The translations under genes were made by a program, and so were the position numbers. The notes beneath the pieces were generated by a model, which was not told where the DNA came from, ran no database searches, and saw nothing but the letters and a program-made list of their open reading frames with translations. Shown piece after piece: positions 1 to 64,000 of a stretch of DNA of 64,000 nucleotides. Source of the stretch: Acidobacteriota bacterium (lineage in GTDB: Bacteria; Acidobacteriota; Thermoanaerobaculia; Multivoradales; J023); contig JAJCXO010000208.1 in the NCBI GenBank assembly GCA_029263395.1, positions 1 through 64,000 of the forward strand, read 5' to 3'. Each line of letters begins with the position of its first letter. The stretch's first letter is position 1.

Positions 1-267
1 GCTCTCCTTCATCCAGTTGGTCTGCGTCAGGGTCGTGCGGGGGATCGGTTTGCTGAACCTTTCTGCATAGAGACGTTGGATGAAACACGAGCAGTCCATC
101 TTCACGTTGCTACAGGCGCCGAACTGGTACCGGACTTTGGAGTGATCGCGATGGAATTCCGAGAGAATACGCTCTCGGTCGAGAGGCCGGGCGGCTGAAA
201 GGAACAGCGCAAAGAGGCACACGAGCGCCCGCCTGCATTTGCGACCACGGCTTTGAAAGCAACGCAT
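1..267 (-). CDS. NlpC/P60-type cysteine peptidase, N-terminal part (partial)
   Basis: The reading frame is open from an ATG at 267 to the window edge (89 codons), so the C-terminus lies outside. A short basic leader and hydrophobic stretch suggest export. Residues after the leader resemble the start of an NlpC/P60 domain: a Tyr/Phe-Gly segment, then MDCSCFIQ with the expected catalytic Cys after Asp, then a PIPRTT stretch that follows the catalytic helix in this family. NlpC/P60 enzymes cleave peptide bonds in peptidoglycan stems or related amides. It is a paralogue of the next gene on the same strand (508-1482), which has lost this Cys. The His of the dyad cannot be checked here. A GTG a few codons upstream is a possible alternative start. 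Confidence 0.6.
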   Translation of the reverse strand, partial: MRCFQSRGRKCRRALVCLFALFLSAARPLDRERILSEFHRDHSKVRYQFGACSNVKMDCSCFIQRLYAERFSKPIPRTTLTQTNWMKES

Positions 268-507
268 GTGCGTTTCCAGCACGCTACTGAGACTCCCGAT
301 ATTGGTGAAGACGGTCACTGAGCAGTGACGCTGATACCCTCTAATAAAGACACGGCTCCAAGCATTTTGTGGCTTCGACTAGCTAAGCCACCGTGGTGTT
401 CGGACCTTCTATTCGACTACTCTGGGGTCGAAGAGGCTCATGGCAGGTCGTGCCGGCGAACGCACAGGGTTGGTAGCGTTCCCTAGCAAGGCGGCCGATA
501 CATAGAC

Positions 508-1482
508 TCAATCACCCAGGATGATTTCGTTGTAGATGATTAGCCATTGCTTGCCGAATCGGCCGAGCACAAAGGCCTCGTTGATCCCCTCTTCAACCAG
601 AGTATGATTCGCGTAGCTCAGGCTCGAGCTGACTTCGATGTTGCTAATCGCAAGATCTTTGAACAGCTCCAATGATTTGATAGTGAACCGGACTTGCGCG
701 CCCTCGAGATCTTGCAGTTGACGCCTTCTCTGTTGAATAATCTCTGGAAGGGTTGATTTCCGGCCACGGTGCCATCGAGTGGCTTTCTTGCTCCAGAGGT
801 GTTGGTATTGGTCGAGATCTTGCCTCTCCAAGGACCGATAGAACGAGGTGAGAACGCGACGGGCTGCCTTCCTATCTGGCGAGTCGTCGGGCGCTGGAGT
901 GTTGGGTACTTGCCTGAAGGCGTGTTTCAGCTGAGGCGTTTTGCAGTTCAGCAGGCGGTAGACCCCTTCGAGTGGCGAGGACTTGAAATGCGACAGGAGA
1001 TTGGTGCGAAGCCGCGCCCCACCTGCAGGGAAGTGAAGCACCTGATCCTCTCCAGCATAAACGACACCTCGAGAGAGGGCTTCTGATCTGCTGATGTCGT
1101 GCCGGAAGTAAATGATGTCGCCGGGGCATAGCGTGTGATCATTCAGTTGGCTGAAACTTTCGAGGTCGTTGATCCTAAATTTCTTTATCCACTCTGCTTG
1201 GACTTTTGCCGTGCGAGGAATAGGAAAGGCGAATTCTTCTATGTAGAGTCGCTGGATAAGACATGGAGAGTCCATCCGCTGCTCATAACAAGCCCCAAGT
1301 TCGTAGACCGTATCGGAATGGGCGTGGGAGAATCTTTCGATTGCTATTTTTCTGTCCGCATGGGCGGCGCTCGCTGAGATCCACCACAGGAAGGTAAGTG
1401 TCAAGACTCGGCCGGCAAGCCCGTTGTTTCTTCTTCTTGGCGCAGCCTCCGTTATATGGATTGATCTCCAAGGCATATTCAC
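508..1482 (-). CDS. Exported NlpC/P60-like protein with degenerate active site plus SnoaL/NTF2-like C-terminal domain
   Basis: The 324-residue product has a basic N-terminus and hydrophobic stretch ending near ASAAHA, consistent with a signal peptide. Residues about 45-170 align by eye with the truncated NlpC/P60 protein at 1-267 (FSHAHSD, YELGACYEQ, LIQRLYIEEF, IPRTAKVQ). However, the DCS of the active protein is DSP here, so the catalytic Cys position is Ser, and the usual His before the GxY segment is replaced (SRGVVYAG). An inactive, binding-only domain is likely. The last 125 residues (LTSFYRSLERQDLDQYQHLWS onward) look like a SnoaL/NTF2-like fold. Its start overlaps the stop of the upstream caspase-like gene by four bases (ATGA), implying translational coupling. 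Confidence 0.65.
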   Translation of the reverse strand: MNMPWRSIHITEAAPRRRNNGLAGRVLTLTFLWWISASAAHADRKIAIERFSHAHSDTVYELGACYEQRMDSPCLIQRLYIEEFAFPIPRTAKVQAEWIKKFRINDLESFSQLNDHTLCPGDIIYFRHDISRSEALSRGVVYAGEDQVLHFPAGGARLRTNLLSHFKSSPLEGVYRLLNCKTPQLKHAFRQVPNTPAPDDSPDRKAARRVLTSFYRSLERQDLDQYQHLWSKKATRWHRGRKSTLPEIIQQRRRQLQDLEGAQVRFTIKSLELFKDLAISNIEVSSSLSYANHTLVEEGINEAFVLGRFGKQWLIIYNEIILGD

Positions 1483-3503
1483 GAGACGGGGCGGTCCACG
1501 AGCAGGCTTCGGGCAGCGTTCATGATCTTTTGATGGGCTTCCGGCTGAAGTGTGTCATTCTCGCCTCCGGGTGCGAAGAGTCTAGATCGAAACAGGAATG
1601 TCAATGATTGCATGCGAATTTTTCTTTCGGTAGCCCATATTGCTATGGGAATGACTTGGGTTGCAAGGTCGGTCTCGATGAGTAAGCCAGTAACTAAGAT
1701 ATCTAGCCCGCTCGGGGTCATTATCTTTGTCACAATCCCTAGTGATTTCTCGTCATTGGTCAAGTTGGGATCAAAGAGTATGTCAATCAAATTGCTCGTT
1801 CGAGTTGGAGCACTTTGTTCGACAACGGTACTGCGGCCCCGGGGTTGGAGGTTGCGTACGCCGTCGATAAGAGCAAGCTCGATTGACTCCTGTTTGATAG
1901 GGTCGAGCTGCCTCTTTGTTTGCAGATCTATGAAGGGCAAGAAGCTTAGGCGAAGTGGACGGATCCCGAGAACGGTCTTGGCGGCGTCTTGAATGCGATT
2001 TCCGGCCGTCTGAGTCAGATCGAGGTCTTGATTCGAACGGTCGAACAGCTCTTTGTAGTTGGAGAAATTCAAGTGTTTTGTCTTTATCCTACTTTCTATC
2101 CTGGAAATAACCATCGGGCTGACTTGAATGGTGTCGTCGACCTTCACAAACATTCCGGTGATCATTACGTCGACCGGGCCGAGTATTTCATCGACGGATG
2201 CTTCGTACTTGGCCGTGCTCGTGAGCTCGAGATCAAGCCAAATGTCGGCAAGGCGGCGAGCCGCTTTCTCAGAAGTTGATCGATGACTGTTGTATCCACC
2301 ATCGAAGATGAGTTGGTTATTTGTGTGAGCTACTACTCCGATCGCCCTCCGTGTGGCCTCCGTGAGTAACCTTCCTTCTTCAGAAAGCATTGGAGCGTTT
2401 GACTGGACGTCGATGAAGGGTAGATCGCTGATACGGACGGCTGGACGATCTGGCAGCGCCAGACGGTTGTTTTCCTGGAGGCCTTCCCGCTCGCAGCTTC
2501 CAAGAGGCATTGCTGCGATACTTCCACCCAGCGAATAGGCAATACCTGGAGGGCCGGAGAGCCGAGGCTGCCTTGCTATCCATTCTGTGGTTCTCGCAGA
2601 GACGAAACTTGCGAGAGTTCTAGGTGTTATGAAGCCTCGATGGTCAGCCTGGGCTTGGCAGCGTAGACCGTCGAGAATGGCGGCGGTGAAAACACCATTT
2701 CGACGTGCTGGATCGCCATATGCGTATCCTCCCACACGAGAGGCTGAGAGGATTGCCGTTCCTTCCGACTCCTTGATGGATTCCAGGAAGGGTTCGGATA
2801 TAGCAGAACGGGGATCAGGGGTGTCGGTTGGTTGTCCACGTTTGGAATGGGGATCGGCGATGAGATCCTCTCGGCACGCGTCCAAGAGAATCAGGCGACG
2901 ACGGAGTGGTGAGCTCCGGAGTGCAGTCATGAATGAAGTTAGGTTGAGACTTGTATCGTTGACAAACGAAAGCAGAGAATCCTCAGCCATCAAGTAGTGG
3001 TTGTTTTGCTGATTGAATCCGTGAGTCGCGAAGCTGACAACGAGAAATCCGTCTTCGGTAGCCTGCAAGACCTCGCGGGCCAAGACCTTGAAGATCCGCG
3101 AGCGGCTTGCGTCGGAGACCGTTGCGTCGCTGTTCTCCAACTCTTCGAGTCTTCGGCGCGAAGCTACTTTTTCGGGTTCGCCTGAGAGGAGCAGAGTCAC
3201 TTTTTGTGGAGCGATGAGGTTCAACTCTACCGAGAACAGGTATGCGAGATCGATCGCGTCATCGACTGCATACCTGACTGGGACCAGCTTTGTATCGACG
3301 ACAAATGTCTCGATGCCAATAAAGATACCTACAGATTGCTGCCAGGAGAAGGGCTTCTCTCCGAGAAGCGCAGCTGGCAAGGGCTGGGTACTACGCGGTA
3401 AGGAATTGCCAGGAGAAGTCCTTTCTCCATGGAGGCAGCCAGATAGCAATCCGGCCAGGATAACTAAGAATGTTCCACGGCTAAACAAGAGTTGCTTCAT
3501 CAT
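1479..3503 (-). CDS. Caspase-like (C14) lipoprotein with duplicated C-terminal domain
   Basis: The 674-residue product begins with a lipoprotein signal (lipobox LSGC, Cys23). Residues about 55-330 form a caspase-like domain: an IFIGIETF start, a catalytic-type His161 in SFATHGF, and Cys210 in LLDACRED. After a linker there are two similar copies of a domain of about 150 residues, each opening with LPFID (roughly 350-505 and 510-665). These recall the N-terminal strand of CsgG/FlgO-type proteins. The His-Cys dyad appears intact, so it may be an active lipid-anchored protease. It is transcribed with the NlpC/P60-like gene (four-base overlap). The start has two adjacent Met codons and a weak ribosome site. 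The substrate is unknown. Confidence 0.75.
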   Translation of the reverse strand: MMKQLLFSRGTFLVILAGLLSGCLHGERTSPGNSLPRSTQPLPAALLGEKPFSWQQSVGIFIGIETFVVDTKLVPVRYAVDDAIDLAYLFSVELNLIAPQKVTLLLSGEPEKVASRRRLEELENSDATVSDASRSRIFKVLAREVLQATEDGFLVVSFATHGFNQQNNHYLMAEDSLLSFVNDTSLNLTSFMTALRSSPLRRRLILLDACREDLIADPHSKRGQPTDTPDPRSAISEPFLESIKESEGTAILSASRVGGYAYGDPARRNGVFTAAILDGLRCQAQADHRGFITPRTLASFVSARTTEWIARQPRLSGPPGIAYSLGGSIAAMPLGSCEREGLQENNRLALPDRPAVRISDLPFIDVQSNAPMLSEEGRLLTEATRRAIGVVAHTNNQLIFDGGYNSHRSTSEKAARRLADIWLDLELTSTAKYEASVDEILGPVDVMITGMFVKVDDTIQVSPMVISRIESRIKTKHLNFSNYKELFDRSNQDLDLTQTAGNRIQDAAKTVLGIRPLRLSFLPFIDLQTKRQLDPIKQESIELALIDGVRNLQPRGRSTVVEQSAPTRTSNLIDILFDPNLTNDEKSLGIVTKIMTPSGLDILVTGLLIETDLATQVIPIAIWATERKIRMQSLTFLFRSRLFAPGGENDTLQPEAHQKIMNAARSLLVDRPVS

Positions 3504-3742
3504 GCCGGCGACGCCGTCTCGAAACCCAAGGTGATTTTGGATGTACTCGATTCACAGTCAAAGACACAGCCATACAAACCTTGTGGTGCCTCTCAGACGA
3601 ATTGGCTATTGTGGTGGACTAGACTTTGGGAAGGGGTGAGCTCAAGAGGGAGTATTTGGCGTTGCTTTGACCTGGCTGGCTTTGGTCGGCAATCCCATAC
3701 CAGGGGCTATATAGAGTGTTCGAGGGCTCGATACATCGACTT

Positions 3743-6079
3743 CTACCTGGAGACGGATCTGAAGTGAAGGCGAGAGATTGACCAAACCTCCGGGATGAAG
3801 ACCGACTTGGCTCCACGGGTTTCTGCCCCAGTTTGAAGTATCAGCTTCTCCAGAGGAGTCGGCTTGTTCGGGCTGCGGACTCCAGAGCAGCTGAAGACCC
3901 AGGGATTGGGAACGGGATCCACTGTCGTCAGAAGGAAGTAAGTGTCAATGCCCAGTGGGGCTGTGACCTCGAAGAGCGGATTCGAGCCGAGAGGTATTTC
4001 AGCCGGGTAGGGCGCAGATTGTTCTATCGGGAAATGGTTCTCTACATTCCCTTGGCCAAAGATCGGGTAAAGCAAGGTGCAGCGACCATGACTGTCGATC
4101 GTAAACGCGTAGATGTAGCGCGACCGGATGACCTTGTGCGACGGGTCAGTGAGGCGCAGGGACAGGCCATGGCGTCCGCCCTCGACAAGCGGACCGTCAG
4201 TTCTAGGGACTTCGTCCACCAGGAGCTCCAGTTGATATGGGAACGGAGAATCGGGCGGCGATTCCAGGCGGAGCCACGAGTCGACACGGGCTAGTCCAGA
4301 AACGTCGTGTTCCAGCCGGTCAACCGCTTGGCCGAGGCTTTGTTGATCGGTAGGGTCAATATCGATCCAGCGGCTTCGCACCGGTAAATGCGAGCGTCCG
4401 CGATCTTCTCGAGTGGCCCCTCGCAGGCGCCATGCGACCTGAAGGGTGTCCTTGTGCCATCTCGTGGTCAGCACATAGCGGGCGTGTTCTAGATCGACAG
4501 GTTCCATCCGATCGCGGCGTGTGCCAGGACCTATCTCCAAGTGTTCAATGAGCTCGGTCGAGGCAGGAATCTCGACGAAGAGGCGGATTGGATTCGGCAT
4601 TTTCAAGAGCTCACGGACTACCTCGGTAGGTTGTGGCGCCTCGCCCAGGAATCGGTTGGTGTGGTCCGGGCCGAAAAGATGCCAGCCATCATCTCGCCAG
4701 CTGATGAAATGAGTTGGAGACGGGCCCTCGGTCGGATCCGAAGACAGCGCAAGGCCGGTCGCTGCGGCTGCGCGAACTAGCGAAACCGCCCATGAGTGAC
4801 TTCTTCTGCCACCAGGAGGAATCGCTATAGGCAGCTTGGGGCCTGGTGGCACGGTCCAACCGTCGAGCTCGAAGAACTGGCCTACGGTCACGACTCTTTC
4901 TGCCGGCTGACCGGCTGGCTCGACGACTGTGGCCAGGGAACGTGTCAGCCGGTCGCTCTTGGTGACTCGCAGCCGAGCCAAAGGCGCTCTATTGGAAGTC
5001 TGCGCCGCTACGAGTTCGCTACCTTTGGAGAGGCCATCGACCCAGCCTGCCTGGAGGATTACGTTGCCTTCGCTGTCGATCCCTTCCACAGCTACCCTCA
5101 ATCGGTTGGTCTTGGGGTGAACGGTGTCTCCGAAGAGTGAGCGTTGCCGCGCTATCCGAGTACCGGCCAACACGGGTTCTTGGAACGGTTGCAGGGTCGT
5201 TAGCCAGGCTCGGGTACGGGCGAAGACATCTGCTGCTGACTCGTCATCACCGGCGGAGCGGAGCGCCTGGAGGAGCGCCAGGGAGAAGGCCCCGCGAGGC
5301 GTCTGACTTTCGTCCCAAGTTTCGTAGGCCAGTTGGAAGTCCTGAGCTGCCGAGAGCACTATGGCTCCCTGATCTTCAATGGGTGGACCAGGATCCTTGC
5401 TGTCCTTCAGATCACGAGGATCAAGCTTGGCAGCACGCGGGACGATCGCTGGGTCCCGTACACCCGAGCCGCTGAAGCAGCTATCGAGCACTACAGTCAA
5501 GTTGGCCTCTTGCTCGAGCACTTCGTTGAACGCTCGACGCAGTTCCTTGTCGCGGATGTCGTCTGCACCCATCCAGGAATCTGCCGGTACGAGGGTCTCG
5601 TCTCTCTTGTCGGGCTCATCGGAACCCGAGTTGACTCTTTGAGAACCGTGGCCTGCGTAGAAGAAAACCGCTTGGTCACCCGCACGTGACGGGGCGATCA
5701 AGACTTCTTCGATCGCTTCGAGGATGGCTCTCCGGGTTGCTTGTTGGTCCAGGAGCAGCTCGACTTGATCGAATCCGTAGGTTTCTTTCAGGACATCGGC
5801 AAAGTCTGTGGCGTCGTTGACGGCGCCGGCAAGGTTACGCAACTGCCGGTCAGGCCTCGATTGGGACATTCGGGCCGTGGTCCGATCTGTCGCTGCATAG
5901 TCGTTGATGCCGATGACGACTGCCCGCTTCACAATTTGACGTTTTGCGCGTTTCTGTACGGGGTGCTCGGCCATTGCAACGGAACCAGCCAGCGCTTGGG
6001 TACAACCCGACACGATCAAAGCGCTCGAGAAGACAACGAAGAGAGCTGTGCGCCTGCCGGCGCCGAGAGAGAAGTTCAT
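3743..6079 (-). CDS. Caspase-like (C14) lipoprotein with DUF4384-like C-terminus
   Basis: The 778-residue product carries a lipobox VSGC after a hydrophobic leader. The caspase-like domain (about 48-300) shows RAVVIGINDY, His144 in FFYAGHGSQ and Cys201 in VLDSCFSGSG, all expected for C14/metacaspase-like peptidases that cleave after basic residues. A middle region of unclear fold is followed by a C-terminal segment (RYIYAFTIDSHGRCTLLYP) typical of DUF4384, often found with exported bacterial caspases. A GAGG ribosome site lies about 7 bases before the ATG at 6079. It is divergent from the CHAT gene at 6303 and upstream of another caspase lipoprotein on the same strand, with a 239-base gap. 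Membrane-anchored protease activity is inferred. Confidence 0.8.
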   Translation of the reverse strand: MNFSLGAGRRTALFVVFSSALIVSGCTQALAGSVAMAEHPVQKRAKRQIVKRAVVIGINDYAATDRTTARMSQSRPDRQLRNLAGAVNDATDFADVLKETYGFDQVELLLDQQATRRAILEAIEEVLIAPSRAGDQAVFFYAGHGSQRVNSGSDEPDKRDETLVPADSWMGADDIRDKELRRAFNEVLEQEANLTVVLDSCFSGSGVRDPAIVPRAAKLDPRDLKDSKDPGPPIEDQGAIVLSAAQDFQLAYETWDESQTPRGAFSLALLQALRSAGDDESAADVFARTRAWLTTLQPFQEPVLAGTRIARQRSLFGDTVHPKTNRLRVAVEGIDSEGNVILQAGWVDGLSKGSELVAAQTSNRAPLARLRVTKSDRLTRSLATVVEPAGQPAERVVTVGQFFELDGWTVPPGPKLPIAIPPGGRRSHSWAVSLVRAAAATGLALSSDPTEGPSPTHFISWRDDGWHLFGPDHTNRFLGEAPQPTEVVRELLKMPNPIRLFVEIPASTELIEHLEIGPGTRRDRMEPVDLEHARYVLTTRWHKDTLQVAWRLRGATREDRGRSHLPVRSRWIDIDPTDQQSLGQAVDRLEHDVSGLARVDSWLRLESPPDSPFPYQLELLVDEVPRTDGPLVEGGRHGLSLRLTDPSHKVIRSRYIYAFTIDSHGRCTLLYPIFGQGNVENHFPIEQSAPYPAEIPLGSNPLFEVTAPLGIDTYFLLTTVDPVPNPWVFSCSGVRSPNKPTPLEKLILQTGAETRGAKSVFIPEVWSISRLHFRSVSR

Positions 6080-6302
6080 GGTGAAGACCTCAATATGCCC
6101 AATGGATTAGCCAGAGTCCCGACCTGGAACAGCCCAGTCGGCAAGAGACTCGTAGTGTTAAGACACTAGAAGGCGTGAATTGAGGGGCCTTCAGGACCCA
6201 CAAGACGAGCCTGTGGGTGTCTGAAGAGAGTGGAAGCCATCGTAGAGATTTCAATCCTGACGCAATGATTGATCTGCACTTTGACATGGCGGGAGAAACT
6301 CC
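6080..6302. promoter_or_regulatory. Divergent promoter region between caspase and CHAT genes
   Basis: This 223-base gap separates two divergently transcribed genes and must hold at least one promoter for each. A short palindrome (gtgttaagacac, near 6157-6170) is a possible operator. A GGGAGA ribosome site precedes the ATG at 6303. No convincing paired -35/-10 boxes can be assigned by eye. Confidence 0.3.
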
Positions 6303-9188
6303 ATGAAACGAATCTTAGCTATGGCGGCACTTGTGGGTTTGCTAGCCACAGAAGCCCATAGCCAGCACTCGGCTCTTGCAACCTGTCCATTGGATCCAGG
6401 TCTCAGAGAAGTCAACGAAGCGTGCAAAGAGGGAAGCCCAGCTCTGAAACCCACGACGTGTTCTGCCCTTCGCGCCCTTGAGCACCTGGCGCGAGATGAA
6501 GCAGAAGCTGCCGGGTCTATTCTCACGAGCGAGCTCGCGGTACCAGCTTCTTCGGTTGAAAAGATGATGTCTTGGCTCAACTTCCTAGGGATGAGCGTGA
6601 TCGACCTCGACGATAGCCCGGCTAAGTGTACTCAAGCCCAAGGATTAAGATTGATTGGGCTTGCCGCTTCGGGATTCTTAGAAGACATACAGCATCCGGA
6701 AACCTTATTGCTCTTGGGACGGGTCGTGCAATGGTCCGAGGTACTTATGGGAAAGCTCGAGGAACGCTTGAGTCCAGAGGCTCGCCCAGCGCTTCGCGTC
6801 TTCACGCGAGCCGTCAGCGAGTTAGTGGCGAGGGCTCAGCTCGGCGACTTGATCCAACAAGGGTTGACGTCTAATCCGATGGTCGAGATGATTGCGGGGC
6901 GTTTTATCCCGAGCGATCCCACGGTCAAAGAGCTCGCGACTCAAGAGGCGAGACTTCAAGTCGATCTAGCCATTGAGCTGGCGCAGGCGGGTAGCTTGCC
7001 GGAAGCGAGGGGAGCGGTCTCGAGGGCTGTGACTCTCGCCGAATCAGACCAAGAAAAAGCCCTACTATTGCTACGAGCTGGAGTGCGGCTCGCAGCGATC
7101 GGGCACCTCGAAGAAGGGCTCTACTTCTTACAACAGGTCGAGAACGCCACCAGCAGTTCGCCTAGCACAGAGGAAATCCGGGCCATCCGATCCGTGGCGA
7201 AGTGGTTCGTCGCCCTGAGCCATGATGAGCTTAACCTGGAGCGCCCCGTAGGCAGCGAGGAGGTCAGGCTTCTCGAGGGCGAGCTCGGGGACATCATCGA
7301 CGCGTTTGGCCGGGGCATCCTCGCACGGGACGAATCTACTTCTGCTGCAATATCGGATATCGCTCGAATTTTGGCTTCGGAAGAAGTTAGCGCCGAAGAG
7401 CTAGAGCCCTTGATGAGTGTCATCGAGCAGGTTCTTCCAGGACTGGATACGGGGGCGGGAACCGCTAGGTATGCGACCTCGAACTGGAATATCCGGACGG
7501 CAGCTTCTCAGGGTTTGAAATCGTATCCCGACTTCATGTTGAAGATCACCGAGCTCATGGTCCTCGGACGTTATGAGGACGCAGCTGCTGAAGCCAAAGA
7601 GTTCATCACTCACTATCCCAAATACAACAACATTTACATGTTGACGCTGGTGGCGGTCAAGCAGTGGCTGGCTGGCGATCGTGCTGCCGCTATAGCCAAC
7701 AATCGCGAAGCCGTTGTCGCGCTCGAGAAGTTGGTGGAGGCCTTCCGTGTCGACGAATTGCAAACCGCTTTCGTCGACGACAAGGTTGTCCTGGCCTTCC
7801 GTCTCGCTTTGGAAATGTCTGCGCAAGAAGGGCGAGTTGACGAGGCTTTCGACTATGCTGAGCGGTTGCGAAGTTGGACATTGCGGCGCCTGTTGGGCGG
7901 CACGAGGACGATAGGAGATCCGGTCGAAGGAAGTCGTGGAGCCGAAGACCACAAGCTCTTGCCCGAGATTCGGGAGCTCGAGGGAATCGTGCTTCAGTCT
8001 GGTCAAGCTCACGAGGCACGAAGGAAGTTGTCACGCAAACGCGCCGAGTTTGCGACCCGGCGCCTCGAGAAGAAGCTCGACGCCGCAGGATCGAGTGCTC
8101 TTGCGCAGGTTGAGACCATCACTTTAGAAGAACTACAGAAGAGCGAAGTGCTGGATCCCGAGACGACGCTCCTCGCTTATGCTGCGGGGCTCGACGGCTT
8201 GTGGGCTTGGGTCATCGATAGGGAATCCAAGGAGATGTTTTATCTTCCTATCTCAGAAGAGGAGCTCGATCGCCTCGCCTGCCTGGCAGCAGAGCAGAGA
8301 CGTCCCGGGACACGGGGCGTTAGCTCGCTGAGTTTATGTCAAGGTCTGCCCGGCCCAACTTCGACAGCACTATACACTCAACTCATAGAGCCCTTGGCGG
8401 ACTATATTCGCAAGAAAAACCTGATCATCGTGCCTACTGGTTTGCTAAACCACATCTCCTTTGCTGCACTCCAGAACCCGCGAACCCAACGATACTTGAT
8501 TCAAGACTTTGCACTGAGCCTGGCTCCCAGTGCCACAGCTTTAACGCAGTTGTTGGCATCCGCGCGGGTCGAACGCCAGGGCAACACGCTGATCCTCGGT
8601 GACCCGACTACGGAATGGAGACGTCTTGCCGGTGCGGAGCATGAGGCGAAGGAAGTAGCGAAGCTTTTCGGGATCGAGCCTCGAATCGGAGAACAGGCGA
8701 CCGAGCATGCCGTTCATGAACATGCTGGAAACTTGAACATACTCCATTTGGCAGCCCATGGTGAATATACGGCGGAGAACCCGATCTTCAGCGGCATCCT
8801 CCTAGGCGCTGACACCGTTCACGATGGGCGTCTCGAAATGCACGAGGTCTGGGATGAGCTGAATCTGAACGGCACTCGACTGGTAACCCTCTCAGGGTGT
8901 CAGACGGCGATCGGTGAAACGACTCGTGGTGACGAGGTAGTCGGCCTGACTCAGGCCTTTCTGGTCGCTGGGAGTCGCGCGGTGTTATCGACACTGTGGA
9001 AGGTGCATGACAAAGCTTCAGCAGCATTGATGGTGGCTTTTTATCGCCAACTTCGTGGCGGAAAGTCCGTTTCGGAAGCGCTGCAAGCCGCGCAACTGGA
9101 GCTACTGAATGACCAGGTCTATTTCGAGCCGTACTATTGGGCTGGATATACCTTGACGGGAGACCCGCGGACTCGGTGGCTTGACTAG
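6303..9188 (+). CDS. Exported TPR-CHAT domain protease-like protein (CHAT 1)
   Basis: The 961-residue protein has a signal peptide (about residues 1-20). It then has a long alpha-helical region with tetratricopeptide-like pairs (for example VDLAIELAQAGSLPEARGAVSRAVTLAESD and DEAFDYAERLRSWTLRRLLGG). The CHAT domain fills the last 330 residues, with His819 in HLAAHGEY and Cys866 in LSGCQTAIG. CHAT proteases belong to the caspase/separase clan. The terminal YWAGYTLTGDP motif is typical of the family. It is a clear paralogue of the CHAT proteins at 12787-16488 and 25116-28196 (shared Cys-rich N-terminal segment, shared RAWTLRRLLG-like motif, same C-terminus). It leads a tandem pair with the next CHAT gene. 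Confidence 0.85.
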   Translation: MKRILAMAALVGLLATEAHSQHSALATCPLDPGLREVNEACKEGSPALKPTTCSALRALEHLARDEAEAAGSILTSELAVPASSVEKMMSWLNFLGMSVIDLDDSPAKCTQAQGLRLIGLAASGFLEDIQHPETLLLLGRVVQWSEVLMGKLEERLSPEARPALRVFTRAVSELVARAQLGDLIQQGLTSNPMVEMIAGRFIPSDPTVKELATQEARLQVDLAIELAQAGSLPEARGAVSRAVTLAESDQEKALLLLRAGVRLAAIGHLEEGLYFLQQVENATSSSPSTEEIRAIRSVAKWFVALSHDELNLERPVGSEEVRLLEGELGDIIDAFGRGILARDESTSAAISDIARILASEEVSAEELEPLMSVIEQVLPGLDTGAGTARYATSNWNIRTAASQGLKSYPDFMLKITELMVLGRYEDAAAEAKEFITHYPKYNNIYMLTLVAVKQWLAGDRAAAIANNREAVVALEKLVEAFRVDELQTAFVDDKVVLAFRLALEMSAQEGRVDEAFDYAERLRSWTLRRLLGGTRTIGDPVEGSRGAEDHKLLPEIRELEGIVLQSGQAHEARRKLSRKRAEFATRRLEKKLDAAGSSALAQVETITLEELQKSEVLDPETTLLAYAAGLDGLWAWVIDRESKEMFYLPISEEELDRLACLAAEQRRPGTRGVSSLSLCQGLPGPTSTALYTQLIEPLADYIRKKNLIIVPTGLLNHISFAALQNPRTQRYLIQDFALSLAPSATALTQLLASARVERQGNTLILGDPTTEWRRLAGAEHEAKEVAKLFGIEPRIGEQATEHAVHEHAGNLNILHLAAHGEYTAENPIFSGILLGADTVHDGRLEMHEVWDELNLNGTRLVTLSGCQTAIGETTRGDEVVGLTQAFLVAGSRAVLSTLWKVHDKASAALMVAFYRQLRGGKSVSEALQAAQLELLNDQVYFEPYYWAGYTLTGDPRTRWLD

Positions 9189-9293
9189 AGTCGGTTGACC
9201 CTGTTCGGGGGCGCGATGTTGCCAAGAACCTCTGGATCCAGCCATGGTTTTGGCCGAGCCGTCCGGAGGTCTTCTAATAAGGAGGGGGTGTCT

Positions 9294-12200
9294 ATGGGTA
9301 AGTACCTGGTGCTCTGTCTTATCGCTTTGGGGCTACCGATCTGTGCGCTGGCTGAGGATCAAGGGAGTGCCAGCTCCATTCTCGAGCAGGCCCACCGCGA
9401 GTTCACCACGGCACTAGAACTACACCGTCAAGGCGAGCTGAACAAAGCTACCGAGCGCATGGAGAGCTTTGTTGACATCAACACTGCGGTGCTGGGGCCC
9501 AATGCTGAGAGTACGGTCAAAGGTCGGCTGTTGCTGGCTATTTGGTCTGGCCAACAGGGTGACCCGAGACGCGCTCAGATGCTGAGCGAACCCATTGTCC
9601 ATCAAGACGCCCTGAGTGATGCTGGGAGAGAAACTCTCGCGCTGCTCGAGTCGCTGGCTGGAGTCTTCTTCAAGGCGCGCTACATCGAAGATGCCAAGAG
9701 TATCCTCCAACGAGTCGTCAGCATTCGGGAACAGGATCCAACCCAGGAACCCGAAGAGCTAGCTCGGACCCTCGATCGGCTTTCGGGTCTACTGGAGATT
9801 ACTGGGGACCTGGAACCTGCAATGCAGTTTGCTGAGAGATTGCTCGAACTGCAAAAGAGTCGGTTCGGTATCGACCACCGAGAAACCGCCGCAGGCTACG
9901 ATACCGTAGCCCGAATCCAATACAAGAGTGGTGAGCTCTGGGCAGCCAAAGCGACTCATGAGAAGGCTTTGGATATCCGGACAACTCTCTTTGGCGAGCG
10001 GAGTCCCGAGGCCGCGGGCAGTCTCTACGAGGTTGGTTCTACGCTGCTGGAGTTGGGGCGATACGTCGAAGCACGAGACAAGCTGGGGACTGCTCTGGAG
10101 ATCCGGCGTGAGAAACTGGGCTCGGATCACCTGGACACTGCGGAATCCCTCAATGCGGTCGCGTTGCTTCTAGCTGCCGAAGGAAATTTCTCAGAAGCTC
10201 AGAATCACCTTCAGCAGGCGCTGGAGATCGCGCGCAAGCATCTTCCTGAAAACCATTCAGACTTGGCGACCGGCTTGGCCAATCTCGCCACGATGATCTC
10301 GGTTACCGGCGACCTCGGGACTGCACATCGTCATACCGAACAAGCGTTGGCCATGCACGAGCGTAGGCTCGGAGCCGATCATTGGCGTACCGCATCGACT
10401 AGAGCACAGCTGGGCGCGATCGCAGCGAATCTCGGTGATCTCGAGCAGGCTGAAGAATGCTTTGCGAGTGCCTGGCCGGTTCTCGCAAAGATGCTTGGGC
10501 GAAATCATCACAAGACTCTGGAGGTGCGGTGGAACCTTGGGGCTCTACTGCTAGAAAGGGGCGAGGCGCGGAAAGCAGTCGGCCACTTGAAGCAGTGTCG
10601 GGCCGCCACAGAGGAAAACTTCAATCCGGTCAGACCGTTCTGCCTCAGCGATCTGGCGCGAGCTTCGGCCGAGTCGGGAGACCTGGACTCGGCGCGGGCC
10701 GATTTCAGAAGGGCACTGCACCAGTCCGAGCAGCTCTTTGGTCCATCCCATCCCTTGGCCTTGCTGCTTCGAGGCGATTTCGCTCGCTTCCTGTTCTGGG
10801 ATCTGAGGCGTCCCCTGGAAGCGCGGCAGCACTTCGAACGAGGGTGGCAGGAAGCGCGCCGAGTCGTTGGGGCTAGGCACGTGTTAACCGCCAGCCTTGC
10901 GTTTGATCTCAGTGGCCTTCACCTCGTTCTCGCCGACTCTCTCGATGATCAACAGGGTGCCGACGCTAAGCATGCCTATCACCTAGAACAAGCCATTGTG
11001 CTGGCAGAGGAGGCGCTGGAAGGGTTCGAGGCAATGATCCAGCTGAACGCCTATGGGCTGTCTGAGAAGCAACAGCGCCTTTTTCTAGAGCGGTTCGGGT
11101 CGAGCCACGCAATATCCCTCCATCTAGCCCATGCGCCCGGGGATCCGCGCGCCGCACGCTTGGCTCTCGAGACGGTCTGGCGCTTCAAGGGCAGAAGTTT
11201 GGAGGCGGCCTTGGATGCTCAGAGCCAGGTTGCCGTGAGCGATCCTCGATTCGAGGAGCTGAGACGTCTTCGGAGCTCGAGGGGCTATCTCTTGATGCAA
11301 TCCGCGTTTGTTGGGCCCGCGGCACGTCGTACGTATCTGGAAAAACTCGATCAGGAGATCGCCTCGCTCGAAAGAGATCTTGCAAGCTCTTTTGAAAATG
11401 GTCGCAGCGCGGTGCCTTCGATCACGGTCGAGAACATACAGGCGAAATTGAAACCGAAGGCAACTCTGGTAGAGCTTTCAAGCTTTTTTCTTCTGAAGAA
11501 TCCATCACGCCGTGTCCGTGATCAAGGGGCCAAACTACACTACGCGGCCTCTGTGCTGAGCTCGACGGGCGATCCTCAGTGGGTGGACCTCGGGCCAGTG
11601 GAGGTCATCGAAGGGGTGGTCCGAGAGTTTCTCGAGGCGATCACATCAGGAGGCGATGTCGGGCCGCCAGCCAAGGAGCTGTTCCGTAGAACCATTGGCC
11701 CTGTCGAACACATCCTCGAGCCAGCAGCGGAATTGATTATTTCGCCGGATGGTCTGCTGCAAGCTGTGCCGTTCGCAGCTCTTGTCGATGCGACAGGAAA
11801 CTACCTTGTCGAACGTCACTCTTTGAGCTACCTGTCGAGTGGTCGAGATCTACTTCAGCAGAGAGCGGCTGAAGGCAGTCGTCAGCCGCCGTTGTTGGTC
11901 GGAGCTCCAGACTTTGGGGAGTGCTCGGAACGGGGCGCAAAGGCTCGGAGTGAGGATTCACGCTGGGTCGATCTCGGCCCACTTTGCTTTGGTCGTCTGG
12001 ATCACACTTTGGATGAGGTCGTCGAGATCGGCGGAATCTTGGGACTGCCTGATGAGCGCATACTGTCCGGCGAACATGCCACCGAAGCAGCGATCAAGAA
12101 TGTCCAGGGGCCAAAGATCCTTCACCTCGCGACGCACGGCTTCTTCGTGAAAGACACTGCTGCACCCGCCGACAATCGCGCTCTAACCAGGCAACCAGAA

Positions 12201-12755
12201 CCGGCGATGCTTCGGTCGGGTCTGGCTTTGGGAGGAGCGAATAGCTGGAATCGTAAGCATCAGGCCGACAGCGGCACGTTTTCAGGATTGAGAGATGACG
12301 GATTGTTGACGGCTCTGGAGCTTCGCGACCTGGACCTGCATGGTACGGAAGTCGTCGTACTCTCTGCTTGCGAAACCGGCATGGGCACCATTCGTCATAC
12401 TCAGGGTGTGTTGGGACTTCGGCGAGCATTGGTCTTGGCAGGCTCCGAGAGTCAGGTCATGACCTTGTGGAAGGTTGCTGACGAACCCACCAAGGAGCTC
12501 ATGGTCTCGTGGTACCGGCAGCTCGACCAGGGCGTTGCCCGTTCGAAAGCTCTCCGTCGAGTGCAACTCGCTGTTTTGAAGGGTAAACCTCTTCCTGAGA
12601 CAGGTGTGCGGCTGCGCGGGAGAGGAAGCCGACCACTGAACAATGGGGCGCTTCCTGCTGATTCTCGCCACCCCTACTACTGGGCCAGCTTCATCCTGGC
12701 CGGCAAAACAGGTCCGTTGGCCGACGCTGGTGAGGCGTTTGGAGCACCTGATTGA
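9294..12755 (+). CDS. Exported kinesin-light-chain-type TPR-CHAT protein (CHAT 2)
   Basis: The start was placed at ATG 9294 because a strong ribosome site (AAGGAGGGGG) lies just before it and a signal peptide (MGKYLVLCLIALGLPICALA) follows. The frame is open further upstream but without support. Of 1153 residues, about 40-590 are repeated TPR units of the 42-residue TPR_12 type (LFGERSPEAAGSLYEVGSTLLELGR-like). The CHAT domain occupies the C-terminal third, with His948 in HLATHGFF and Cys1026 in LSACETGMG. It belongs to a different CHAT subfamily from the other three in this window (insertion before the Cys, different C-terminus). It sits 105 bases behind CHAT 1 and converges on CHAT 3 with a 31-base gap. 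Confidence 0.85.
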   Translation: MGKYLVLCLIALGLPICALAEDQGSASSILEQAHREFTTALELHRQGELNKATERMESFVDINTAVLGPNAESTVKGRLLLAIWSGQQGDPRRAQMLSEPIVHQDALSDAGRETLALLESLAGVFFKARYIEDAKSILQRVVSIREQDPTQEPEELARTLDRLSGLLEITGDLEPAMQFAERLLELQKSRFGIDHRETAAGYDTVARIQYKSGELWAAKATHEKALDIRTTLFGERSPEAAGSLYEVGSTLLELGRYVEARDKLGTALEIRREKLGSDHLDTAESLNAVALLLAAEGNFSEAQNHLQQALEIARKHLPENHSDLATGLANLATMISVTGDLGTAHRHTEQALAMHERRLGADHWRTASTRAQLGAIAANLGDLEQAEECFASAWPVLAKMLGRNHHKTLEVRWNLGALLLERGEARKAVGHLKQCRAATEENFNPVRPFCLSDLARASAESGDLDSARADFRRALHQSEQLFGPSHPLALLLRGDFARFLFWDLRRPLEARQHFERGWQEARRVVGARHVLTASLAFDLSGLHLVLADSLDDQQGADAKHAYHLEQAIVLAEEALEGFEAMIQLNAYGLSEKQQRLFLERFGSSHAISLHLAHAPGDPRAARLALETVWRFKGRSLEAALDAQSQVAVSDPRFEELRRLRSSRGYLLMQSAFVGPAARRTYLEKLDQEIASLERDLASSFENGRSAVPSITVENIQAKLKPKATLVELSSFFLLKNPSRRVRDQGAKLHYAASVLSSTGDPQWVDLGPVEVIEGVVREFLEAITSGGDVGPPAKELFRRTIGPVEHILEPAAELIISPDGLLQAVPFAALVDATGNYLVERHSLSYLSSGRDLLQQRAAEGSRQPPLLVGAPDFGECSERGAKARSEDSRWVDLGPLCFGRLDHTLDEVVEIGGILGLPDERILSGEHATEAAIKNVQGPKILHLATHGFFVKDTAAPADNRALTRQPEPAMLRSGLALGGANSWNRKHQADSGTFSGLRDDGLLTALELRDLDLHGTEVVVLSACETGMGTIRHTQGVLGLRRALVLAGSESQVMTLWKVADEPTKELMVSWYRQLDQGVARSKALRRVQLAVLKGKPLPETGVRLRGRGSRPLNNGALPADSRHPYYWASFILAGKTGPLADAGEAFGAPD

Positions 12756-12786
12756 CGAACCGTCACGTGATGCCGATTAGGAAACA

Positions 12787-15700
12787 CTACGGCCGAGATC
12801 CGAAGGAAGGCAAGCTCCAGGTAGCGAAAGGGTCTCCTGTCGCTATGAAGGCCGCCCAGTAGTAAGTCGCTTCTGGGTACTTACCGATCAGTTCCAACTG
12901 TGCCTCCCGAAGAGCGTCGGCTACGCTAATGCTGCCTTTCAGGTATGCCGTATAGAAAGCTGCCATTAACTGAGCCGAAGCCTCGTCGTCGATCGGCCAG
13001 AGAGTCGACACTACGGTACGACTTCCCGCTGCCAGGAAAGCCTGGGTCAGGCCATGGATATCTTCTCCTCGCGTGACTTCTCCCAAGGCTGTCTGACATG
13101 CCGAAAGTACAACGAGGTCGGTTCCGGTTAAGTCTAGCCGGTCTCTTACTTCACGCATCTCCAACAGACCATCTTCAACTGGACCGGCACTCAGCAAGAG
13201 TCTGCTCCGAGCAGGATCCTCCGATAGATACTGCCCATGTGCTGCCAGGTGAAGAAGACGGAGCCTCCCGCTGTGCTTGTAGATCTCTTCCTCGGTCGCC
13301 TTGCCGCCTAACAAGGGGTGGCCTCCCAGGAGATCGGAGACCGCCATCGCTTCTTTTCGTGCGCCGACCAGCGGTTCGAGAGCATTGGCTGGATCTCCCA
13401 GCACCAGAGCTTCGCTTACCTCCGCTTTGTTGGCTTGGGACAAGAACTCGAGGATTGTCGCGCTGGGGGCTAGAGAAAGCGAGAAACTTTCAACGAGGTA
13501 ACGCCCGGTTTCCGGGTTGCGAAGAGCCGCAAAGGGTAAGTGGTGTAGGAAGCCATGAGGTATCAAGATGAGTTGTCGGCGATCGAGCCAAGGTGCGACC
13601 GGATCGATCAATCTGCGATACAAGACAGTGGAGGGATCGCCCACCGATTTTGTGCACGTGCTCAGAAGCGACGCTCCGCGTTCGGCAGCCAATCGCTTTG
13701 CATTGTCATGATTTCCCTGAAGGTGCAGTTCTTGCGCCGAACAGATCAATTCTTCAATATCTTTCTCAGTCAGTGGGATCGAGGTCAGGTCGATGCCATC
13801 TCGATCCACGACCCAAATCCACAGATAGGAGGTTTCCGGCTTCCTATAGCCAAGAAAATAGGAGACTATCGCGGCATCTTGCTTTAGAACCGTCCGCTGT
13901 AAGTGCTTCAGAGTCACCGGCTCCTTCGGATGCCATCTAGTCCCTTCCCCCGGCATGTCCGTCGAAGGGCCTTCACCTAACGGGCTCGCAGGGCCAAGGA
14001 CCCGCCGAAGCGCCCAGGCGCGGCCCTTCTCGGCATAGGCGAATGCCTCTTCTGGATTTGACCGAGCTAGGATGTCGACAGCCATCCGGTAGAGATGATG
14101 GCCCGAGTCCTCGATCAACCCGGTAACGGCATCCGGATCTTCGATCGTGGCGAGGAAAGTCTCGAGAATACCGATCGCTCGCTTGCTGGTTTCGGCAGCA
14201 TTTTCGTCGACGTGTTCCTGTTCCGCATTTCTCAAGACAACTGATGACATCAATAACTGAGCCTCCTGAAGTTGGCTGATCGAGAGGTGAGAGTAGCTAG
14301 AAACGTCTTGGATTATTTGCGTGAATAATTTTGATCTGCCGTCAATGGCTTCCTCGATGACTTGAGCAAATATCTGGATCAATAGTGAGTTAGAGCGCTT
14401 CATCTTGTCTAGAAACAGGTGTGTGTCAGACACTGATTTTCCTTCGTGCCTTTCTCGTGCATTCATATACTCAATGAGCAGGTCTGCTAGCTTGAGATAT
14501 TCGAGCATTTCCGCTCTTTCGTCCTCTTCGAAGTCTTCGGCTAGTTGCCTGAAAGCTTCGAGGTACTCTGTAACTTCCTTTTCTGTGTGATCCTGGCTTT
14601 CTAGCTCTAAAAGAACTCTACTCTCGTTTGATTTTCGTAGGACTTCTGAAGTTGTGAACAGCTTAGACGACACGAACAGATCTCGATTGCCAGTCCGTTC
14701 GACCCTCCTCTCGAGAGCTTCTAGATGCTGTTGTTGCTCGTGCTTGTTGTTGAGTTTTCCATATGACCAAATAAGCAGTGTATGTGCGAGGTCTACTTCA
14801 TAGTCTTCTGTTTTATCTAATCGCCGGTCACCTACTGCGGTAAGTCTACGTTCAAGCAGGCCGATAGCTTGCTCGAAAAGGCCCATCTCGAAGAGTTCTA
14901 GGCCCAGCTCGAAGAGCAGGCGCGCTTCAAGAAAGGGCTCACTGGAAGAGCGAGCGGTGGCTTGTGCGACGTCCATTGCCGCCAGGGCTTCATCTATGAG
15001 CCCGGCTCGCAAGAAAAGGCGAGCTTTGCCAGCCCGAAGTCGAGCCGATTTCGAGGAGTGCGCGACCTCGAGGTCATAGATGTCAGAATAGTGGTTCAAG
15101 GCTTCGCTGACTCCTTGGAGCTCGCGCGATTTCTGCAGGGCGATTCCCGAGTGACTTGCGGCGCGACTCGTCTGATTTCGACACGCTAAGCTCCGCGCGA
15201 AGAAACGATGACTCATTGAGGAAGCAAACGTACTGTAGATTCGGGCGATAAGCTTGGGCTCTGTTTCTTCGAGCTCGGCGTGGGTCTCGGACATCTCTTC
15301 GTCAAAAGAGCGCATGATAGCCGTGAGAAGACGAAGCGTTTGCGATTCAGGTTGTCTCTCGATTCCCTCTGCATAGTCAATGGCCTTCAGAAAATGGGTC
15401 TCTGCGAGGTGAGGATCGCCCCGTGTGTCAGTGATCATTGCCGACATGAGATGAAGCAACCACTTCGAGGGAGAGTCGGAGCTGGTTTCGAAACCCTCGA
15501 GGGCTCCCTCGAAATGGTCTGAAGCAGAGTTTAGGTCATCGGAGCGCAAAGACTCCAGACCCTCAAGTAGTTGGCAGATCGGGAGGTCTTCGCTCTGTAC
15601 CCTGGCGTTGCACTGGGGGGCGACGGCTCGTGATTCTGGAGAAAGCGGCAGAGATCCGACTCTAGGCGGGCAGAATTCTCTACTGCCCTCGACCGACCAG

Positions 15701-16488
15701 CTCCAAGACTGAGCCATCGACTCAACGATTAACTCTGCCTGGGCAAGCCCTTCCCTGCCTAAAGCCAGTTGTTGATCGGCCTTCTGCGGATGGCCCTGGC
15801 ACAAGAGATTGAATCCGACAAGCATTCGAAGGCTTGCTGTCATACTATGCAGAAGAGCTTTGCGAAATAGCATCCCTGAGAACGGATTCTGGAGCCACTC
15901 CTCGATCTCTTCATCTTCTTCATACGAATCGAGGACTACAAGAAGCTCGCGGGTACGGCTTGACATCGGAGCAATGAAGACTGCCTCGAGATGTAGTTCC
16001 AAGAGTCTCAGGCCGTTGTCAGCATAGAGTTGACTGTCAGAGTAGTCTTCATCGAGAAAAGCGGTCATTCCTCTCAAGGCCTGGACCGACCAGATACCCC
16101 AGGGGTCGCCGGCCTCCCTGTAGAACGCCAACGCTTCACGGAGCTGGAGTTCCGCTCTGCCCGTGTCGTTTTCGGAGAGAAATTTGACGCCCCGCAAAAC
16201 TTGACACTTTGCCCGCTCGCCCTCTATTGCTGATTCCTGGCAAGCTGCGAGCTCGCTCGATACGTTTGGGGTCAGAAGCTCTTTGCCCCAACCATGCGAG
16301 GTTCCAGAGGAGCGCGATACCTCACACGCCTCGGCAGCTGCCTCGAGTGAGAGATCTTGTTCGACATCGCCAAATAGATCGGATTGTCCATTGAGGGCGG
16401 CTGGGCACAGGAATATCAAGGTATATACAAACCGGAGTAAAGACCAGGGTTTGTGCGGCCGTCTTGATACCATAAGCGTTTCTTTCAC
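12787..16488 (-). CDS. Exported TPR-CHAT protein (CHAT 3)
   Basis: The 1233-residue product begins METLMVSR-like with a hydrophobic stretch near residues 15-35, probably a signal peptide. It has a long helical, TPR-like body and a CHAT domain at the end with His1084 (HLAAHGQY) and Cys1131 (LSACQTALGEVTRGED). The RAWALRRVLG segment before the CHAT domain matches CHAT 1 and CHAT 4. The middle (about residues 560-780) has no clear TPR signature and many acidic/Gln-rich helices. It lies 30 bases downstream of the TPR/proline-rich gene and probably belongs to the minus-strand operon that starts with the FadL-like gene at 18875. Confidence 0.85.
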   Translation of the reverse strand: MKETLMVSRRPHKPWSLLRFVYTLIFLCPAALNGQSDLFGDVEQDLSLEAAAEACEVSRSSGTSHGWGKELLTPNVSSELAACQESAIEGERAKCQVLRGVKFLSENDTGRAELQLREALAFYREAGDPWGIWSVQALRGMTAFLDEDYSDSQLYADNGLRLLELHLEAVFIAPMSSRTRELLVVLDSYEEDEEIEEWLQNPFSGMLFRKALLHSMTASLRMLVGFNLLCQGHPQKADQQLALGREGLAQAELIVESMAQSWSWSVEGSREFCPPRVGSLPLSPESRAVAPQCNARVQSEDLPICQLLEGLESLRSDDLNSASDHFEGALEGFETSSDSPSKWLLHLMSAMITDTRGDPHLAETHFLKAIDYAEGIERQPESQTLRLLTAIMRSFDEEMSETHAELEETEPKLIARIYSTFASSMSHRFFARSLACRNQTSRAASHSGIALQKSRELQGVSEALNHYSDIYDLEVAHSSKSARLRAGKARLFLRAGLIDEALAAMDVAQATARSSSEPFLEARLLFELGLELFEMGLFEQAIGLLERRLTAVGDRRLDKTEDYEVDLAHTLLIWSYGKLNNKHEQQQHLEALERRVERTGNRDLFVSSKLFTTSEVLRKSNESRVLLELESQDHTEKEVTEYLEAFRQLAEDFEEDERAEMLEYLKLADLLIEYMNARERHEGKSVSDTHLFLDKMKRSNSLLIQIFAQVIEEAIDGRSKLFTQIIQDVSSYSHLSISQLQEAQLLMSSVVLRNAEQEHVDENAAETSKRAIGILETFLATIEDPDAVTGLIEDSGHHLYRMAVDILARSNPEEAFAYAEKGRAWALRRVLGPASPLGEGPSTDMPGEGTRWHPKEPVTLKHLQRTVLKQDAAIVSYFLGYRKPETSYLWIWVVDRDGIDLTSIPLTEKDIEELICSAQELHLQGNHDNAKRLAAERGASLLSTCTKSVGDPSTVLYRRLIDPVAPWLDRRQLILIPHGFLHHLPFAALRNPETGRYLVESFSLSLAPSATILEFLSQANKAEVSEALVLGDPANALEPLVGARKEAMAVSDLLGGHPLLGGKATEEEIYKHSGRLRLLHLAAHGQYLSEDPARSRLLLSAGPVEDGLLEMREVRDRLDLTGTDLVVLSACQTALGEVTRGEDIHGLTQAFLAAGSRTVVSTLWPIDDEASAQLMAAFYTAYLKGSISVADALREAQLELIGKYPEATYYWAAFIATGDPFATWSLPSFGSRP

Positions 16489-16518
16489 GTTGCAATGGAT
16501 CTGGGATTGGAGGGGCTA

Positions 16519-17571
16519 CTAGCTTCCAAGCCCTAACTCTTGGGCCAGCTTTTCGAGCTCCCTGCGAGCTTCTTCAGCCTGGCTGCCCGCTTTTACGACC
16601 GCTTGAAGGTCGCCCTCGCGTTCACCGGCATGAAGCCGGGTACGAGCGCTGTTGAGCTTGCGGTAGGCTGCTTCATAGCGTTTCTGGAGCTCTGGATCTT
16701 GCCGAAACGCTGCGTGGCGGGTGCGATCCAGGTGCCGATCCAAACGGCCGGCCCACTCACCTGCTCGGCGCAACGCCTCCTGCACTTCCTGCGCTTTCTT
16801 GCCCAGAATTTCTCGCCTTGCGTCGATCACCTTGACGGGTGGGCTGGGTGGTGGCGGCTGGGCTCGCGGTGTTCCTCTGCCGCGCTGAGGGGTTGTCGGC
16901 GGTGACGGAGGTGGTGGCTGGACCCGCGTTCTACGATTGGAGCGTGTGGGTTGTGGAGTCGGTTTGAACGTCGTCGTTGGATTTTGGCCGCCAGGTGCTG
17001 GCGGCGGAGGTAAGGACGGTTTGACTCGAGGTCTGATATTGCGGCGGTTAGGAGGAGGAGGAGGCGGGGGTGGGTTGCCTCGGATGCCTCCGCTACGGCG
17101 AGTAGGGCCCGATGGTGGTGGCGGAGGTGGCGGTGGCGAGGGCGTGATGCCCAGTTTCTCACGGCACTTCTTCTCAGGACCCTTCATCGTGCTGCGCCCG
17201 CCAATACCGACCGCCCCCTCGTTGCGGGATCTGTCGAAGTTCGTCAAGGCATTGCGGCAGTCTCCTTGGTGAAAGAGCGCCAGTCCAAGGTAGAAGTACG
17301 GGATATAGCGCTCGAACTTCATGCCATAAACTCGAACCTTCTCTCCGGTGGCTTGCGGGTTCTTGTTGATGGCACGCCGCAGCCAATCCTCAGCGTCTTT
17401 CCAACGTCCCTGATCGCGTGCTTTGATTCCTTCCGCGAAGCATTCTTGCCAGGTTTGCGCCAGGACGGGCTGGACGTTCGATGTGAACGCCAAGACGAGC
17501 ACGATCGAACCGGCAAGAATTCTTTGGCGCATATTCTCGGGGGCGTTCCGAAGGAAAGACGCTTGGGACAT
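16519..17571 (-). CDS. Exported TPR protein with long proline-rich linkers
   Basis: The start was placed at 17571 because its ATG overlaps the stop of the upstream outer-membrane gene (TGATG), suggesting coupling; ATG 17532 is an alternative. The reading frame continues upstream but overlaps the neighbour. Of 350 residues, the N-terminus has a signal-like stretch. Then comes a TPR pair (CFAEGIKARDQGRWKDAEDWL, then YLGLALFHQGDCRNALTNFD). A low-complexity region of about 100 residues follows with several runs of 5-8 prolines. The C-terminus is a charged coiled coil (about 230-350). It may be a periplasmic scaffold; no enzymatic motif is seen. Its place between the barrel protein and CHAT 3 suggests it links them. 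Confidence 0.65.
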   Translation of the reverse strand: MSQASFLRNAPENMRQRILAGSIVLVLAFTSNVQPVLAQTWQECFAEGIKARDQGRWKDAEDWLRRAINKNPQATGEKVRVYGMKFERYIPYFYLGLALFHQGDCRNALTNFDRSRNEGAVGIGGRSTMKGPEKKCREKLGITPSPPPPPPPPSGPTRRSGGIRGNPPPPPPPPNRRNIRPRVKPSLPPPPAPGGQNPTTTFKPTPQPTRSNRRTRVQPPPPSPPTTPQRGRGTPRAQPPPPSPPVKVIDARREILGKKAQEVQEALRRAGEWAGRLDRHLDRTRHAAFRQDPELQKRYEAAYRKLNSARTRLHAGEREGDLQAVVKAGSQAEEARRELEKLAQELGLGS

Positions 17572-18875
17572 CAGAAACGATAGATTGCAGAAACAGCTGC
17601 CGTGTCGGCGTTCTCGGAGAAGTCCGCAGCAAGGTCGATCTGGAACTTCGAGGTGATCACCAGCCCGAGCCCCGCCGAATAGTGGAGCTCGTCCTCGCCT
17701 TTGAACAGACGAGCTTGGTTGGCATCCGAGCTGCCTTCGAAGCGTAGGCGGTGATCCGGATCCCACCACCCACCGACGCGTAGGGCGACGGGTATGACGT
17801 TGTTGGCGAAAACATATTCGACGCCGAAGTGATACTCGGTGACATCGTCGATGACGAAATCTTCTGGGTCGGTACTGTCACCCCTGAAAATGATGAAGAA
17901 GTCTTCAACCATCTGGGAGTACCTGACCTGATCGATATCGAAACTGACCGTAAGTGCCGGGCTGGGGCGAAACGTGAAGCCGAGCCCCAGGACGTCGGGG
18001 AGGTTGAAGACCGCCGGTTCTCCCATGGGCGACTGTGACGACGGCATGCCGGCGGCCGAGGCGACATCGATGTCGAACTCGGGTCCGAATCGGTAGACGA
18101 GCCCGATACTGGTCTTGCTGTTGACACTCGAGTCCCAACGCAACCCGACGAGGTATCCGAGTTCCTCGGATTCGCCGGTCTGGGTCTGATAGTTGATACG
18201 CAAATCGTTGTCGAAGTCGACTGCGGCGAAACTGGAGCTGGTGCGAAAGCGCTGGGTGAGCGAATCCAGCTCGAGAGAGTAGATCGAAGCCCCGTAGCCG
18301 ACCGCGAATCCACCCCATTTGTGAGCGAAAGAAACACCGACCTGAGAAATGTCGAGGTCGTAGCTGGACTGGACCGGAAACAGTCTCGAGGTCCTTGTGA
18401 AGATACCAGCGGTCTGAAATTGAGACCGAAACTTGGCCGCTTGATGGTAATAGAAAGCTATTGCCCAGTTTTGACGGGGATAGACGAAGGAAGCGTAGGA
18501 AATATCTTCTAAGTCTTCGTCCGAGGTGTCGAATTCGATAGTGGATAGATCATCGGCCCCGAATCCGGTTGCCGTTCCGGAGAATCGCCCGCGGCTCGCG
18601 AACGGAGTCGAGTAGCTCCACTGACGAAATTCAACCATGGCTTCCGGCTCGGATAACTGAAGCAATCCAGCAGGGTTCGAGTAGGCTGCGGTGGCGTCAT
18701 CGACTGAGCCGAGGAAAGCTCCGCCGAGACCGAGGCTCCGAGCTCCAGGGGTCGAGAAATTGAACTGAACGGCGCCGTTGGAGTCGTCGTCAGACTGAGC
18801 GTGAGCTCCGCTTGCAGAGACGACTACTAACGCCAGGATCATGAGTGCTGTCCGGTTTCGAGTACCCATATTCAT
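17571..18875 (-). CDS. FadL/PorV-like outer-membrane beta-barrel protein
   Basis: The start ATG at 18875 follows a GGGAGGAG ribosome site; an upstream in-frame ATG (18893) has none. The 434-residue protein has a signal peptide ending AHAQ. It then has the N-terminal hatch signature of the OmpP1/FadL/PorV group: GARSLGLGGAFLGSVDDATAAYSNPAGL. The remainder is alternating amphipathic strands ending in an aromatic residue (IYRF), as expected for a barrel inserted by BAM. Family members move hydrophobic compounds or act as surface-attachment shuttles. It is the first gene of a likely operon with the TPR/proline-rich protein and CHAT 3, suggesting a surface-linked complex. Confidence 0.8.
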   Translation of the reverse strand: MNMGTRNRTALMILALVVVSASGAHAQSDDDSNGAVQFNFSTPGARSLGLGGAFLGSVDDATAAYSNPAGLLQLSEPEAMVEFRQWSYSTPFASRGRFSGTATGFGADDLSTIEFDTSDEDLEDISYASFVYPRQNWAIAFYYHQAAKFRSQFQTAGIFTRTSRLFPVQSSYDLDISQVGVSFAHKWGGFAVGYGASIYSLELDSLTQRFRTSSSFAAVDFDNDLRINYQTQTGESEELGYLVGLRWDSSVNSKTSIGLVYRFGPEFDIDVASAAGMPSSQSPMGEPAVFNLPDVLGLGFTFRPSPALTVSFDIDQVRYSQMVEDFFIIFRGDSTDPEDFVIDDVTEYHFGVEYVFANNVIPVALRVGGWWDPDHRLRFEGSSDANQARLFKGEDELHYSAGLGLVITSKFQIDLAADFSENADTAAVSAIYRF

Positions 18876-19112
18876 TGCTGCTCCTCCCTTCATTCCCTTG
18901 TTGGCATAGAAGGGACCCTATGGTCCCCGGCTGTCGCGGCCGGCCTCGACCGCGCTCATAATCCAAAGACACCACCTCTCCGCGGTTGTGGCTCGAATTT
19001 CCGGATTTCTGCGAGAACACAAAGCCAGTCGGGTTGTGTCTACAAGTGCGAGCGGTCGGTAGGGCCTCTCCGATAGGTACCTGACGCCGCGAAGCTCGAC
19101 CAGGGAGATACT
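18876..19112. promoter_or_regulatory. Divergent promoter region, FadL-like operon versus ABC-vWA operon
   Basis: A gap of 237 bases between divergent operons should hold both promoters. Ribosome sites are visible on each side (GGGAGGAG on the minus strand; AGGGAGA before 19113). No operator or sigma-specific boxes could be assigned with confidence. Confidence 0.3.
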
Positions 19113-19922
19113 ATGAATGAGCCGAAAGTTTTAGAGGTCGTAGAGTCCATCGAGTTCCGCTACTCTGAGGACGACCGCGTGACCTATGCTGTTCCTGCAG
19201 GCCTTGTCTTGCACCGAGGAGAGACTTGGTGCATCCGAGGAGTGAGTGGTTCGGGCAAATCGACCCTGATGACGCTACTGGCGGCCTTGCGGCGCTTTTG
19301 CCAGGGGCTGATCTGTTACAGCTTCAGAGATGGGTTACCGCGCTATGTGTCGGCGAAAATATGGCAGCAAGCGGTGGGGCCAGATCTGTGGCGTCGCATT
19401 GGATTCGCCTTTCAGCGGCCTGAGCTGATCCGTTCGCTCAACGTTCGTGACAACCTGAGTTTGGTGCTCGACAACAGTGCGCGGCACGCCGCTGCTCTCT
19501 TTGATGATCAGGAGTGGCAAAGCATCGCCGATTCCAGGGTCTGGAAGGTATCTGGCGGTCAGGTCCAACGTTTGGGGCTGCTGCGTGCCTTCGGCGAACA
19601 ACAAGACCTGGTTTTTCTCGACGAGCCGACCAATAACCTCGACTGTACCAATCGGGATGCAGTAGCGAGCTTCGTCCGTGACCAACGCTGCGATCGGGCG
19701 TTGGTCGTGGTTTCTCACGACGAGGAGTTTATCGAGACGCTCGAAATTGACTGTGTATTCAATATCGAACAGCAAATGTCCGGCGACGGATCGATACATA
19801 GGTCTCTGGTTGCTGAGCGTCCGCCGAAGAAACGGAGCCCGATCAATCCAAAAAGTCAACAAGACGCCGTCGAGCCCATAGTGCCCAACTGTAGACGAGT
19901 CGGCATGGAGAACCAGGTATGA
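19113..19922 (+). CDS. ABC transporter ATPase (LolD/FtsE/MacB type)
   Basis: The 269-residue protein has a complete nucleotide-binding domain: Walker A GVSGSGKST (43-51), Q-loop Gln101, signature SGGQ (147-150), Walker B with Asp170-Glu171 in VFLDEPTNNLD and switch His202. The size and single-domain layout fit the FtsE/LolD/MacB group, which pairs with FtsX-type permeases and drives mechanical work across the inner membrane rather than bulk transport. A cognate permease of that type is encoded two genes downstream (21796). The stop overlaps the start of the vWA gene by four bases (ATGA). The C-terminal 40 residues are basic and unrelated to the core. Confidence 0.85.
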   Translation: MNEPKVLEVVESIEFRYSEDDRVTYAVPAGLVLHRGETWCIRGVSGSGKSTLMTLLAALRRFCQGLICYSFRDGLPRYVSAKIWQQAVGPDLWRRIGFAFQRPELIRSLNVRDNLSLVLDNSARHAAALFDDQEWQSIADSRVWKVSGGQVQRLGLLRAFGEQQDLVFLDEPTNNLDCTNRDAVASFVRDQRCDRALVVVSHDEEFIETLEIDCVFNIEQQMSGDGSIHRSLVAERPPKKRSPINPKSQQDAVEPIVPNCRRVGMENQV

Positions 19923-21781
19923 AGTTGCGAGCCCTGCTACACCTCTGCGGCGGCTTATTGTCCGTTGCTTTCTGGCTGTCCGCGGATTCTGTCTCCGCCC
20001 TTACCCCCTCTCGCACCCAGGAGAATGTTCAGAGAAAAGCGGTCGTCGTGGCTCATGACGGCAAGCTTTATAACAAATCCCACGGCGATGACAGTGCCGA
20101 GGCTCATTTCATGCAGGTTTACTTCCTCTTGGAGGGAGCGGTCGCAGGTCGAGTGCCAGTTTCCTTGGAACCGAATCAAACTGAGCCGGACGGTTGGCTT
20201 GCTCGAGGGACCTTCGCGGAGTGGAACACTCTCCAGATGATCAACTTTGTGACGCAGTCAGGCCGAGAGCTTGCCAAGATATTCGACAACGCTGGTTGTG
20301 CGGAGGTTTTCGGCTTGACTGGCAATACTGACGGTTGTGTCGAACTGGGCAGCGAGCCCCGGCGATCCGGCAAAGTCCGAGACGACTATGCCTTGCTGGT
20401 ACCGGTCTTTGCGCGCGAGGGTGAGAATTACAAAGGTGGCTTTGTCAGGGTCACCGCCGACGGCCCCACGGTGCGTCCCCAGGAGGACGCCGATGCTGCA
20501 CAACGAACTGCAACCGGCGGCGGCAAACTGGGCTACGATCTCATTCTTGTGGTCGACGCGACTGCCAGTATGGAAAAGTGGTTCCGCCCTACTATGCGGG
20601 CGTTGCGCTCATTCATCCGCACCTTGAAGAGTGAGATCGGCTCTGGTGAGCTCGAAGCGCCATTCAACGTTGGTCTTCTCTTCTACCGCGATCGAAAATC
20701 GGAGCAGGATTGCAGCATCGGCTATCTGACCCGCTGGGCCGTCGATCTGACCAGCAATATCGAAAGCGTTGGCGACGCCCTGGAGCAAGAGCGCGAGGCG
20801 GATTGCGGGAGCGACGAGATCGCCGAAGCGGTCTACGATGCATTGAACCGTTCCTTGCAAGACCCCAAGTGGAATGATGGCCACTTTAAGGTTGTTTTGC
20901 TTGTTGGCGATGCGCCGCCGCATCCACCAGGCAGCCACAGCAAGAATCCTCTGGGCTTCACTGCCGAGGCAATCACTGAGATGGCGGGCGCGTCCAATGT
21001 TCGACTTTTGACGTTCAAGATCGGTCTCGACGACGCGGACGAGTTCGAGAACCTGGCTCATGGTGGCAGCGAAGAAGTTCAAGGGAGGTTTCGGGCTCTA
21101 GAACCCAATCCTCTGGCCTACGAAGAGGCGCTGCTCAAGGCGTTGCGCGAAGAGTGGGGGCTCCTGACCAAAGCTAACAAGATAGTTCAGGCGGGTATCG
21201 ATCGGTCCCAACTTCAGAAGAATCCGGGTGTAGCGCAAGCCGCTGGCATCCAGCTCGATGCCTATGAGCTACCGATCATTGTCGCTAACCTGCCTCCGAG
21301 CTCGTCGGGAAAGGCGCCTCCTGAATTTGTCGAAGGTTGGGTATCAAAGAAGATTCAGCAGAAACTGGCAGTCGGCGAGTTCATTTTCATAGATCGCCGT
21401 CAGGTGCAGCTGTTCGCCAACGTCATCGAGACGATAGCGCTCCGTGCGCAGGACGGGATCGCCGAGGGCAGCGATGTATTTATCAACAGCCTGAGAAGCT
21501 CGCTGGCTCAGATGCTGAATGTCCAGCCGGACCAGTTGTTTCGCTCCGGTGAGTCGTTGGAGAGCATGATGCGAAAGGCAAACATACTGCCGTTCCGAAC
21601 CACGGTGCTGCGTTTCTCGGCGGAGGAAGTTAATCAATGGAAGCCTGCCGACTTCGAACGGCTCAACAAGATCTTGAGCGAAAAGACCGAGCTTCTGCGC
21701 GCACATGCACAAAAGCCCGGGAATCAACATCTGTTTGGAAGTCGGCCACATGTGTATGTTCCACGAGATCTATTTCCTTGA
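19919..21781 (+). CDS. Exported von Willebrand factor A domain protein
   Basis: The 620-residue protein starts with a signal peptide (cleavage near ADSVSA). A vWA domain begins about residue 204, with the MIDAS-like sequence VVDATASM (Asp213, Thr215, Ser217), followed by FYRDRK and LLVGDAPPH motifs of the metal-binding vWA fold. The region before it (about 30-200) and the C-terminal 200 residues are not recognised. Because it overlaps the ABC ATPase gene and precedes the permease, it is probably the periplasmic partner of the transporter, a role known accessory proteins play for FtsEX/MacB-type ABC systems. Ligand and partner are unknown. Confidence 0.8.
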   Translation: MKLRALLHLCGGLLSVAFWLSADSVSALTPSRTQENVQRKAVVVAHDGKLYNKSHGDDSAEAHFMQVYFLLEGAVAGRVPVSLEPNQTEPDGWLARGTFAEWNTLQMINFVTQSGRELAKIFDNAGCAEVFGLTGNTDGCVELGSEPRRSGKVRDDYALLVPVFAREGENYKGGFVRVTADGPTVRPQEDADAAQRTATGGGKLGYDLILVVDATASMEKWFRPTMRALRSFIRTLKSEIGSGELEAPFNVGLLFYRDRKSEQDCSIGYLTRWAVDLTSNIESVGDALEQEREADCGSDEIAEAVYDALNRSLQDPKWNDGHFKVVLLVGDAPPHPPGSHSKNPLGFTAEAITEMAGASNVRLLTFKIGLDDADEFENLAHGGSEEVQGRFRALEPNPLAYEEALLKALREEWGLLTKANKIVQAGIDRSQLQKNPGVAQAAGIQLDAYELPIIVANLPPSSSGKAPPEFVEGWVSKKIQQKLAVGEFIFIDRRQVQLFANVIETIALRAQDGIAEGSDVFINSLRSSLAQMLNVQPDQLFRSGESLESMMRKANILPFRTTVLRFSAEEVNQWKPADFERLNKILSEKTELLRAHAQKPGNQHLFGSRPHVYVPRDLFP

Positions 21782-21795
21782 CGAGCGGGGGGCTC

Positions 21796-23745
21796 ATGAA
21801 GAAGCGACGGTTAAACGCTAGCGTCCGGATTTTCGTCGAGCTGCTCTTGAAGGGGCAGCAGGTAGACTGGAAGTACAGTCTGGTGATTGTTTTAGTGATT
21901 ACTGGCATGTTTTCGACGCCCTTGGCACTGGGCTCGATCCGCAATCGCGTCTACGCTGCCGTCAAAGAGCAGATCGAGAAAGAGAACAATGCTCGTGAAG
22001 TCAGTATCCAGCTGGCTCGAGACGACGCTCCGCCTCTCGACCAGCAGCTGATCAGTGGCCTGCAGGCTCGCTTCCCGGATCTGCAGGCGGTGGGGAACCA
22101 CAAGTTGGTGGTCAGTGTCGAGGGTCCCGAGGGAGCTGACTTTCTAACCCTCCAGACCCTGGTCTCGGATGACCCTCGCCAAGATCCTCTGGGAATAATT
22201 CCTGCTTTGCCTGAAGATTTCGGGCTGACGGACCTGGTGGTCTCTGATGCTCTTGGGCGCTTGCTCTATGGCGGATCCTGGGATTCTCTCTGGACCGACG
22301 AAGGATTTCAGGGACCACCGCTGGAGTTGCGGATCAACGAGCTCTCCGTGACTAAGCCACTGCAAGCGGTCGCGCGCCGTACCCTTCCTGGTCGGGGGCT
22401 CTATGGTAGTCAAGATCTCGGAGTCGCGCTGCGGCGCTTCACCCGTGGCTTCGGCTCTGCCGAGCTAGGGCTTCCGGTTGATCCCGGACTGGTTGCGCAT
22501 GCTCTACCGCGGTTGGCAGCGACTAGCTGCATCGTTTTGCTCGATGAGGCAGATCCAACCTGCGATGATGTGGGGCGCGATCGGCTGCTGCGAAGATTTC
22601 GCGAACTGCAGCTCGAGGTCGATCTGGAACCGTCCCTCGATCTTCCCTCCATCGAGGGCTATCAACCGCTCAGAGTCCCGCTCACCGAGCTGCTAGACGA
22701 GGGGGATCGCGTGGTCCGGCGCGAGATTCTGGGTGACTGTGAAGAGGCTCTGGCGCTGCACCTGGTAGAGAGCTGCAGTTCCGCTTTTGCATGGTCCGAG
22801 ATAAATGTTCGACTCCAACTGGAACGCTCAGGTGGTCTGCTGTCTTCAGCCGAGATCATGGCAGCTCCGGCAGCAGTGCGGGCAATGCTCCCGGGTCGCC
22901 GAGAGCTCGCCGACCAGCGAGGTGTCGCGCCGCCGAGACAGGGTTCTCTAGGCTTGACCGTGGCCGCGAGTTCCAAGCTGGAGCTCGCGGAAGAAGTCAG
23001 CCTGCGGGTGGGCGCCAAGTGGTTGGGAGCCAGGGTTGAAGGATTTTACCGTTGTCCGGAAACCGACAACTGTCCAGCATTCGCGGATCCAAAGGCCTCG
23101 TTTCGCCTGCAGAATCTTCAGGCTGGCACAATTGAGCTAATTTCACGTGATCCACTGACCTATATCCCGGCAAACCTGAACGACGAGTTTGATGAGGTGC
23201 TGGTCTACGTTCCGAGAGTCGAAGAGGTTGAGGCCGTAAGCAAGGAGCTACGTTCTCTCTATCCCGGCACTAACGTTCAGTACAACATTGCAGCCTTGGA
23301 CAAGCTGCAGCGTCAGAATTCTCGCCTTTCGACTCTCTTCAATATCACCATCGTCTTATCGGCGTTGTTCATTGTCTTGGCTATCGGAGCTTTGGCTAGG
23401 ATAAACATTGAACGTCGCAGCCGGCAGATGGCTCAGATGCTCCTCCTTGGATTTTCCCGGCGATTCGTCCGTTTTCTCATTGTTGCCGAGTACCTGTTCC
23501 TCACGACGCTCTCTTCCGTTGCCGCACTCGGTTTGACAGCTTTTTTCTGTGCCGTGGCTCGTTGCATTCTTGGTAGTAGCGCCAACAACGCCGAGCGAGG
23601 TTTCAGGGTCATCGTGCAGTCGATGAATGTTGACACCAAAGCGTTTCTTCAAGTCTTCTTCGTGGTGGCAGTTTGTACCTGGTTTGTTGCGCTACTGTCG
23701 GCTCGCAAGGCTGCTAGTACCGATCCATTGAACCTGCTGGACTAA
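21796..23745 (+). CDS. FtsX/MacB-type ABC transporter permease
   Basis: The start was placed at ATG 21796, where a G-rich ribosome site and the basic MKKRRLN start precede the first membrane span. The longer upstream frame overlaps the vWA gene. The 649-residue protein has one N-terminal transmembrane helix (about residues 30-50), a very large extracytoplasmic domain (about 55-520), then three C-terminal helices. That is the layout of FtsX-like permeases (pfam FtsX). The last span is followed by SARKAASTDPLNLLD, a typical FtsX ending. With the ABC ATPase at 19113 it should form a mechanotransmitting complex. The large periplasmic domain is not recognisable and may be system-specific. Confidence 0.8.
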   Translation: MKKRRLNASVRIFVELLLKGQQVDWKYSLVIVLVITGMFSTPLALGSIRNRVYAAVKEQIEKENNAREVSIQLARDDAPPLDQQLISGLQARFPDLQAVGNHKLVVSVEGPEGADFLTLQTLVSDDPRQDPLGIIPALPEDFGLTDLVVSDALGRLLYGGSWDSLWTDEGFQGPPLELRINELSVTKPLQAVARRTLPGRGLYGSQDLGVALRRFTRGFGSAELGLPVDPGLVAHALPRLAATSCIVLLDEADPTCDDVGRDRLLRRFRELQLEVDLEPSLDLPSIEGYQPLRVPLTELLDEGDRVVRREILGDCEEALALHLVESCSSAFAWSEINVRLQLERSGGLLSSAEIMAAPAAVRAMLPGRRELADQRGVAPPRQGSLGLTVAASSKLELAEEVSLRVGAKWLGARVEGFYRCPETDNCPAFADPKASFRLQNLQAGTIELISRDPLTYIPANLNDEFDEVLVYVPRVEEVEAVSKELRSLYPGTNVQYNIAALDKLQRQNSRLSTLFNITIVLSALFIVLAIGALARINIERRSRQMAQMLLLGFSRRFVRFLIVAEYLFLTTLSSVAALGLTAFFCAVARCILGSSANNAERGFRVIVQSMNVDTKAFLQVFFVVAVCTWFVALLSARKAASTDPLNLLD

Positions 23746-23759
23746 GAGAGAGGTTGGCG

Positions 23760-25100
23760 ATGAGCAAGTGTTGGATCCTCACCCTGTTCCTGGTCGCTTC
23801 TGCAACATCGGCACTCGCGGGGCAAGGAGAACCTCATTGGAGCTTGCCTTTGCACTTGGTTGGCGAATCGCCGAACAAAACCCCGGCATTCTTGCTTTGC
23901 TTGACACCACGAGAGCTGTGGCCGCCAGCGGACAAGTGTCAGACTTCAGGTTGGTTCTTCGTCGAAGAGAATCCACCGAACGAGGTCCCGGTGTGGGCCT
24001 CTGCAATCTGTGATTTCGCCGTTCGGTACGGCACACAGACCTCTAGCGATCGACAGTGGATCGTCTCATACAAGGGGCAGCGCGCGGAGCCGCTGTTTCG
24101 AGTCGATTGCCAACAGAATCTGGCCTTCGAGGTCGTCGACGTGACGTCGAAGAAGGTGGATGTTGTCGACGCCTCGAGTCCGACGCTTGTGGGCTCAACT
24201 GGGCCAGATCTGACGCAGATCGACGAGCGTTTGATGGCGATCGACCAACGGCTGGCTACATTGTCGACCCTTGAAACGCTCGCTAGAGCTCATACGACGC
24301 TCGAACAAAAGATCGATGACCTGCGACAAGACTTCTTGCAGCAGTCGAACCTAGAGAAAACCCATAGAAAGAGCAAGCGGGAGCAGAAGGCTGAGAAAAT
24401 GTCCTGTCTGCGGCGAGATGGAAGTTTTGGTGGTCGCCCAGAGGTGATGGTGAGCGTCGACGGAACAGTGCTGCGATTTCTCGAAGTTCGCCCATCTACG
24501 GGCTCGGTTGTGATCGGTCTTAGTGAAGACCAAGCCACCGAGATGATGCAGCAAGTTCAGAACGCTACACAGGAGGCGATTCTGCCACGGATCTTTCTTT
24601 CGGTGCCGGCAGAAACGCGAGACGTGCGAGAGTTCTACCTTCAAGATCGACTCATCGACGACGAGCTCTACCATCGAGTCACCGACGGCGATGCACATCG
24701 CGTGTCGTATCGTGAAGCTCGGAGTTTTGTTGAGGACCTGAACCGGGCGTGCTCTGGCATCGCTCGTTTCGCCTTGCCCACCGAAGCGCAGTTCGTAGTT
24801 GCGGCGCAGATGCTCTACAACCCTGTAGTCAATGGTCTCAAACCGTGCTCGGCGCTGACTCGAATCGGAGCCGACCTGCAGTTGACGGAGTTGCTGGGTA
24901 ACTTCTGGCAGCTGACGAAATCCAAATGCCAGGCTTTTGCTGAAGACTCCGTAGCATCATGTCCAGAACGCTCGTACATTCGTAAAGGGGGCACGGCGGA
25001 TTCGACGAATTCACTCGAGTGCGTGCCCGAGTACCGAAGTGCAGCCCCGGAGTCCGTGCTTCAGAAAGATACTTCGTTTCGGCTGGTACTGGCCGAGTGA
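23760..25100 (+). CDS. Exported protein with formylglycine-generating-enzyme-like (FGE-sulfatase) C-terminal domain
   Basis: The start was placed at ATG 23760, six bases after GAGAGAGG; a TTG two codons earlier is the alternative. Of 446 residues, the N-terminus is a signal peptide ending SALAG. A coiled coil lies around 155-205. The last 150 residues match the FGE-sulfatase fold in order: a VSYREARSFVEDLN helix, FALPTEAQF, ELLGNFWQLT, YIRKGG and SFRLVLAE. Catalytic FGE enzymes have two cysteines after the RGG motif. Here only one (SLECVPEYR) is present, so a binding role is more likely. It is the last gene of the ABC-vWA-permease operon, with a 14-base gap. Confidence 0.7.
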   Translation: MSKCWILTLFLVASATSALAGQGEPHWSLPLHLVGESPNKTPAFLLCLTPRELWPPADKCQTSGWFFVEENPPNEVPVWASAICDFAVRYGTQTSSDRQWIVSYKGQRAEPLFRVDCQQNLAFEVVDVTSKKVDVVDASSPTLVGSTGPDLTQIDERLMAIDQRLATLSTLETLARAHTTLEQKIDDLRQDFLQQSNLEKTHRKSKREQKAEKMSCLRRDGSFGGRPEVMVSVDGTVLRFLEVRPSTGSVVIGLSEDQATEMMQQVQNATQEAILPRIFLSVPAETRDVREFYLQDRLIDDELYHRVTDGDAHRVSYREARSFVEDLNRACSGIARFALPTEAQFVVAAQMLYNPVVNGLKPCSALTRIGADLQLTELLGNFWQLTKSKCQAFAEDSVASCPERSYIRKGGTADSTNSLECVPEYRSAAPESVLQKDTSFRLVLAE

Positions 25101-25115
25101 AGTAGCTCTAATTCT

Positions 25116-28100
25116 TCAGCGGTCTGCTGCCGCTCTTTTGGAATCAGTCGAGCTGTCAGCTCGGACCGATCGCCACCAACGGGCTCGGTGATCGCCAGTC
25201 AAAGTAAAGCCTGCCCAGAAGTAGGGGGCCGAATAGCTCTCGTCCTGCATCAGCTCGAGTTGGGCAGAGCGCAGCGCCTCGGCCGCCGGCGCGTTGTTGC
25301 GCCAGTGGCGGTAAAAGGCGATCATCAGTTCCTTCGAGGCCTGGTCTGACACTGGCCAGAGGGTGGCTAAGACCGACCGACTGCCTGCTACCAGAAAGGC
25401 CTGAGTGAGGCCGATGACTTCATCGCCTGCGGTCGACGCACCGACTGCTGTCAAGCAGCCCGATAGGGTCACGAGTTGGGTGCCTTCGAGATTCAGCTGG
25501 TCCCAGACTTCATGCACTGTCAGCGTCCCGTCGTTGTGCTGGTCGGAGCTGAGAGCGATACGACTGAAGGTCGGATTTGCAGGGACGTATTCACCATGGG
25601 CGGCAAGGTGGAGAAGCCCAAGGTTCCCGGCGCGCGCACGGACTGCGGTTTCCGTAGCCTTTGGCCCGAGAAGTGGCTGAGTGTCGAGGAATCGAGCGAT
25701 CGCCCGCGCTTCGCCGCGGGCTCCCTTTAGATCTCCCAGCTGAGTATCCGGGTCACCGAGGATCAACGCTGCTCGGCCTATCGAGTCAATCCTTCTAGCG
25801 AGGGTGGCCAATGCAGTGACGCTCGGGGCTAAGCTGAGGGTGTACTGCTCAATCATGTAGCTGTCTTTTTCCGGATCTCTCAGGGCGGCGAACGGCAGGT
25901 AGTTCAAGAGCCCGTAAGGCACCACGGTTACATGACGATAGCCGCGGAGCTCCTCGGCGATGGGTTGAATGAATCTTCCATGCAAAGATGTAGCTGGGAC
26001 GAGGGTGTCGGCCCCACAATCGCTTATCGGCACAGCTCCCCTGGCCATTGCTGCATGTCGTTTGCTCGGCGGCGCCAGACGCCAGCGAAGCTGTTGGACC
26101 TCGCACTCTGCCTCTTCTCGAGCTTTCTGATCCATCGTCAGTACCTGCGAAGCAACATTCTGACGATCTACGACCCACACCCACAAACGCCCAGCGGCCT
26201 CGCCTTGGTCGGCGAGGCCAGGAAAGTAAGCGAGGATGGCTTCGCCCTCCTGTAAGAGCTCGTGCTGTAGCCGCTCGAGTTTCACTGGGCTGACTCGAGC
26301 CAGCCTTTCTTTTCCAGGCGCGTCGAGTTTGCTTTGTAGCCGTAGTGCTTCGTATTCGTTGCGGTAGCGACTCAGGAGCTCTTTCTCGGCTTCGGTAGGG
26401 CGTCCCAGCTGTTCGAGGTCGAACAACTGGGTCAGCAGACGCTGGGCTCTTGGGTCGTTTGCCGGCCAGACTGACCCATCGTCGAGACGCTGCGGGCTTC
26501 CGAGAAGGCGGCGCAGCGTCCAGGCTCGTCCTCGCTCGGCAAGGTCGAATGCTTCTTGGTGCCGGCCCAGTCTTCCGGCCAACTCGACAGCGAGCTGGTG
26601 AAGAGCGAATCCCTTGCCACCGAAAAAGTTGGTCAAGGTCTCGTCGACGCGAAAAACATCGACGTGGGATTCGATGAATTCGATCGCTCGTCGACTGATT
26701 TCCAGGGCTTCAGGGAGTTGCCCGAGCTTCCAGTGCTGCACCGCAACTAGCGCGAGTACCCAGGCGTTCTGGTACCGAGGATAGTGCTCTAGAAGCACCC
26801 GAGTCGTACGCTCGGCCTTCTCGAGCTCGTTTTCCGCGATGTGCCCGAAGACTTGCAAGAGTAGTTCGAAGTAAGCAGGGGGAGCTGGTGTTGGGCGCGT
26901 TTCGCCGGTCGAAGCCAACCAGGGCAGGACCTGTTCGAGAGCAGCCATCGTCGTCTCGAGACCTTCCATATCGCGGTCTGGGGCAAATAGAAGCGACGAT
27001 ACTGCACTGAACATGCCGGACAATTGATCGAAATCCAGTCCCTTTGAGGTCGAATTGACGAATGAGGGGTCCATGCCCGTCAACAACATGGCGAAGAAGT
27101 CGTTGCGGTTGCTGGCTTCTGTCGCGACTCGATTACTCTCGGCGGGAAGGCCAATTTCTTCCAGGGCGAGAGCCCGAAACCAAGAGCCCAAGCTTCGCGC
27201 TCGTTGCGCCTCCTCGTTTTCGGGAACGCTCGCCAAAAGTGCATCGGCTTGCTGTAGCAAGACGGCGGCATCTTCCAGGAGACCCAGAAGCGCGAACGCT
27301 ACGCCTGCGCTCAATGCTAATTGCCCTTCGCGTGCAGGGTCTTTGCTGGTGAGCTCACGAGCTTCTGCGAGCTCTTCTCGTGCGTCTTCCAGCCGATTGC
27401 GACCGACCAGGTTCAAGATCTCATGGAGCGTGCCCAGATCGTCGACTCGAGACTCAGCAGTGTCTTCGGGAAGACTCGCCCGGGGTATATCGTGTTGGCC
27501 AGCGAGCCATATCGGGTTTGCGAGCTGGAGTATCGGATTGTTGTCGAGGGCTCCCCTCAACTCTTCCTCGGCGGAGGCTGTCGTGAAGAGCTCTGCGAGA
27601 GCTTCACCCAAGGTGTTGAGCAAGCCAGCTGTTGATGGATCGAGCTGCTCCTCCACTCTGGAGATCAGATTTTCCGGGGCTAGCGGAACAATGTGATTAA
27701 AGAAGAGAAGGGCCTCGAAGCTTTGGAGGGCCATGAAGGTTTCAGATCGAGAAAAGAGTGCCAAGATCTGACGCAGCTGATGTTCGAAACAAGCTACCGG
27801 CTCGTCGTCGGTGGCCATCATCGCAAGCATCTGCAGCAAGGGTGTGAGCTTCGCGGCAACCGTCTCCTTCAGGCCCAGGTCGCGCTGCAGAATCTGCTGC
27901 GACTGTACGAGATCACCAGCAACCGCTGACGCGAGGGCCTCCAAGAGTTCGCAGGTTGTAGATCCTGTTTCAGCGCTGCCAGCCTGGCAGGTGGTTTGGA
28001 CCTGAGCGAGATCGGGTGCGAGTCGGCAATCCATCTCGGGCAGATAAGGTCGTACCTGCCGTTCGTTGTCCTGATCCAGCTCGATGGCCGTGCTCTGGGT

Positions 28101-28196
28101 GTGGGGACCGGCTGGTGATGCCAGCGTCACTCCACTGATAGCGAGCGTGGCGAGCACACAGAGCATGACGGGTTTCCAGGGCTTTCCATCGAACAT
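25116..28196 (-). CDS. Exported TPR-CHAT protein (CHAT 4)
   Basis: The start ATG at 28196 follows a strong AGGAGGT ribosome site; an earlier in-frame ATG at 28253 lacks one. The 1026-residue protein has a signal peptide (ending near TLASPAG) and a Cys-containing N-terminal segment shared with CHAT 1 (CxxxxxQVxxxC spacing). Helical TPR-like repeats follow, with the RAWTLRRLLGSPQ motif and then a CHAT domain with His867 (HLAAHGEY) and Cys914 (LSGCLTAVG). The terminal FWAGFTLTGD motif is as in CHAT 1. It converges with the ABC operon, 15 bases away, and is followed downstream on its own strand by nothing. Confidence 0.85.
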   Translation of the reverse strand: MFDGKPWKPVMLCVLATLAISGVTLASPAGPHTQSTAIELDQDNERQVRPYLPEMDCRLAPDLAQVQTTCQAGSAETGSTTCELLEALASAVAGDLVQSQQILQRDLGLKETVAAKLTPLLQMLAMMATDDEPVACFEHQLRQILALFSRSETFMALQSFEALLFFNHIVPLAPENLISRVEEQLDPSTAGLLNTLGEALAELFTTASAEEELRGALDNNPILQLANPIWLAGQHDIPRASLPEDTAESRVDDLGTLHEILNLVGRNRLEDAREELAEARELTSKDPAREGQLALSAGVAFALLGLLEDAAVLLQQADALLASVPENEEAQRARSLGSWFRALALEEIGLPAESNRVATEASNRNDFFAMLLTGMDPSFVNSTSKGLDFDQLSGMFSAVSSLLFAPDRDMEGLETTMAALEQVLPWLASTGETRPTPAPPAYFELLLQVFGHIAENELEKAERTTRVLLEHYPRYQNAWVLALVAVQHWKLGQLPEALEISRRAIEFIESHVDVFRVDETLTNFFGGKGFALHQLAVELAGRLGRHQEAFDLAERGRAWTLRRLLGSPQRLDDGSVWPANDPRAQRLLTQLFDLEQLGRPTEAEKELLSRYRNEYEALRLQSKLDAPGKERLARVSPVKLERLQHELLQEGEAILAYFPGLADQGEAAGRLWVWVVDRQNVASQVLTMDQKAREEAECEVQQLRWRLAPPSKRHAAMARGAVPISDCGADTLVPATSLHGRFIQPIAEELRGYRHVTVVPYGLLNYLPFAALRDPEKDSYMIEQYTLSLAPSVTALATLARRIDSIGRAALILGDPDTQLGDLKGARGEARAIARFLDTQPLLGPKATETAVRARAGNLGLLHLAAHGEYVPANPTFSRIALSSDQHNDGTLTVHEVWDQLNLEGTQLVTLSGCLTAVGASTAGDEVIGLTQAFLVAGSRSVLATLWPVSDQASKELMIAFYRHWRNNAPAAEALRSAQLELMQDESYSAPYFWAGFTLTGDHRARWWRSVRADSSTDSKRAAADR

Positions 28197-28307
28197 CGTG
28201 ACACCTCCTGGTTTGGCGGAAAGACGGGTCTGCCTTTCCATAGGGAGAGACACGAGCGATACTGGAAAGTAGGCGCGCTGTGTGATCCTTGGAATGTGGC
28301 CTAGAGG

Positions 28308-29540
28308 CTATTGCTTCTTCAGGAACAAGAGAGTCTCATCGCCGGGTGCCGGATCTACCGGCAGACAAGCCTGGCTGTCGTCGCCCACGGACCACGTGGT
28401 GCGAGACTTTCTGAAGTTGCGATCGTCGAAGCGGATGCGCTGGATCTCTTGGTCTCCGGCATCGTAGCGGACCGCCTCGAAGTCGATATCGAATTGACCA
28501 AAACTAGAGCGAGCCTGAAGTTCGAAGACGAGCCCCGTCAGCCCATGGCATTCGCCCCAATGTGCCGGGGACGCGTCAAAATACTCAGCTAGATCTCCCC
28601 AGTTGATTTTTGGTACCGAGGAGCGGGGTGGTTGCCTAGGAACTATTCTTGGGAGTTGGGGACTCTTGGGGCCCGATGTTGACGGTTGGGGAGGTGGGGG
28701 AGATTTTGCCGGGAACTGCGAGCGAAACACGAACTCGCCGCCTTCGTGCTGAGGGAGATGATCAGCAACCGGGGTTTGAGCGTCGTCGGTGGCAGCAGGA
28801 ATCACGTAGCTCGCGAGCTCTGAGAAGGTAATGAATCCGTCTGCATTGAGATCGGCTTCACTGTCGCGTAGGCCCTTGAGCAAATAGCCCGTAAACAAGC
28901 TGTGACCAAACGGGCCGGTATCGCGAACCCGGTCGTTCTTACCGCCGGCAGTCAGGATGTCGCGCGCACGCCGCTTTGTTATGACGTCGATGTAATCGGG
29001 CCTCTGGTTGTCGACCCTCATCACTCCGCGGCGATTGAGGCCCAGCATGCCGCCGTAGCAGGCATCCATGATGAAGAGTTGGTGCCGCGCTTTGCCCATC
29101 TTGCTGGATAGGGTACGGATCTCCTCCATCGAGATGTGGCTAGCGCTCTCATCGCTGGCGTCTGCAGGAACGATGTACCCCCAGTCTTCACCTCCCAGTG
29201 TCTCGGTGTGGCCGTGGCCGGCAAAGAAGAATAGGACTCGATCATCAGGGCCTAGGCGTCGAGCGAGCCGATGGATGTGCGTCAGGATCTCTTGTTTGGT
29301 AGCGGCCGCATTGTAAAGCGACTCGACCTCGAAGCCGTGACCTCGGAGATACTTGGCGAAGTCTTGGGCGTCTTTGACGGCAAAGGCCAGCGACTGCCAC
29401 TGAGTTGACGGATACTCATCGATGCCAATCACAAGGGCGCGGCTGGTGGCGAAGGGTCCTCGAGAGTTCTTGCTCTGGGCTTGTGTCGCGACGGGTCCCA
29501 TGGCGAAGGCCATGAGTAGGACCAGGAATCCTAGCCTCAA
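28308..29540 (-). CDS. Exported caspase-like (C14) protein
   Basis: The 410-residue protein has a signal peptide (MRLGFLVLLMAFAMGPVATQAQS). The caspase domain (about 30-260) has ALVIGIDEYP, His109 in FFFAGHGH and Cys161 in IMDACYGG, with the LTAGGKNDRV and GHSLFTGYLLKGL elements of bacterial C14 peptidases. A proline-rich linker (about 275-305) is followed by a 90-residue C-terminal domain with several Trp and Cys residues that I do not recognise. The start overlaps the stop of the SHOCT gene by four bases, so the two are translationally coupled. The protein is probably periplasmic and active. Confidence 0.8.
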   Translation of the reverse strand: MRLGFLVLLMAFAMGPVATQAQSKNSRGPFATSRALVIGIDEYPSTQWQSLAFAVKDAQDFAKYLRGHGFEVESLYNAAATKQEILTHIHRLARRLGPDDRVLFFFAGHGHTETLGGEDWGYIVPADASDESASHISMEEIRTLSSKMGKARHQLFIMDACYGGMLGLNRRGVMRVDNQRPDYIDVITKRRARDILTAGGKNDRVRDTGPFGHSLFTGYLLKGLRDSEADLNADGFITFSELASYVIPAATDDAQTPVADHLPQHEGGEFVFRSQFPAKSPPPPQPSTSGPKSPQLPRIVPRQPPRSSVPKINWGDLAEYFDASPAHWGECHGLTGLVFELQARSSFGQFDIDFEAVRYDAGDQEIQRIRFDDRNFRKSRTTWSVGDDSQACLPVDPAPGDETLLFLKKQ

Positions 29541-30211
29541 TCTTGCTTCTCCAGGATCAACTTGCCGCGATACTCGGGCCCGGACCCAGTTCCGCCGCCA
29601 TGACCGTCGAACACGGTGTAGGTTCCTCGGATCTCGTGTTCGGTAAAGCGTTCCAGTCGGATGGATTCATAGGCGCCCATGATGCCCCGGATCGTGAATG
29701 CGATCTTGTCTGGGGTGACGCTGATGTTTTCGATGGCAACTTCTTCGAACGGACTTCCCTTGGAGCCTGAAATGGGAATGAATTCGCTGTTTGGGGCCGA
29801 CTGCCTCAGGATCAGTCGATTACCGACCAGGGACAATTTCCATCGGAGAAATCCTACAGTTTTGTCGAGGGTGTAATGGGGAGCCCAGATACTCAGACCT
29901 TCGACTCTTACCGACCAGATACCGGCTAGATCTCTCTTTGCCGGCTGCTGGGCTGAGCCGGCGCGTGAGCCATGGCCTGTCGATACCGTGGGCTTTGGGG
30001 CCTTCTTTTGGGGGGTACCGTTCAAGATTTGTCGGACTCTTTCTTCATAGATGCTCTTGGGGATGAGCTTTTGGTCGTAGAGGGTCTTGAGCTCCTTCAG
30101 ACGTTGTTGCTGATCGTCCTGAGCCAGTGCAATTGTCGGCCCAGAGGTGGCAGTTGCTGCACAGCCGAGGATCACCAACCAGCATAGGATTGTGTTGCGT
30201 CGCAGCTGCAT
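29537..30211 (-). CDS. Exported SHOCT-domain protein
   Basis: The start at 30211 is preceded by GGGAGG and begins a signal peptide (MQLRRNTILCWLVILGCAAT...ALAQ). Just after cleavage, a 30-residue SHOCT motif (RLKELKTLYDQKLIPKSIYEE) is visible; this is a short helical oligomerisation motif found in many bacterial multidomain proteins. The rest of the 224 residues contain a Trp-rich beta domain (GIWSVRVEGLSIWAPHYTL and later strands) that I do not recognise. It is coupled to the caspase gene at 28308-29540, so it may be its partner or inhibitor; that is inference from gene order. Confidence 0.6.
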   Translation of the reverse strand: MQLRRNTILCWLVILGCAATATSGPTIALAQDDQQQRLKELKTLYDQKLIPKSIYEERVRQILNGTPQKKAPKPTVSTGHGSRAGSAQQPAKRDLAGIWSVRVEGLSIWAPHYTLDKTVGFLRWKLSLVGNRLILRQSAPNSEFIPISGSKGSPFEEVAIENISVTPDKIAFTIRGIMGAYESIRLERFTEHEIRGTYTVFDGHGGGTGSGPEYRGKLILEKQD

Positions 30212-30463
30212 GTGCTGTCCTCCCTGGTTTCCACTATTTGACGATTGTTGGGTTATTAGGTATGGCGATGACCAGTCTAGAAACACAACACTTGTGCAGC
30301 CTCCATCTAGAAGGTTTAGAGGGGTGTTTCGCTGCCAAAAGCGCCAGACAGCGTCGACCTCTAGTAGGCTATTCACGAGTATCGCGAGGTGAACCTTACA
30401 TCGGGTAAATCCACAAAAAATTAGCTACAAAACAACAGACGACAGGTGCCGTCGAAAGGCACG
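30212..30463 (-). terminator. Intergenic region with a possible hairpin terminator
   Basis: A 252-base gap follows the CsgG-like gene on the minus strand. A perfect 5-bp stem (GTGCC/GGCAC, 30446-30462, 7-base loop) lies just after that gene's stop, with a T-rich stretch downstream on the minus strand. This is a weak candidate terminator. The remainder must contain the promoter of the SHOCT-caspase pair; nothing else is seen. Confidence 0.3.
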
Positions 30464-32137
30464 TTAGTCCTGGAGATTTGCCAGGATCTTGCGGTCTTCG
30501 AGGGCTAAGATCTCCAGCGGGAAAATTTTAGCTTGGCCAAGTAGAGTCTCCGCCAACTGGTCAGTGGGGCCGCGGTGCTCCACCCGAAATTTTACCGTTC
30601 CGTTCTGAAAAGACTCTTTCCGGACGTTGGATATCAGTTCGATATCCACAAGTGCCTTCTGCAGTCTGGAGCTGCTAGCGAAGTCGATCTGGCTGATGAC
30701 GAGTTCAGTACTACCCACGCCCGGGCTGCGATCGCTTACGGCAAACGGGGCGGATGTTCCATCGACGTACGAGAACTTCTTGTCAGCACATATCTCGGTG
30801 TAGAAATAGTCCGCCACCTTTCCCCCGGCCTTTCGCAGAGCGGTTTTTCCGGCAATAACTTCGGACACGTCTGCTGCAGAAGCATGCAAGCCATCTGCCG
30901 CGACAATACGGCCGGTGCTTACCTCTATTGCCTTCGCCTCGACCCGTGCGCGGCAAGATGTCATTCCATTGATCTGTTTCGAAAACTCGCTGAACGCCTC
31001 GCCGGTGATCACGATGTCGGCTTCGAATTCGCGACCCAAGGCGGCTGCTACCGCGGGGTCGTTGTCGACCAAGAGGAATCGTGATTCTTGTCGCAGGGAT
31101 TGCATTTGCCGCTCATCTACCAAGAGAAAGCCACGTTCGATAAAGCGTTTTACAATCTCAGTCTCTCCCGCCGGATCGGGTGGCCTGATGGCTCGTTGAA
31201 CTGAAGCCTGCATCGCGTTGATGTCGATTGTGCTTTGCGGCTGCGCGTGCCGGTTGCCTTCATACTCGTCGAATTCAAAGGCACGGCCGTCACCATATGA
31301 GCCAAAGTGTCCCAGTAGGTGTTCTTCCGGAATCGCTACGAGAACCCGTGGCGGCCTTGCTGCAGATTCAAGCAACTCACAGACCTTGGGAATCTCGGAA
31401 ATATTGGCTTTCGCGCTCTGAACAGCGGGAGTGGCATCTGCCATTTGAGTCCGAAAGGGTGCAAGATACTGTACCGCTCCAATAATACCCTCCTCGATCG
31501 CATCGGCCATCGCTTTGCTGATCTGACCAGCACCTGCGAATGCTCCGCGGCCCCAGGCCGAACCGGCGAGACCTACTGAGTTACGCTTTTTTTCGAAACT
31601 TTGCGAGCTGAGTACCAATGCCGAGCTCGTATCGACGATCCTAATAATGAAGCCGATATGAGCGCGCCTCAAACCAAAATTACCCGCTGCTTCAGCGACG
31701 CGACCGCGACTGAAGACTCTTCCCAGTCGTCGGGCCGCGCCGGAAACGGCGGCCTCGTTCTGTGAGAATTCGGTGAGCTCTCCTAGGATCTGATAGCGTG
31801 CGCCTCGAATCTGACCGAGGTTAGCCGCACTCTCTTCCGTCACCGCCCCGCTCTGTCCAAAAGCCTGCTCGTTCATCACATCATCGAGACGAGCGCGTTC
31901 GACGACATTAAAACAACCGCTGTTGAGCAAAGCGTTTGACAACATCGATGCCATTCCACCGCCGACTTCACCGGTGACGTCTACCTTGATCTTGAAATCC
32001 ATAACCGCGACAGTCGGCCGCTGGTCGGGGGGCAGGTCGTGACAGATCTTTCGGGCCTCGTCGACGCGGACTTGTGCCACAAGTCCCATCGGTAATAGGC
32101 AAGTAGCAACAAACACCATAGCGACTTCTCGTTTCAT
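30464..32137 (-). CDS. CsgG/FlgO-like exported protein
   Basis: The ATG at 32137 follows a clear AGGAGG site. The 557-residue product has a signal peptide ending GLVAQ. Residues about 38-240 match the CsgG/FlgO-type fold: PTVAVMDFKIKVDV, a SNALLNSGCFNVVERARLDDVMNEQ segment, and GARYQILGELTEFSQ. CsgG forms outer-membrane secretion pores. However, this protein lacks a visible lipobox Cys at the mature N-terminus, and it has a second similar half (about 270-430: VLVAIPEEHL, IVKRFIERGFLLVDERQMQ, ADIVITGEAFSEF). Pore formation is therefore not certain. It lies at the edge of the caspase/CHAT block and may be its outer-membrane component. Confidence 0.7.
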   Translation of the reverse strand: MKREVAMVFVATCLLPMGLVAQVRVDEARKICHDLPPDQRPTVAVMDFKIKVDVTGEVGGGMASMLSNALLNSGCFNVVERARLDDVMNEQAFGQSGAVTEESAANLGQIRGARYQILGELTEFSQNEAAVSGAARRLGRVFSRGRVAEAAGNFGLRRAHIGFIIRIVDTSSALVLSSQSFEKKRNSVGLAGSAWGRGAFAGAGQISKAMADAIEEGIIGAVQYLAPFRTQMADATPAVQSAKANISEIPKVCELLESAARPPRVLVAIPEEHLLGHFGSYGDGRAFEFDEYEGNRHAQPQSTIDINAMQASVQRAIRPPDPAGETEIVKRFIERGFLLVDERQMQSLRQESRFLLVDNDPAVAAALGREFEADIVITGEAFSEFSKQINGMTSCRARVEAKAIEVSTGRIVAADGLHASAADVSEVIAGKTALRKAGGKVADYFYTEICADKKFSYVDGTSAPFAVSDRSPGVGSTELVISQIDFASSSRLQKALVDIELISNVRKESFQNGTVKFRVEHRGPTDQLAETLLGQAKIFPLEILALEDRKILANLQD

Positions 32138-32961
32138 TTAGGGAATCCTCCTATCAGGATTGATTTTGCTGCAGACTCGTCTTAGTCATGAACCTGATGC
32201 GCTTGAGAATGTCTTTCAGCTGAGTTTGAATTAGGGCACTTTGCGTTTACTGTGGAGGCTTGGGCAATTGGTCACGCAGGGTCAAGATTGAATGGCCATT
32301 CACCAGCTTCGAGTCAGTCTCGATCGGAGAGGTGGGTTCAACGCCAGTGGTTCTCGGAGAGTGTGGTCTTGTCACAAATAATAGATCAAAAAACGTGCTC
32401 TCTTACTCAGGTTGAACGGGAAGACCTGGTGGGCGTTGGCTATTCGAAACACGGGCGCTGGGTCTGCGTCGACGTTGTAGCCTGCGTAGATTGGCCAGAT
32501 TCAGACGGGGCTTGACGTAGTGGTGCTATTGTGCTGTTCGATTAGAACCTTTCTGTTAATTCCGCGGAGTTCTTGTGGCTGACTAGACTTGGCGGCCCAT
32601 CAATAGCTGCGTTTTTGGAGGTGTCGGAACAACATCAGGCGTGAGAACGACCGGAAATAGTGGGAAGGAATAGCAAACAGGCACTAGCTACACAGATAGA
32701 CACCATCGACAACGACTTGTTGGGCTCCGGTCCGATTCGTTGCTATGAGCCGTGGAGTTGACAAGCCAAGGGCTTGGGCGTTTGTTCGGCAGCGGCCGCC
32801 TTCGGGGCGTGAGCGCTCTTTCTCAATAGAACTATCGTCGCGTGCTCCGTCGTTTCGGGAGTGGCAGCTGTGTCGGGCGAGAGAGTTCCAGAATGGGATG
32901 AGGAACGATCGCAATGTAGTCACTCGTGTCTTCCTCGGGACCTACTTCGGCCAACGACTGG
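32138..32961. other. Gene-free region upstream of the CsgG-like gene
   Basis: About 820 bases with no convincing coding frame. Only short ORFs with no family resemblance occur, on both strands. It must contain the promoter of the CsgG-like gene. Its right part merges with decayed transposon sequence. Confidence 0.5.
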
Positions 32962-33620
32962 TCAAGAGTGCCCCGCTGTGTGGCTGACTTCGCAATGGGC
33001 GAGGAGGACTCGTACGGTGTGGCCTGCGGAACGTACCGCCGAGTTGCCTTGGGCTGACTGGGTGCCAGACTGGGAAAACCTGGTTAGATATCCAATATCC
33101 AGGGATTCCGGCGAGGAAGTTCTGCCCAAATGGTCATGAATCTTCTCTCGCAGCCTGAAGGAGGCTGGAAGAAGTTCACGTGGAGGAAGGAGCACGACAT
33201 CGAAAAGCGGAGTCGACGCTCGAGGAGCCGCCACGCCGACAAGGCGGTTGTGCCGACGATGCCTTAGGCCCGCGACCGGGTCTGCTCGATGTCGTTCTTC
33301 CCGCAGTCCGCACCAGCGGCTCGTTGATGAACGCGCTGTCGTTGTCCGTGTCGAGGCTATCTGTCGGTACCGGTAGAGTGGAGTGGAAGATGTCGAGAGC
33401 CTCGGTGACGAGCCCCTGCTCGCAAACCAACAGAGGCAAGCCATTGGTCCAACCGTTGGCGATGCCAGTCGGCACGAAACTGTGCACGAAGCTGCCGGCC
33501 ATCACGCTGCTGGAGTGGGTGACCAGGTCGCCCTCAAAGTAACTCGGGATCAGGTCGTCCCAGTCATCGAACGTGCGCACTTGTACTTGCTTTCGAATCG
33601 CACTATTGGCACTGTGGGCG
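32962..33620 (-). pseudogene. DDE transposase remnant, C-terminal half
   Basis: Reading the minus strand from about 33620, the frame gives AIRKQVQVRTFDDWDD, then SYFEGDLVTHSSSVMAGSF, then LPVPTDSLDTDNDSAFINEPL. This is the integrase-core pattern of a family of IS transposases in which the second Asp lies in the TDNDS motif. After about 33290 the frame shifts and only fragments such as PASFRLREKIHDHLG remain, which recall the C-terminal part of the same family. Several frameshifts make it non-functional. The N-terminal half of the same gene is found at 35439-35849, beyond an inserted element. Confidence 0.7.
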
Positions 33621-33655
33621 GTCGTTTGAAAAGGCCGTATTCTGGTTGTGACCGC
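33621..33655 (+). repeat. Left terminal inverted repeat of the IS21-like element
   Basis: It pairs with 35402-35438. About 25 of the outer 35 positions match when the right end is reversed; the core GGCCGTAT is identical. Confidence 0.6.
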
Positions 33656-33856
33656 TCGTTCTGAGCGGAATCATCGTCGCGCGCGCGAGCGGCTGGGTCG
33701 ACTGTTGGATGTTTGGGGGTGAGAGAATGCCCGAAAAAGACGAGGGGGCGACCACACAGTTGCCACTCGTGCGCCCCCTCACACCAGGCCTGGGGAATCC
33801 CCTGGCTGGAGATTCAGTATCCAGCGATTCGGCGGGGAAGTCCAGGCTACAAGGCC

Positions 33857-34510
33857 ATGGCCACGCCCCCTCTTCGCCCCGATTGCCGCCGTTTCGTCTG
33901 TGACCGATGTCGCACCGCGGTCTACATCTGCTCGTGGTGTGATCATGGTCACCGCTACTGCTCGTCTCATTGTCGTCAAGCAGCTCGTCGTCGCAGTTTG
34001 AGCGAGGCAGGCCAGCGCTACCAGCAAAGCCGACGCGGCCGGCGTTTGCACGCTCAGCGACAGGCCACCTATCGCCAGCGCCTCAGGGCCCGTTCGCGCC
34101 AGAAAGTGACGCATCACCGTTGCCGGCCGACCTCGGGCTCTGCGAGCGTCACCTCACGCGAGAGGACACCCGAGCGAAGCGACCTTTCCCCTGTTGGACA
34201 CGGCAGTCGTTGCCGCAACGCCTCGTCGCCCATCGTCTGCCGGTTTTGCGGCCATGGCTGCGAGCCGTTTGTGCGCGACGAGTTCCTTCGATGCCGCCGA
34301 GCGTCCCCAGGAGCCGACATGAACGATCTACCCTCTCGCGCTCGAGCCCTCAAGCTCTATGGCTTGCTCGCCCATCTCGACGAATTGGCCGAGCAGTCAT
34401 GGGTCCCCCCAACTGCTCGAATGGGAAGAGAGCGAGCGCTCACGCCGCAGTCTCGAGCGACGCGTGCGGCGCGCTCGGCTCGGCAACTTCAAACCCCTGG
34501 CAGACTTTGA
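33857..34510 (+). CDS. Cys-rich zinc-ribbon-like ORF of the IS element, reading into the istB head
   Basis: From ATG 33857 the frame encodes RRFVCDRCRTAVYICSWCDH and then YCSSHCRQAARRRSL, giving three CxxC-type pairs. A basic stretch follows (RRGRRLHAQRQATYRQRLRAR). Proteins of this type often accompany IS21-like istB genes in other bacteria; the role is not established and DNA binding is a guess. There is no stop codon before the istB start: the frame continues through MNDLPSRARALKLYGLLAHL (the istB N-terminus) to 34510. Either the original stop was lost or the two were fused by a deletion that removed istA. Confidence 0.45.
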   Translation: MATPPLRPDCRRFVCDRCRTAVYICSWCDHGHRYCSSHCRQAARRRSLSEAGQRYQQSRRGRRLHAQRQATYRQRLRARSRQKVTHHRCRPTSGSASVTSRERTPERSDLSPVGHGSRCRNASSPIVCRFCGHGCEPFVRDEFLRCRRASPGADMNDLPSRARALKLYGLLAHLDELAEQSWVPPTARMGRERALTPQSRATRAARSARQLQTPGRL

Positions 34511-35081
34511 CTGGAACTGGCCCAAGAAGATCGATCGTTCCCAGATCGAAGATCTCTTCCGGCTCGAATGGCTCAACAGTGCCACCAACATCGTCCTCGT
34601 CGGGCCCAACGGTGTCGGCAAGACACTCCTTGCCAAGAACCTTACCCACCAGGCGATCCTCGCCGGGGCTACCGCGCGCTTCCTCACCGCATCGGACATG
34701 CTCAACTCTCTCGCTGAGCTCGATTCCTCCTCATCGCTCCAGCGCCGGCTCAACCTCTTTGCCCGACCCCAGCTCCTCGTCCTCGACGAGCTTGGCTATC
34801 TCTCCTACGACACCCGTCATGCTGATTTGCTCTTCGAAGTCATCTCCCGTCGTTACGAGAAGCGATCCACTCTCATCACCACCAACAAACCCTTCGCCGA
34901 ATGGGGCGAAGTCTTTCCCAACGCCACCTGCGTCGTCACCATCGTCGACCGACTCGTCCACCGATGTGACGTCGTCACTCTCGAAGGCGACTCCTATCGC
35001 CTGAAGGAGTCGAAGGAGGCGGCGCGGTCCCGGGCTCGCAAGCGCGCCAGCAGAGCCAAGCGCTCGAAGCCGCGCTCGTGA
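34319..35081 (+). pseudogene. istB: IstB-like ATP-binding transposition protein, frameshifted
   Basis: The N-terminal 30 residues (MNDLPSRARALKLYGLLAHLDEL) are in one frame. The rest (LLEWEESERSRRSLERRVRRARLGNFK onward) is in the next, with the switch at a run of six C at 34405-34410. Beyond it the product is a normal IstB ATPase: Walker A VGPNGVGKT, Walker B LLVLDELGYL, a sensor segment STLITTNKPFAEW and the closing RLVHRCDVVTLEGDSYRL. IstB stimulates the IstA transposase in IS21 elements. The homopolymer slip could be an inactivating mutation, a sequencing error or a programmed frameshift. A shorter product could start at 34359. Confidence 0.7.
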
Positions 35082-35434
35082 GACGGCACGACTTTCTCAA
35101 AGAAGTCCTCAGGCTCTACACCCTCGCCCCAGACACCCCTGAGAAACCCAGCCGCCGGGACTGGGCGATTGCAGGGCACCTCTACCAGCGGGGCGTCCCT
35201 CTGGAGACCGTCGCTCACACCATTCGACTGACGGCTCTCAGGCGATGCTTTCGGGATCAGCAGCTCGGACCTCTCGAGCCTATTCATTCCCTCGCCTACT
35301 ACCGAAGGGCCATCGAGCAACTCGATCCCCTTGCTCTCGATCCGGGTTTCGTCGACTACATCAGATGGAAATACCAAAGGGCTTTCCCTGACCTAAAAAT
35401 GGCGGTTAAACGACCAACATACGGCCGTTTATAA
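35078..35434 (+). CDS. Third ORF of the IS21-like element (unknown function)
   Basis: It starts with GTG overlapping the istB stop (GTGA), so it is translationally coupled. The 118-residue product is rich in Arg/Leu helices (FLKEVLRLYTLAPDTPEKP, IHSLAYYRRAIEQL, FVDYIRWKYQRAF). Similar small proteins follow istB in related elements. No catalytic motif is seen. It ends four bases before the right inverted repeat boundary at 35438. Confidence 0.5.
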   Translation: MRRHDFLKEVLRLYTLAPDTPEKPSRRDWAIAGHLYQRGVPLETVAHTIRLTALRRCFRDQQLGPLEPIHSLAYYRRAIEQLDPLALDPGFVDYIRWKYQRAFPDLKMAVKRPTYGRL

Positions 35435-35438
35435 CGAC
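35402..35438 (-). repeat. Right terminal inverted repeat of the IS21-like element
   Basis: Partner of 33621-33655 (see there). It overlaps the last codons of the third ORF. Confidence 0.55.
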
Positions 35439-35849
35439 TGCTAACAGCGACTCGACGACGGCGGCGTTTGCTGGCTTTGTCCCGAGTCGGCGCTGGCAGT
35501 CGGTCGTGTCGACGCACTTGCCGCCAACAGATGACGCCGTACCTTCTCGTCGAGGTCGAGGTGCCCTTGCGGCTCCATCGATTCCACGAAGCTCGACAAC
35601 GCCGCCTTCAGGCGCTTCCCGTAAATCCGATCGGCGGTCTCCCGCACACGATCAACGCTGCTCGAATTGCCTCGTTATAGATCCGTCGGCCAAACTCTCC
35701 GGACAGCGCTCAGGCCTACTCTGATTCAGAAGCCGTAAGGCGTGTTTGCGATGGTAGCCCGTCGCCGCGACAATCCGACTCTTCTCAACCCAACCCTTGC
35801 CCGCGTAACGTTCTCTGATGGCGCTCACGAGCTCCTTGCGTGTCGACAT
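35439..35849 (-). pseudogene. DDE transposase remnant, N-terminal half
   Basis: An ATG at 35849 begins MSTRKELVSAIRERYAGKG, then IVAATGYHRKHALRLLNQ, the helix-turn-helix start of the same IS transposase family as the remnant at 32962-33620. After a frameshift near 35700 the other frame gives RRIYNEAIRAALIV. Then come ETADRIYGKRLKAALSSFVESM and KVRRHLLAAS. After another shift comes RLPAPTRDKASKRRRRR, which in intact relatives directly precedes the RTFDDWDD segment found at 33580. At least three frameshifts show decay. Confidence 0.65.
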
Positions 35850-36240
35850 GTTGATGCATCTCCCCGGGAGTGCCTCCCACAGTCCATTGATTGGGTAGCA
35901 CTCTGATGAGGCAACGACTCCGCTGCGATTAGCAGAACCGCCGAGGGAATGCGCTGGCAAATCTAACTGTCGCTAATCAATATCCGTAAGCCGAAGCCGG
36001 GAAGGGAGTCGTCCCAGCGGTAGTCAGTTCTTCCTACGTACTCTGCCGAGTCGACCGTTCCCCTCGTCACCTCGTAGATCAATCCTCTAGTTTGAAGTAA
36101 CCGAGTAACCATTGAGTAACCAGCAGGCATCGAAACTAGCCGCTCAATGCCGTAGCTTGTGCATTGAGTATCTCACCATAAAGCCAGTCAAAAAGGGACT
36201 TATGCCTTGTTGGCGTAGGTAGTGAATGTTGGTGCAGTTG
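35850..36240. other. Gene-free stretch between transposase remnant and tRNA remnant
   Basis: No coding frame with family resemblance is seen. The sequence gaagtaaccgagtaaccatt (from about 36094) contains short direct repeats of gagtaacca. Confidence 0.4.
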
Positions 36241-36297
36241 GCGAAACCCAAACTGAAAATCAGGGTGTCGGTGGTTCAAATCCGCCCCTGGGCACCA
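36241..36297 (+). tRNA. 3' half of a tRNA-Phe (remnant, candidate attachment site)
   Basis: From the anticodon loop onward the sequence is tRNA-like: loop CTGAAAA with anticodon GAA (36255-36257), a perfect 5-bp T stem (ggtgg/ccgcc) around TTCAAAT (36275-36281), acceptor strand CCTGGGC (36287-36293) and an encoded ACCA. The 5' half is missing: the anticodon stem has two mismatches and no GCCCAGG acceptor partner occurs upstream within tRNA distance. Integrases of genomic islands commonly recombine at tRNA 3' ends, leaving such halves. It borders the remnant-rich interval 36.3-39.5 kb. Confidence 0.55.
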
Positions 36298-36370
36298 TTT
36301 TAGGCCCTCCGTGAATGCTGATCGGACTGGCCACGGCCCTGGAAGGATTCGACCCGGGCAAAGCCGCGGA

Positions 36371-36391
36371 GGTTCAGGGTTATGCTGAACC
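36371..36391. repeat. Inverted repeat at the start of a truncated ORF
   Basis: GGTTCA and TGAACC are separated by 9 bases, overlapping the ATG at 36382. It is a possible operator or mRNA hairpin over the start codon. Confidence 0.3.
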
Positions 36392-36531
36392 CGACACCCC
36401 GCGAGCAAATGCTGGACTGTCAAGGGCGCCCCTACTTCTTGTGGGATTGCGATCTGGATGTTCAGCAAGTCGAGCAGTGCCTTGAACAGCCCGCTTGGTG
36501 GCCGCGTGGGCTGGCCAGGAAAGTTTTCTGA
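36382..36531 (+). pseudogene. Truncated ORF resembling the small partner of AbiEii-type toxin genes
   Basis: The 49-residue frame reads MLNPTPREQMLDCQGRPYFLWDCDL and continues to a stop at 36531. The QGRPYFLWD pattern recalls the N-terminus of a protein that often precedes nucleotidyltransferase AbiEii/AbiGii toxin genes. Family members are longer; here the frame is cut where a 42-bp repeat unit begins (36497). The family match rests on memory of a short motif and is uncertain. Confidence 0.35.
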
Positions 36532-36566
36532 CTCGCTCGGCGGCCGCGTGTCCCGGACTTCTCACT
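36497..36566 (+). repeat. 42-bp repeat unit plus partial second unit
   Basis: A 42-base unit (36497-36538) ends tttctgactcgctc and is followed by a partial second unit beginning ggcggccgcg. The same 42-base unit occurs twice in tandem at 39234-39317. Confidence 0.6.
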
Positions 36567-36656
36567 TTTTCTTCGATCGTGGGAGATCTCTCACTCCGAT
36601 GACGCTGTAACAAGAAAGGAGATAGATGATCCTCGACTTTGGAAGAAGGAGACAAT

Positions 36657-37673
36657 ATGTCAAGAGCGCCAAAAATGTGTTTCGATCGAATCCTGCGTCG
36701 CGATCGCCAGATCTTGCAACGCCAGCGTGAAAGGGCGCTAGGTCGGTTGGAGGCCATCGCACTGATTGGCAAGCCGTGGCCCAACCGCAGCACGATCCGC
36801 ATTCGCTTCCTCGAGGGCACCAGCAGGCAAAAGGACATGGTGCGCGATATCGCTCCGCGGTGGACCGAGCACGCCAACCTCGAGTTCGATTTTACCGAGG
36901 ACCCCACAGCAGAGATCCGGGTTTCCTTCGATTCCAACGATGGTGCCTGGTCCTATGTCGGAACGGATAACCTCGACATCCCGCTACACGCCGCGACGCT
37001 CAATTTGGGCTGGCAAGACGAAGGCGTGATCCTGCATGAGTTTGGCCACATGATCGGCCTCAGTCACGAACATTCGAACCCCAGAGGTGGCATCCTGTGG
37101 AACGAAAAGCAGGTCATCTCAGATCTCGCTGGGCCGCCCAACTTCTGGGACGAAGAGACGACTCGCCGCAACGTCCTACACAAGTACTCGGCTGATCAAC
37201 TCCATGGTACCGAGTTCGATCCGGCGTCGATCATGCTTTATGCTTTCCCCGCCTCGTGGACAGAGAACGGTGTCTCGACGAAAGAGAACGAGAAGCTCTC
37301 CGCCACCGACAAGGAATTTGTCGCCAGTGCCAAGATGTATCCACAAACCGGCTCTGCCGGCAATGGTGCCATCGAGTTGGGGGTCCACACGGCTCATGCG
37401 GCATCGATCGGCGCACCCGGTGAGGTCGACCTTTATTCCTTCGATACCGATAGTGCGGGTCGCCACGTCATCCAGACTCTGGGAGGAACTGACGTGTTCA
37501 TGAACCTCTTCGGTCCCGACAGCAAAACCGCCAAGGTAGGCGATGACGATGACAGCGGCTCGGGACGTAATGCCTTGATCACGGCCGATCTCACGCCGGG
37601 CAGGTACTATGTCCAAGTGCAACATTTCGATGAGAGGAAAACGGGTGACTACCACATTCTCGTGTCGCGCTGA
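36657..37673 (+). CDS. Astacin/matrixin-like zinc metalloprotease with PPC-type C-terminal domain
   Basis: The start ATG at 36657 follows AAGGAG by five bases. The 338-residue product has a metzincin site HEFGHMIGLSHEH (His127, Glu128, His131, His137, with Glu138 as in astacins). A Met-turn SIMLYAF follows (Met193, Tyr195). About residues 40-220 form the catalytic domain. The last 110 residues (ELGVHTAHAASIGAPGEVDLYSFD to GRYYVQVQHFDERKTGDYHILV) match the pre-peptidase C-terminal (PPC) beta-sandwich, normally found in secreted proteases. No signal peptide is visible at the N-terminus, which is odd for this class; export by another route or cytoplasmic action must be considered. It stands alone among degenerate genes. 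Confidence 0.8.
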   Translation: MSRAPKMCFDRILRRDRQILQRQRERALGRLEAIALIGKPWPNRSTIRIRFLEGTSRQKDMVRDIAPRWTEHANLEFDFTEDPTAEIRVSFDSNDGAWSYVGTDNLDIPLHAATLNLGWQDEGVILHEFGHMIGLSHEHSNPRGGILWNEKQVISDLAGPPNFWDEETTRRNVLHKYSADQLHGTEFDPASIMLYAFPASWTENGVSTKENEKLSATDKEFVASAKMYPQTGSAGNGAIELGVHTAHAASIGAPGEVDLYSFDTDSAGRHVIQTLGGTDVFMNLFGPDSKTAKVGDDDDSGSGRNALITADLTPGRYYVQVQHFDERKTGDYHILVSR

Positions 37674-37789
37674 GCCCCGGTTTCTGGCCTTGGCGAGTTG
37701 CCCATCAAAGCCGGGCAGGTTGTACTGAGTGCTGAAGAGCCGGGTATCGACTGCGCAAATCCCTCTTGCAGAGTGTCGAGGTGTCGGCA

Positions 37790-38200
37790 ATTCGGAGAAG
37801 CATCACATCGCCTGAATTTGCGGATGCCGAATCGCTGTGGCGAGGCTCGTTCGCCGAGTTTGCAGATGCCGAACCGATCAGACAGGAGCGCGTGGTCGAT
37901 CCGTCAAGTGCCGAGACAGTGTGCACTGCCTCGGCCGCTGGATTTACCAATGCCGAAGCCGTTTGACATGGCCCGTCGAGTTGATTCGTCAAGTGTCGAA
38001 ACGGTCTGACGTGGCTCGCCGAGTCGATTCGTCAAGTGTCGAAACGGTCTGACGTGGCTCGTCGAGTCGATTCGTCAAGTGTCGAAATGGTCTGATGTGG
38101 CTCGTCGAGTCGTTTCGTCAAGTGTCGAAACGGCGTGGTGGGGAGTGGTCGAGTCGATTCGTCAAGTGCCGAAACGGTCTCGCGAGGGCTGGTCGGGTCG
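37790..38200 (+). repeat. 43-bp tandem repeat array
   Basis: Five well-conserved units of 43-44 bases lie end to end: 37978-38020, 38021-38063, 38064-38106, 38107-38150 and 38151-38194. Each contains attcgtcaagtgtcgaaacg with a small inverted repeat (TTCG/CGAA around an 8-base centre, extended to GTTTCG/CGAAAC in the fourth unit). More diverged units of about 40-43 bases can be traced back to about 37790. There are no spacers, so it is not a CRISPR. The array runs into the 3' end of the rhuM-like gene. Confidence 0.8.
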
Positions 38201-38731
38201 ATGCGCGGCGAGGGCGAAAATCTCCCGTACCCGGAGGTAGATTCGGCGTTCGCTTGTCCGGATGTCGCGGATGCGCTCGAGGAGCTCGTCGAAGTAGTCG
38301 GGGATACCTTTCCCATCGATTGGCGGATTTTTTAGCCGCTCATCGTCCATGGTGAATCCCTTGACGAGAAACTCCTGAAGGCGCGTGTTCGCCCACTTGC
38401 GAAACTGGGTTCCACGCGGAGACTTGACCCGAAAGCCAACCGCCAGGATCGCTTCCAGATTGTAGTGTTCAATGACCCGGGCAACCTGCCGTTGGCCCTC
38501 CTGCCGAACTATCCGGAATTTCCGGATAGTTGCCTCAGGGGCCAATTCTGCTTCCTCGTAGAGGTTTTGCAGGTGCTCGTTGATGGTGCGCACATCACGA
38601 TCGAACAGCTCCGCCATTAGGGCCTGAGAAAGCCAGATGGTCTCTTTCTCGAAACGACACTCGACCCGACTCTGTCCATCCTCGGTGGTATAGAGGAGGA
38701 ACTCGCCGATGGGCTGGAGGGCGTCGTTCAT
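38162..38731 (-). pseudogene. rhuM: RhuM-family protein, C-terminally truncated
   Basis: The 189-residue frame has the RhuM (virulence protein/Fic-associated) hallmarks: IWLSQALMAELFDRDVRTINEHL, then EGQRQVARVIEHYNLEAILAVGFRVKSPRGTQFRKWA, then RRIYLRVREIFALAA. Intact relatives continue for roughly another 130 residues. Here the frame breaks off inside the 43-bp repeat array, whose sequence supplies the stop codon. RhuM genes commonly sit inside type I restriction operons, as the hsdS tail immediately upstream (four-base overlap) shows here. Probably non-functional. Confidence 0.7.
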
Positions 38732-38919
38732 GGTAGTGCCTCCTCGGTTTGGGATTCACCCTCGGGGACGGTCAGTTCGCCGGAGAGGAGTTTTGGGAGA
38801 AGGGTGTCGCGAAGTTGGGCGAGGATACGGGATTCCCTCTCATTGCGAGCCCTCATCCTATCCATCGGATCGTTGACGCCAAAAAGCGCATCTGTGAGAT
38901 GTCGTTTGGGGAAAACCAA
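38728..38919 (-). pseudogene. hsdS: Type I restriction specificity subunit (HsdS), C-terminal remnant
   Basis: The 63-residue frame reads NERESRILAQLRDTLLPKLLSGEL, the characteristic C-terminal helix and end of HsdS subunits. None of the target recognition domains remain. It overlaps the rhuM start by four bases (ATGA), which preserves the original operon spacing. The upstream edge joins a fragment of hsdM. Confidence 0.7.
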
Positions 38920-39154
38920 TGATGCGGTAGCAAATGTTTGAGCGCTCGTGTTGGGCTGTGCTCCGGAAGGAATCGGAGACGTACTTTAGAAAGATGAGTC
39001 CGAGCACGGCGTGCTTGTAGACGGCCGCGTCGAGAGAGGCCCGGAGCCGGTCGGCGGCGTTCCTGAGCCTTTTGTCGAGGTCCTCTAGGAAGGCCTCAAA
39101 ACGGCCAGGAACCCTCCCTCTTGATGCACTTGATCTGTTGATTACAAACGACAT
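38858..39154 (-). pseudogene. hsdM: Type I restriction methyltransferase (HsdM), N-terminal remnant
   Basis: About 60 residues match the HsdM start: [38 protein letters not shown], the conserved N-terminal helical domain. The sequence then runs out of family resemblance (after about 38970) and joins, out of frame, the hsdS tail. The methyltransferase catalytic domain (NPPF motif) and most of hsdS are missing, indicating one deletion of more than 2 kb in an hsdM-hsdS-rhuM operon. Confidence 0.7.
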
Positions 39155-39233
39155 AGAAGTCTATCCGCTCGCCGTTGACAGCGTCAATTGTATCGATGCT
39201 GAGTCGACTATGGTCTCGCCCCTCTCCTCGCTC

Positions 39234-39345
39234 GGCGGGCGCGTGGGTTAGGCAAGAAAGGTTTCTGACTCGCTCGGCGGCCGCGCGGGTTGTCCGGGAA
39301 CGTTTTCTGACTCGCTCGGCGGCCGTAACGACCGGCCGCGAGTCT
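39234..39345 (+). repeat. Tandem 42-bp repeats (two full units plus a partial third)
   Basis: Units 39234-39275 and 39276-39317 share tttctgactcgctc endings and ggcgg(c/g)cgcg starts. A partial third unit begins at 39318. A related unit lies at 36497. They are located directly upstream of the hsdM remnant. Confidence 0.65.
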
Positions 39346-39713
39346 TCCAGCACCCTATTCGGCGGCCGTAACAGCTTCCGGCTCATTCCCAGAGCGTTAT
39401 CAAGCGCTCTAAGGTCTGCCGGTTCGTCAGCAGAGAAAGACGATCTTCCTGTCACGGAGGAAACGCACAACGGTCAGAGACCTTGCGACGTATTTCGGCG
39501 GGTTTTCCACAGGAAGCTCTAGACGTCCAGCGCTCATCAGCCACCATTCGTAAGCCGCCAGGCACACTGGAGTGTCGCGGCTTTTGAATGGAGGCTGCTG
39601 CTATGCGTGTAAGCACGTATGTGCGCGCTGGTTCGGGTCCAGTCATCGATCCCGAAGGCTGATCGCACGAACGTCAGCGAAGCCCTCGCTCCGCGAGGGC
39701 TTCATCCCTCCTA
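39346..39713. other. Gene-free stretch
   Basis: No convincing coding frame is seen. A short motif cggcggccgtaac appears at about 39318 and again near 39360, so the region is partly built of degenerate copies of the neighbouring repeat. The inverted pair CCTCGCTC/gagcgaGG-like sequence near 39683-39703 (cgctccgcgag) may be a hairpin. Confidence 0.35.
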
Positions 39714-41027
39714 TTACAGCTCAGGTGAAGCGAGCTTTGAGAGCTTGCGGTCCCGTGCCTTGGAGACGGCTTGGCGGACGGCAGCGATCAGCTCTGGAGT
39801 CAGCTTGCTGCGATGGCGAACCAGACGGGAAACTGCTCGCAGAACGTGACGACTTTCGGCAGCTTGCTCTACGACGAGGCACAGTCGTGGCACTTCTTTC
39901 TCCGCCTCGCTGATGCGACCACCGGCAACCAACTCCTCCAGCACCTCGAGGGTCAGGAGAAAACAGTCAGCTGGGCGTCCCGGACAGAGTTCCGCTTGTG
40001 CCGTTCTCAGGAACTCAAGTCGTTGTGAGGGGTCCTGGGAACAACGCGCCTCAAGCCAGGAGAGCTTGCCGAGAACCCATTGATCAACGTTCGAGGCAAT
40101 CTGCCGGGCGATAGCAGCTTCCTCACCAGCTTGGTTGGCGTTTCCCAATGCTAAATAGCAAAGCGCACGGGTCTGATGGGCAGCGATTAGTCGTCGGGGC
40201 ATCACAGTTCGATTCAACGTCGCCTGCACATCTAGGAGAGCTTCGCGGTGATCATCAAGGTAGTAGTGGAACATGGCTGATGTCAGGAATCCTCTGCCCT
40301 CGCCTTCTTGATCATCAAAGCGGGCATACATCAGCGTTGCTCTCTGGGCATGCAACAGGGCTCTGGACGGACTCTGGCGTTCCAGGGCGACATAGGATCG
40401 GCGAATCAAGAGATCTGCTTCAGTGGTAGAGGGCTTCAGTTCTTGGGACATCTCGATCGCCTGGCGCAGGACGATTTCGGCATGATCAAGGTCAGACTCA
40501 ACACGAAGGGTCGATGCACAGATGCCCAGTAGCAGCGGAACTTCCTCGCGGGACGCCTGGTGAAGCTCTTTGGCAATCAGGGCACGTGTTGCCTGGGGCT
40601 TGGTTTGAAGTGATGCTTCAATCTCACTAAGTCGGTCGGAACCCAGTCCAGGACCAGCGTGATCGAACTGATTCCATGCCGTGGTCACGATCCGTGGTGG
40701 ACGGATCTCGGAAGAGATGTCGCCATGCAACGCCTTGTCCATGAACTCGACAGGATCAATCTCGAGAACGGCGCAGGCACCTAGAAAGTCCTTGAGTCGG
40801 AGTGATCCGCGCTGGCGGGCATTCTGGAAAAACCGACCTGGTTTGCCGAGCTGCTTCTCGATGGCAGGTATGCCGACAGCACGCATCAGGGGCTGGAGTG
40901 CCAGCTGAATCTTGTGTGATTGCGACTCGCCGATCATCAGCATCAACGGTTTTGAAGGTGTACTCACAAACGAGGATGTTAGCGAACTCTCTGAGGCATC
41001 TCCAGGAGCGAAGCGTATTGTCTGCAT
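39714..41027 (-). CDS. TPR-type protein with HTH-like N-terminal segment
   Basis: The start is placed at ATG 41027 (MQTIRFAPGD); an upstream ATG at 41090 would overlap the divergent gene. The 437-residue product has a helical segment near 45-110 (GKPGRFFQNARQRGSLRLKDFLGACAVLEIDPVEFMDKA) resembling a degenerate Xre-type HTH. A helical TPR-like body follows (about 140-430), for example HAEIVLRQAIEMSQELKPS and LCYLALGNANQAGEEAAIARQIA. A similar architecture is seen in the TPR protein at 51596-52687. No enzymatic motif. It is possibly a regulator, divergent from the 41069 gene. Confidence 0.6.
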   Translation of the reverse strand: MQTIRFAPGDASESSLTSSFVSTPSKPLMLMIGESQSHKIQLALQPLMRAVGIPAIEKQLGKPGRFFQNARQRGSLRLKDFLGACAVLEIDPVEFMDKALHGDISSEIRPPRIVTTAWNQFDHAGPGLGSDRLSEIEASLQTKPQATRALIAKELHQASREEVPLLLGICASTLRVESDLDHAEIVLRQAIEMSQELKPSTTEADLLIRRSYVALERQSPSRALLHAQRATLMYARFDDQEGEGRGFLTSAMFHYYLDDHREALLDVQATLNRTVMPRRLIAAHQTRALCYLALGNANQAGEEAAIARQIASNVDQWVLGKLSWLEARCSQDPSQRLEFLRTAQAELCPGRPADCFLLTLEVLEELVAGGRISEAEKEVPRLCLVVEQAAESRHVLRAVSRLVRHRSKLTPELIAAVRQAVSKARDRKLSKLASPEL

Positions 41028-41068
41028 GTCGACGCCGCTGTCGGCCCCTTTGGGAGGGCGTTGCCCCT

Positions 41069-41575
41069 GTGATTCTGAACGAACCAACACCTTCCGCAGC
41101 TCTGCCCAACCGAGACCAGTTTCTCGAACTCATCCGGTTGCTCGGGAAGTGCCACGCGCCGTACCTCGTCGCCGCGACCGTGCTGGCAGAAGACTTGCGC
41201 ATCGTCGACGACTTGCGCCGCGAGATGGGCAGTTTCCTCGATGACATGGTGACGCTAGCGCGGACTCAGAAGTACCCATTGCCCGAATCCTTCGTCGCCG
41301 ATGCTCGTCGAGAACTCCATGAGATGGGGCAGCTCCCCAAGCGGCTGGAACTCGGCTTGCTGCTCAGCGAGGAAACGCAGAAGTGTTGTGGTCGGCAAGC
41401 CGTGCCGATTCTGGCGCTTGCCCTGTTCCAAGTCGCGCAGTGGATGGAGTACGGAGCGAGCTGGTTGGAAAGTGTTGATCGACTCCGAACACAGGTTGAC
41501 GCTCTCCTCGGTGATCGGTTTCCAGGTTTCGAAAAGAGTTTTCTTGCTGGATCAGATCCAGCCATACGAGGGTGA
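41069..41575 (+). CDS. Unrecognised protein
   Basis: The start is placed at GTG 41069, 10 bases after GGGAGGG. The frame is open back to 40802, but that part overlaps the divergent TPR gene. The 168-residue product is helical, with no membrane span or signal. It has many charged residues and a Cys pair (EETQKCCGRQAV). I do not recognise a family. It is followed after six bases by the next gene, so the two form an operon ending at the strong terminator at 42110. The divergent arrangement with a TPR/HTH-like gene suggests co-regulation. Confidence 0.5.
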   Translation: MILNEPTPSAALPNRDQFLELIRLLGKCHAPYLVAATVLAEDLRIVDDLRREMGSFLDDMVTLARTQKYPLPESFVADARRELHEMGQLPKRLELGLLLSEETQKCCGRQAVPILALALFQVAQWMEYGASWLESVDRLRTQVDALLGDRFPGFEKSFLAGSDPAIRG

Positions 41576-41581
41576 CTGGCA

Positions 41582-42097
41582 ATGAAGGCATCCGCCACAG
41601 TAGATCTCTACCTCGACTTTGGGAAAATCGCTCGCCTGATTGATGGAGTGACGGCCTATATCCCGACAGAGCTGCCAACACTTCTAGATGTACTGTGGCG
41701 ATCAGAAGAACGGCAGACGGCGAAGGTAGTGACGCTGATCGCTGGACAGGCTGAAGATCCGCTGGCAGAGGTTACTCAGACCTGCCAAGACGCCCTGCGA
41801 ACAGCTGCGCAACTCGACCAACTCTGTGCAGCGCGTCATTGGCGTCATCCACAGAAGGTTGTTGAAAGTCCTCGTTGCCAAGGTCTGTTGCATCTCTGTG
41901 CTGAGAGGATCGTCAACCGCCATGACGATACGGCGAGATTTAGACGGTATCGCGATATTCGGGTGCGGCTCTTCCAAGCGGCCGAAGAAGAGCGGAGGAA
42001 GCATCAAGACGAAATCGAACGGCTCGAAACAATCCGCAATGCGGCCGTTCCCGATCTGCTGACGGTGTATTGCGACTTCGGGCTGCGAGTGGGATAG
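41582..42097 (+). CDS. Unrecognised protein
   Basis: The 171-residue product starts MKASATVDLYLDFG. It has a mixed alpha/beta look in its first half (VTAYIPTELPTLLDVLW, TAKVVTLIAGQAED) and a charged coiled coil (about 115-155: RLFQAAEEERRKHQDEIERLETI). No signal peptide and no known motif. It lies six bases after the preceding unknown gene and 12 bases before a long terminator hairpin, so it is the last gene of a two-gene unit. Confidence 0.5.
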   Translation: MKASATVDLYLDFGKIARLIDGVTAYIPTELPTLLDVLWRSEERQTAKVVTLIAGQAEDPLAEVTQTCQDALRTAAQLDQLCAARHWRHPQKVVESPRCQGLLHLCAERIVNRHDDTARFRRYRDIRVRLFQAAEEERRKHQDEIERLETIRNAAVPDLLTVYCDFGLRVG

Positions 42098-42109
42098 GTC
42101 GCACAGGCA

Positions 42110-42188
42110 CCTGGAGATGCTCTCTCAATGGCAAGTCGGCTCCTCCTCAGAGCTCGCTTCTCCGAGAGTGTCTCCAGGGCCTCTTTTT
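42110..42188 (+). terminator. Strong intrinsic terminator
   Basis: CCTGGAGATGCTCTC pairs with GAGAGTGTCTCCAGG across an internal loop (outer stem 8 bp perfect), followed by seven T at 42184. It ends the 41069-42097 operon. Confidence 0.75.
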
Positions 42189-43238
42189 TTCGGTCCAGTT
42201 TAGCGCCTGATCAGGGATGCGGCAGAGCGACGTAGGCGCCAGGTTTACGGCCTGCCGAGGCGTGGCTAGGCGCTAGCTGACTTCAACCATCGGAGCTCGA
42301 CGAGAGCCAGTTATGCGGTGTCGGTTTCAGTGATCTCGACCCACTCGGCAGTGCTGAGTGCCATGATTTTGTGCTGGGGGTCGCTCCAAGAACAAATATA
42401 CCGCTTGGGGCAACTCGGTCCCAAATTGCGTGCGGAAGCCTCGAACCCAAAGAAGCCGCCGCTTGGGCTGGTGAGCCAGCGATGGCCCACCAACCCAAGC
42501 AAATCACGGTGGGTCGGCAGCGTAGGCGAGCTGTGAGTCTTTGCAGGGGGAGTGTGCGGGTCCCTGCTTGTGCGGGGCCCTGCGCGCGCACGACCCCTCC
42601 TCAGCGAATCGAGCCTTTGCGCGCGCGTGTGCATCCGCAATCGTCTATGGGCGAAAAACGCTGCCTCGGGGGCGTTTTTAGGAGACTGAGAGGAGAAATT
42701 TGGTCCGGTTAGAGGTGGATCCAGTTGACCCCAGGCCGAATTTCCGGCGAAGAGGGCTCTTTCAGACCACGATTACCGCGTCGTCGATTGTGTTCTGAGT
42801 CATTCAAGGTGTGGGTACCGCGTCGTCCAACGCGTTCTGAAAGAGTTGAGCGCACTTCCACTGTGCTCCATCGCGTCCTGACTTAGATTGGACGCGACGA
42901 CCGAGGTGGTACCGACGGTCTGACTGTGCCGGTTCGACGGGTTGACCGTGGCCCACACGCTCTGTCGGAGCAAGGACGCCGTCTGGTTCGTGGTCGGGGC
43001 GACCAAACGCGTCAGGAATGTGCTTCGGACCGCGGGATGCCCGGTCTTGGACAGAACAGTCACTTGGCTGAACGGACCACGCCCGCGAGGTTGGAGTCCC
43101 ACCCGATGCCTGGCAAGACCCATCGGCGTCAGGCTCCGTTTCTCGCCAACCGCATCACGATTCATCCAATGTCTTGGTGATGTCGAATCACGGGTATACC
43201 TGCTGAAACGACAGGCTTCGAGCCGTCTGAACATACCC
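42189..43238. other. Gene-poor 1-kb region with short repeats
   Basis: No gene is confidently recognised. A minus-strand frame at 42311-42640 ends KRYICSWSDPQHKIMALSTAEWVEI and could be a small gene or remnant, but no family is known to me. A motif taccgcgtcgtc, followed closely by gttctga, occurs twice at about 42776-42835. The frame of the downstream membrane protein stays open back to 42942 without a plausible start. Confidence 0.4.
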
Positions 43239-43667
43239 ATGACAACAATTCTGCTACTGCACACTGCCAGTACTCTGGCAATGACCGGTTTGATCTGGTT
43301 TGTCCAGGTCGTCCACTACCCACTGTTTTTTTATGCCGCGAACGGTGACTTTCAACGCTTTGCTGATCAGCATCAGCGACGGACGGGGTGGGTAGTTGGA
43401 CCACTGATGGTGGTTGAAGCTGCCACTGCGTCGCTGCTGCTGCTGTCACCGCTGGCTGGTACAACGGCGTGGATCGGCTGGCTGGTGCTGGTTTCGATCT
43501 GGCTCTCGACCGCTCTGGTCCAGGTTCCACTGCACCGCCGCCTGTCCGTCGGCTTCGATGCTCGAACGGCTCGGCGTTTGGTGACGACCAACTGGTGGCG
43601 GACCGTCGCTTGGACGGTGCGGGCGCTGATTGCTCTGCAGTTGCTGCACATCACAAGGCTGGCTTGA
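43239..43667 (+). CDS. Small integral membrane protein
   Basis: The start is placed at ATG 43239, where the first membrane span begins (MTTILLLHTASTLAMTGLIW). The 142-residue protein has about four predicted hydrophobic helices. It contains the pattern TGLIWFVQVVHYPLF and DQHQRRTGWVVGPLMVVEA, known from a family of uncharacterised bacterial membrane proteins. It is followed after 17 bases by an SDR gene, so both are probably cotranscribed. Function unknown; a redox or lipid-related role is only a guess from the SDR neighbour. Confidence 0.65.
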   Translation: MTTILLLHTASTLAMTGLIWFVQVVHYPLFFYAANGDFQRFADQHQRRTGWVVGPLMVVEAATASLLLLSPLAGTTAWIGWLVLVSIWLSTALVQVPLHRRLSVGFDARTARRLVTTNWWRTVAWTVRALIALQLLHITRLA

Positions 43668-43684
43668 GCGGCTGGGAGATACCG

Positions 43685-44440
43685 ATGGAAAAAGACAACA
43701 AACCTCCGGTTTACCTTGTCCTGGGAGCGTCCGGGGCCGTCGGCTCCGCGTTGGCGCGTCGGCTCTCTGAACGCGGCGCACGAGTCATTGTTGCAGGGCG
43801 ACGGGTCGAGGCCTTGGAGGCATTGGCTGACGAGATTGCGGGCGTGCCGCTCGAGCTCGATGCTCGTGATTTCGAACAAGTCGAGGAGGCTTTCACCGAG
43901 GCCAAGGGGCTGACTGGCACTCTGGACGGTGCGGTCAACTGCGTCGGCTCGATTCTCCTCAAGCCAGCGCATCTCACGACCGCCGCCGAGTTCGACGACA
44001 CGATTGCGACCAATCTGGCCTCGGCCTTTGCTACCGTCCGATCGGCTGCTCGAGCGATGCGCCGTGGCGGTGGCTCGGTGGTGCTGGTTTCATCGGCTGC
44101 GGCGTCGATTGGCCTCGCCAACCACGAGGTGATTGCTGCTGCCAAGGCCGGCGTCGAGGGGCTGGTACGGTCGGCGGCGGCAACCTATGCTCAAGCGCGG
44201 ATCCGGTTCAACGCGGTTGCGCCGGGACTGGTTGACTCCGGCATGAGTCGGCGGATCGTCGACAATCCCCAGGCCCTCGCAACCTCGTTGGCGTTTCATC
44301 CGCTGGGGCGGGTCGGGCGCCCGGAGGATATTGCATCGCTGATCGATTGGCTCCTCGCTGCGGAGAACAACTGGGTGACCGGTCAAGTGTGGGGAGTCGA
44401 CGGCGGCTTGGCGAAGCTCAAGGCGCGGATTAGCGCTTGA
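43685..44440 (+). CDS. Atypical short-chain dehydrogenase/reductase (SDR)
   Basis: The start at 43685 follows GGGAGA. The 251-residue protein has the SDR Rossmann start LVLGASGAVGSALARRL and NCVGSIL in place of NNAG. It has VLVSSAAASIGLANHEVIAAAKAG in the active-site region and the C-terminal GQVWGVDGGL. The catalytic Tyr of the YxxxK motif is absent: the position four residues before the Lys is Ile. This loss is seen in a minor SDR subgroup and implies altered chemistry or a non-catalytic role. Probably uses NAD(P). It forms an operon with the membrane protein just upstream. Confidence 0.7.
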   Translation: MEKDNKPPVYLVLGASGAVGSALARRLSERGARVIVAGRRVEALEALADEIAGVPLELDARDFEQVEEAFTEAKGLTGTLDGAVNCVGSILLKPAHLTTAAEFDDTIATNLASAFATVRSAARAMRRGGGSVVLVSSAAASIGLANHEVIAAAKAGVEGLVRSAAATYAQARIRFNAVAPGLVDSGMSRRIVDNPQALATSLAFHPLGRVGRPEDIASLIDWLLAAENNWVTGQVWGVDGGLAKLKARISA

Positions 44441-44449
44441 AAGTGGCCT

Positions 44450-44480
44450 GTGTGATGCAGCGGAGCTGCATGCCTCACAC
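44450..44480. terminator. Bidirectional terminator hairpin
   Basis: GTGTGA/TCACAC enclose TGCAGC-GGA-GCTGCA between the converging SDR and halogenase-fusion genes. There is no long T run, so it is a moderate candidate. Confidence 0.5.
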
Positions 44481-44493
44481 TCCGCCGAACCGC

Positions 44494-47043
44494 TCAGTGA
44501 TACTCGAAGGCGGGGCCGACACGTTGGAAGGCAGCAACCCACTGCCGCAACAGCTCGGGCCTCTGATCGATGAACTCGAGCGCTTGGGCTTGTGGCAACA
44601 TACGCCGCGTGACGTCGCGGTAGAGGCGGGTTCTTTGCTGCCATTCGGCGCGGTTTAGGCGGGGCTGGGGTAGGGTGGTCGGGACGTGTTGACCCATCAG
44701 TAGCAGGTCGATACCTTCGGCTCCCCAAAGCGGATCAGGGACGTCGAAGTTGCGGAGCAGAGATGGGTTGTAGGAGAGCGGGCCGCGTTCTTGAAAGGCG
44801 GTGAGCAATTCGCCGTGGTGCGAGACGTCGACGGCTTGATGGCAGTGACGCCAGAAGGGGGTGTCGAGGCGCCGGTTGAAGCGGTAGTGGAGGGCGAGGA
44901 ACCAGCCGAGGTAATCCCAGAAGGCGCCTACTTTGCGGTTCAGCAGGGTGGCGAGTCCACGTTCGTTACGACGCAGGGGGAAGGCACTCAACAGCAGACC
45001 GATCTGCCGGATCAACATGTGCAGGGCGGTGGATTCGAGGGGCTCGACGAAGCCATAGGCGTTGCCCATGGCGACGACGTTACCTTTCCAGAAATGTTCG
45101 TGGCGGCCGGTGCGGAAGGGAATCAGTCGAGCATCACCCATGTCAGGGTTCATGCGCCGCATTTCGCGCTCGGCGTCCTCAGGACTGAGGAAGTTGGAGC
45201 TGAAAACGTACCCGCGGTGGTCCTCGTGGCGTTGCGGGGTTGACCAACACCAGCCTGCGTTCAGGGTTTGTGCCCTCGTGTAGGGTTGGGCGATACCCTG
45301 GTTGGGAACGCTAGCAGCCAAGGCACAATCGGCGAACAGGCTTTTGTCGTAGCCCCGGAAAGGGGAGCGGAGCGCTTTCTCGATCAACAGCGAGCGGAAG
45401 CCCGAGCAATCGATGTAGAGATCGAAGTCCAGATGGCGACCGTCGTCCGTCACCAGATGGGCGACGGACTCGCCGTCTGCGTCCAGTGCGACGTCGACGA
45501 TTCGGGCGTCGAGGGTGGTGATGCCGAAGTCAGCTGCCTTGCGCCTCAGGAACTGGACGAAGGGTTGGTTGTCGAGGTGGTAGGCGACGTCAACATCGAG
45601 GTGTGAGGGAGCATGTGAGCGCTCGTTGATGCCGATTGTGCCAGCAGTCATGAGCATCGACTGAGGTGAGCACTGCAGTAAATCCCCGTCATAAATCGTC
45701 GGCTCAAGGACGTGGACCGGACCGAAGGGATAGTTGAAGCAGCCCTCCGGCGTGCCCCATTCGAAACGAATCCCGAGCTTTAGGGTCGGTTCCACCTGAT
45801 GGAAGAACTCGACGATGTCGAGTCCGAGGTCGACGTGGAGGAACTGTGGCATCAGCGGAGTGGTGGCTTCGCCGACGCCGATGATCGGCAGGCTGCTCGA
45901 CTCGATGAGGGTGATGTCGAGGTGGGGCAGCTTGCGGCGCAAGGCCATGGCGGTGAGATAGCCGGCGGTCCCTCCACCAACAATGCCGATCCGAGTGCAC
46001 AGAGATGCATCGGCTGGAGGTGTGGCAAGGCGTGGCGTTCGACGGTAGGTCTCGAAAAGCTCGCGACGGACGTTGGCCGCCAAGGGGTGCTCCGAACCGG
46101 CGTCGCTGGGTGCTTCCAACTCGACGGGTTGGCATACTCTGCAACCGGCGACCGGAGTGACGCCGTAGTGGGTCCGTCGGCCGTTGATGCCTAAAAAGTT
46201 GACGCCGAACAAGTCGACGGCGGTCAGCAGCCTAGGTTTGGGACCAGGTCTCGAGTCGGCAAGTGCAAAGCCAGCCCGAGCTTCCGCTGCAACCTCGCGA
46301 GCGAGCAATTCGATGGCAGCGTGGGGGGCTCGACCGGTTCGAAAAGTGGAGATTGCTGTCAGCAACTCGTCCGGCTTGGTTTTTGAGCTCCGCAGTGAGG
46401 CTACTTGGGCGCAAGCGAAACAAGGGCCCTCGCCGGGCACGGTCAAGGGGCCGATTCTCACCCCATCGGGATCGGCGGTGACGAAGAGACTGGCGCGTCT
46501 GGCCCGAACACACGCGCGTTGGATATCGAACAGGGTGGCGTAAGAAGCTTCTTCGAGGGCGCAGATCACCAACCCGGCTGAGTCTGTCTCCAGGGCGTTG
46601 ATCTGGTCGAGCCACAGGTGGTTGTCCAGGCCCAGGAGTGGTGCGGTCATTAAGTCGGCGACACTGTGAGCGAGGGCGCCGTCTCCTAGGATCAGCGCTC
46701 CGGTGTCTGGGGTTGATTCTGCAGCGGTGGTTGGAGTCTTGGTTCTCGCCTCGGGTTCTGCGCTAGGGGCGGTCGCGTTGAAATCCAACAAGATGCCAGT
46801 GAGGCTGCACATCCAGCGATGCAGATCTTCGGTGGCGAAGTGGGGTGCAAGCTGGTCGCAGATCTGCTCTACGGTTTGCTGGCCGTCGATCTGGTCGAGG
46901 ATCGACTCGACGGTGGTGAACTCGAGGCCGCCCAGCAGACGGAGACCTTCACGGCAGCGCACCAGCAAGCGGCCGTCTGCCAGTTGGGCGAGTTGGGCCG
47001 GTAGACGTCGGGGAATATCGTCGGTGCGGAGAGGGCTCGGCAT
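44494..47043 (-). CDS. Fusion of a RiPP E1-like/leader-binding module with a flavin-dependent halogenase
   Basis: The start is placed at ATG 47043 (MPSPLRTDD); the frame is open for 50 more codons, but those overlap the divergent hydrolase gene. Of 849 residues, about 20-90 resemble a PqqD-like winged helix (RCREGLRLLGGLEFTTVESILDQIDG). Residues about 115-305 resemble the ocin-ThiF-like/E1-like protein of azoline RiPP clusters (VGPL-type IGPLTVPGEGPCFAC, with CxxC at 208-211 and 301-304 as a probable zinc site). From about 352 a flavin-dependent halogenase follows: GIVGGGTAG for FAD, IGVGEATTP, Lys426 in LKLGIRFEW at the place of the catalytic Lys, and WCWSTP (602-607) where the family has WxWxIP. 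Substrate could be a carrier-free peptide. Confidence 0.75.
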   Translation of the reverse strand: MPSPLRTDDIPRRLPAQLAQLADGRLLVRCREGLRLLGGLEFTTVESILDQIDGQQTVEQICDQLAPHFATEDLHRWMCSLTGILLDFNATAPSAEPEARTKTPTTAAESTPDTGALILGDGALAHSVADLMTAPLLGLDNHLWLDQINALETDSAGLVICALEEASYATLFDIQRACVRARRASLFVTADPDGVRIGPLTVPGEGPCFACAQVASLRSSKTKPDELLTAISTFRTGRAPHAAIELLAREVAAEARAGFALADSRPGPKPRLLTAVDLFGVNFLGINGRRTHYGVTPVAGCRVCQPVELEAPSDAGSEHPLAANVRRELFETYRRTPRLATPPADASLCTRIGIVGGGTAGYLTAMALRRKLPHLDITLIESSSLPIIGVGEATTPLMPQFLHVDLGLDIVEFFHQVEPTLKLGIRFEWGTPEGCFNYPFGPVHVLEPTIYDGDLLQCSPQSMLMTAGTIGINERSHAPSHLDVDVAYHLDNQPFVQFLRRKAADFGITTLDARIVDVALDADGESVAHLVTDDGRHLDFDLYIDCSGFRSLLIEKALRSPFRGYDKSLFADCALAASVPNQGIAQPYTRAQTLNAGWCWSTPQRHEDHRGYVFSSNFLSPEDAEREMRRMNPDMGDARLIPFRTGRHEHFWKGNVVAMGNAYGFVEPLESTALHMLIRQIGLLLSAFPLRRNERGLATLLNRKVGAFWDYLGWFLALHYRFNRRLDTPFWRHCHQAVDVSHHGELLTAFQERGPLSYNPSLLRNFDVPDPLWGAEGIDLLLMGQHVPTTLPQPRLNRAEWQQRTRLYRDVTRRMLPQAQALEFIDQRPELLRQWVAAFQRVGPAFEYH

Positions 47044-47079
47044 GGCGCTAATTATCTCTTTGTCGCATAAGCTCTGCCG

Positions 47080-47907
47080 ATGGTTCGGCCAGAGGCGAAG
47101 ATTCGGCCAGAGACAGAGCAGACGGTGCAGTTGACCCAAACTCGGGTCCGGTGGCTCGAGTCCGGTGTTGGTGCTCCGTGTCTGTTGTTGCATGGCAACC
47201 CTGACACCGCGGAGCTGTGGCGAGACGTCATGAAGGGGCTAGAACTGCGTCACCGTTGCCTGGCGCCGGACCTGCCAGGCTTCGGCGGCAGCAGCGTGAC
47301 TGGGACCTTCGACTGCAGCCTGGAGAGCATGGCACAGTGGGTTGATGAATGGGTTGTAGCGCTCGGCATCAAGCCGCCGTTCGATTTGGTGGTACATGAC
47401 TTTGGTGGACCGTATGGTTTGTCTTGGGCGATCCGTCATCCCCACAAGGTGCGCCGGATCGCGATCCTGGACTCGTTGTATTTTGCTGACTATCGCTGGC
47501 ACGCCTGGGCACGTATTTGGCGTACGCCGATGTTGGGCGAGCTCAGCCTGTGGCTGATGAATCGCTGGATATTCCACTGGGAGCTGCGGCGTGGTGGTCC
47601 GCGGCTGCCGTCGACTCACATACTGGAAACGTATCAAGGGTTGACTCCGGAGATGAAGCGGATGGTCCTGCAGCTTTATCGGGCGACGGATTCTGACAAG
47701 TTTGCTGGTTGGGAAGAAGCGATGCTCGCTTTGACCTCCAGGGTGCCCAGCTGTGTGATGTGGGGGGCGAAGGATCCCTACATTCCAGTGCGGTACGCCA
47801 AACGTTGGGGAACGGAGCGGGTCCGAATCTTCCCAGAGTGCGGTCATTGGTTGCCGATGGAAGCGCCTGCGGAGGTGGCTTCTGAACTGTTAGACTTTTT
47901 GGCCTGA
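47080..47907 (+). CDS. Alpha/beta hydrolase with Asp nucleophile (haloalkane dehalogenase/epoxide hydrolase-like)
   Basis: The 275-residue protein has LLLHGNPDT (oxyanion side, Asn40), a nucleophile elbow VVHDFGGPYG with Asp107 instead of Ser, a WGAKDPYIP acid segment and CGHWLP His. The HGN and HDxGG pattern is that of haloalkane dehalogenases. Dehalogenases use Asn40-like and the Trp after the nucleophile to hold halide; here that Trp is Phe, so activity on haloalkanes is uncertain. It is divergent from the halogenase fusion (36-base gap), which makes a related substrate plausible. No signal peptide. Confidence 0.75.
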   Translation: MVRPEAKIRPETEQTVQLTQTRVRWLESGVGAPCLLLHGNPDTAELWRDVMKGLELRHRCLAPDLPGFGGSSVTGTFDCSLESMAQWVDEWVVALGIKPPFDLVVHDFGGPYGLSWAIRHPHKVRRIAILDSLYFADYRWHAWARIWRTPMLGELSLWLMNRWIFHWELRRGGPRLPSTHILETYQGLTPEMKRMVLQLYRATDSDKFAGWEEAMLALTSRVPSCVMWGAKDPYIPVRYAKRWGTERVRIFPECGHWLPMEAPAEVASELLDFLA

Positions 47908-47939
47908 GATCCACTCCAGTCTAGAAGGGACCCAATTTC

Positions 47940-48395
47940 ATGTCGCGTAAGACCTTTAGTATATGGCTGTTGATTAGCCTCATCGTTGGTGTTGGCCTTG
48001 GCGGTTATTTGGCGTTCGAATGGAAAGATCGAGAGATGGAGCGTCGCGTGGCGGAGGCGATCAAAACCGAACAAGATCGTCAAGGGCCGCTACGAGACGA
48101 AGTTGATTCCCTCCGGGAAGAGGTTGAACGCAAGCGACTGTTGCTCGAGTTGTCGGCAATTGCCGTCGAGGTTGATCACAACAATTTCGGCTTGGCGCAA
48201 GAACGTCTGATTCGATTGGGTGAGGAGTTGACGAGCCTGGCGACCCGAATGGGTAGCTCTCGGGCTGCGGCGATCCAGGCCGTCCTCGTTCGACAGCAAG
48301 AGATCGTTCAGCGTCTAGAAGCGCTCGATGCGCAAGCGGCAACCGATCTGCACCAACTGTTTGGCGACCTTCAGCGTGCCCTCGAAGCTAGTTAG
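47940..48395 (+). CDS. Membrane-anchored coiled-coil protein
   Basis: The 151-residue product has one N-terminal transmembrane helix (about 8-27, IWLLISLIVGVGLGGYLAF). A charged coiled coil follows (about 30-75: EAIKTEQDRQGPLRDEVDSLREEVERKR), then two more helices. No known family is recognised. It lies 32 bases downstream of the hydrolase on the same strand and may be cotranscribed. Its stop codon coincides with the left end of a dispersed 200-bp repeat. Confidence 0.55.
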   Translation: MSRKTFSIWLLISLIVGVGLGGYLAFEWKDREMERRVAEAIKTEQDRQGPLRDEVDSLREEVERKRLLLELSAIAVEVDHNNFGLAQERLIRLGEELTSLATRMGSSRAAAIQAVLVRQQEIVQRLEALDAQAATDLHQLFGDLQRALEAS

Positions 48396-48592
48396 ATCCC
48401 TTCCCGTTTTGCCGTTTTCGGTTCGGTGAGAGAGGTCTTGTGGAGCGAGCAAGCAGCGAGCATGTTTGAGCTTCGCATCTGTTGTCATCTCGTATCCGAT
48501 AGCACAAAAAGGACTTAGGCATACTGCAAGAGATCCGGCGAGTTCTGGAGCTGCTGCGCAGTCCGCAAGACCGACCGAGTTCTCGATGCGTG
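48393..48592. repeat. Dispersed intergenic repeat of about 200 bp, copy 1
   Basis: It is near-identical to 55720-55925 over its length (shared blocks ccgttttgccgtttt, gaggtcttgtggagcgagc, tgtttgagcttcgca, ctcgtatccgat, gcaagagatccggcg, ggagctgctgcgcag, ccgcaagaccgaccgag). Frames differ between copies, so it is not a conserved gene. It could be a non-autonomous element or a structured RNA. Confidence 0.75.
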
Positions 48593-48619
48593 ACACCTCA
48601 AATGTACCGAGCGCCGCCC

Positions 48620-51355
48620 TTAGTTGTTGTTGCCGACAATGGCTCGGAAACGTGGGTTGTTTCGCAAGGGGTCCCAGGCCGGGTCGATCCGTAGCAGGGG
48701 TACCGAAATCTCGGAGGGGATCGACAACAGGTATTCGATTTGATCGAGGGCGGCGTCTTGTTCGCCGATCATGGTGTAGATCTTCGCTAGATGATCGATG
48801 AAACGTGGCCCGATAAAGGCGTCGCTCGAGACCGGATAGTGCTCGATAGCCAACAACGCTTCGCGGGTCGCATCCTCGTTGCGGCCGAGCCCGGCGTAGG
48901 TCAAACCGAGGGTGATACGCAGCCGTGAGTCGAGCTTGTCGTCGGGTAGCAGGCGCTCGAGCCGCAGGCGTGCATTCTCGAAGAAATGCCTGGCAACTTC
49001 ATGTTCTTCGAGATGGCGATACGCTAGCGCTTGCAACAGCTCGCGGGGGTACGACGCTGCCTCGACACCGATCAGCCTGGCCTGCGTGTTGCGACCTAGT
49101 TTTTGTAGGGCGGCATCAAAGTCTCGGTCGAGCAACTCGAGGCGAAACCAGGCTAATAAAGAACTGGTGGTGTTCTGGCGGGGCATCGAGTCGAGCACGC
49201 TGCGTGCCGCTGCAGTATCGCCGCGCCACAACAAGTAATTGCGAGCGCGGCTTTGATAAGGGGCGGGCTGATCCGGCGTCAGTGAGATCGCCAGACGATA
49301 GAAACGGTCGGCTTCTTCGTAGTGTCTGATGGTGGTGTAGGTCTGAGCGAGCTCAGCGGCGATCCAATCGCTTTGAGGTTGGATCTCGAGAGCTCGTTCG
49401 AGGTTGGCAGCGGCTTCCACGAACAGCCCTTGACGACGCCAAATGTAGGCGATTCCTTCGAGCAATTGGCTGTCGTTGGGCAGCGCACGAGCGGCGATGT
49501 CGAATTCCTGGAGTGCCGCTTCGTAGTCGCGATGACCACGGTAGTAGTAATAGGCGAGGGCGCGATGGCCTTCAGGTAGTTTCGGGTCGATGGCAAGGGC
49601 TCGCTCGGCGGCGAGGCGAGCAGACTCGCGGCGCTCGGAACTGCGGTCGATGATCCAGTGATACATCAACGAATGGGCTTCCGAAAGCTCAGCATAGGCG
49701 AGGGCGAAGCCCGGGTCGAGCTCCACCGCACGTTGAAACATCTGTACTGCCAGCGTCCAAGTCTCGCGATCAGGCTCGCGCCGACTGGCGTAGTCGAGGC
49801 CGCGCATGTAAGCCTGGTAGGCCTCGAGATGTTGGGTCGGTCGGGCGGTCAGCGCCGCGGCCTCTGGTTCTAGCAGGACGATATCGAGTTGATGGATCAC
49901 CTCAGACGCGATTTCCGACTGCACTGCAAAGATGTCGTCGATGACCCGATCGTAGCTTTCTGACCAGATTTGAGAGTCGTCGGCGACCCGGATCAGCTGT
50001 GGCGTCACCCGGACGCGACTTTCACCGTCCTCGCTGGTACTCCACCGCACCGCACCATCCAACAGGTAGTCGATCCCCAGATCTTGGCCGATCTCTTGGA
50101 TGGTTTTGTTGGTACGGTCATATTGCAAGGCGGTGGTGCGTGAGATCACCTTGAGCGCACTCACTGAGGCCAGACGACTGGTGATTTCTTCACTGACGCC
50201 AGCGGCGAAGTAGGCGTGTTCTGCCGGGCCCAGATTCTCGAGCGGCAAGATGACGATCCGCTTGAGCTCCGGCACCTCGGCCTGACTCGTCCCCTCGGTG
50301 ATGACCGGTGGGTCGGTGCTGCCGCCCCCAGTTCGCAGCCATACCAAGGCGGCGATCACCGCCGCGACAAGAAAAGTGGCTAGGCCAGCGATCCATCGTT
50401 CGTTGTCGCGGCGGCGAGGTAGGACCCGCGAGATGTCAGTGCGGGTGGTCGATAACGAACCGCTCGGTATCTCGCCGCTACGTGCTTCGTCGGTCAGCAT
50501 CTCGCGCTGTAGCTCTTCGAGCTCATTGCGCAAATCGAGGGCGGTCTGGAATCGGCGTTTGGGGTCTTTTTCGAGACAATGTCGGATGATCCGGCCGAGG
50601 TGCCGTGGCAGATACACGTTGAACGAGGTGACCTGGGGTGGTTTGTCGCGCAAGATCGACGATGCGAGATCACCCCAGGTTTTGCCTTCGAACGGCCGGC
50701 GACCCGTGGCCATTTCGTAGAGGATGATGCCGAGAGAAAAAAGGTCACTCCGTCGGTCAACCGTGTCACCCTGCAATTGTTCCGGCGACATGTAGGGCAC
50801 CGTGCCCATCATTTGACCGTCTTGGGTTTCTGGCTGGCCGACCTGGATGGCTGATGCTGGCGTGCTGACCGCACTGTCGTAGCGCTTGGCGAGACCAAAG
50901 TCGAGGATTTTTACCCGACCGTCGGCGGTCACCATGATGTTGGCGGGCTTCAAGTCACGGTGGACAATGCCCTGGGCATGGGCGGCGGCAAGCGCGTCAG
51001 CAAGCGGGATGGCAAGCTTGAAGATCTGCTCCGGTGTCATACCCACCGACGGGATGATTTTGTCGAGGGTTTTGCCTTCGACCAACTCCATGATCAGGAA
51101 GTGCGAGCCTGCTTCCTCTTCGATGGCGAAGATCGTGACGATATTGGGATGGTTGAGCTTGGCGAGGACCTGAGCTTCCCACCGAAACCGCCGATATCGA
51201 TCGGGATCTGCTGCCCATTCCGGAGTCAGGGCCTTAATCGCTACTTTTCGCTGTAGCTTGAGGTCCTCAGCCAGGAATACCGTGCCCATGCCGCCGGCAC
51301 TGAGCTTGGAAATGACCTGGTAGTTAGAAAGACTGGGGGCGACCGGTTCAACCAT
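48620..51355 (-). CDS. Transmembrane Ser/Thr protein kinase with FlgO-like domain and TPRs
   Basis: The start is placed at ATG 51355 (MVEPVAPSLSNYQV), just before the kinase domain. Of 911 residues, the first 270 form a Hanks-type kinase: Gly loop LSAGGMGTVFLA, VAIKAL Lys, HRDLKPANI, DFGLA and MSPEQL. A transmembrane helix follows at about 315-335 (WIAGLATFLVAAVIAALVWL). Beyond it, an extracytoplasmic part starts with a TolB/FlgO-like module (RIVILPLENLGPAEHAYFAAGVSEEITSRLASVSALKVISRTT) and then many TPR units (about 490-890). This architecture is common in Acidobacteriota and Myxococcota. The sensor and substrates are unknown. Confidence 0.9.
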   Translation of the reverse strand: MVEPVAPSLSNYQVISKLSAGGMGTVFLAEDLKLQRKVAIKALTPEWAADPDRYRRFRWEAQVLAKLNHPNIVTIFAIEEEAGSHFLIMELVEGKTLDKIIPSVGMTPEQIFKLAIPLADALAAAHAQGIVHRDLKPANIMVTADGRVKILDFGLAKRYDSAVSTPASAIQVGQPETQDGQMMGTVPYMSPEQLQGDTVDRRSDLFSLGIILYEMATGRRPFEGKTWGDLASSILRDKPPQVTSFNVYLPRHLGRIIRHCLEKDPKRRFQTALDLRNELEELQREMLTDEARSGEIPSGSLSTTRTDISRVLPRRRDNERWIAGLATFLVAAVIAALVWLRTGGGSTDPPVITEGTSQAEVPELKRIVILPLENLGPAEHAYFAAGVSEEITSRLASVSALKVISRTTALQYDRTNKTIQEIGQDLGIDYLLDGAVRWSTSEDGESRVRVTPQLIRVADDSQIWSESYDRVIDDIFAVQSEIASEVIHQLDIVLLEPEAAALTARPTQHLEAYQAYMRGLDYASRREPDRETWTLAVQMFQRAVELDPGFALAYAELSEAHSLMYHWIIDRSSERRESARLAAERALAIDPKLPEGHRALAYYYYRGHRDYEAALQEFDIAARALPNDSQLLEGIAYIWRRQGLFVEAAANLERALEIQPQSDWIAAELAQTYTTIRHYEEADRFYRLAISLTPDQPAPYQSRARNYLLWRGDTAAARSVLDSMPRQNTTSSLLAWFRLELLDRDFDAALQKLGRNTQARLIGVEAASYPRELLQALAYRHLEEHEVARHFFENARLRLERLLPDDKLDSRLRITLGLTYAGLGRNEDATREALLAIEHYPVSSDAFIGPRFIDHLAKIYTMIGEQDAALDQIEYLLSIPSEISVPLLRIDPAWDPLRNNPRFRAIVGNNN

Positions 51356-51486
51356 CTCGGGCTCCGTGGCGCCATGATAGCGCAGCCCGCACGTCAACAC
51401 GCACGAGTCGAGGGTTCGCCTACCCTAGATTGCCTCCAGGGTTCGGCAGAGATTGATTCGCCGAGTTTACAGCGCGACCGGTCGAG

Positions 51487-51565
51487 GTCGTCGAATACAG
51501 TCTGTCGTCGAATACAGTCTGTCGGCAGATACGGTCTGTCGTCGAATACAGTCTGTCGGCAGAGG
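51487..51565. repeat. 17-bp tandem repeats
   Basis: The unit gtcgtcgaatacagtct occurs about four and a half times, one copy diverged (gtcggcagatacggtct). It lies between the kinase gene and the TPR gene. Confidence 0.8.
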
Positions 51566-51595
51566 CATGGTGAAATCCGCCGCCAGCCCGTAACC

Positions 51596-52687
51596 TCAAG
51601 GGCGCATCATTGGCCGTGCGCGAGCCCGCAGGACACTCTTGATCGAGCTCAAAACTTCCAAGCTCAGGGCTTCTGCAATCGCACGACGGTGAAACAGGCG
51701 CAACCCCGCCAGCGCGTCCTGGTCCTCTTGGACTTGTTGAAAAATCGGTAGCAGTTCGGTGGCCAATGCACAGACGTCGCTATTGCGCGATTGTTTGAGA
51801 TACACCCCCGCCAAGTCGAGCGAGGCGAGGGCATAGTCACTGAGGGTTCGGTGCTCGAGCAAACGCAGTCGCACGGTCTGCAAAAAATGCTCCGCTTCCG
51901 ACAGCATGCCTTGCTTTTCGAGAATGCGACCTTCGGCCCACAGCAGCTTGATTTGTGAGAACGAAGATTCCGGCTCTTCGTTGATTTGCTGCGCGTAACG
52001 CAGCCAGTAGAGCGCCTCGATCGGATTCGACTCACGATCGTCAGCCAAGGCGACCGCCAGATTGTGCGCGGCCAGATAATAGTAGGCGGGGTTTTGCTGG
52101 CGGTCGATCAGTGACATCGCCTCAAAAAGATCTGTTGCTGCCTTGAAGGGTTCGTTGGAACGGATCGCCAACACCCCGCGATCTACCAGGGCACAGCCCC
52201 AGAGATGGTGTTGCCGAAGCTCTTTGTAGATCTCGATCGCCATCGAGGCATAACGGTCGGCTTGCTCGAAACGGCTCTGATCGCGTCGTAGGTAAACCAA
52301 ACACTGAAGTAGGTCGGCCCGCGCCAGGTCGTCAGCGTCTTCGAGATACAGAAACCGTGCAATTTGGCAGGTGGCGTCCGCCGCCCCGAAGTCGGATACC
52401 CCGCGTTGAGCGTTAGCTGCGACGGCCAGTGCGTGTACTTGTAGCGAGCACCAGCTGCGCAAGCTGTCACACGCTTGTTTGGAAATCTTCTGGGCTAGCG
52501 CTGTCGCAACCCGAGCCACCAACAGGCCGGCCTGCGGATCGTGCTGTCGAATCTCTTTGCAGCGTTCTAGGTATTGAAGGCAGAAGGGGAGGTTGTGATA
52601 ACGCGAGTCCTCGAGGACATCCGAAGCTCGAGCGGGCAGATCGAGGGTATCCAGCAAACGCTGGGCACTGTGATCGGCATCCGTCAT
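51596..52687 (-). CDS. TPR-type helical repeat protein
   Basis: The ATG at 52687 follows AGGAGGG. The 363-residue protein has no signal peptide and consists of helical hairpins throughout (RYASMAIEIYKELRQHHLWGCAL, LAAHNLAVALADDRESNPIEALYWLRYAQQ, WAEGRILEKQGMLSEAEHFLQTVRLRLLEH). This resembles the C-terminal part of the protein at 39714-41027 and the TPR regulators common in kinase-rich genomes. It lies immediately upstream, in transcription sense, of the kinase gene and may be cotranscribed with it, although tandem repeats separate them. Confidence 0.65.
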   Translation of the reverse strand: MTDADHSAQRLLDTLDLPARASDVLEDSRYHNLPFCLQYLERCKEIRQHDPQAGLLVARVATALAQKISKQACDSLRSWCSLQVHALAVAANAQRGVSDFGAADATCQIARFLYLEDADDLARADLLQCLVYLRRDQSRFEQADRYASMAIEIYKELRQHHLWGCALVDRGVLAIRSNEPFKAATDLFEAMSLIDRQQNPAYYYLAAHNLAVALADDRESNPIEALYWLRYAQQINEEPESSFSQIKLLWAEGRILEKQGMLSEAEHFLQTVRLRLLEHRTLSDYALASLDLAGVYLKQSRNSDVCALATELLPIFQQVQEDQDALAGLRLFHRRAIAEALSLEVLSSIKSVLRARARPMMRP

Positions 52688-52761
52688 AGTTGGCCCTCCT
52701 GTCTGTCGCGAGGGTTGCACCAATCGATTCCTCGAACACGAAGATCCACTAGAAGCCTCTG

Positions 52762-52810
52762 TGATTGCAGGAAACTGTCTGATTGCAGGAAACTGCCTGA
52801 GAATCAGGCA
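52762..52810. repeat. Tandem 18-bp duplication followed by a hairpin
   Basis: tgattgcaggaaactg(t/c)c is repeated twice (52762-52797), then a perfect 7-bp stem TGCCTGA/TCAGGCA with loop GAA (52794-52810). It is probably a transcription end signal for the upstream minus-strand gene, but no T run follows. Confidence 0.55.
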
Positions 52811-52905
52811 GGCACACGGAAAAAAGGGAATACCCCTACTTTAGCAACGAAGATCCTCTTTAGGGAGCCTCTTCTATGCCAATCTGGCAGATCGGGCGCG
52901 GTAGG

Positions 52906-54294
52906 TCAACTACCAGCGCAGGCTCGGATCCAGTCGCGCAGTCCGACGTTGCGTTCGATGTCCGGGTCGGTGATCTGCAGGTCTCCGGCGTTGACGGCTA
53001 GTTGTACGCCGTTGCGAAGATCCTGCGCTATGTGATCGATGGAGCCGAGCTCGGGCAATGGCTCCGAGGGATTGAAGATGCGAATGGCCCGGGCGAGCAG
53101 CCGCTGGCCTACCGCTTCGGTCGTACCGTGATGGGCAACAAGCGCCAGCAGTGCCATGACATAGGGCAGGGACGAGTCGCCGTGGACTTCCGAAGCCTCC
53201 CAGGGATCTTCTCGCGGCATATTGGTCTCGGCGTAGTAGACGTAGTCGGGGGTGAGCAGGGTGCGATACTTGTCTCGGCTGGCGGCAGCATCATCGCTCT
53301 CGTCATAACCATCGTGACGGATGCTGCCACCTTGGTCGATCGCGATGTCGGCGATCACCGCGCCGTGGCGCATGCGGCGGATTTGCTCATGGCTGCACAC
53401 CTTTTCGGCCGCCTTGGCGCCCGAGCGGTGGGCAAAAACGATGCCGAGTGCGTCGTCGAACACCTCGTTGGTCAGGTGCGGAAGGATCTCGAAATTTTCG
53501 TAACCGAGAGCCGCGATGTCCCGGCGTGCGCGGTCTACAGCCGGCGCGTAGGGCTCGATGACGACCAGTCTGGCAGCCTTGGGTTTAACCTTCTCAATCG
53601 CACTCATACCGGCGATACCCGCGCCCACGACAATAATTGTGCCGGGGCCATGGCCGCGCTGCTCGAGACCTTGCACCACTTTCCTCCCCGAAACCGCGCC
53701 AGCAAAGCGCGACATGCTGCCGACGATCGGTGTACGGTCGCCGCCATGGGCGAGGTAGGAGCAGTTGCCCACCGTGCCGCCATCCAGAATAGCGGCGAAG
53801 TTGCGGCGAGCCAGCATTCGGCACAGGCCTGATGGCTTGCTGGCAAGGTGGAGAGCACCGATTCGCAAGATTGGGCCTTGGAGCTCGCTCTCGTATTCGG
53901 TCGGTTCTTTGAGGGCATGGACTACGTCGAGCGGACCGAGGCCTGCGGTCTGGCTGACAGTGACAACTTCGGCACCCGCTGCTCCGTAGGCTGCGTCAGC
54001 AAACATTTCGCCAGCATCGTTGGTCGCCCGCTCGCCGGTGCCTGCAACTGCAAAGATCCGCGGCTCCAGTCCCAGGGACTCGAGATCGTGGCGCAGTGTC
54101 GACACGTGACGTGGTGTAAACGCTGCCCGGCGTTCGTGATGAATGAATTCATCAGTGCCGAGTAGGAACGTGACGTTCCGCCGACGAAAGTCCAGTTGGC
54201 TGAGAGCATCCCGCACCCAAGTCCGAAAGTTCTCCGTCGAGCGCGAGCTCAGGACGGGTGACGTCAGCGGGGCTGTGGGTGCGGCAACGGTCAT
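52906..54294 (-). CDS. Alanine dehydrogenase/NAD(P) transhydrogenase-type protein
   Basis: The 462-residue protein has the Ald/PNT N-terminal domain (LGTDEFIHHERRAAFTP), a Rossmann core with VVGAGIAGMSAIE, and MRHGAVIADIAIDQGGSIRH, which in alanine dehydrogenase contains active-site residues. It is longer than typical Ald (about 370) and the sequence is diverged, so the substrate could be another amino acid; the symbol ald is therefore not assigned. The start at 54294 overlaps the tyrS stop by four bases (ATGA), giving coupled translation, an unusual pairing with an aminoacyl-tRNA synthetase. Confidence 0.65.
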   Translation of the reverse strand: MTVAAPTAPLTSPVLSSRSTENFRTWVRDALSQLDFRRRNVTFLLGTDEFIHHERRAAFTPRHVSTLRHDLESLGLEPRIFAVAGTGERATNDAGEMFADAAYGAAGAEVVTVSQTAGLGPLDVVHALKEPTEYESELQGPILRIGALHLASKPSGLCRMLARRNFAAILDGGTVGNCSYLAHGGDRTPIVGSMSRFAGAVSGRKVVQGLEQRGHGPGTIIVVGAGIAGMSAIEKVKPKAARLVVIEPYAPAVDRARRDIAALGYENFEILPHLTNEVFDDALGIVFAHRSGAKAAEKVCSHEQIRRMRHGAVIADIAIDQGGSIRHDGYDESDDAAASRDKYRTLLTPDYVYYAETNMPREDPWEASEVHGDSSLPYVMALLALVAHHGTTEAVGQRLLARAIRIFNPSEPLPELGSIDHIAQDLRNGVQLAVNAGDLQITDPDIERNVGLRDWIRACAGS

Positions 54295-55574
54295 GATGGC
54301 TCTCCCAGAAGGTTGACCAAGTGGTAGTGCTTCTGGCCCTTGCGCAGGACCAGCACAGCGCCAGCCAGGAAATCTTCGCGAACCACTGCCAATCTTTCGT
54401 CCGCAATGCGGCGGTTGTTGAGGTAGACGCCACCATCGCGAATCAGCCGCTTGGCCGCGCCTTTCGACTTGGTGAGACCACTCATTACCATCAGCTCGGT
54501 CAGTGGCAGGCCATCCCCTGCCACCGTTTGGGGTTCGAACTCGGTGGACGGCACATCACCGAAGATATCGAGGATCTCAGCGGGTTGGAGATCGCTGATT
54601 TCGGCACCGAAGAGAATCCGGGAGGATAACTGAGCCCGTTCGAGAGCGGTCGCACCGTGCACGCGTTCGGTCACATCACTGGCCAGTCGCTGGTGAGCTT
54701 CCCTTTGCTCTGGCGCCGTGGCGTGAGCAGCTTCGAGCTCGGCGATTTCTTCTTGATCGAGCCACGTGAAGTATTTGAGGTATTTGACGACATCGAGATC
54801 GTTGGTGTTGAGCCAGTATTGGTAGAAACGGTAAGGGGAGGTGCGTTCAGCATCGAGCCATACGGCTCCAGCTTCGGTTTTGCCGAACTTGACACCGCTC
54901 GCGGTCATGACCAACGGTGAGACCAAGGCATACGCCTTCTTCCGACGAAGTTTGCGGATCAGCTCGCTACCGGCGGTGATATTGCCCCATTGGTCGCTGC
55001 CGCCCATCTGAATCGTGCAGTCGTGGCGATCGTTCAACACCAGGAAGTCGTAGGATTGGAGCATCAAATAACTGAATTCGGTAAACGAGATGCCCTCATC
55101 GCCTTCCAGTCGTCGTTGCACACCTTCCTTGGCCAACATGTAGTTGACGGTGAAGTGTTTGCCAATGTCCCTCAGGAAGTCGACGAGATGCACGCTGCAC
55201 AGCCAGTCGCCATTGTCGACCAACCGCGCCGGATTGTGTGGTGTTTCGAAGTCGAGGAATCGGCTGAGCTGCTCTTTGATGCCAACGAGGTTTTCGGCGA
55301 CTTTTTCCTTGGTCAACAGCTGACGTTCCAGGGTTTTACCTGTCGGGTCGCCGATCAAGCCAGTGCCACCGCCCGCTAGCGCGATCGGCACGTGGCCGTA
55401 GCGCTGCATGCGGGCCATATTGAAGATCTGGAGAAGGCTGCCAACATGCAGGCTGCTGGCGGTCGGGTCGAAGCCGATGTAGAAGGAGCGGCCCTCTTGC
55501 TCGAGGTGTTCGGCGACGCCTTCCGAGGCGTCATAAATCAGGCCACGCCATTGCATTTCATTGAAAACACTCAA
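54291..55574 (-). CDS. tyrS: Tyrosyl-tRNA synthetase
   Basis: The 427-residue protein charges tRNA-Tyr in the cytoplasm. It has the class I HIGH-like LHVGS (about 42-46), the TyrRS Tyr-binding strand YIGFDPTASS, GGSDQWGNI and the KMSKS-like KFGKT. A C-terminal S4 RNA-binding domain (SGLTKSKGAAKRLIRDGGVYLNNRRI) closes it. Length is normal. It is the first gene of a pair with the Ald-like gene. Confidence 0.95.
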   Translation of the reverse strand: MSVFNEMQWRGLIYDASEGVAEHLEQEGRSFYIGFDPTASSLHVGSLLQIFNMARMQRYGHVPIALAGGGTGLIGDPTGKTLERQLLTKEKVAENLVGIKEQLSRFLDFETPHNPARLVDNGDWLCSVHLVDFLRDIGKHFTVNYMLAKEGVQRRLEGDEGISFTEFSYLMLQSYDFLVLNDRHDCTIQMGGSDQWGNITAGSELIRKLRRKKAYALVSPLVMTASGVKFGKTEAGAVWLDAERTSPYRFYQYWLNTNDLDVVKYLKYFTWLDQEEIAELEAAHATAPEQREAHQRLASDVTERVHGATALERAQLSSRILFGAEISDLQPAEILDIFGDVPSTEFEPQTVAGDGLPLTELMVMSGLTKSKGAAKRLIRDGGVYLNNRRIADERLAVVREDFLAGAVLVLRKGQKHYHLVNLLGEPS

Positions 55575-55719
55575 CCTCGTCTCCTCTTCGTCGAAGAAAT
55601 CAGAACGCTGCTAATTTTTAAGGCTGTATTTGAGAATCGGGATGGGGGCCGCGAGGATCCACACGGCTGCGAGCGAAGTATACCATCGCACTGTGGCCCC
55701 CTCCAGCGGGGCTGCTGGC

Positions 55720-55925
55720 TAGATCTCGATCCGTTTTGCCGTTTTTCGGCTCAGTAAGGGAGGTCTTGTGGAGCGAGCGAGCAGCTAGCGTGTTTGAGCT
55801 TCGCACCTGTTGGCATCTCGTATCCGATGGCACCAAGGGTGCTTACGTATGTTGCAAGAGATCCGGCGGGTTCCCGGAGCTGCTGCGCAGCCCGCAAGAC
55901 CGACCGAGCGCTCGCGATGTGTTGT
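55720..55925. repeat. Dispersed intergenic repeat of about 200 bp, copy 2
   Basis: See copy 1 at 48393-48592. It lies in the tyrS-GH113 divergent gap and is similar over its whole length, with small indels and scattered substitutions. Confidence 0.75.
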
Positions 55926-56013
55926 CGGACGGGATCGAGCTGGCACCTCGCGAAACCATGAGCGCCTGCTCGACGTATTATCTTCCAACGTTGGTCGAAT
56001 CAGAAACTAAACT

Positions 56014-57183
56014 ATGTCTACTCGACGTCCCCACCAAGCTACTCGCCTCCTAGGCAGCACATGTTTGGCCATCATGGTTGTGGGTGGTTTGGTTGCAGCC
56101 TTGTCTTCGGCTACTGTCGATTCACCATCGTCGAGGCTCGCAGGTTCGACCCTCGAGGTTGTTCGTGGGGCTGATGTCCGCGAAGCCGATGCTCCGGATG
56201 CAGTGGTGATCGACCCAGCGACCAACGTGCTCGAGATGCCTGCCGTCTTCGATGACAGCGCGTTTCTTCGCGGTATGACAGTTTCGTGTCCCGGTTATGG
56301 CCGCATTTGGGGTTCACGCTCAATGGAGAGCTCGTTGAGTGAGCTAGCAGACTTGGGAGTGCAGTGGGTGTCGATTCATCCCTATGCCGGGGTGCGTCGT
56401 AATGGGACGATCCGTTCCGAGCCAGCCGCCGAGACCGGTTATCTGGAGCGTGCGGTGGCCTATGCGAAACAGGCCGGGATTCAGCTCTTTTGGAAGCCTC
56501 ATTTGGCGTATTGGGGCAGCTTCGAATGGCGAGGTACGATCGAGTTCGGGAATGACGAAGCCGCTTGGCGTCGATTTTTCGACGGGTATCGTGTTTTCAT
56601 CCTCGATCACGCTCGATTCGCCGAACAACACGGGATCCCGTTGTTGTCGATCGGGTTGGAGTACGAGAACACCACCGCCCGCGAAGCAGAATGGCGGCGC
56701 ATCATCGCCGATGTGCGGCGGGTCTACTCGGGCCAGATCACGTATTCTGCCAACTGGGATCGCCTCGAAGCGGTGCCGTTCTGGGATGCGCTCGATTTGA
56801 TCGGAGTCCAAGCGTACTTCCCGCTGAGCCGCGATAGTAACCCGTCGGTAGAGGCTATTCGTGCTGGTTGGGGCGCTCCCCTCGAGCGTTTAAGACTGCT
56901 CTCCGAGCGGGTTGGCAAGCCGGTGATTTTCACCGAGATTGGCTACGATGTTTCCCCGGTTGCGGCCAGTGAGCCGTGGCTTGCCAACAGTCGTGAGTCG
57001 GATGCCAACCGTGCCCTACAGCAGCGTTTGATGGAGGTTGCCCTGCGTCGGATCGAAGAAGAGCCGTTCATTCGTGGCATGTTCTGGTGGAAGTGGATGC
57101 CGGGATCACGTCAGTACGGCGACTTTGCGATGCGCCACCCGCAGGTGATGGAGACATTGCGCCGTGCTTGGTCTGCTAGCTGA
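56014..57183 (+). CDS. Exported GH113-like TIM-barrel glycoside hydrolase
   Basis: The 389-residue protein has a basic N-terminus with a hydrophobic stretch (LGSTCLAIMVVGGLVAAL), a signal peptide or anchor. It then has a TIM barrel with GVQWVSIHPYAG, LSIGLEYEN (Glu as candidate acid/base) and GVQAYFPLS. VIFTEIGYD (candidate nucleophile Glu) and GMFWWKWMPG complete it. These fit the GH113 (endo-beta-mannanase-like) or GTA_TIM families. It is preceded by the dispersed repeat, with no clear operon partners. Confidence 0.7.
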   Translation: MSTRRPHQATRLLGSTCLAIMVVGGLVAALSSATVDSPSSRLAGSTLEVVRGADVREADAPDAVVIDPATNVLEMPAVFDDSAFLRGMTVSCPGYGRIWGSRSMESSLSELADLGVQWVSIHPYAGVRRNGTIRSEPAAETGYLERAVAYAKQAGIQLFWKPHLAYWGSFEWRGTIEFGNDEAAWRRFFDGYRVFILDHARFAEQHGIPLLSIGLEYENTTAREAEWRRIIADVRRVYSGQITYSANWDRLEAVPFWDALDLIGVQAYFPLSRDSNPSVEAIRAGWGAPLERLRLLSERVGKPVIFTEIGYDVSPVAASEPWLANSRESDANRALQQRLMEVALRRIEEEPFIRGMFWWKWMPGSRQYGDFAMRHPQVMETLRRAWSAS

Positions 57184-57428
57184 GTCTCGTCCAAGAACGC
57201 CGGTTGTCCGGTCGCCCTTGTGGACTGCGCGGCGCAGCTGCGTAACTCGCCTCGGCGCCTTAATGTCAGCCAACCCTATCGGTTACAGTAGTTTGGAGAG
57301 CTAGAGTCTATTCTCTTGCTCATTCATACTCGCCGCGTGCTCGTTCCACACGGGCCAACGTCTTCTATCTGACGAACCACCGCGAGTGAAGCGCACTCGA
57401 GCTGAAGCGTCGAAGTCAGGAGCCGACC

Positions 57429-57668
57429 GTGAAACGCCCGATCGTGGGTTTCCATACGGATGAACGCGACGACTGGGTCGCCGAACTGGAATGTGGCCAT
57501 AACCAGCACGTGCGACACAATCCGCCGTGGACGCTGCGTCCGTGGGTGCTCACCCGCGCCGGGCGTGAGCGTTTTCTCGGCGTCGAACTCAGTTGTTTGA
57601 AATGTGACCGCTCAGAACCATCAGACCGCCCTGTGCTGTGTGACCGCCCTGCACTGTCTGACCGCTGA
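57429..57668 (+). CDS. DUF3565 protein
   Basis: It starts with GTG at 57429. The first 60 residues match DUF3565: IVGFHTDERDDWVAELECGHNQHVRHNPPW, then LTRAGRERFLG and a CxxC end (LSCLKC). Cys and His suggest metal binding. The last 20 residues (DRSEPSDRPVLCDRPALSDR) come from an in-frame short tandem repeat and are not part of the family. Function unknown. Confidence 0.75.
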   Translation: MKRPIVGFHTDERDDWVAELECGHNQHVRHNPPWTLRPWVLTRAGRERFLGVELSCLKCDRSEPSDRPVLCDRPALSDR

Positions 57669-57671
57669 TCG

Positions 57672-58178
57672 CTACTCGATTTCGGCACCGATGCCGCGAA
57701 TCTGGATCTGTCGAAAGGGGCCTTCGCCAATGTCGACGCTCGCGGCGTCAAAGGGTTCACCTTTCTCTTCGGCCAGATGGGCCAGCCAACTGAGATGCTG
57801 CTCTCGCGTCATTTCGATCGCCTCGACAGTGCCTTGAGCAGCAGCGATTCGGCCTTTAGCCCCAGCAGGGAAAACGATCACATCGTCTTCCACCTTGACT
57901 CGGATGCTTTCACCTTCTTCGCCGACCTCGATCCAGCAGCCTTTGCGCGGACAGACATCGAGCACACCACCTTCGATCCGTACGGTGCGCCCAATAAAGG
58001 CGTCGGGATCGGCTAGGATTTTCAGGATTGGAGTTGAGTCTTCCAGGCTGACTCCCTCGCCGTAGGATGTCGCCTCGCCTGCGACAACCGGCCCGGCGAT
58101 GAGTGCCAGCAGCAAGCTGCTGCAGACTGCAAGCGCTCTGATCGTGTTACCCGGTCCGTTTGCGTATCCCTGCGTCAT
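57672..58178 (-). CDS. Exported DUF4920 protein
   Basis: The 168-residue protein has a signal peptide (ending PVVAGEAT). The DUF4920 core follows: LADPDAFIGRTVRIEGGVLDVCPRKGCWIEV, with two conserved Cys, and VFPAGAKGRIAAAQGTVEAIEMT. It is probably periplasmic. Its exact role is not known; metal or redox functions are suggested by the Cys pair. Convergent with the DUF3565 gene. Confidence 0.8.
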   Translation of the reverse strand: MTQGYANGPGNTIRALAVCSSLLLALIAGPVVAGEATSYGEGVSLEDSTPILKILADPDAFIGRTVRIEGGVLDVCPRKGCWIEVGEEGESIRVKVEDDVIVFPAGAKGRIAAAQGTVEAIEMTREQHLSWLAHLAEEKGEPFDAASVDIGEGPFRQIQIRGIGAEIE

Positions 58179-58202
58179 GGTCTCATCTCCTTGTTGTCTT
58201 CC

Positions 58203-58243
58203 ACGGGTTCGATTGCCCGGTCACGGGTTCGATTGCCCGGTTG
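58203..58243. repeat. 20-bp tandem duplication
   Basis: The unit cacgggttcgattgcccggt is present twice in tandem upstream of the DUF4920 gene, in a region likely to hold its promoter. Confidence 0.8.
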
Positions 58244-58320
58244 ACTTTATCAGGTAGTCTCGATAGAGCCATACGATATGCTTCCGACTCAGAATCTACC
58301 CATGACACGAGGAAGAGATA

Positions 58321-58947
58321 ATGAAAAAGCTAGGCTTATTGCTGCTATTGATTACTGTCTTATTCGCTTTCGCCTGTGCGCCGGCCGAGGAGCCGGCGTC
58401 GGAGACGACGGAGCCCGCTCCGGAACCGGTTGCGGAAGAGGTTGCTCCTGAGCCCCCGACAGCGATGGTGACGTTGCTCAACGCTGAGGGCGAAGAGGTT
58501 GGGACCGCAACGTTTGTCGAGGGCGAGGGTGGCGTGACGCTCAAGGCGATTGTCAACGGCGCTCCCACCGGCAAACATGGTTTCCACATCCATGAGTTTG
58601 GCGAATGTGCCCCGGATTTCACAGCCGCGGGCGGACACTTCAACCCGATGGGCACGCCGCACGGCTGCCCCGACGATCCGAACCGCCATGCTGGCGACTT
58701 TGGCAACATCGAGATCAGCGAGGGTGGCGGCATGCTCGAGGTGGTGAGCGATCTCATCACCGTGTCACCTGGGCCGACCTCGATCGTCGGCAAAGCAGTG
58801 ATCATTCACGCAGGCGAAGACATGTGTCCGGAACAGCCGACGGGTGCAGCCGGTGCCCGATTTGCCTGTGGTGTGATTCATCTCGCGGGTGATGAGGCGG
58901 CGATGGCAGAGGGCCACGGTGCCGATGCTGAACCCGCGGCTCACTAG
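58321..58947 (+). CDS. sodC: Cu/Zn superoxide dismutase, lipoprotein type
   Basis: The ATG at 58321 follows GAGGAAGAG. The 208-residue protein has a lipoprotein-like leader (AFAC). A Glu/Pro-rich linker (about 25-45) follows, then the SodC fold: copper ligands in HGFHIHE, GGHFNP, a zinc site HAGDFGN, and IIHAGED, with the disulfide pair ECAPD and FACGVI. It dismutates superoxide in the periplasm. The C-terminus is extended by a His-containing tail (EGHGADAEPAAH). Confidence 0.9.
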   Translation: MKKLGLLLLLITVLFAFACAPAEEPASETTEPAPEPVAEEVAPEPPTAMVTLLNAEGEEVGTATFVEGEGGVTLKAIVNGAPTGKHGFHIHEFGECAPDFTAAGGHFNPMGTPHGCPDDPNRHAGDFGNIEISEGGGMLEVVSDLITVSPGPTSIVGKAVIIHAGEDMCPEQPTGAAGARFACGVIHLAGDEAAMAEGHGADAEPAAH

Positions 58948-58989
58948 GTTGGGCCGGCATTAGGTCGATCCCCCTAGAGTAGATCAGGT

Positions 58990-59032
58990 CAGGGTCTTGT
59001 ACCCTGGCTTCTAGGCCGACACAAGGTCGGCC
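58990..59032. terminator. Two hairpins between converging genes
   Basis: CAGGGT-CTTGT-ACCCTG (58990-59006) and GGCCGAC-ACAAG-GTCGGCC (59014-59032) are perfect stems in the sodC/hydrolase convergent gap, so they may end both transcripts. Confidence 0.55.
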
Positions 59033-59092
59033 CCTTCGCAGCTCTGTGAGCGCGTAGGGGCGGACCTGGTGCTGTGCTTACCTTGGCCGTGC

Positions 59093-59974
59093 TCACCTTG
59101 TGGCTGGCCCCGTCGCTTCGCTGATCCAGGTAACGATCTTCGGGATGAGGTGCTCAGCGCGCTTGACCCAACCGAAGTGGCCAACCGAGGTGCTACCGAG
59201 ATCCTCGGGCGCAAGATGGAAGTGGGTCTTGGGCGCTTGCGGCATTTTGTCGAGCAGGTGCTCGACAGCCCGGCGGGGAGCATACGTGTCGTCGGTGAGG
59301 GACACCGCGAGTACCGGTACGGTCGAGGTTGCCAGCAGTTCCTCATAGCGGTGTGTCGAGCCTGACGCCTGGTAGCGGCCGGTGCGTCCCTGATAAGCCC
59401 AGTCGAGGGTCAGCTGACGTGCCTCCCGGTCGCCGAAACCGACGAGGTGACCCGGGAAATGCCCCAGGAGGCGGGCGGTGAGGGCTGTGGTCTGTTCAAA
59501 AAGCAAGACGAAGAGGCTTTTTGGGAAAGGCCAGCTGCCGTAGTACACGGAGCACGAGGCTACCAGCATCAGGCCTGCGAGGGCTTCGGGCTGGGCAGCA
59601 GCATAAAGACAGGCCATCTGACCACCGAGGCTGTGTCCGAGAACGACGATGCCACGTTTTGGGAAAGCCTGGGCAATCGCTGCATGGAGGGCGGGAAAGT
59701 CGACCTCGACAATCTCGCGATAACCAAAGTCACAGTGGCGGCTGGCTCGTACCGAGCTGGTACCGAGGCCGCGCAGATCAGTGGTGACCACAGGAAAACC
59801 CTGCGCGCAGAGTGCTTCCGCCAAGGGCTGGTAATAGGAGGCTCGTACCCCCATAGCCGGGATGCAGAGAATGACGGGGGTATCGGGAGCCATCAGGCGA
59901 GGTTGCCAGAGTCCGGCCCCGAAGTGGGTGCCGTCGTCAACCTCGATGGTGATCTCCTGTCGTTGAGTGTTCAC
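59093..59974 (-). CDS. Alpha/beta hydrolase (Ser nucleophile)
   Basis: The 293-residue protein has a serine elbow VVLGHSLGGQMAC, an oxyanion segment ILCIPAMGVRASYY and a C-terminal His in VGHFGW. An Asp candidate lies in SLTDDTYAP. It resembles the uncharacterised serine hydrolase group annotated as predicted esterases. No signal peptide. Substrate unknown. Confidence 0.8.
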   Translation of the reverse strand: MNTQRQEITIEVDDGTHFGAGLWQPRLMAPDTPVILCIPAMGVRASYYQPLAEALCAQGFPVVTTDLRGLGTSSVRASRHCDFGYREIVEVDFPALHAAIAQAFPKRGIVVLGHSLGGQMACLYAAAQPEALAGLMLVASCSVYYGSWPFPKSLFVLLFEQTTALTARLLGHFPGHLVGFGDREARQLTLDWAYQGRTGRYQASGSTHRYEELLATSTVPVLAVSLTDDTYAPRRAVEHLLDKMPQAPKTHFHLAPEDLGSTSVGHFGWVKRAEHLIPKIVTWISEATGPATR

Positions 59975-60052
59975 GGCGCGGATCGTATCAGCGCTGGTGT
60001 CGGCGGCAGACCGTGAATACGACGAGAGGAACCAGTCGGACTACAATGGAGC

Positions 60053-61015
60053 ATGCGACGATTCGGATGTGTTGCCCTCGTTCTAATGCCGGTTGCGGCC
60101 CTAGTGGCCATCTGGTTTTTCGTCCGCGCCGAATCGTCGACGGAGAGCAGCCCGTTACGGGTGGTGGCACCGGAGGACAGCTCTGAGCCTGATCTTGCCC
60201 GTGGGCGCTTGCCGGAACCGCCAGACCCCCAATTGTTGGCTGCTGCCCTGGCGTTGCTCGGTCCAGGAGATCGGAAGGCAGCCTGTGGCCCCTATGCGCT
60301 TTACACTGATGTTGATGAACCCCGTCTCCTGACGGCGTGCACACTGCTTGCCAGTCAGCTCGATGCGGTGTATAAGGCGCGTTATGGCGTGGAGCCGCGG
60401 GGTGAACCGATGGAGGCGATTGTGCTGTTTGCCACGATCGACAGCTATCGATCGTTTGCCCGCGAGACCGGCGTGTCCCTCGGTTATGCTGGTTATGCGA
60501 TCGCAGCCCGCGGGTTGGCGGTTTTTTACCACGGCGACCAGCCGTTCCAGACCTTTCTCACGACCCTCGCTCACGAGTTGACCCACCTGCTCAATCGGCG
60601 TGCTCTCGGCGTCAACTTGCCACCGTGGCTGGCGGAGGGGTTGGCGGATGGCATCGGGGATACGGCATCCGAAGTGGGCTTTCAGCCGTTACGCGGCGTA
60701 GAGGGTAGCGCACCGCAGGCCAAGCGCTTGCGTGACGCCTACGAGGGCCATCGCGTGGGCAGTTTGGAACCGTTGGTGGCCCGGAGTCGTCGTGAGTTCG
60801 ATCGCGACGTGGTGTCGTTCGATTACGAACAAAGCGCACTGCTCGTCCGTTTTTTACTCGATGAGCCCGAGTTGGCCGCCGGCTTCAAGACGTTCCTAAA
60901 GCGCTTGGCAGGTGGCGAGACCTCAGCGTCGCCAGAAGACCTGGTTGCTAGTCTCGGCGTGGGATGGGATGACGTTGACCGTCGGTTTGCGGCCTGGGTG
61001 CGAGCTTCGTCGTGA
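60053..61015 (+). CDS. Membrane-anchored peptidase MA-like gluzincin
   Basis: The 320-residue protein has an N-terminal transmembrane helix (about 5-25). Its zinc site is HELTH, with a third ligand Glu in WLAEGLAD 20-25 residues later, as in the peptidase MA family. The catalytic domain probably faces the periplasm. It stands between a divergent hydrolase and pepQ. Confidence 0.75.
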   Translation: MRRFGCVALVLMPVAALVAIWFFVRAESSTESSPLRVVAPEDSSEPDLARGRLPEPPDPQLLAAALALLGPGDRKAACGPYALYTDVDEPRLLTACTLLASQLDAVYKARYGVEPRGEPMEAIVLFATIDSYRSFARETGVSLGYAGYAIAARGLAVFYHGDQPFQTFLTTLAHELTHLLNRRALGVNLPPWLAEGLADGIGDTASEVGFQPLRGVEGSAPQAKRLRDAYEGHRVGSLEPLVARSRREFDRDVVSFDYEQSALLVRFLLDEPELAAGFKTFLKRLAGGETSASPEDLVASLGVGWDDVDRRFAAWVRASS

Positions 61016-61041
61016 CCTTATGGTTCTCTGGTAGATTCTGG

Positions 61042-61095
61042 GCCGTGCCTGATTGTGATGCCGTGCCTGATTGTGATGCCGTGCCTCATGTTGAT
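61042..61095. repeat. 18-bp tandem repeats (three copies)
   Basis: gccgtgcctgattgtgat is present twice exactly and once with changes (61042-61059, 61060-61077, 61078-61095), just upstream of pepQ. Confidence 0.85.
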
Positions 61096-61148
61096 GCCAC
61101 AGGACGGCATTCCGGTATCTTCGAACACCATCATCGCGAGGAGACGTC

Positions 61149-62492
61149 TTGAGCGACGGACAACACTACCGTGACCATCTGGAGACTCTGGATCGCTATT
61201 TAGGAGAGGCCCTCGACCATGCCGGTCGCAAGGGGACAAGGTTCGAGGGTGTGCTGTTCCATGCTGGGAGCCTGGAGACCTACCACCAGGACGACCGCGT
61301 GGTCATTTTCCAGCCGACGGCTCATTTCCGCCGTTGGGTACCAGCTCTCGACGGTCCGGAACATGCTGTCCTGGCGCGTCCCGGGCGCAAACCGAAAGTC
61401 CTTCGGGTGACGCCCCAGGACTACTGGTACGACACGTCGCCCGCGCCGACGTCCTATTGGGAATCGTTGGTCGAATTGGTGGAGGTCGAGAGTTTCGATC
61501 AAGTGGTCGGGGAGATCGGCTCTGTTGAGCGTTTCGCCTATGCTGGTAGCAACCCTGAAGCAGCACGGCGGGCTGGCTTTGGCACGGAGCAGATCGAGCC
61601 CGATGCCCTGATGGCTCCACTCGATTGGTATCGCGCCTACAAAACCGAACATGAGATTGCCCTCACCCGGCGGGCTGCGGAAAGCGCGGCTATCGGTCAC
61701 CAACGGGCACGTGAGGTTTTTGCGGCGGGTGGATCCGAGCGCGATATCCACTTTGCCTACCTTGCGGCTTCGGATCGTCTCGAATGGGAGATCCCCTACG
61801 AAACGATTGTTGCCCTCAACGAGAAGGGTGCCATCCTGCACTATCAGCTCAAGCGTGGTGCTGAAGTCGGGCCAGGGAAGTCTCTGCTGCTGGACGCTGG
61901 TTCGTCCTACCAAGGTTATGCCGCAGACGTCACCCGCACCTGGGCGAGCGACGATGCGCATCCGGTGTTTCGGGAGCTTGTGCGAGGGGTCGACGCTTTC
62001 GAACGGGATCTGGTGGCGATGGTCACTTCCGGGCGACCCTATCTCGAGATTCATATCGAGACACATCGCTCCACCGCACGTTTACTGTCCGAGACCGGGG
62101 TCGTCAAAGTGGGTCCAGAGGAAGCCTTCGACTGCGGTGTCACCCGGACGTTTCTGCCCCACGGTGTTGGACACCAAATGGGCCTGCAGGTGCATGATGT
62201 GGGTGGCCACCAAGCTGGGCCGGAGGGTGGTTCTGTGCCCCCGCCCGAGGATTATCCCTTTCTGCGCAACACTCGCATTCTCGAGCCGGGTCACCTGGTG
62301 ACGATTGAACCGGGGATCTATTTCAACCCGACCTTGCTGTATCCCCTGCGTCATGAAGAGAACGGCAAACGGGTGGATTGGGATCTCGTAGAACAGCTGA
62401 TGTTGCACGGTGGGGTGCGCATCGAGGACAACATCGTTTGTCGCGAGACCGGGCCCGAGGATCTGACCCGCGATCTGATCCCAGGTCCCTGA
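61149..62492 (+). CDS. pepQ: Xaa-Pro dipeptidase
   Basis: It starts with TTG at 61149 after GAGGAG. The 447-residue protein has an N-terminal PepQ domain and a pita-bread metallopeptidase domain: Asp ligands in LLLDAGSSYQGYAADVTRT, His in HGVGHQMGLQVHD, and Glu in TIEPGIYF and RIEDNIV. This is the full two-metal site. It cleaves Xaa-Pro dipeptides in the cytoplasm. It is followed by an intrinsic terminator. Confidence 0.9.
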   Translation: MSDGQHYRDHLETLDRYLGEALDHAGRKGTRFEGVLFHAGSLETYHQDDRVVIFQPTAHFRRWVPALDGPEHAVLARPGRKPKVLRVTPQDYWYDTSPAPTSYWESLVELVEVESFDQVVGEIGSVERFAYAGSNPEAARRAGFGTEQIEPDALMAPLDWYRAYKTEHEIALTRRAAESAAIGHQRAREVFAAGGSERDIHFAYLAASDRLEWEIPYETIVALNEKGAILHYQLKRGAEVGPGKSLLLDAGSSYQGYAADVTRTWASDDAHPVFRELVRGVDAFERDLVAMVTSGRPYLEIHIETHRSTARLLSETGVVKVGPEEAFDCGVTRTFLPHGVGHQMGLQVHDVGGHQAGPEGGSVPPPEDYPFLRNTRILEPGHLVTIEPGIYFNPTLLYPLRHEENGKRVDWDLVEQLMLHGGVRIEDNIVCRETGPEDLTRDLIPGP

Positions 62493-62528
62493 TCCTCAGC
62501 GCTTGATGTCTTCAGGCACCGTCTTCAG

Positions 62529-62553
62529 GCACCGCCAAGGGCGGTGCTTGTTT
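62529..62553 (+). terminator. Intrinsic terminator after pepQ
   Basis: A perfect 8-bp stem GCACCGCC-AAG-GGCGGTGC is followed by TTGTTTG. A 13-bp direct repeat (gtcttcaggcacc, twice) lies just before it. Confidence 0.8.
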
Positions 62554-62569
62554 GTATAGTGCGCTACGG

Positions 62570-63757
62570 TTAAGAGATCACACCGTGTTTGCGGCCGACT
62601 TTGACAAAAGCTTCAACGGCTTGCTCGAGATGTTGACGGCTGTGACCGGCGGACACTTGGACGCGGATGCGTGCCTTACCTGTGGGTACCACTGGAAAAG
62701 AGAAGCCGATCACGTAGATACCTTCGTCGAGCATGTCGGCTGCCATATCCTTCGCGAGCCGCGCGTCGCCCAGCATGATTGGGACAATTGGATGCTCACC
62801 AGGAGTGATATCGAACCCAGCGTCGGTTATGGCGCGGCGGAAGTATTCGGTATTGGCGACCAACTGGTTGCGCAAGTCGGTGGTCTCGCTCAGGATCTCG
62901 AGGCAGGCGATCGAGGCGCAGGTGATGGCTGGCGCCAAGGTGTTCGAGAATAGGTAGGGTCGTGAACGTTGACGCAAGACGTCGATGATCTCTTGGCGGC
63001 CGGTGGTGAAGCCGCCGGAGGCACCACCGAGAGCCTTGCCGAGGGTGGACGTGATGATGTCGACTCGGCCCTCGACGCCGCAGTGTTCCGGGGTGCCACG
63101 GCCGGTGGCTCCGAAAAACCCGGTGGCATGGCACTCGTCGATCATGACCAAGGCTTCGTAGCGATCGGCCAGGTCGCAGATCTCGGACAGCTTCGCAATA
63201 TCGCCATCCATCGAGAACACACCATCGGTGGCGATCAGTCGGGTGCGGGCGTCTTGCGTCTGCTTCAGGATGCTCTCGAGCTGATCCATGTCGGCGTGGG
63301 CATAACGGTGGCGTTGGGCTTTCGACAGCCGGATGCCATCGATGATCGAAGCGTGGTTCAACGCATCCGAGATGATGGCGTCTTCACCGCCCAGTATGGT
63401 CTCGAAGAGGCCACCGTTGGCGTCGAAGCAAGCGGCATACAAGATCGTGTCTTCGGTGCCGAGGAACGATGATATTGCTGCTTCGAGCTGCTTGTGGATG
63501 GTCTGCGTACCGCAGATGAAGCGCACGCTGGACAAGCCGAGCCCCCAGGTCTCGAGGCCCTCTTGGGCTGCCTTGATCAAGCGTCGATCATTGGCTAGAC
63601 CGAGGTAGTTGTTGGCGCAGAAATTGAGGACTTCCTGCCCACCGACCGAAATTTTGGCCGATTGGTCGGTCTCGATCACTCGCTCGTCTTTGCGCAGGCC
63701 GGCCGCGTCGATCTCGTCGAGGGTCGCTTGCAGGCGTTGTTGAACGTCACCGTACAT
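62570..63757 (-). CDS. kbl: Glycine C-acetyltransferase (2-amino-3-ketobutyrate CoA ligase)
   Basis: The start is placed at ATG 63757 after GGAGAC; the longer frame overlaps the upstream tdh gene. The 395-residue PLP enzyme has [27 protein letters not shown] and the Schiff-base Lys241 in STLGKALGG. It converts 2-amino-3-ketobutyrate plus CoA to glycine and acetyl-CoA. It is downstream of tdh, the usual threonine degradation pair. Confidence 0.95.
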
Positions 63758-63807
63758 GATTGGGTCTCCGCTGAAGGTACTCGAGCGCCGCCGGTAAGCG
63801 GCTTGGC

Positions 63808-64000
63808 TCATGTGTAGCGTTGCCGGATATTGGGAAGGAGATAATCCTCGATCGCTTGGGTCAGGTTGTATCGTGGTCTGAATCCCCATTCCTGTCGCGC
63901 TAGTGTGTCATCGACGTCTTCGGGCCAGGAGTCGACAATCGCTTGGCGTTTGGTGTCCGACTCGAAGTTGATGTCGGCGTCGGGGAAGATACCGCGGACC
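63808..64000 (-). CDS. tdh: SDR-type L-threonine 3-dehydrogenase, C-terminal part (partial)
   Basis: The frame is open from the window edge to the TGA at 63808: [26 protein letters not shown], matching the conserved C-terminus of NAD-dependent epimerase-type threonine dehydrogenases. It oxidises threonine to the substrate of kbl, 50 bases downstream. The N-terminus lies outside. Confidence 0.8.

Follow-up and report, generated by a model that had tools for sequence, protein, structure and literature searches.

A conserved but patchily distributed locus of predicted exported caspase and CHAT proteases around an FtsX-type ABC operon in Acidobacteriota

In the window, i.e. the analysed stretch of 64,000 nucleotides of an Acidobacteriota genome, seven genes encoding caspase and CHAT proteases with predicted export signals lie on both sides of an operon (19113-25100) for an ABC ATPase, an exported vWA protein, an FtsX-type permease and an exported FGE-fold protein. 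We propose, with a probability of roughly 0.4, that this locus is a conserved but patchily distributed, switchable periplasmic protease system under the control of an ABC complex resembling FtsEX, cleavage of the cell wall being one of its outputs. Experiments on bacterial caspases and CHAT proteases have centred on cytoplasmic immunity. The locus, where caspase-fold proteases with export signals are kept beside an FtsX-type ABC machine, offers a concrete handle on the role of such proteases and bears on how a cell could activate a protease in a compartment without ATP; it suggests that "death-type" proteases are perhaps used outside the cytoplasm too.

The caspase and CHAT proteins and their export signals

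CaspA (1479..3503, minus strand) and CaspB (3743..6079, minus strand) are predicted lipoproteins with a C14 caspase domain, and CaspC (28308..29540, minus strand) is a predicted exported C14 caspase. The four CHAT proteases, all predicted to be exported, are CHAT1 (6303..9188, plus strand), the TPR-CHAT protein CHAT2 (9195..12755, plus strand, start likely near 9294), CHAT3 (12787..16488, minus strand) and CHAT4 (25116..28253, minus strand, start likely near 28196). The initial annotation had reported three caspase-like and four CHAT proteins with intact His-Cys dyads between positions 1 and 32137, and the domains are found where it had described them: the C14 domains (PF00656) score 34.2, 80.3 and 70.9 bits against a curated cut-off of 21.4, the CHAT domains (PF12770) 239-254 bits against a cut-off of 24, and both His and Cys are present in all seven proteins.

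CHAT1, CHAT3 and CHAT4 form a clade (99/98) with two CHATs of genome G018 and one of genome G027, separate from CHAT2 and from 32 further CHATs of their own genome. Identity among the CHATs is 22-34% in the N-termini (borders set by hand) versus 41-56% in the CHAT domain. The seven genes lie within 28.1 kb, while 20,000 random placements of 57 CHAT/C14 genes on the 10.68 Mb genome reached five at most, under a null that ignores tandem duplication, though duplication did occur.

The claim that nearly the whole set is exported is supported: by a home-made signal-peptide/lipobox rule, used in place of SignalP, each of the 14 complete genes outside the ABC ATPase and the FtsX permease encodes a signal peptide or lipobox, the seven caspase/CHAT genes included. 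The rule also fires on the first transmembrane segment (TM) of the permease. Among the controls, it marked 2 of 85 stretches from the interior of the proteins tested and 5 of the 22 mechanical ORFs of at least 150 aa between 32.5 and 64 kb; of 25 relatives from G018, G027 and Beggiatoaceae it marked 21. Export is no peculiarity of this locus, at least 21 of the 41 CHAT ORFs genome-wide being marked as well, and the assumption that the caspase/CHAT proteins known so far are cytoplasmic does not agree with passages of the 2012 metacaspase survey of Asplund-Samuelsson, which reports 46 metacaspases with an N-terminal helix, possibly a signal peptide, and discusses surface or fratricidal roles of exported metacaspases (PMC3501461). 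Since exported caspases are already in print and so many CHATs of this genome look exported, caspase/CHAT export in itself is not new.

The ABC-vWA-FtsX-FGE operon, the barrel and the TPR protein

The initial annotation named the proteases correctly but omitted three members of the centre of the locus, namely the ABC ATPase, the FtsX permease and the FGE-fold protein. The ABC ATPase (19113..19922, plus strand) has Walker A, VSGG and Walker B motifs, and the vWA protein (19919..21781, plus strand), predicted to be exported, has a MIDAS-like DATAS motif and a predicted vWA fold. The FtsX-type permease (21796..23745, plus strand) shows four TM by hydropathy, TM1 and TM2 being separated by an outer loop of about 465 residues; its FtsX C-terminal domain (PF02687) scores 54.2 bits against a cut-off of 25.5, and its best NCBIfam match is FtsX (TIGR00439, 1.4e-7), at 31.1 bits below the equivalog cut-off of 255. 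The FGE-fold protein (23754..25100, plus strand), also predicted to be exported, combines a coiled coil with a C-terminal FGE-like fold. It reaches 11.8 bits against PF03781, below the cut-off of 23.3; a Foldseek search with its model (pLDDT 64.6) returned EgtB, FGE, OvsA and CalU17 at ranks 1-15 with probabilities of 0.97-1.00 and TM-scores of 0.26-0.46, CalU17 being another protein with an FGE-like fold.

When solved structures were searched with profiles, the permease found YbbP (0.005) and FtsX (0.098), the vWA protein no sequence relative, and the FGE-fold protein only coiled-coil and other chance-like matches (E 0.013 upward). By Pfam the ATPase adjoining the vWA gene is an ABC_tran protein, and no MoxR family was listed for the 17 window proteins. 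Scanning 18400-19300 for promoters and terminators gave no hit, a search of plasmid records with the quartet DNA gave no match, and the vWA alignment matched none of 122 candidate stretches of viral contigs.

Upstream of the operon lie a FadL/PorV-like outer-membrane barrel (17571..18893, minus strand) and, adjoining it, TPRpro (16519..17571, minus strand; the mechanical ORF extends to 17769), a predicted exported TPR/proline-rich protein. The FadL-like barrel of the initial annotation does match FadL, at 29.2 bits just under the Pfam cut-off of 29.7. Its matches to PorV/PorQ models (2.4e-9 and 8.5e-9) cover N-terminal parts only and miss the curated type IX PorV/PorQ cut-offs (37.2/90, 34.8/325 and 21.1/220 bits). 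Barrels adjoin TPR-caspase proteins on contigs C36 and C97 of the same genome and stand beside a TPR protein in several other genomes.

At the right edge, locus membership is doubtful for two predicted exported proteins. The 224-residue protein (29537..30211, minus strand) has a SHOCT-like motif by eye only, and the SHOCT label given to 29540-30211 did not hold up, no Pfam family being matched up to E 10. The CsgG/LpoB-like protein (30464..32137, minus strand) was rejected as a conserved member: besides itself, a search gave ten weak matches (28-35% identity) over 9 of 14 genomes.

Occurrence in other genomes

The quartet recurs in two further Acidobacteriota families, its order being conserved in G018 and G027 with 33-60% identity to the window proteins, and the same kinds of parts lie beside it in three families of the order. 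Both genomes carry the row FadL-TPR-CHAT-C14-C14 on one strand, the loci lying partly on separate contigs (no overlap was found between G027 contigs C109 and C116). The caspases beside these barrels are not orthologues of CaspA or CaspB, their best relative in the genome of the window being encoded on contig C30 (375 versus 81 bits). A divergent CHAT adjoins the ABC gene in G018, and in G027 this place is taken by the N-terminal part of a CHAT of that family (E 9e-54 to the G018 protein). Counting against our proposal, this G027 gene consists of two ORFs, its CHAT part missing at the contig end, one G027 caspase is without its Cys, and in the window the neighbour of the ABC gene is FadL, not CHAT. 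In G027 an NlpC/P60 gene (PF00877, 55.2 bits) directly follows the quartet, with a 4-base overlap with the FGE stop.

Neither the same-genus genome G001 nor any of the four further genomes searched within the family has the vWA protein. A phylum-wide draw gave 1 of 396 genomes, the genome of the window itself (G018 and G027 not being among the matches listed), and a draw from the class of G496 gave 1 of 369, G496 itself; in a contig scan the single vWA protein found none and the vWA alignment seven. Parts of the quartet are also carried by Beggiatoaceae/Thiomargarita. In L019 (Beggiatoaceae) the quartet is partly split: a response regulator follows ABC-vWA-vWA, and another contig carries FtsX-FGE-FGE. 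No window-like CHAT or caspase was seen on the Beggiatoaceae stretches read around quartet parts, which counts against our proposal, and the exported WD40 protein encoded next to one Beggiatoaceae FtsX copy shows no C14 among 25 of its 57 matching families; CHAT genes are many in this group, with 1 to 49 matches across the seven genomes searched. The homologous ABC, vWA, FtsX and FGE-fold genes of the two groups suggest transfer between phyla, the alternative being loss elsewhere.

The initial annotation had read the region as an envelope-directed caspase/CHAT protease network, to be judged by signal-peptide prediction and by gene content and order in related genomes. These tests do not refute that reading, since the set has the look of exported proteins and its core is found together elsewhere, largely in order; the exported look and the core co-occurrence are supported, the membership of CsgG and the proteolytic "network" are not.

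A second conserved block at the left edge

The left edge of the window belongs to a second conserved block, consisting of CaspB, CHAT, NlpC/P60 and a two-permease ABC, where NlpC and FtsX-type ABC genes are again together and which probably continues on another contig. CaspB relatives occur at 12 places in nine other genomes (of 147), and 10 of the 11 places examined have a CHAT close by; at G018:C2, the CHAT next to the CaspB relative matches CHAT2 best among the window CHATs. The NlpC/P60 assignment of the initial annotation holds for a copy cut by the contig end (1..318, minus strand), an N-terminal half that reaches 23.2 bits (PF00877, cut-off 23) and keeps the catalytic Cys motif. The complete copy (508..1482, minus strand), a predicted exported NlpC/P60-like protein with a SnoaL-like tail, scores 22.6 bits, just under the cut-off; the Cys and the first His kept by its relatives are replaced, and judging from its residues it is probably inactive. 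The C-terminal half of the cut gene is probably G000:C30:2-658, the C30 match starting at query residue 111. We infer the joins between contigs; no overlap was found between C30 and the contig of the window, C208.

A proposed mechanism and its alternatives

In the mechanism that we propose, cytoplasmic ATP hydrolysis would be relayed to the vWA and FGE-fold proteins by the FtsX-type permease through its large outer domain, a step modelled on FtsEX and its wall-hydrolase partners. On a signal, this would free or activate the CHAT proteases; their N-termini, helical and fast-evolving, may select a ligand or partner. The CHATs would then cleave one of the neighbouring proteins (caspase, TPR protein or barrel), so that a periplasmic proteolytic step, accompanied by peptidoglycan cleavage, might open or rebuild the envelope in a controlled way, perhaps in response to attack. 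We count as support the 14 of 14 export calls and those of the relatives, the quartet order in G018 and G027, the CHAT sequences adjoining the ABC gene and the FadL-TPR-CHAT-C14-C14 row in these two genomes, the locus CHAT clade with its variable N-termini, the NlpC/P60 neighbour in G027, FtsX as the best NCBIfam match, the predicted FGE and vWA folds and the NlpC/FtsX-ABC pairing of the second block. The proposal is weakened by the partly split Beggiatoaceae quartet, the non-orthologous caspases of G018 and G027, the inactive-looking NlpC of the window, the contig joins, and the absence of the vWA protein from G001 and the four further family genomes searched. It is possible, albeit doubtful, that the locus represents an undescribed class of envelope system, where an FtsX-type transmembrane ABC "switch" with vWA/FGE-fold sensors controls a caspase/CHAT cascade outside the cytoplasm as a periplasmic counterpart of cytoplasmic caspase immune systems, the switch being common to large-genome Acidobacteriota and giant sulfur bacteria, with other outputs in the latter. 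No description of an FtsX-ABC-linked caspase/CHAT locus was found in the literature, broad searches being too unspecific to judge.

We consider it rather unlikely that several independent cassettes, numerous in this lineage, are adjacent by chance and that the quartet is a separate transporter. The genome's 42 CHAT and 17 C14 matches, at least 21 of the 41 CHAT ORFs being marked as exported, agree with such a pile-up, as do the Beggiatoaceae quartet parts without CHAT and the ECF sigma genes found within 3 kb of 22 of the 37 off-window CHAT ORFs and of none of the four in the window; however, the fact that three families show the same kinds of genes next to the quartet, the locus-specific CHAT clade and a density never reached by random placement argue otherwise. 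Maturation of surface proteins, with barrel, TPR protein and caspase-fold proteases as an outer-membrane attachment or processing complex like type IX PorV/PorU and the ABC complex powering release or assembly, is unlikely. It would suit the PorV/PorQ-like barrel adjoining caspase-fold proteases, the recurrent pairing of barrels with TPR or TPR-caspase proteins and the predicted lipoprotein nature of CaspA and CaspB, but no PorV cut-off is reached, the matches being confined to N-terminal parts, and PorU belongs to a peptidase family other than that of the caspase-fold proteases of the window.

That the proteases are a weapon, released or displayed to harm neighbouring cells, is improbable: export signals are present and fratricide was proposed for exported metacaspases in passages of the 2012 survey (PMC3501461), but at E 0.01 no family known for toxins, delivery or immunity was listed for the 17 window proteins, novel ones being able to escape. 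A role as cytoplasmic immune proteases of the gasdermin or Craspase kind, their N-termini having been misread, appears very improbable. PADLOC, in a scan covering 10 of the 16 window genes, matched CHAT1 to BovA (1.2e-12), CaspB to "caspase" (2.4e-19) and the ABC ATPase to mad3 (3.7e-22). Against this stand the export signals of the set and of its relatives and a Pfam scan at E 0.01, which among the 17 window proteins found no gasdermin family, though a divergent gasdermin could escape it, and no Cas family, Cas7-11 included.

Comparison with known systems

The wall-hydrolase partners of FtsEX are EnvC/amidases, PcsB and NlpC/P60 hydrolases. The quartet shares with FtsEX an ABC ATPase and an FtsX-type permease with four predicted TM and an outside domain, to which G027 adds the adjoining NlpC/P60 gene, whereas the window differs in its large outer domain, in the exported vWA and FGE-fold proteins of the operon, in the protease genes alongside and in a permease that misses the FtsX model cut-off. 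TPR-CHAT proteases are known from Craspase (Csx29) and as gasdermin-linked CHAT; the window CHATs resemble them in a long N-terminal part (TPR in CHAT2) and a C-terminal CHAT domain with the dyad in place, and differ in their export signals and in the lack of Cas or gasdermin families among the window proteins. C-type-lectin and FGE-like folds are linked. According to parts of the papers on MoxR-vWA-VMAP ternary and EACC1 caspase conflict systems (PMC7159879, PMC8195603, PMC10907252), these likewise contain vWA, C-type-lectin/FGE-like and caspase parts; in contrast, instead of MoxR the window encodes an ABC ATPase with an FtsX permease, its vWA and FGE-fold proteins are predicted to be exported, and the caspases score 51.7, 49.4 and 74.1 bits with the EACC1-associated caspase model NF047832, all below the curated cut-off of 140. 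The metacaspases of Asplund-Samuelsson 2012 share a C14 domain with a probable N-terminal signal, and a surface role is discussed for them, while the word CHAT is absent from that text and no FtsX-type ABC or FGE partner is seen in its passages (PMC3501461). Csx29 is associated with CASP-sigma in passages on Csx29-Csx30-CASP-sigma (PMC10028731), a likeness shared by the CHATs elsewhere in the genome of the window that sit with ECF sigma genes.

Clustered CHAT and caspase genes with export signals

The stretch 508-32137 of contig C208, from a 10.68 Mb assembly (genome G000), is filled by 16 genes, with a cut NlpC/P60 gene additionally at 1-318 (-). Four encode CHAT proteins (PF12770; CHAT1, 6303-9188 (+); CHAT2, 9195-12755 (+); CHAT3, 12787-16488 (-); CHAT4, 25116-28253 (-)) and three encode C14 caspases (PF00656; CaspA, 1479-3503 (-); CaspB, 3743-6079 (-); CaspC, 28308-29540 (-)). 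All seven score above the Pfam cut-off and retain His and Cys, and the initial annotation, which proposed an envelope-directed caspase/CHAT protease network, described the gene set correctly. When the 57 CHAT/C14 genes (41 + 16) were scattered randomly over the genome in 20,000 trials, a 28.1 kb span held at most five, against the seven observed. Part of this clustering is tandem duplication, since CHAT1, CHAT3 and CHAT4 are mutually closest in a tree of 39 CHAT domains (37 of at least 180 residues from the 41 G000 CHAT ORFs and one of G018, plus two added). Together with both CHATs of G018 and that of G027 (Acidobacteriota of other families of the same order) these three form a single clade (support 99/98), outside which CHAT2 falls.

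The claim that the set is exported was upheld by a home-made rule (n-region charge, hydrophobic core, cleavage site or lipobox, from any start within the first 80 codons), which was positive in 14/14 complete genes other than the ABC ATPase and its FtsX-type permease; the first transmembrane segment of the permease also triggers it. The controls were positive in 2 of 85 internal stretches and in 5 of 22 long ORFs elsewhere in the window. An exported state appears to be common in G000 CHAT/C14 proteins, with at least 21 of 41 CHAT ORFs and at least 7 of 15 C14 ORFs (17 rows, a single ORF appearing three times) marked exported. These counts are lower bounds, several ORFs being cut or having a doubtful start; the list is without CaspA, and one of 42 CHAT matches had no ORF. 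The novelty attributed to export does not stand, given these counts and the accessible text of a 2012 paper, which had already pointed to metacaspases that probably carry signal peptides and to a surface or fratricidal function as a possibility (PMC3501461).

A conserved quartet of ABC, vWA, FtsX and FGE-fold genes

The plus-strand genes at 19113-25100 read as an operon-like unit, encoding an ABC ATPase (19113-19922), an exported vWA protein (19919-21781), an FtsX-type permease (21796-23745) and an exported coiled-coil/FGE-fold protein (23754-25100). The last reaches the cut-off of no Pfam family; the 15 best PDB matches of its model (mean pLDDT 64.6) are FGE/EgtB-type structures. The vWA model (pLDDT 70) aligns with integrin beta I-domains (Z ~19-20, 200 residues) in model residues 202-460 only. 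The best PADLOC match of the ATPase is mad3 (3.7e-22), in the C-terminal ATPase part only.

Among 147 genomes searched (E 1e-8), only three, belonging to three families of one order, carry the vWA protein: G000, G018 (61% identity) and G027 (58%); G001, of the same genus as G000, is without it. All four quartet genes are present in unchanged order in both G018 and G027, the FGE-fold protein being the least conserved (33-39%). Divergent from the ABC gene, G018 encodes an exported CHAT of 1122 residues. At this place G027 has two ORFs, whose best match is the N-terminal part of the G018 CHAT (35%, 370 residues, E 9e-54), and the CHAT part is absent at the contig end, which argues for a broken gene or a faulty assembly. 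An NlpC/P60 gene overlaps the FGE gene end by 4 bases in G027. A sigma-70-type ECF gene lies close to the G018 quartet (L014:8472-9122).

Two further conserved blocks

Searches with the FadL/PorV-like barrel (17571-18893 (-)), a common family with matches in 29/59 genomes (1e-30), led to G018:C193 and G027:C116, where FadL, TPR protein, CHAT, C14 and C14 genes follow on a single strand. The minus strand of the window reads FadL, TPRpro (16519-17571), CHAT3, then, past two opposite-strand CHATs, CaspB, CaspA and NlpC. On co-occurrence the interpretation in the initial annotation holds, the quartet order and this block recurring in both genomes. In G018, contig C23 likely joins C193: it terminates soon after a FadL gene start and is identical to the C193 start over 120 bases, yet continues 149 bases further. 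No contig overlap joining the quartet and barrel-protease contigs was found in G027.

The block caspases were ruled out as CaspA/CaspB orthologues by a better match to a G000 lipoprotein caspase on contig C30 (for C14a, 375 bits versus 81 to CaspB). In this block the type of part is conserved, the exact caspase is not. Between G018 and G027, CHAT N-termini are 32.5% and CHAT domains 56.2% identical (22-34% versus 41-55% in the remaining CHAT pairs), and the FadL, TPR and C14 proteins 44-56%. The faster divergence of the N-termini fits recognition parts under change. In the second G027 caspase (L129:8192-10429) Tyr replaces the catalytic Cys, and the pair is immediately followed by a vWA protein of 950 residues that has a signal peptide (L129:10472-13324). 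Elsewhere, FadL barrels lie close to a TPR protein that has a signal peptide and a STAND-like ATPase domain (L138:1859-6852, L137:8196-12664), and to an AAA-kinase protein, fused to an ECF sigma domain in G016.

G018:C2 encodes a relative of CaspB (38%, 394 bits) together with a CHAT that, within the window, matches CHAT2 best; they adjoin NlpC, a DUF3108-like protein, two FtsX-type permeases, an ABC ATPase and more exported proteins. At the start of C30 lies what seems to be the other half of a split NlpC protein; relatives of these genes then follow in matching order (28-57% identity), the difference being one additional CaspA-like tail gene. Contigs C208 and C30 do not overlap; the split NlpC gene and the synteny make it most likely that C30 adjoins the left edge of the window. 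The split copy (1-318/C30) and the G018 and G027 copies retain the Cys and first His motifs, both lost from the window copy at 508-1482 (-).

Outside the window, CaspB-like caspases were found at 12 places, which lie in 9 other genomes of the 147 searched (E 1e-40). Of the 11 inspected (G013 left out), 10 have a CHAT within ~8.5 kb; the exception sits on a 6.1 kb contig. CaspB-like, often CaspA-like, caspases with CHAT recur as a cassette (L180-L187), chiefly within one family of the class (f13), four of these stretches also having an ECF gene flagged.

Quartet genes outside Acidobacteriota

An alignment search recovered seven public loci with the vWA family: besides the G027 contig these are six from Thiotrichaceae/Thiomargarita/Parabeggiatoa, and none of the latter loci read has the whole quartet on one contig. 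The arrangements are ABC-vWA-vWA-FtsX (L023; L022, cut within FtsX), vWA-FtsX-FGE-FGE (L024) and FtsX-FGE-FGE (L079, L082); in L019 and L020 a response regulator comes after ABC-vWA-vWA. The Beggiatoaceae stretches L019, L022, L023, L024, L079 and L082 have a tandem pair of vWA paralogues, a pair of FGE-fold paralogues or both; one FGE paralogue carries PEGA/carboxypeptidase-regulatory domains, and two vWA copies weakly match TssR_VWA. In the family of genome G496, 15 of 42 genomes match the vWA protein at 1e-8, six (G496-G500 and G527, the last cut by a contig end) over most of its length and nine weakly, in the surroundings of the vWA domain. CHAT matches occur in 7/7 genomes searched outside Acidobacteriota (between 1 and 49 per genome, the only G499 match falling below cut-off); among the matches listed, no window-like CHAT or caspase lies on the Beggiatoaceae/Thiomargarita stretches read.

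Possible mode of action and related systems

In FtsEX, a wall hydrolase is switched on when the ABC ATPase shifts an outer domain. The quartet arrangement resembles it: among NCBIfam models, FtsX matches the window permease best, and NlpC/P60 genes adjoin FtsX-type ABC genes both at the G027 quartet and in the CaspB-CHAT block of G018:C2; the complete NlpC copy of the window, however, is without the Cys motif. Genes, export signals, dyads, within-contig linkage and co-occurrence are established at the level of sequence. Beyond these, the parts would touch physically, ATP would gate them and one member would cut another, the cutter, the target and the purpose of the system being what we infer. 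The patchy distribution points more to an accessory or conflict function than to housekeeping, albeit not decisively. Comparative support for the locus now exceeds what the initial annotation could know; its functional part is unproven.

We found no description of the combined locus in the accessible open-licence literature. 'ABC' and 'signal peptide' are absent from the accessible main text of two conflict-system surveys (PMC7159879, PMC8195603), as is 'FtsX' from the former.

An ECF sigma gene lies within 3 kb of 22 of the 37 off-window G000 CHAT ORFs (e.g. L042, L045, L040, L035), several of these neighbourhoods also having an anti-sigma-like gene; this genome-wide arrangement recalls Csx29 with CASP-sigma.
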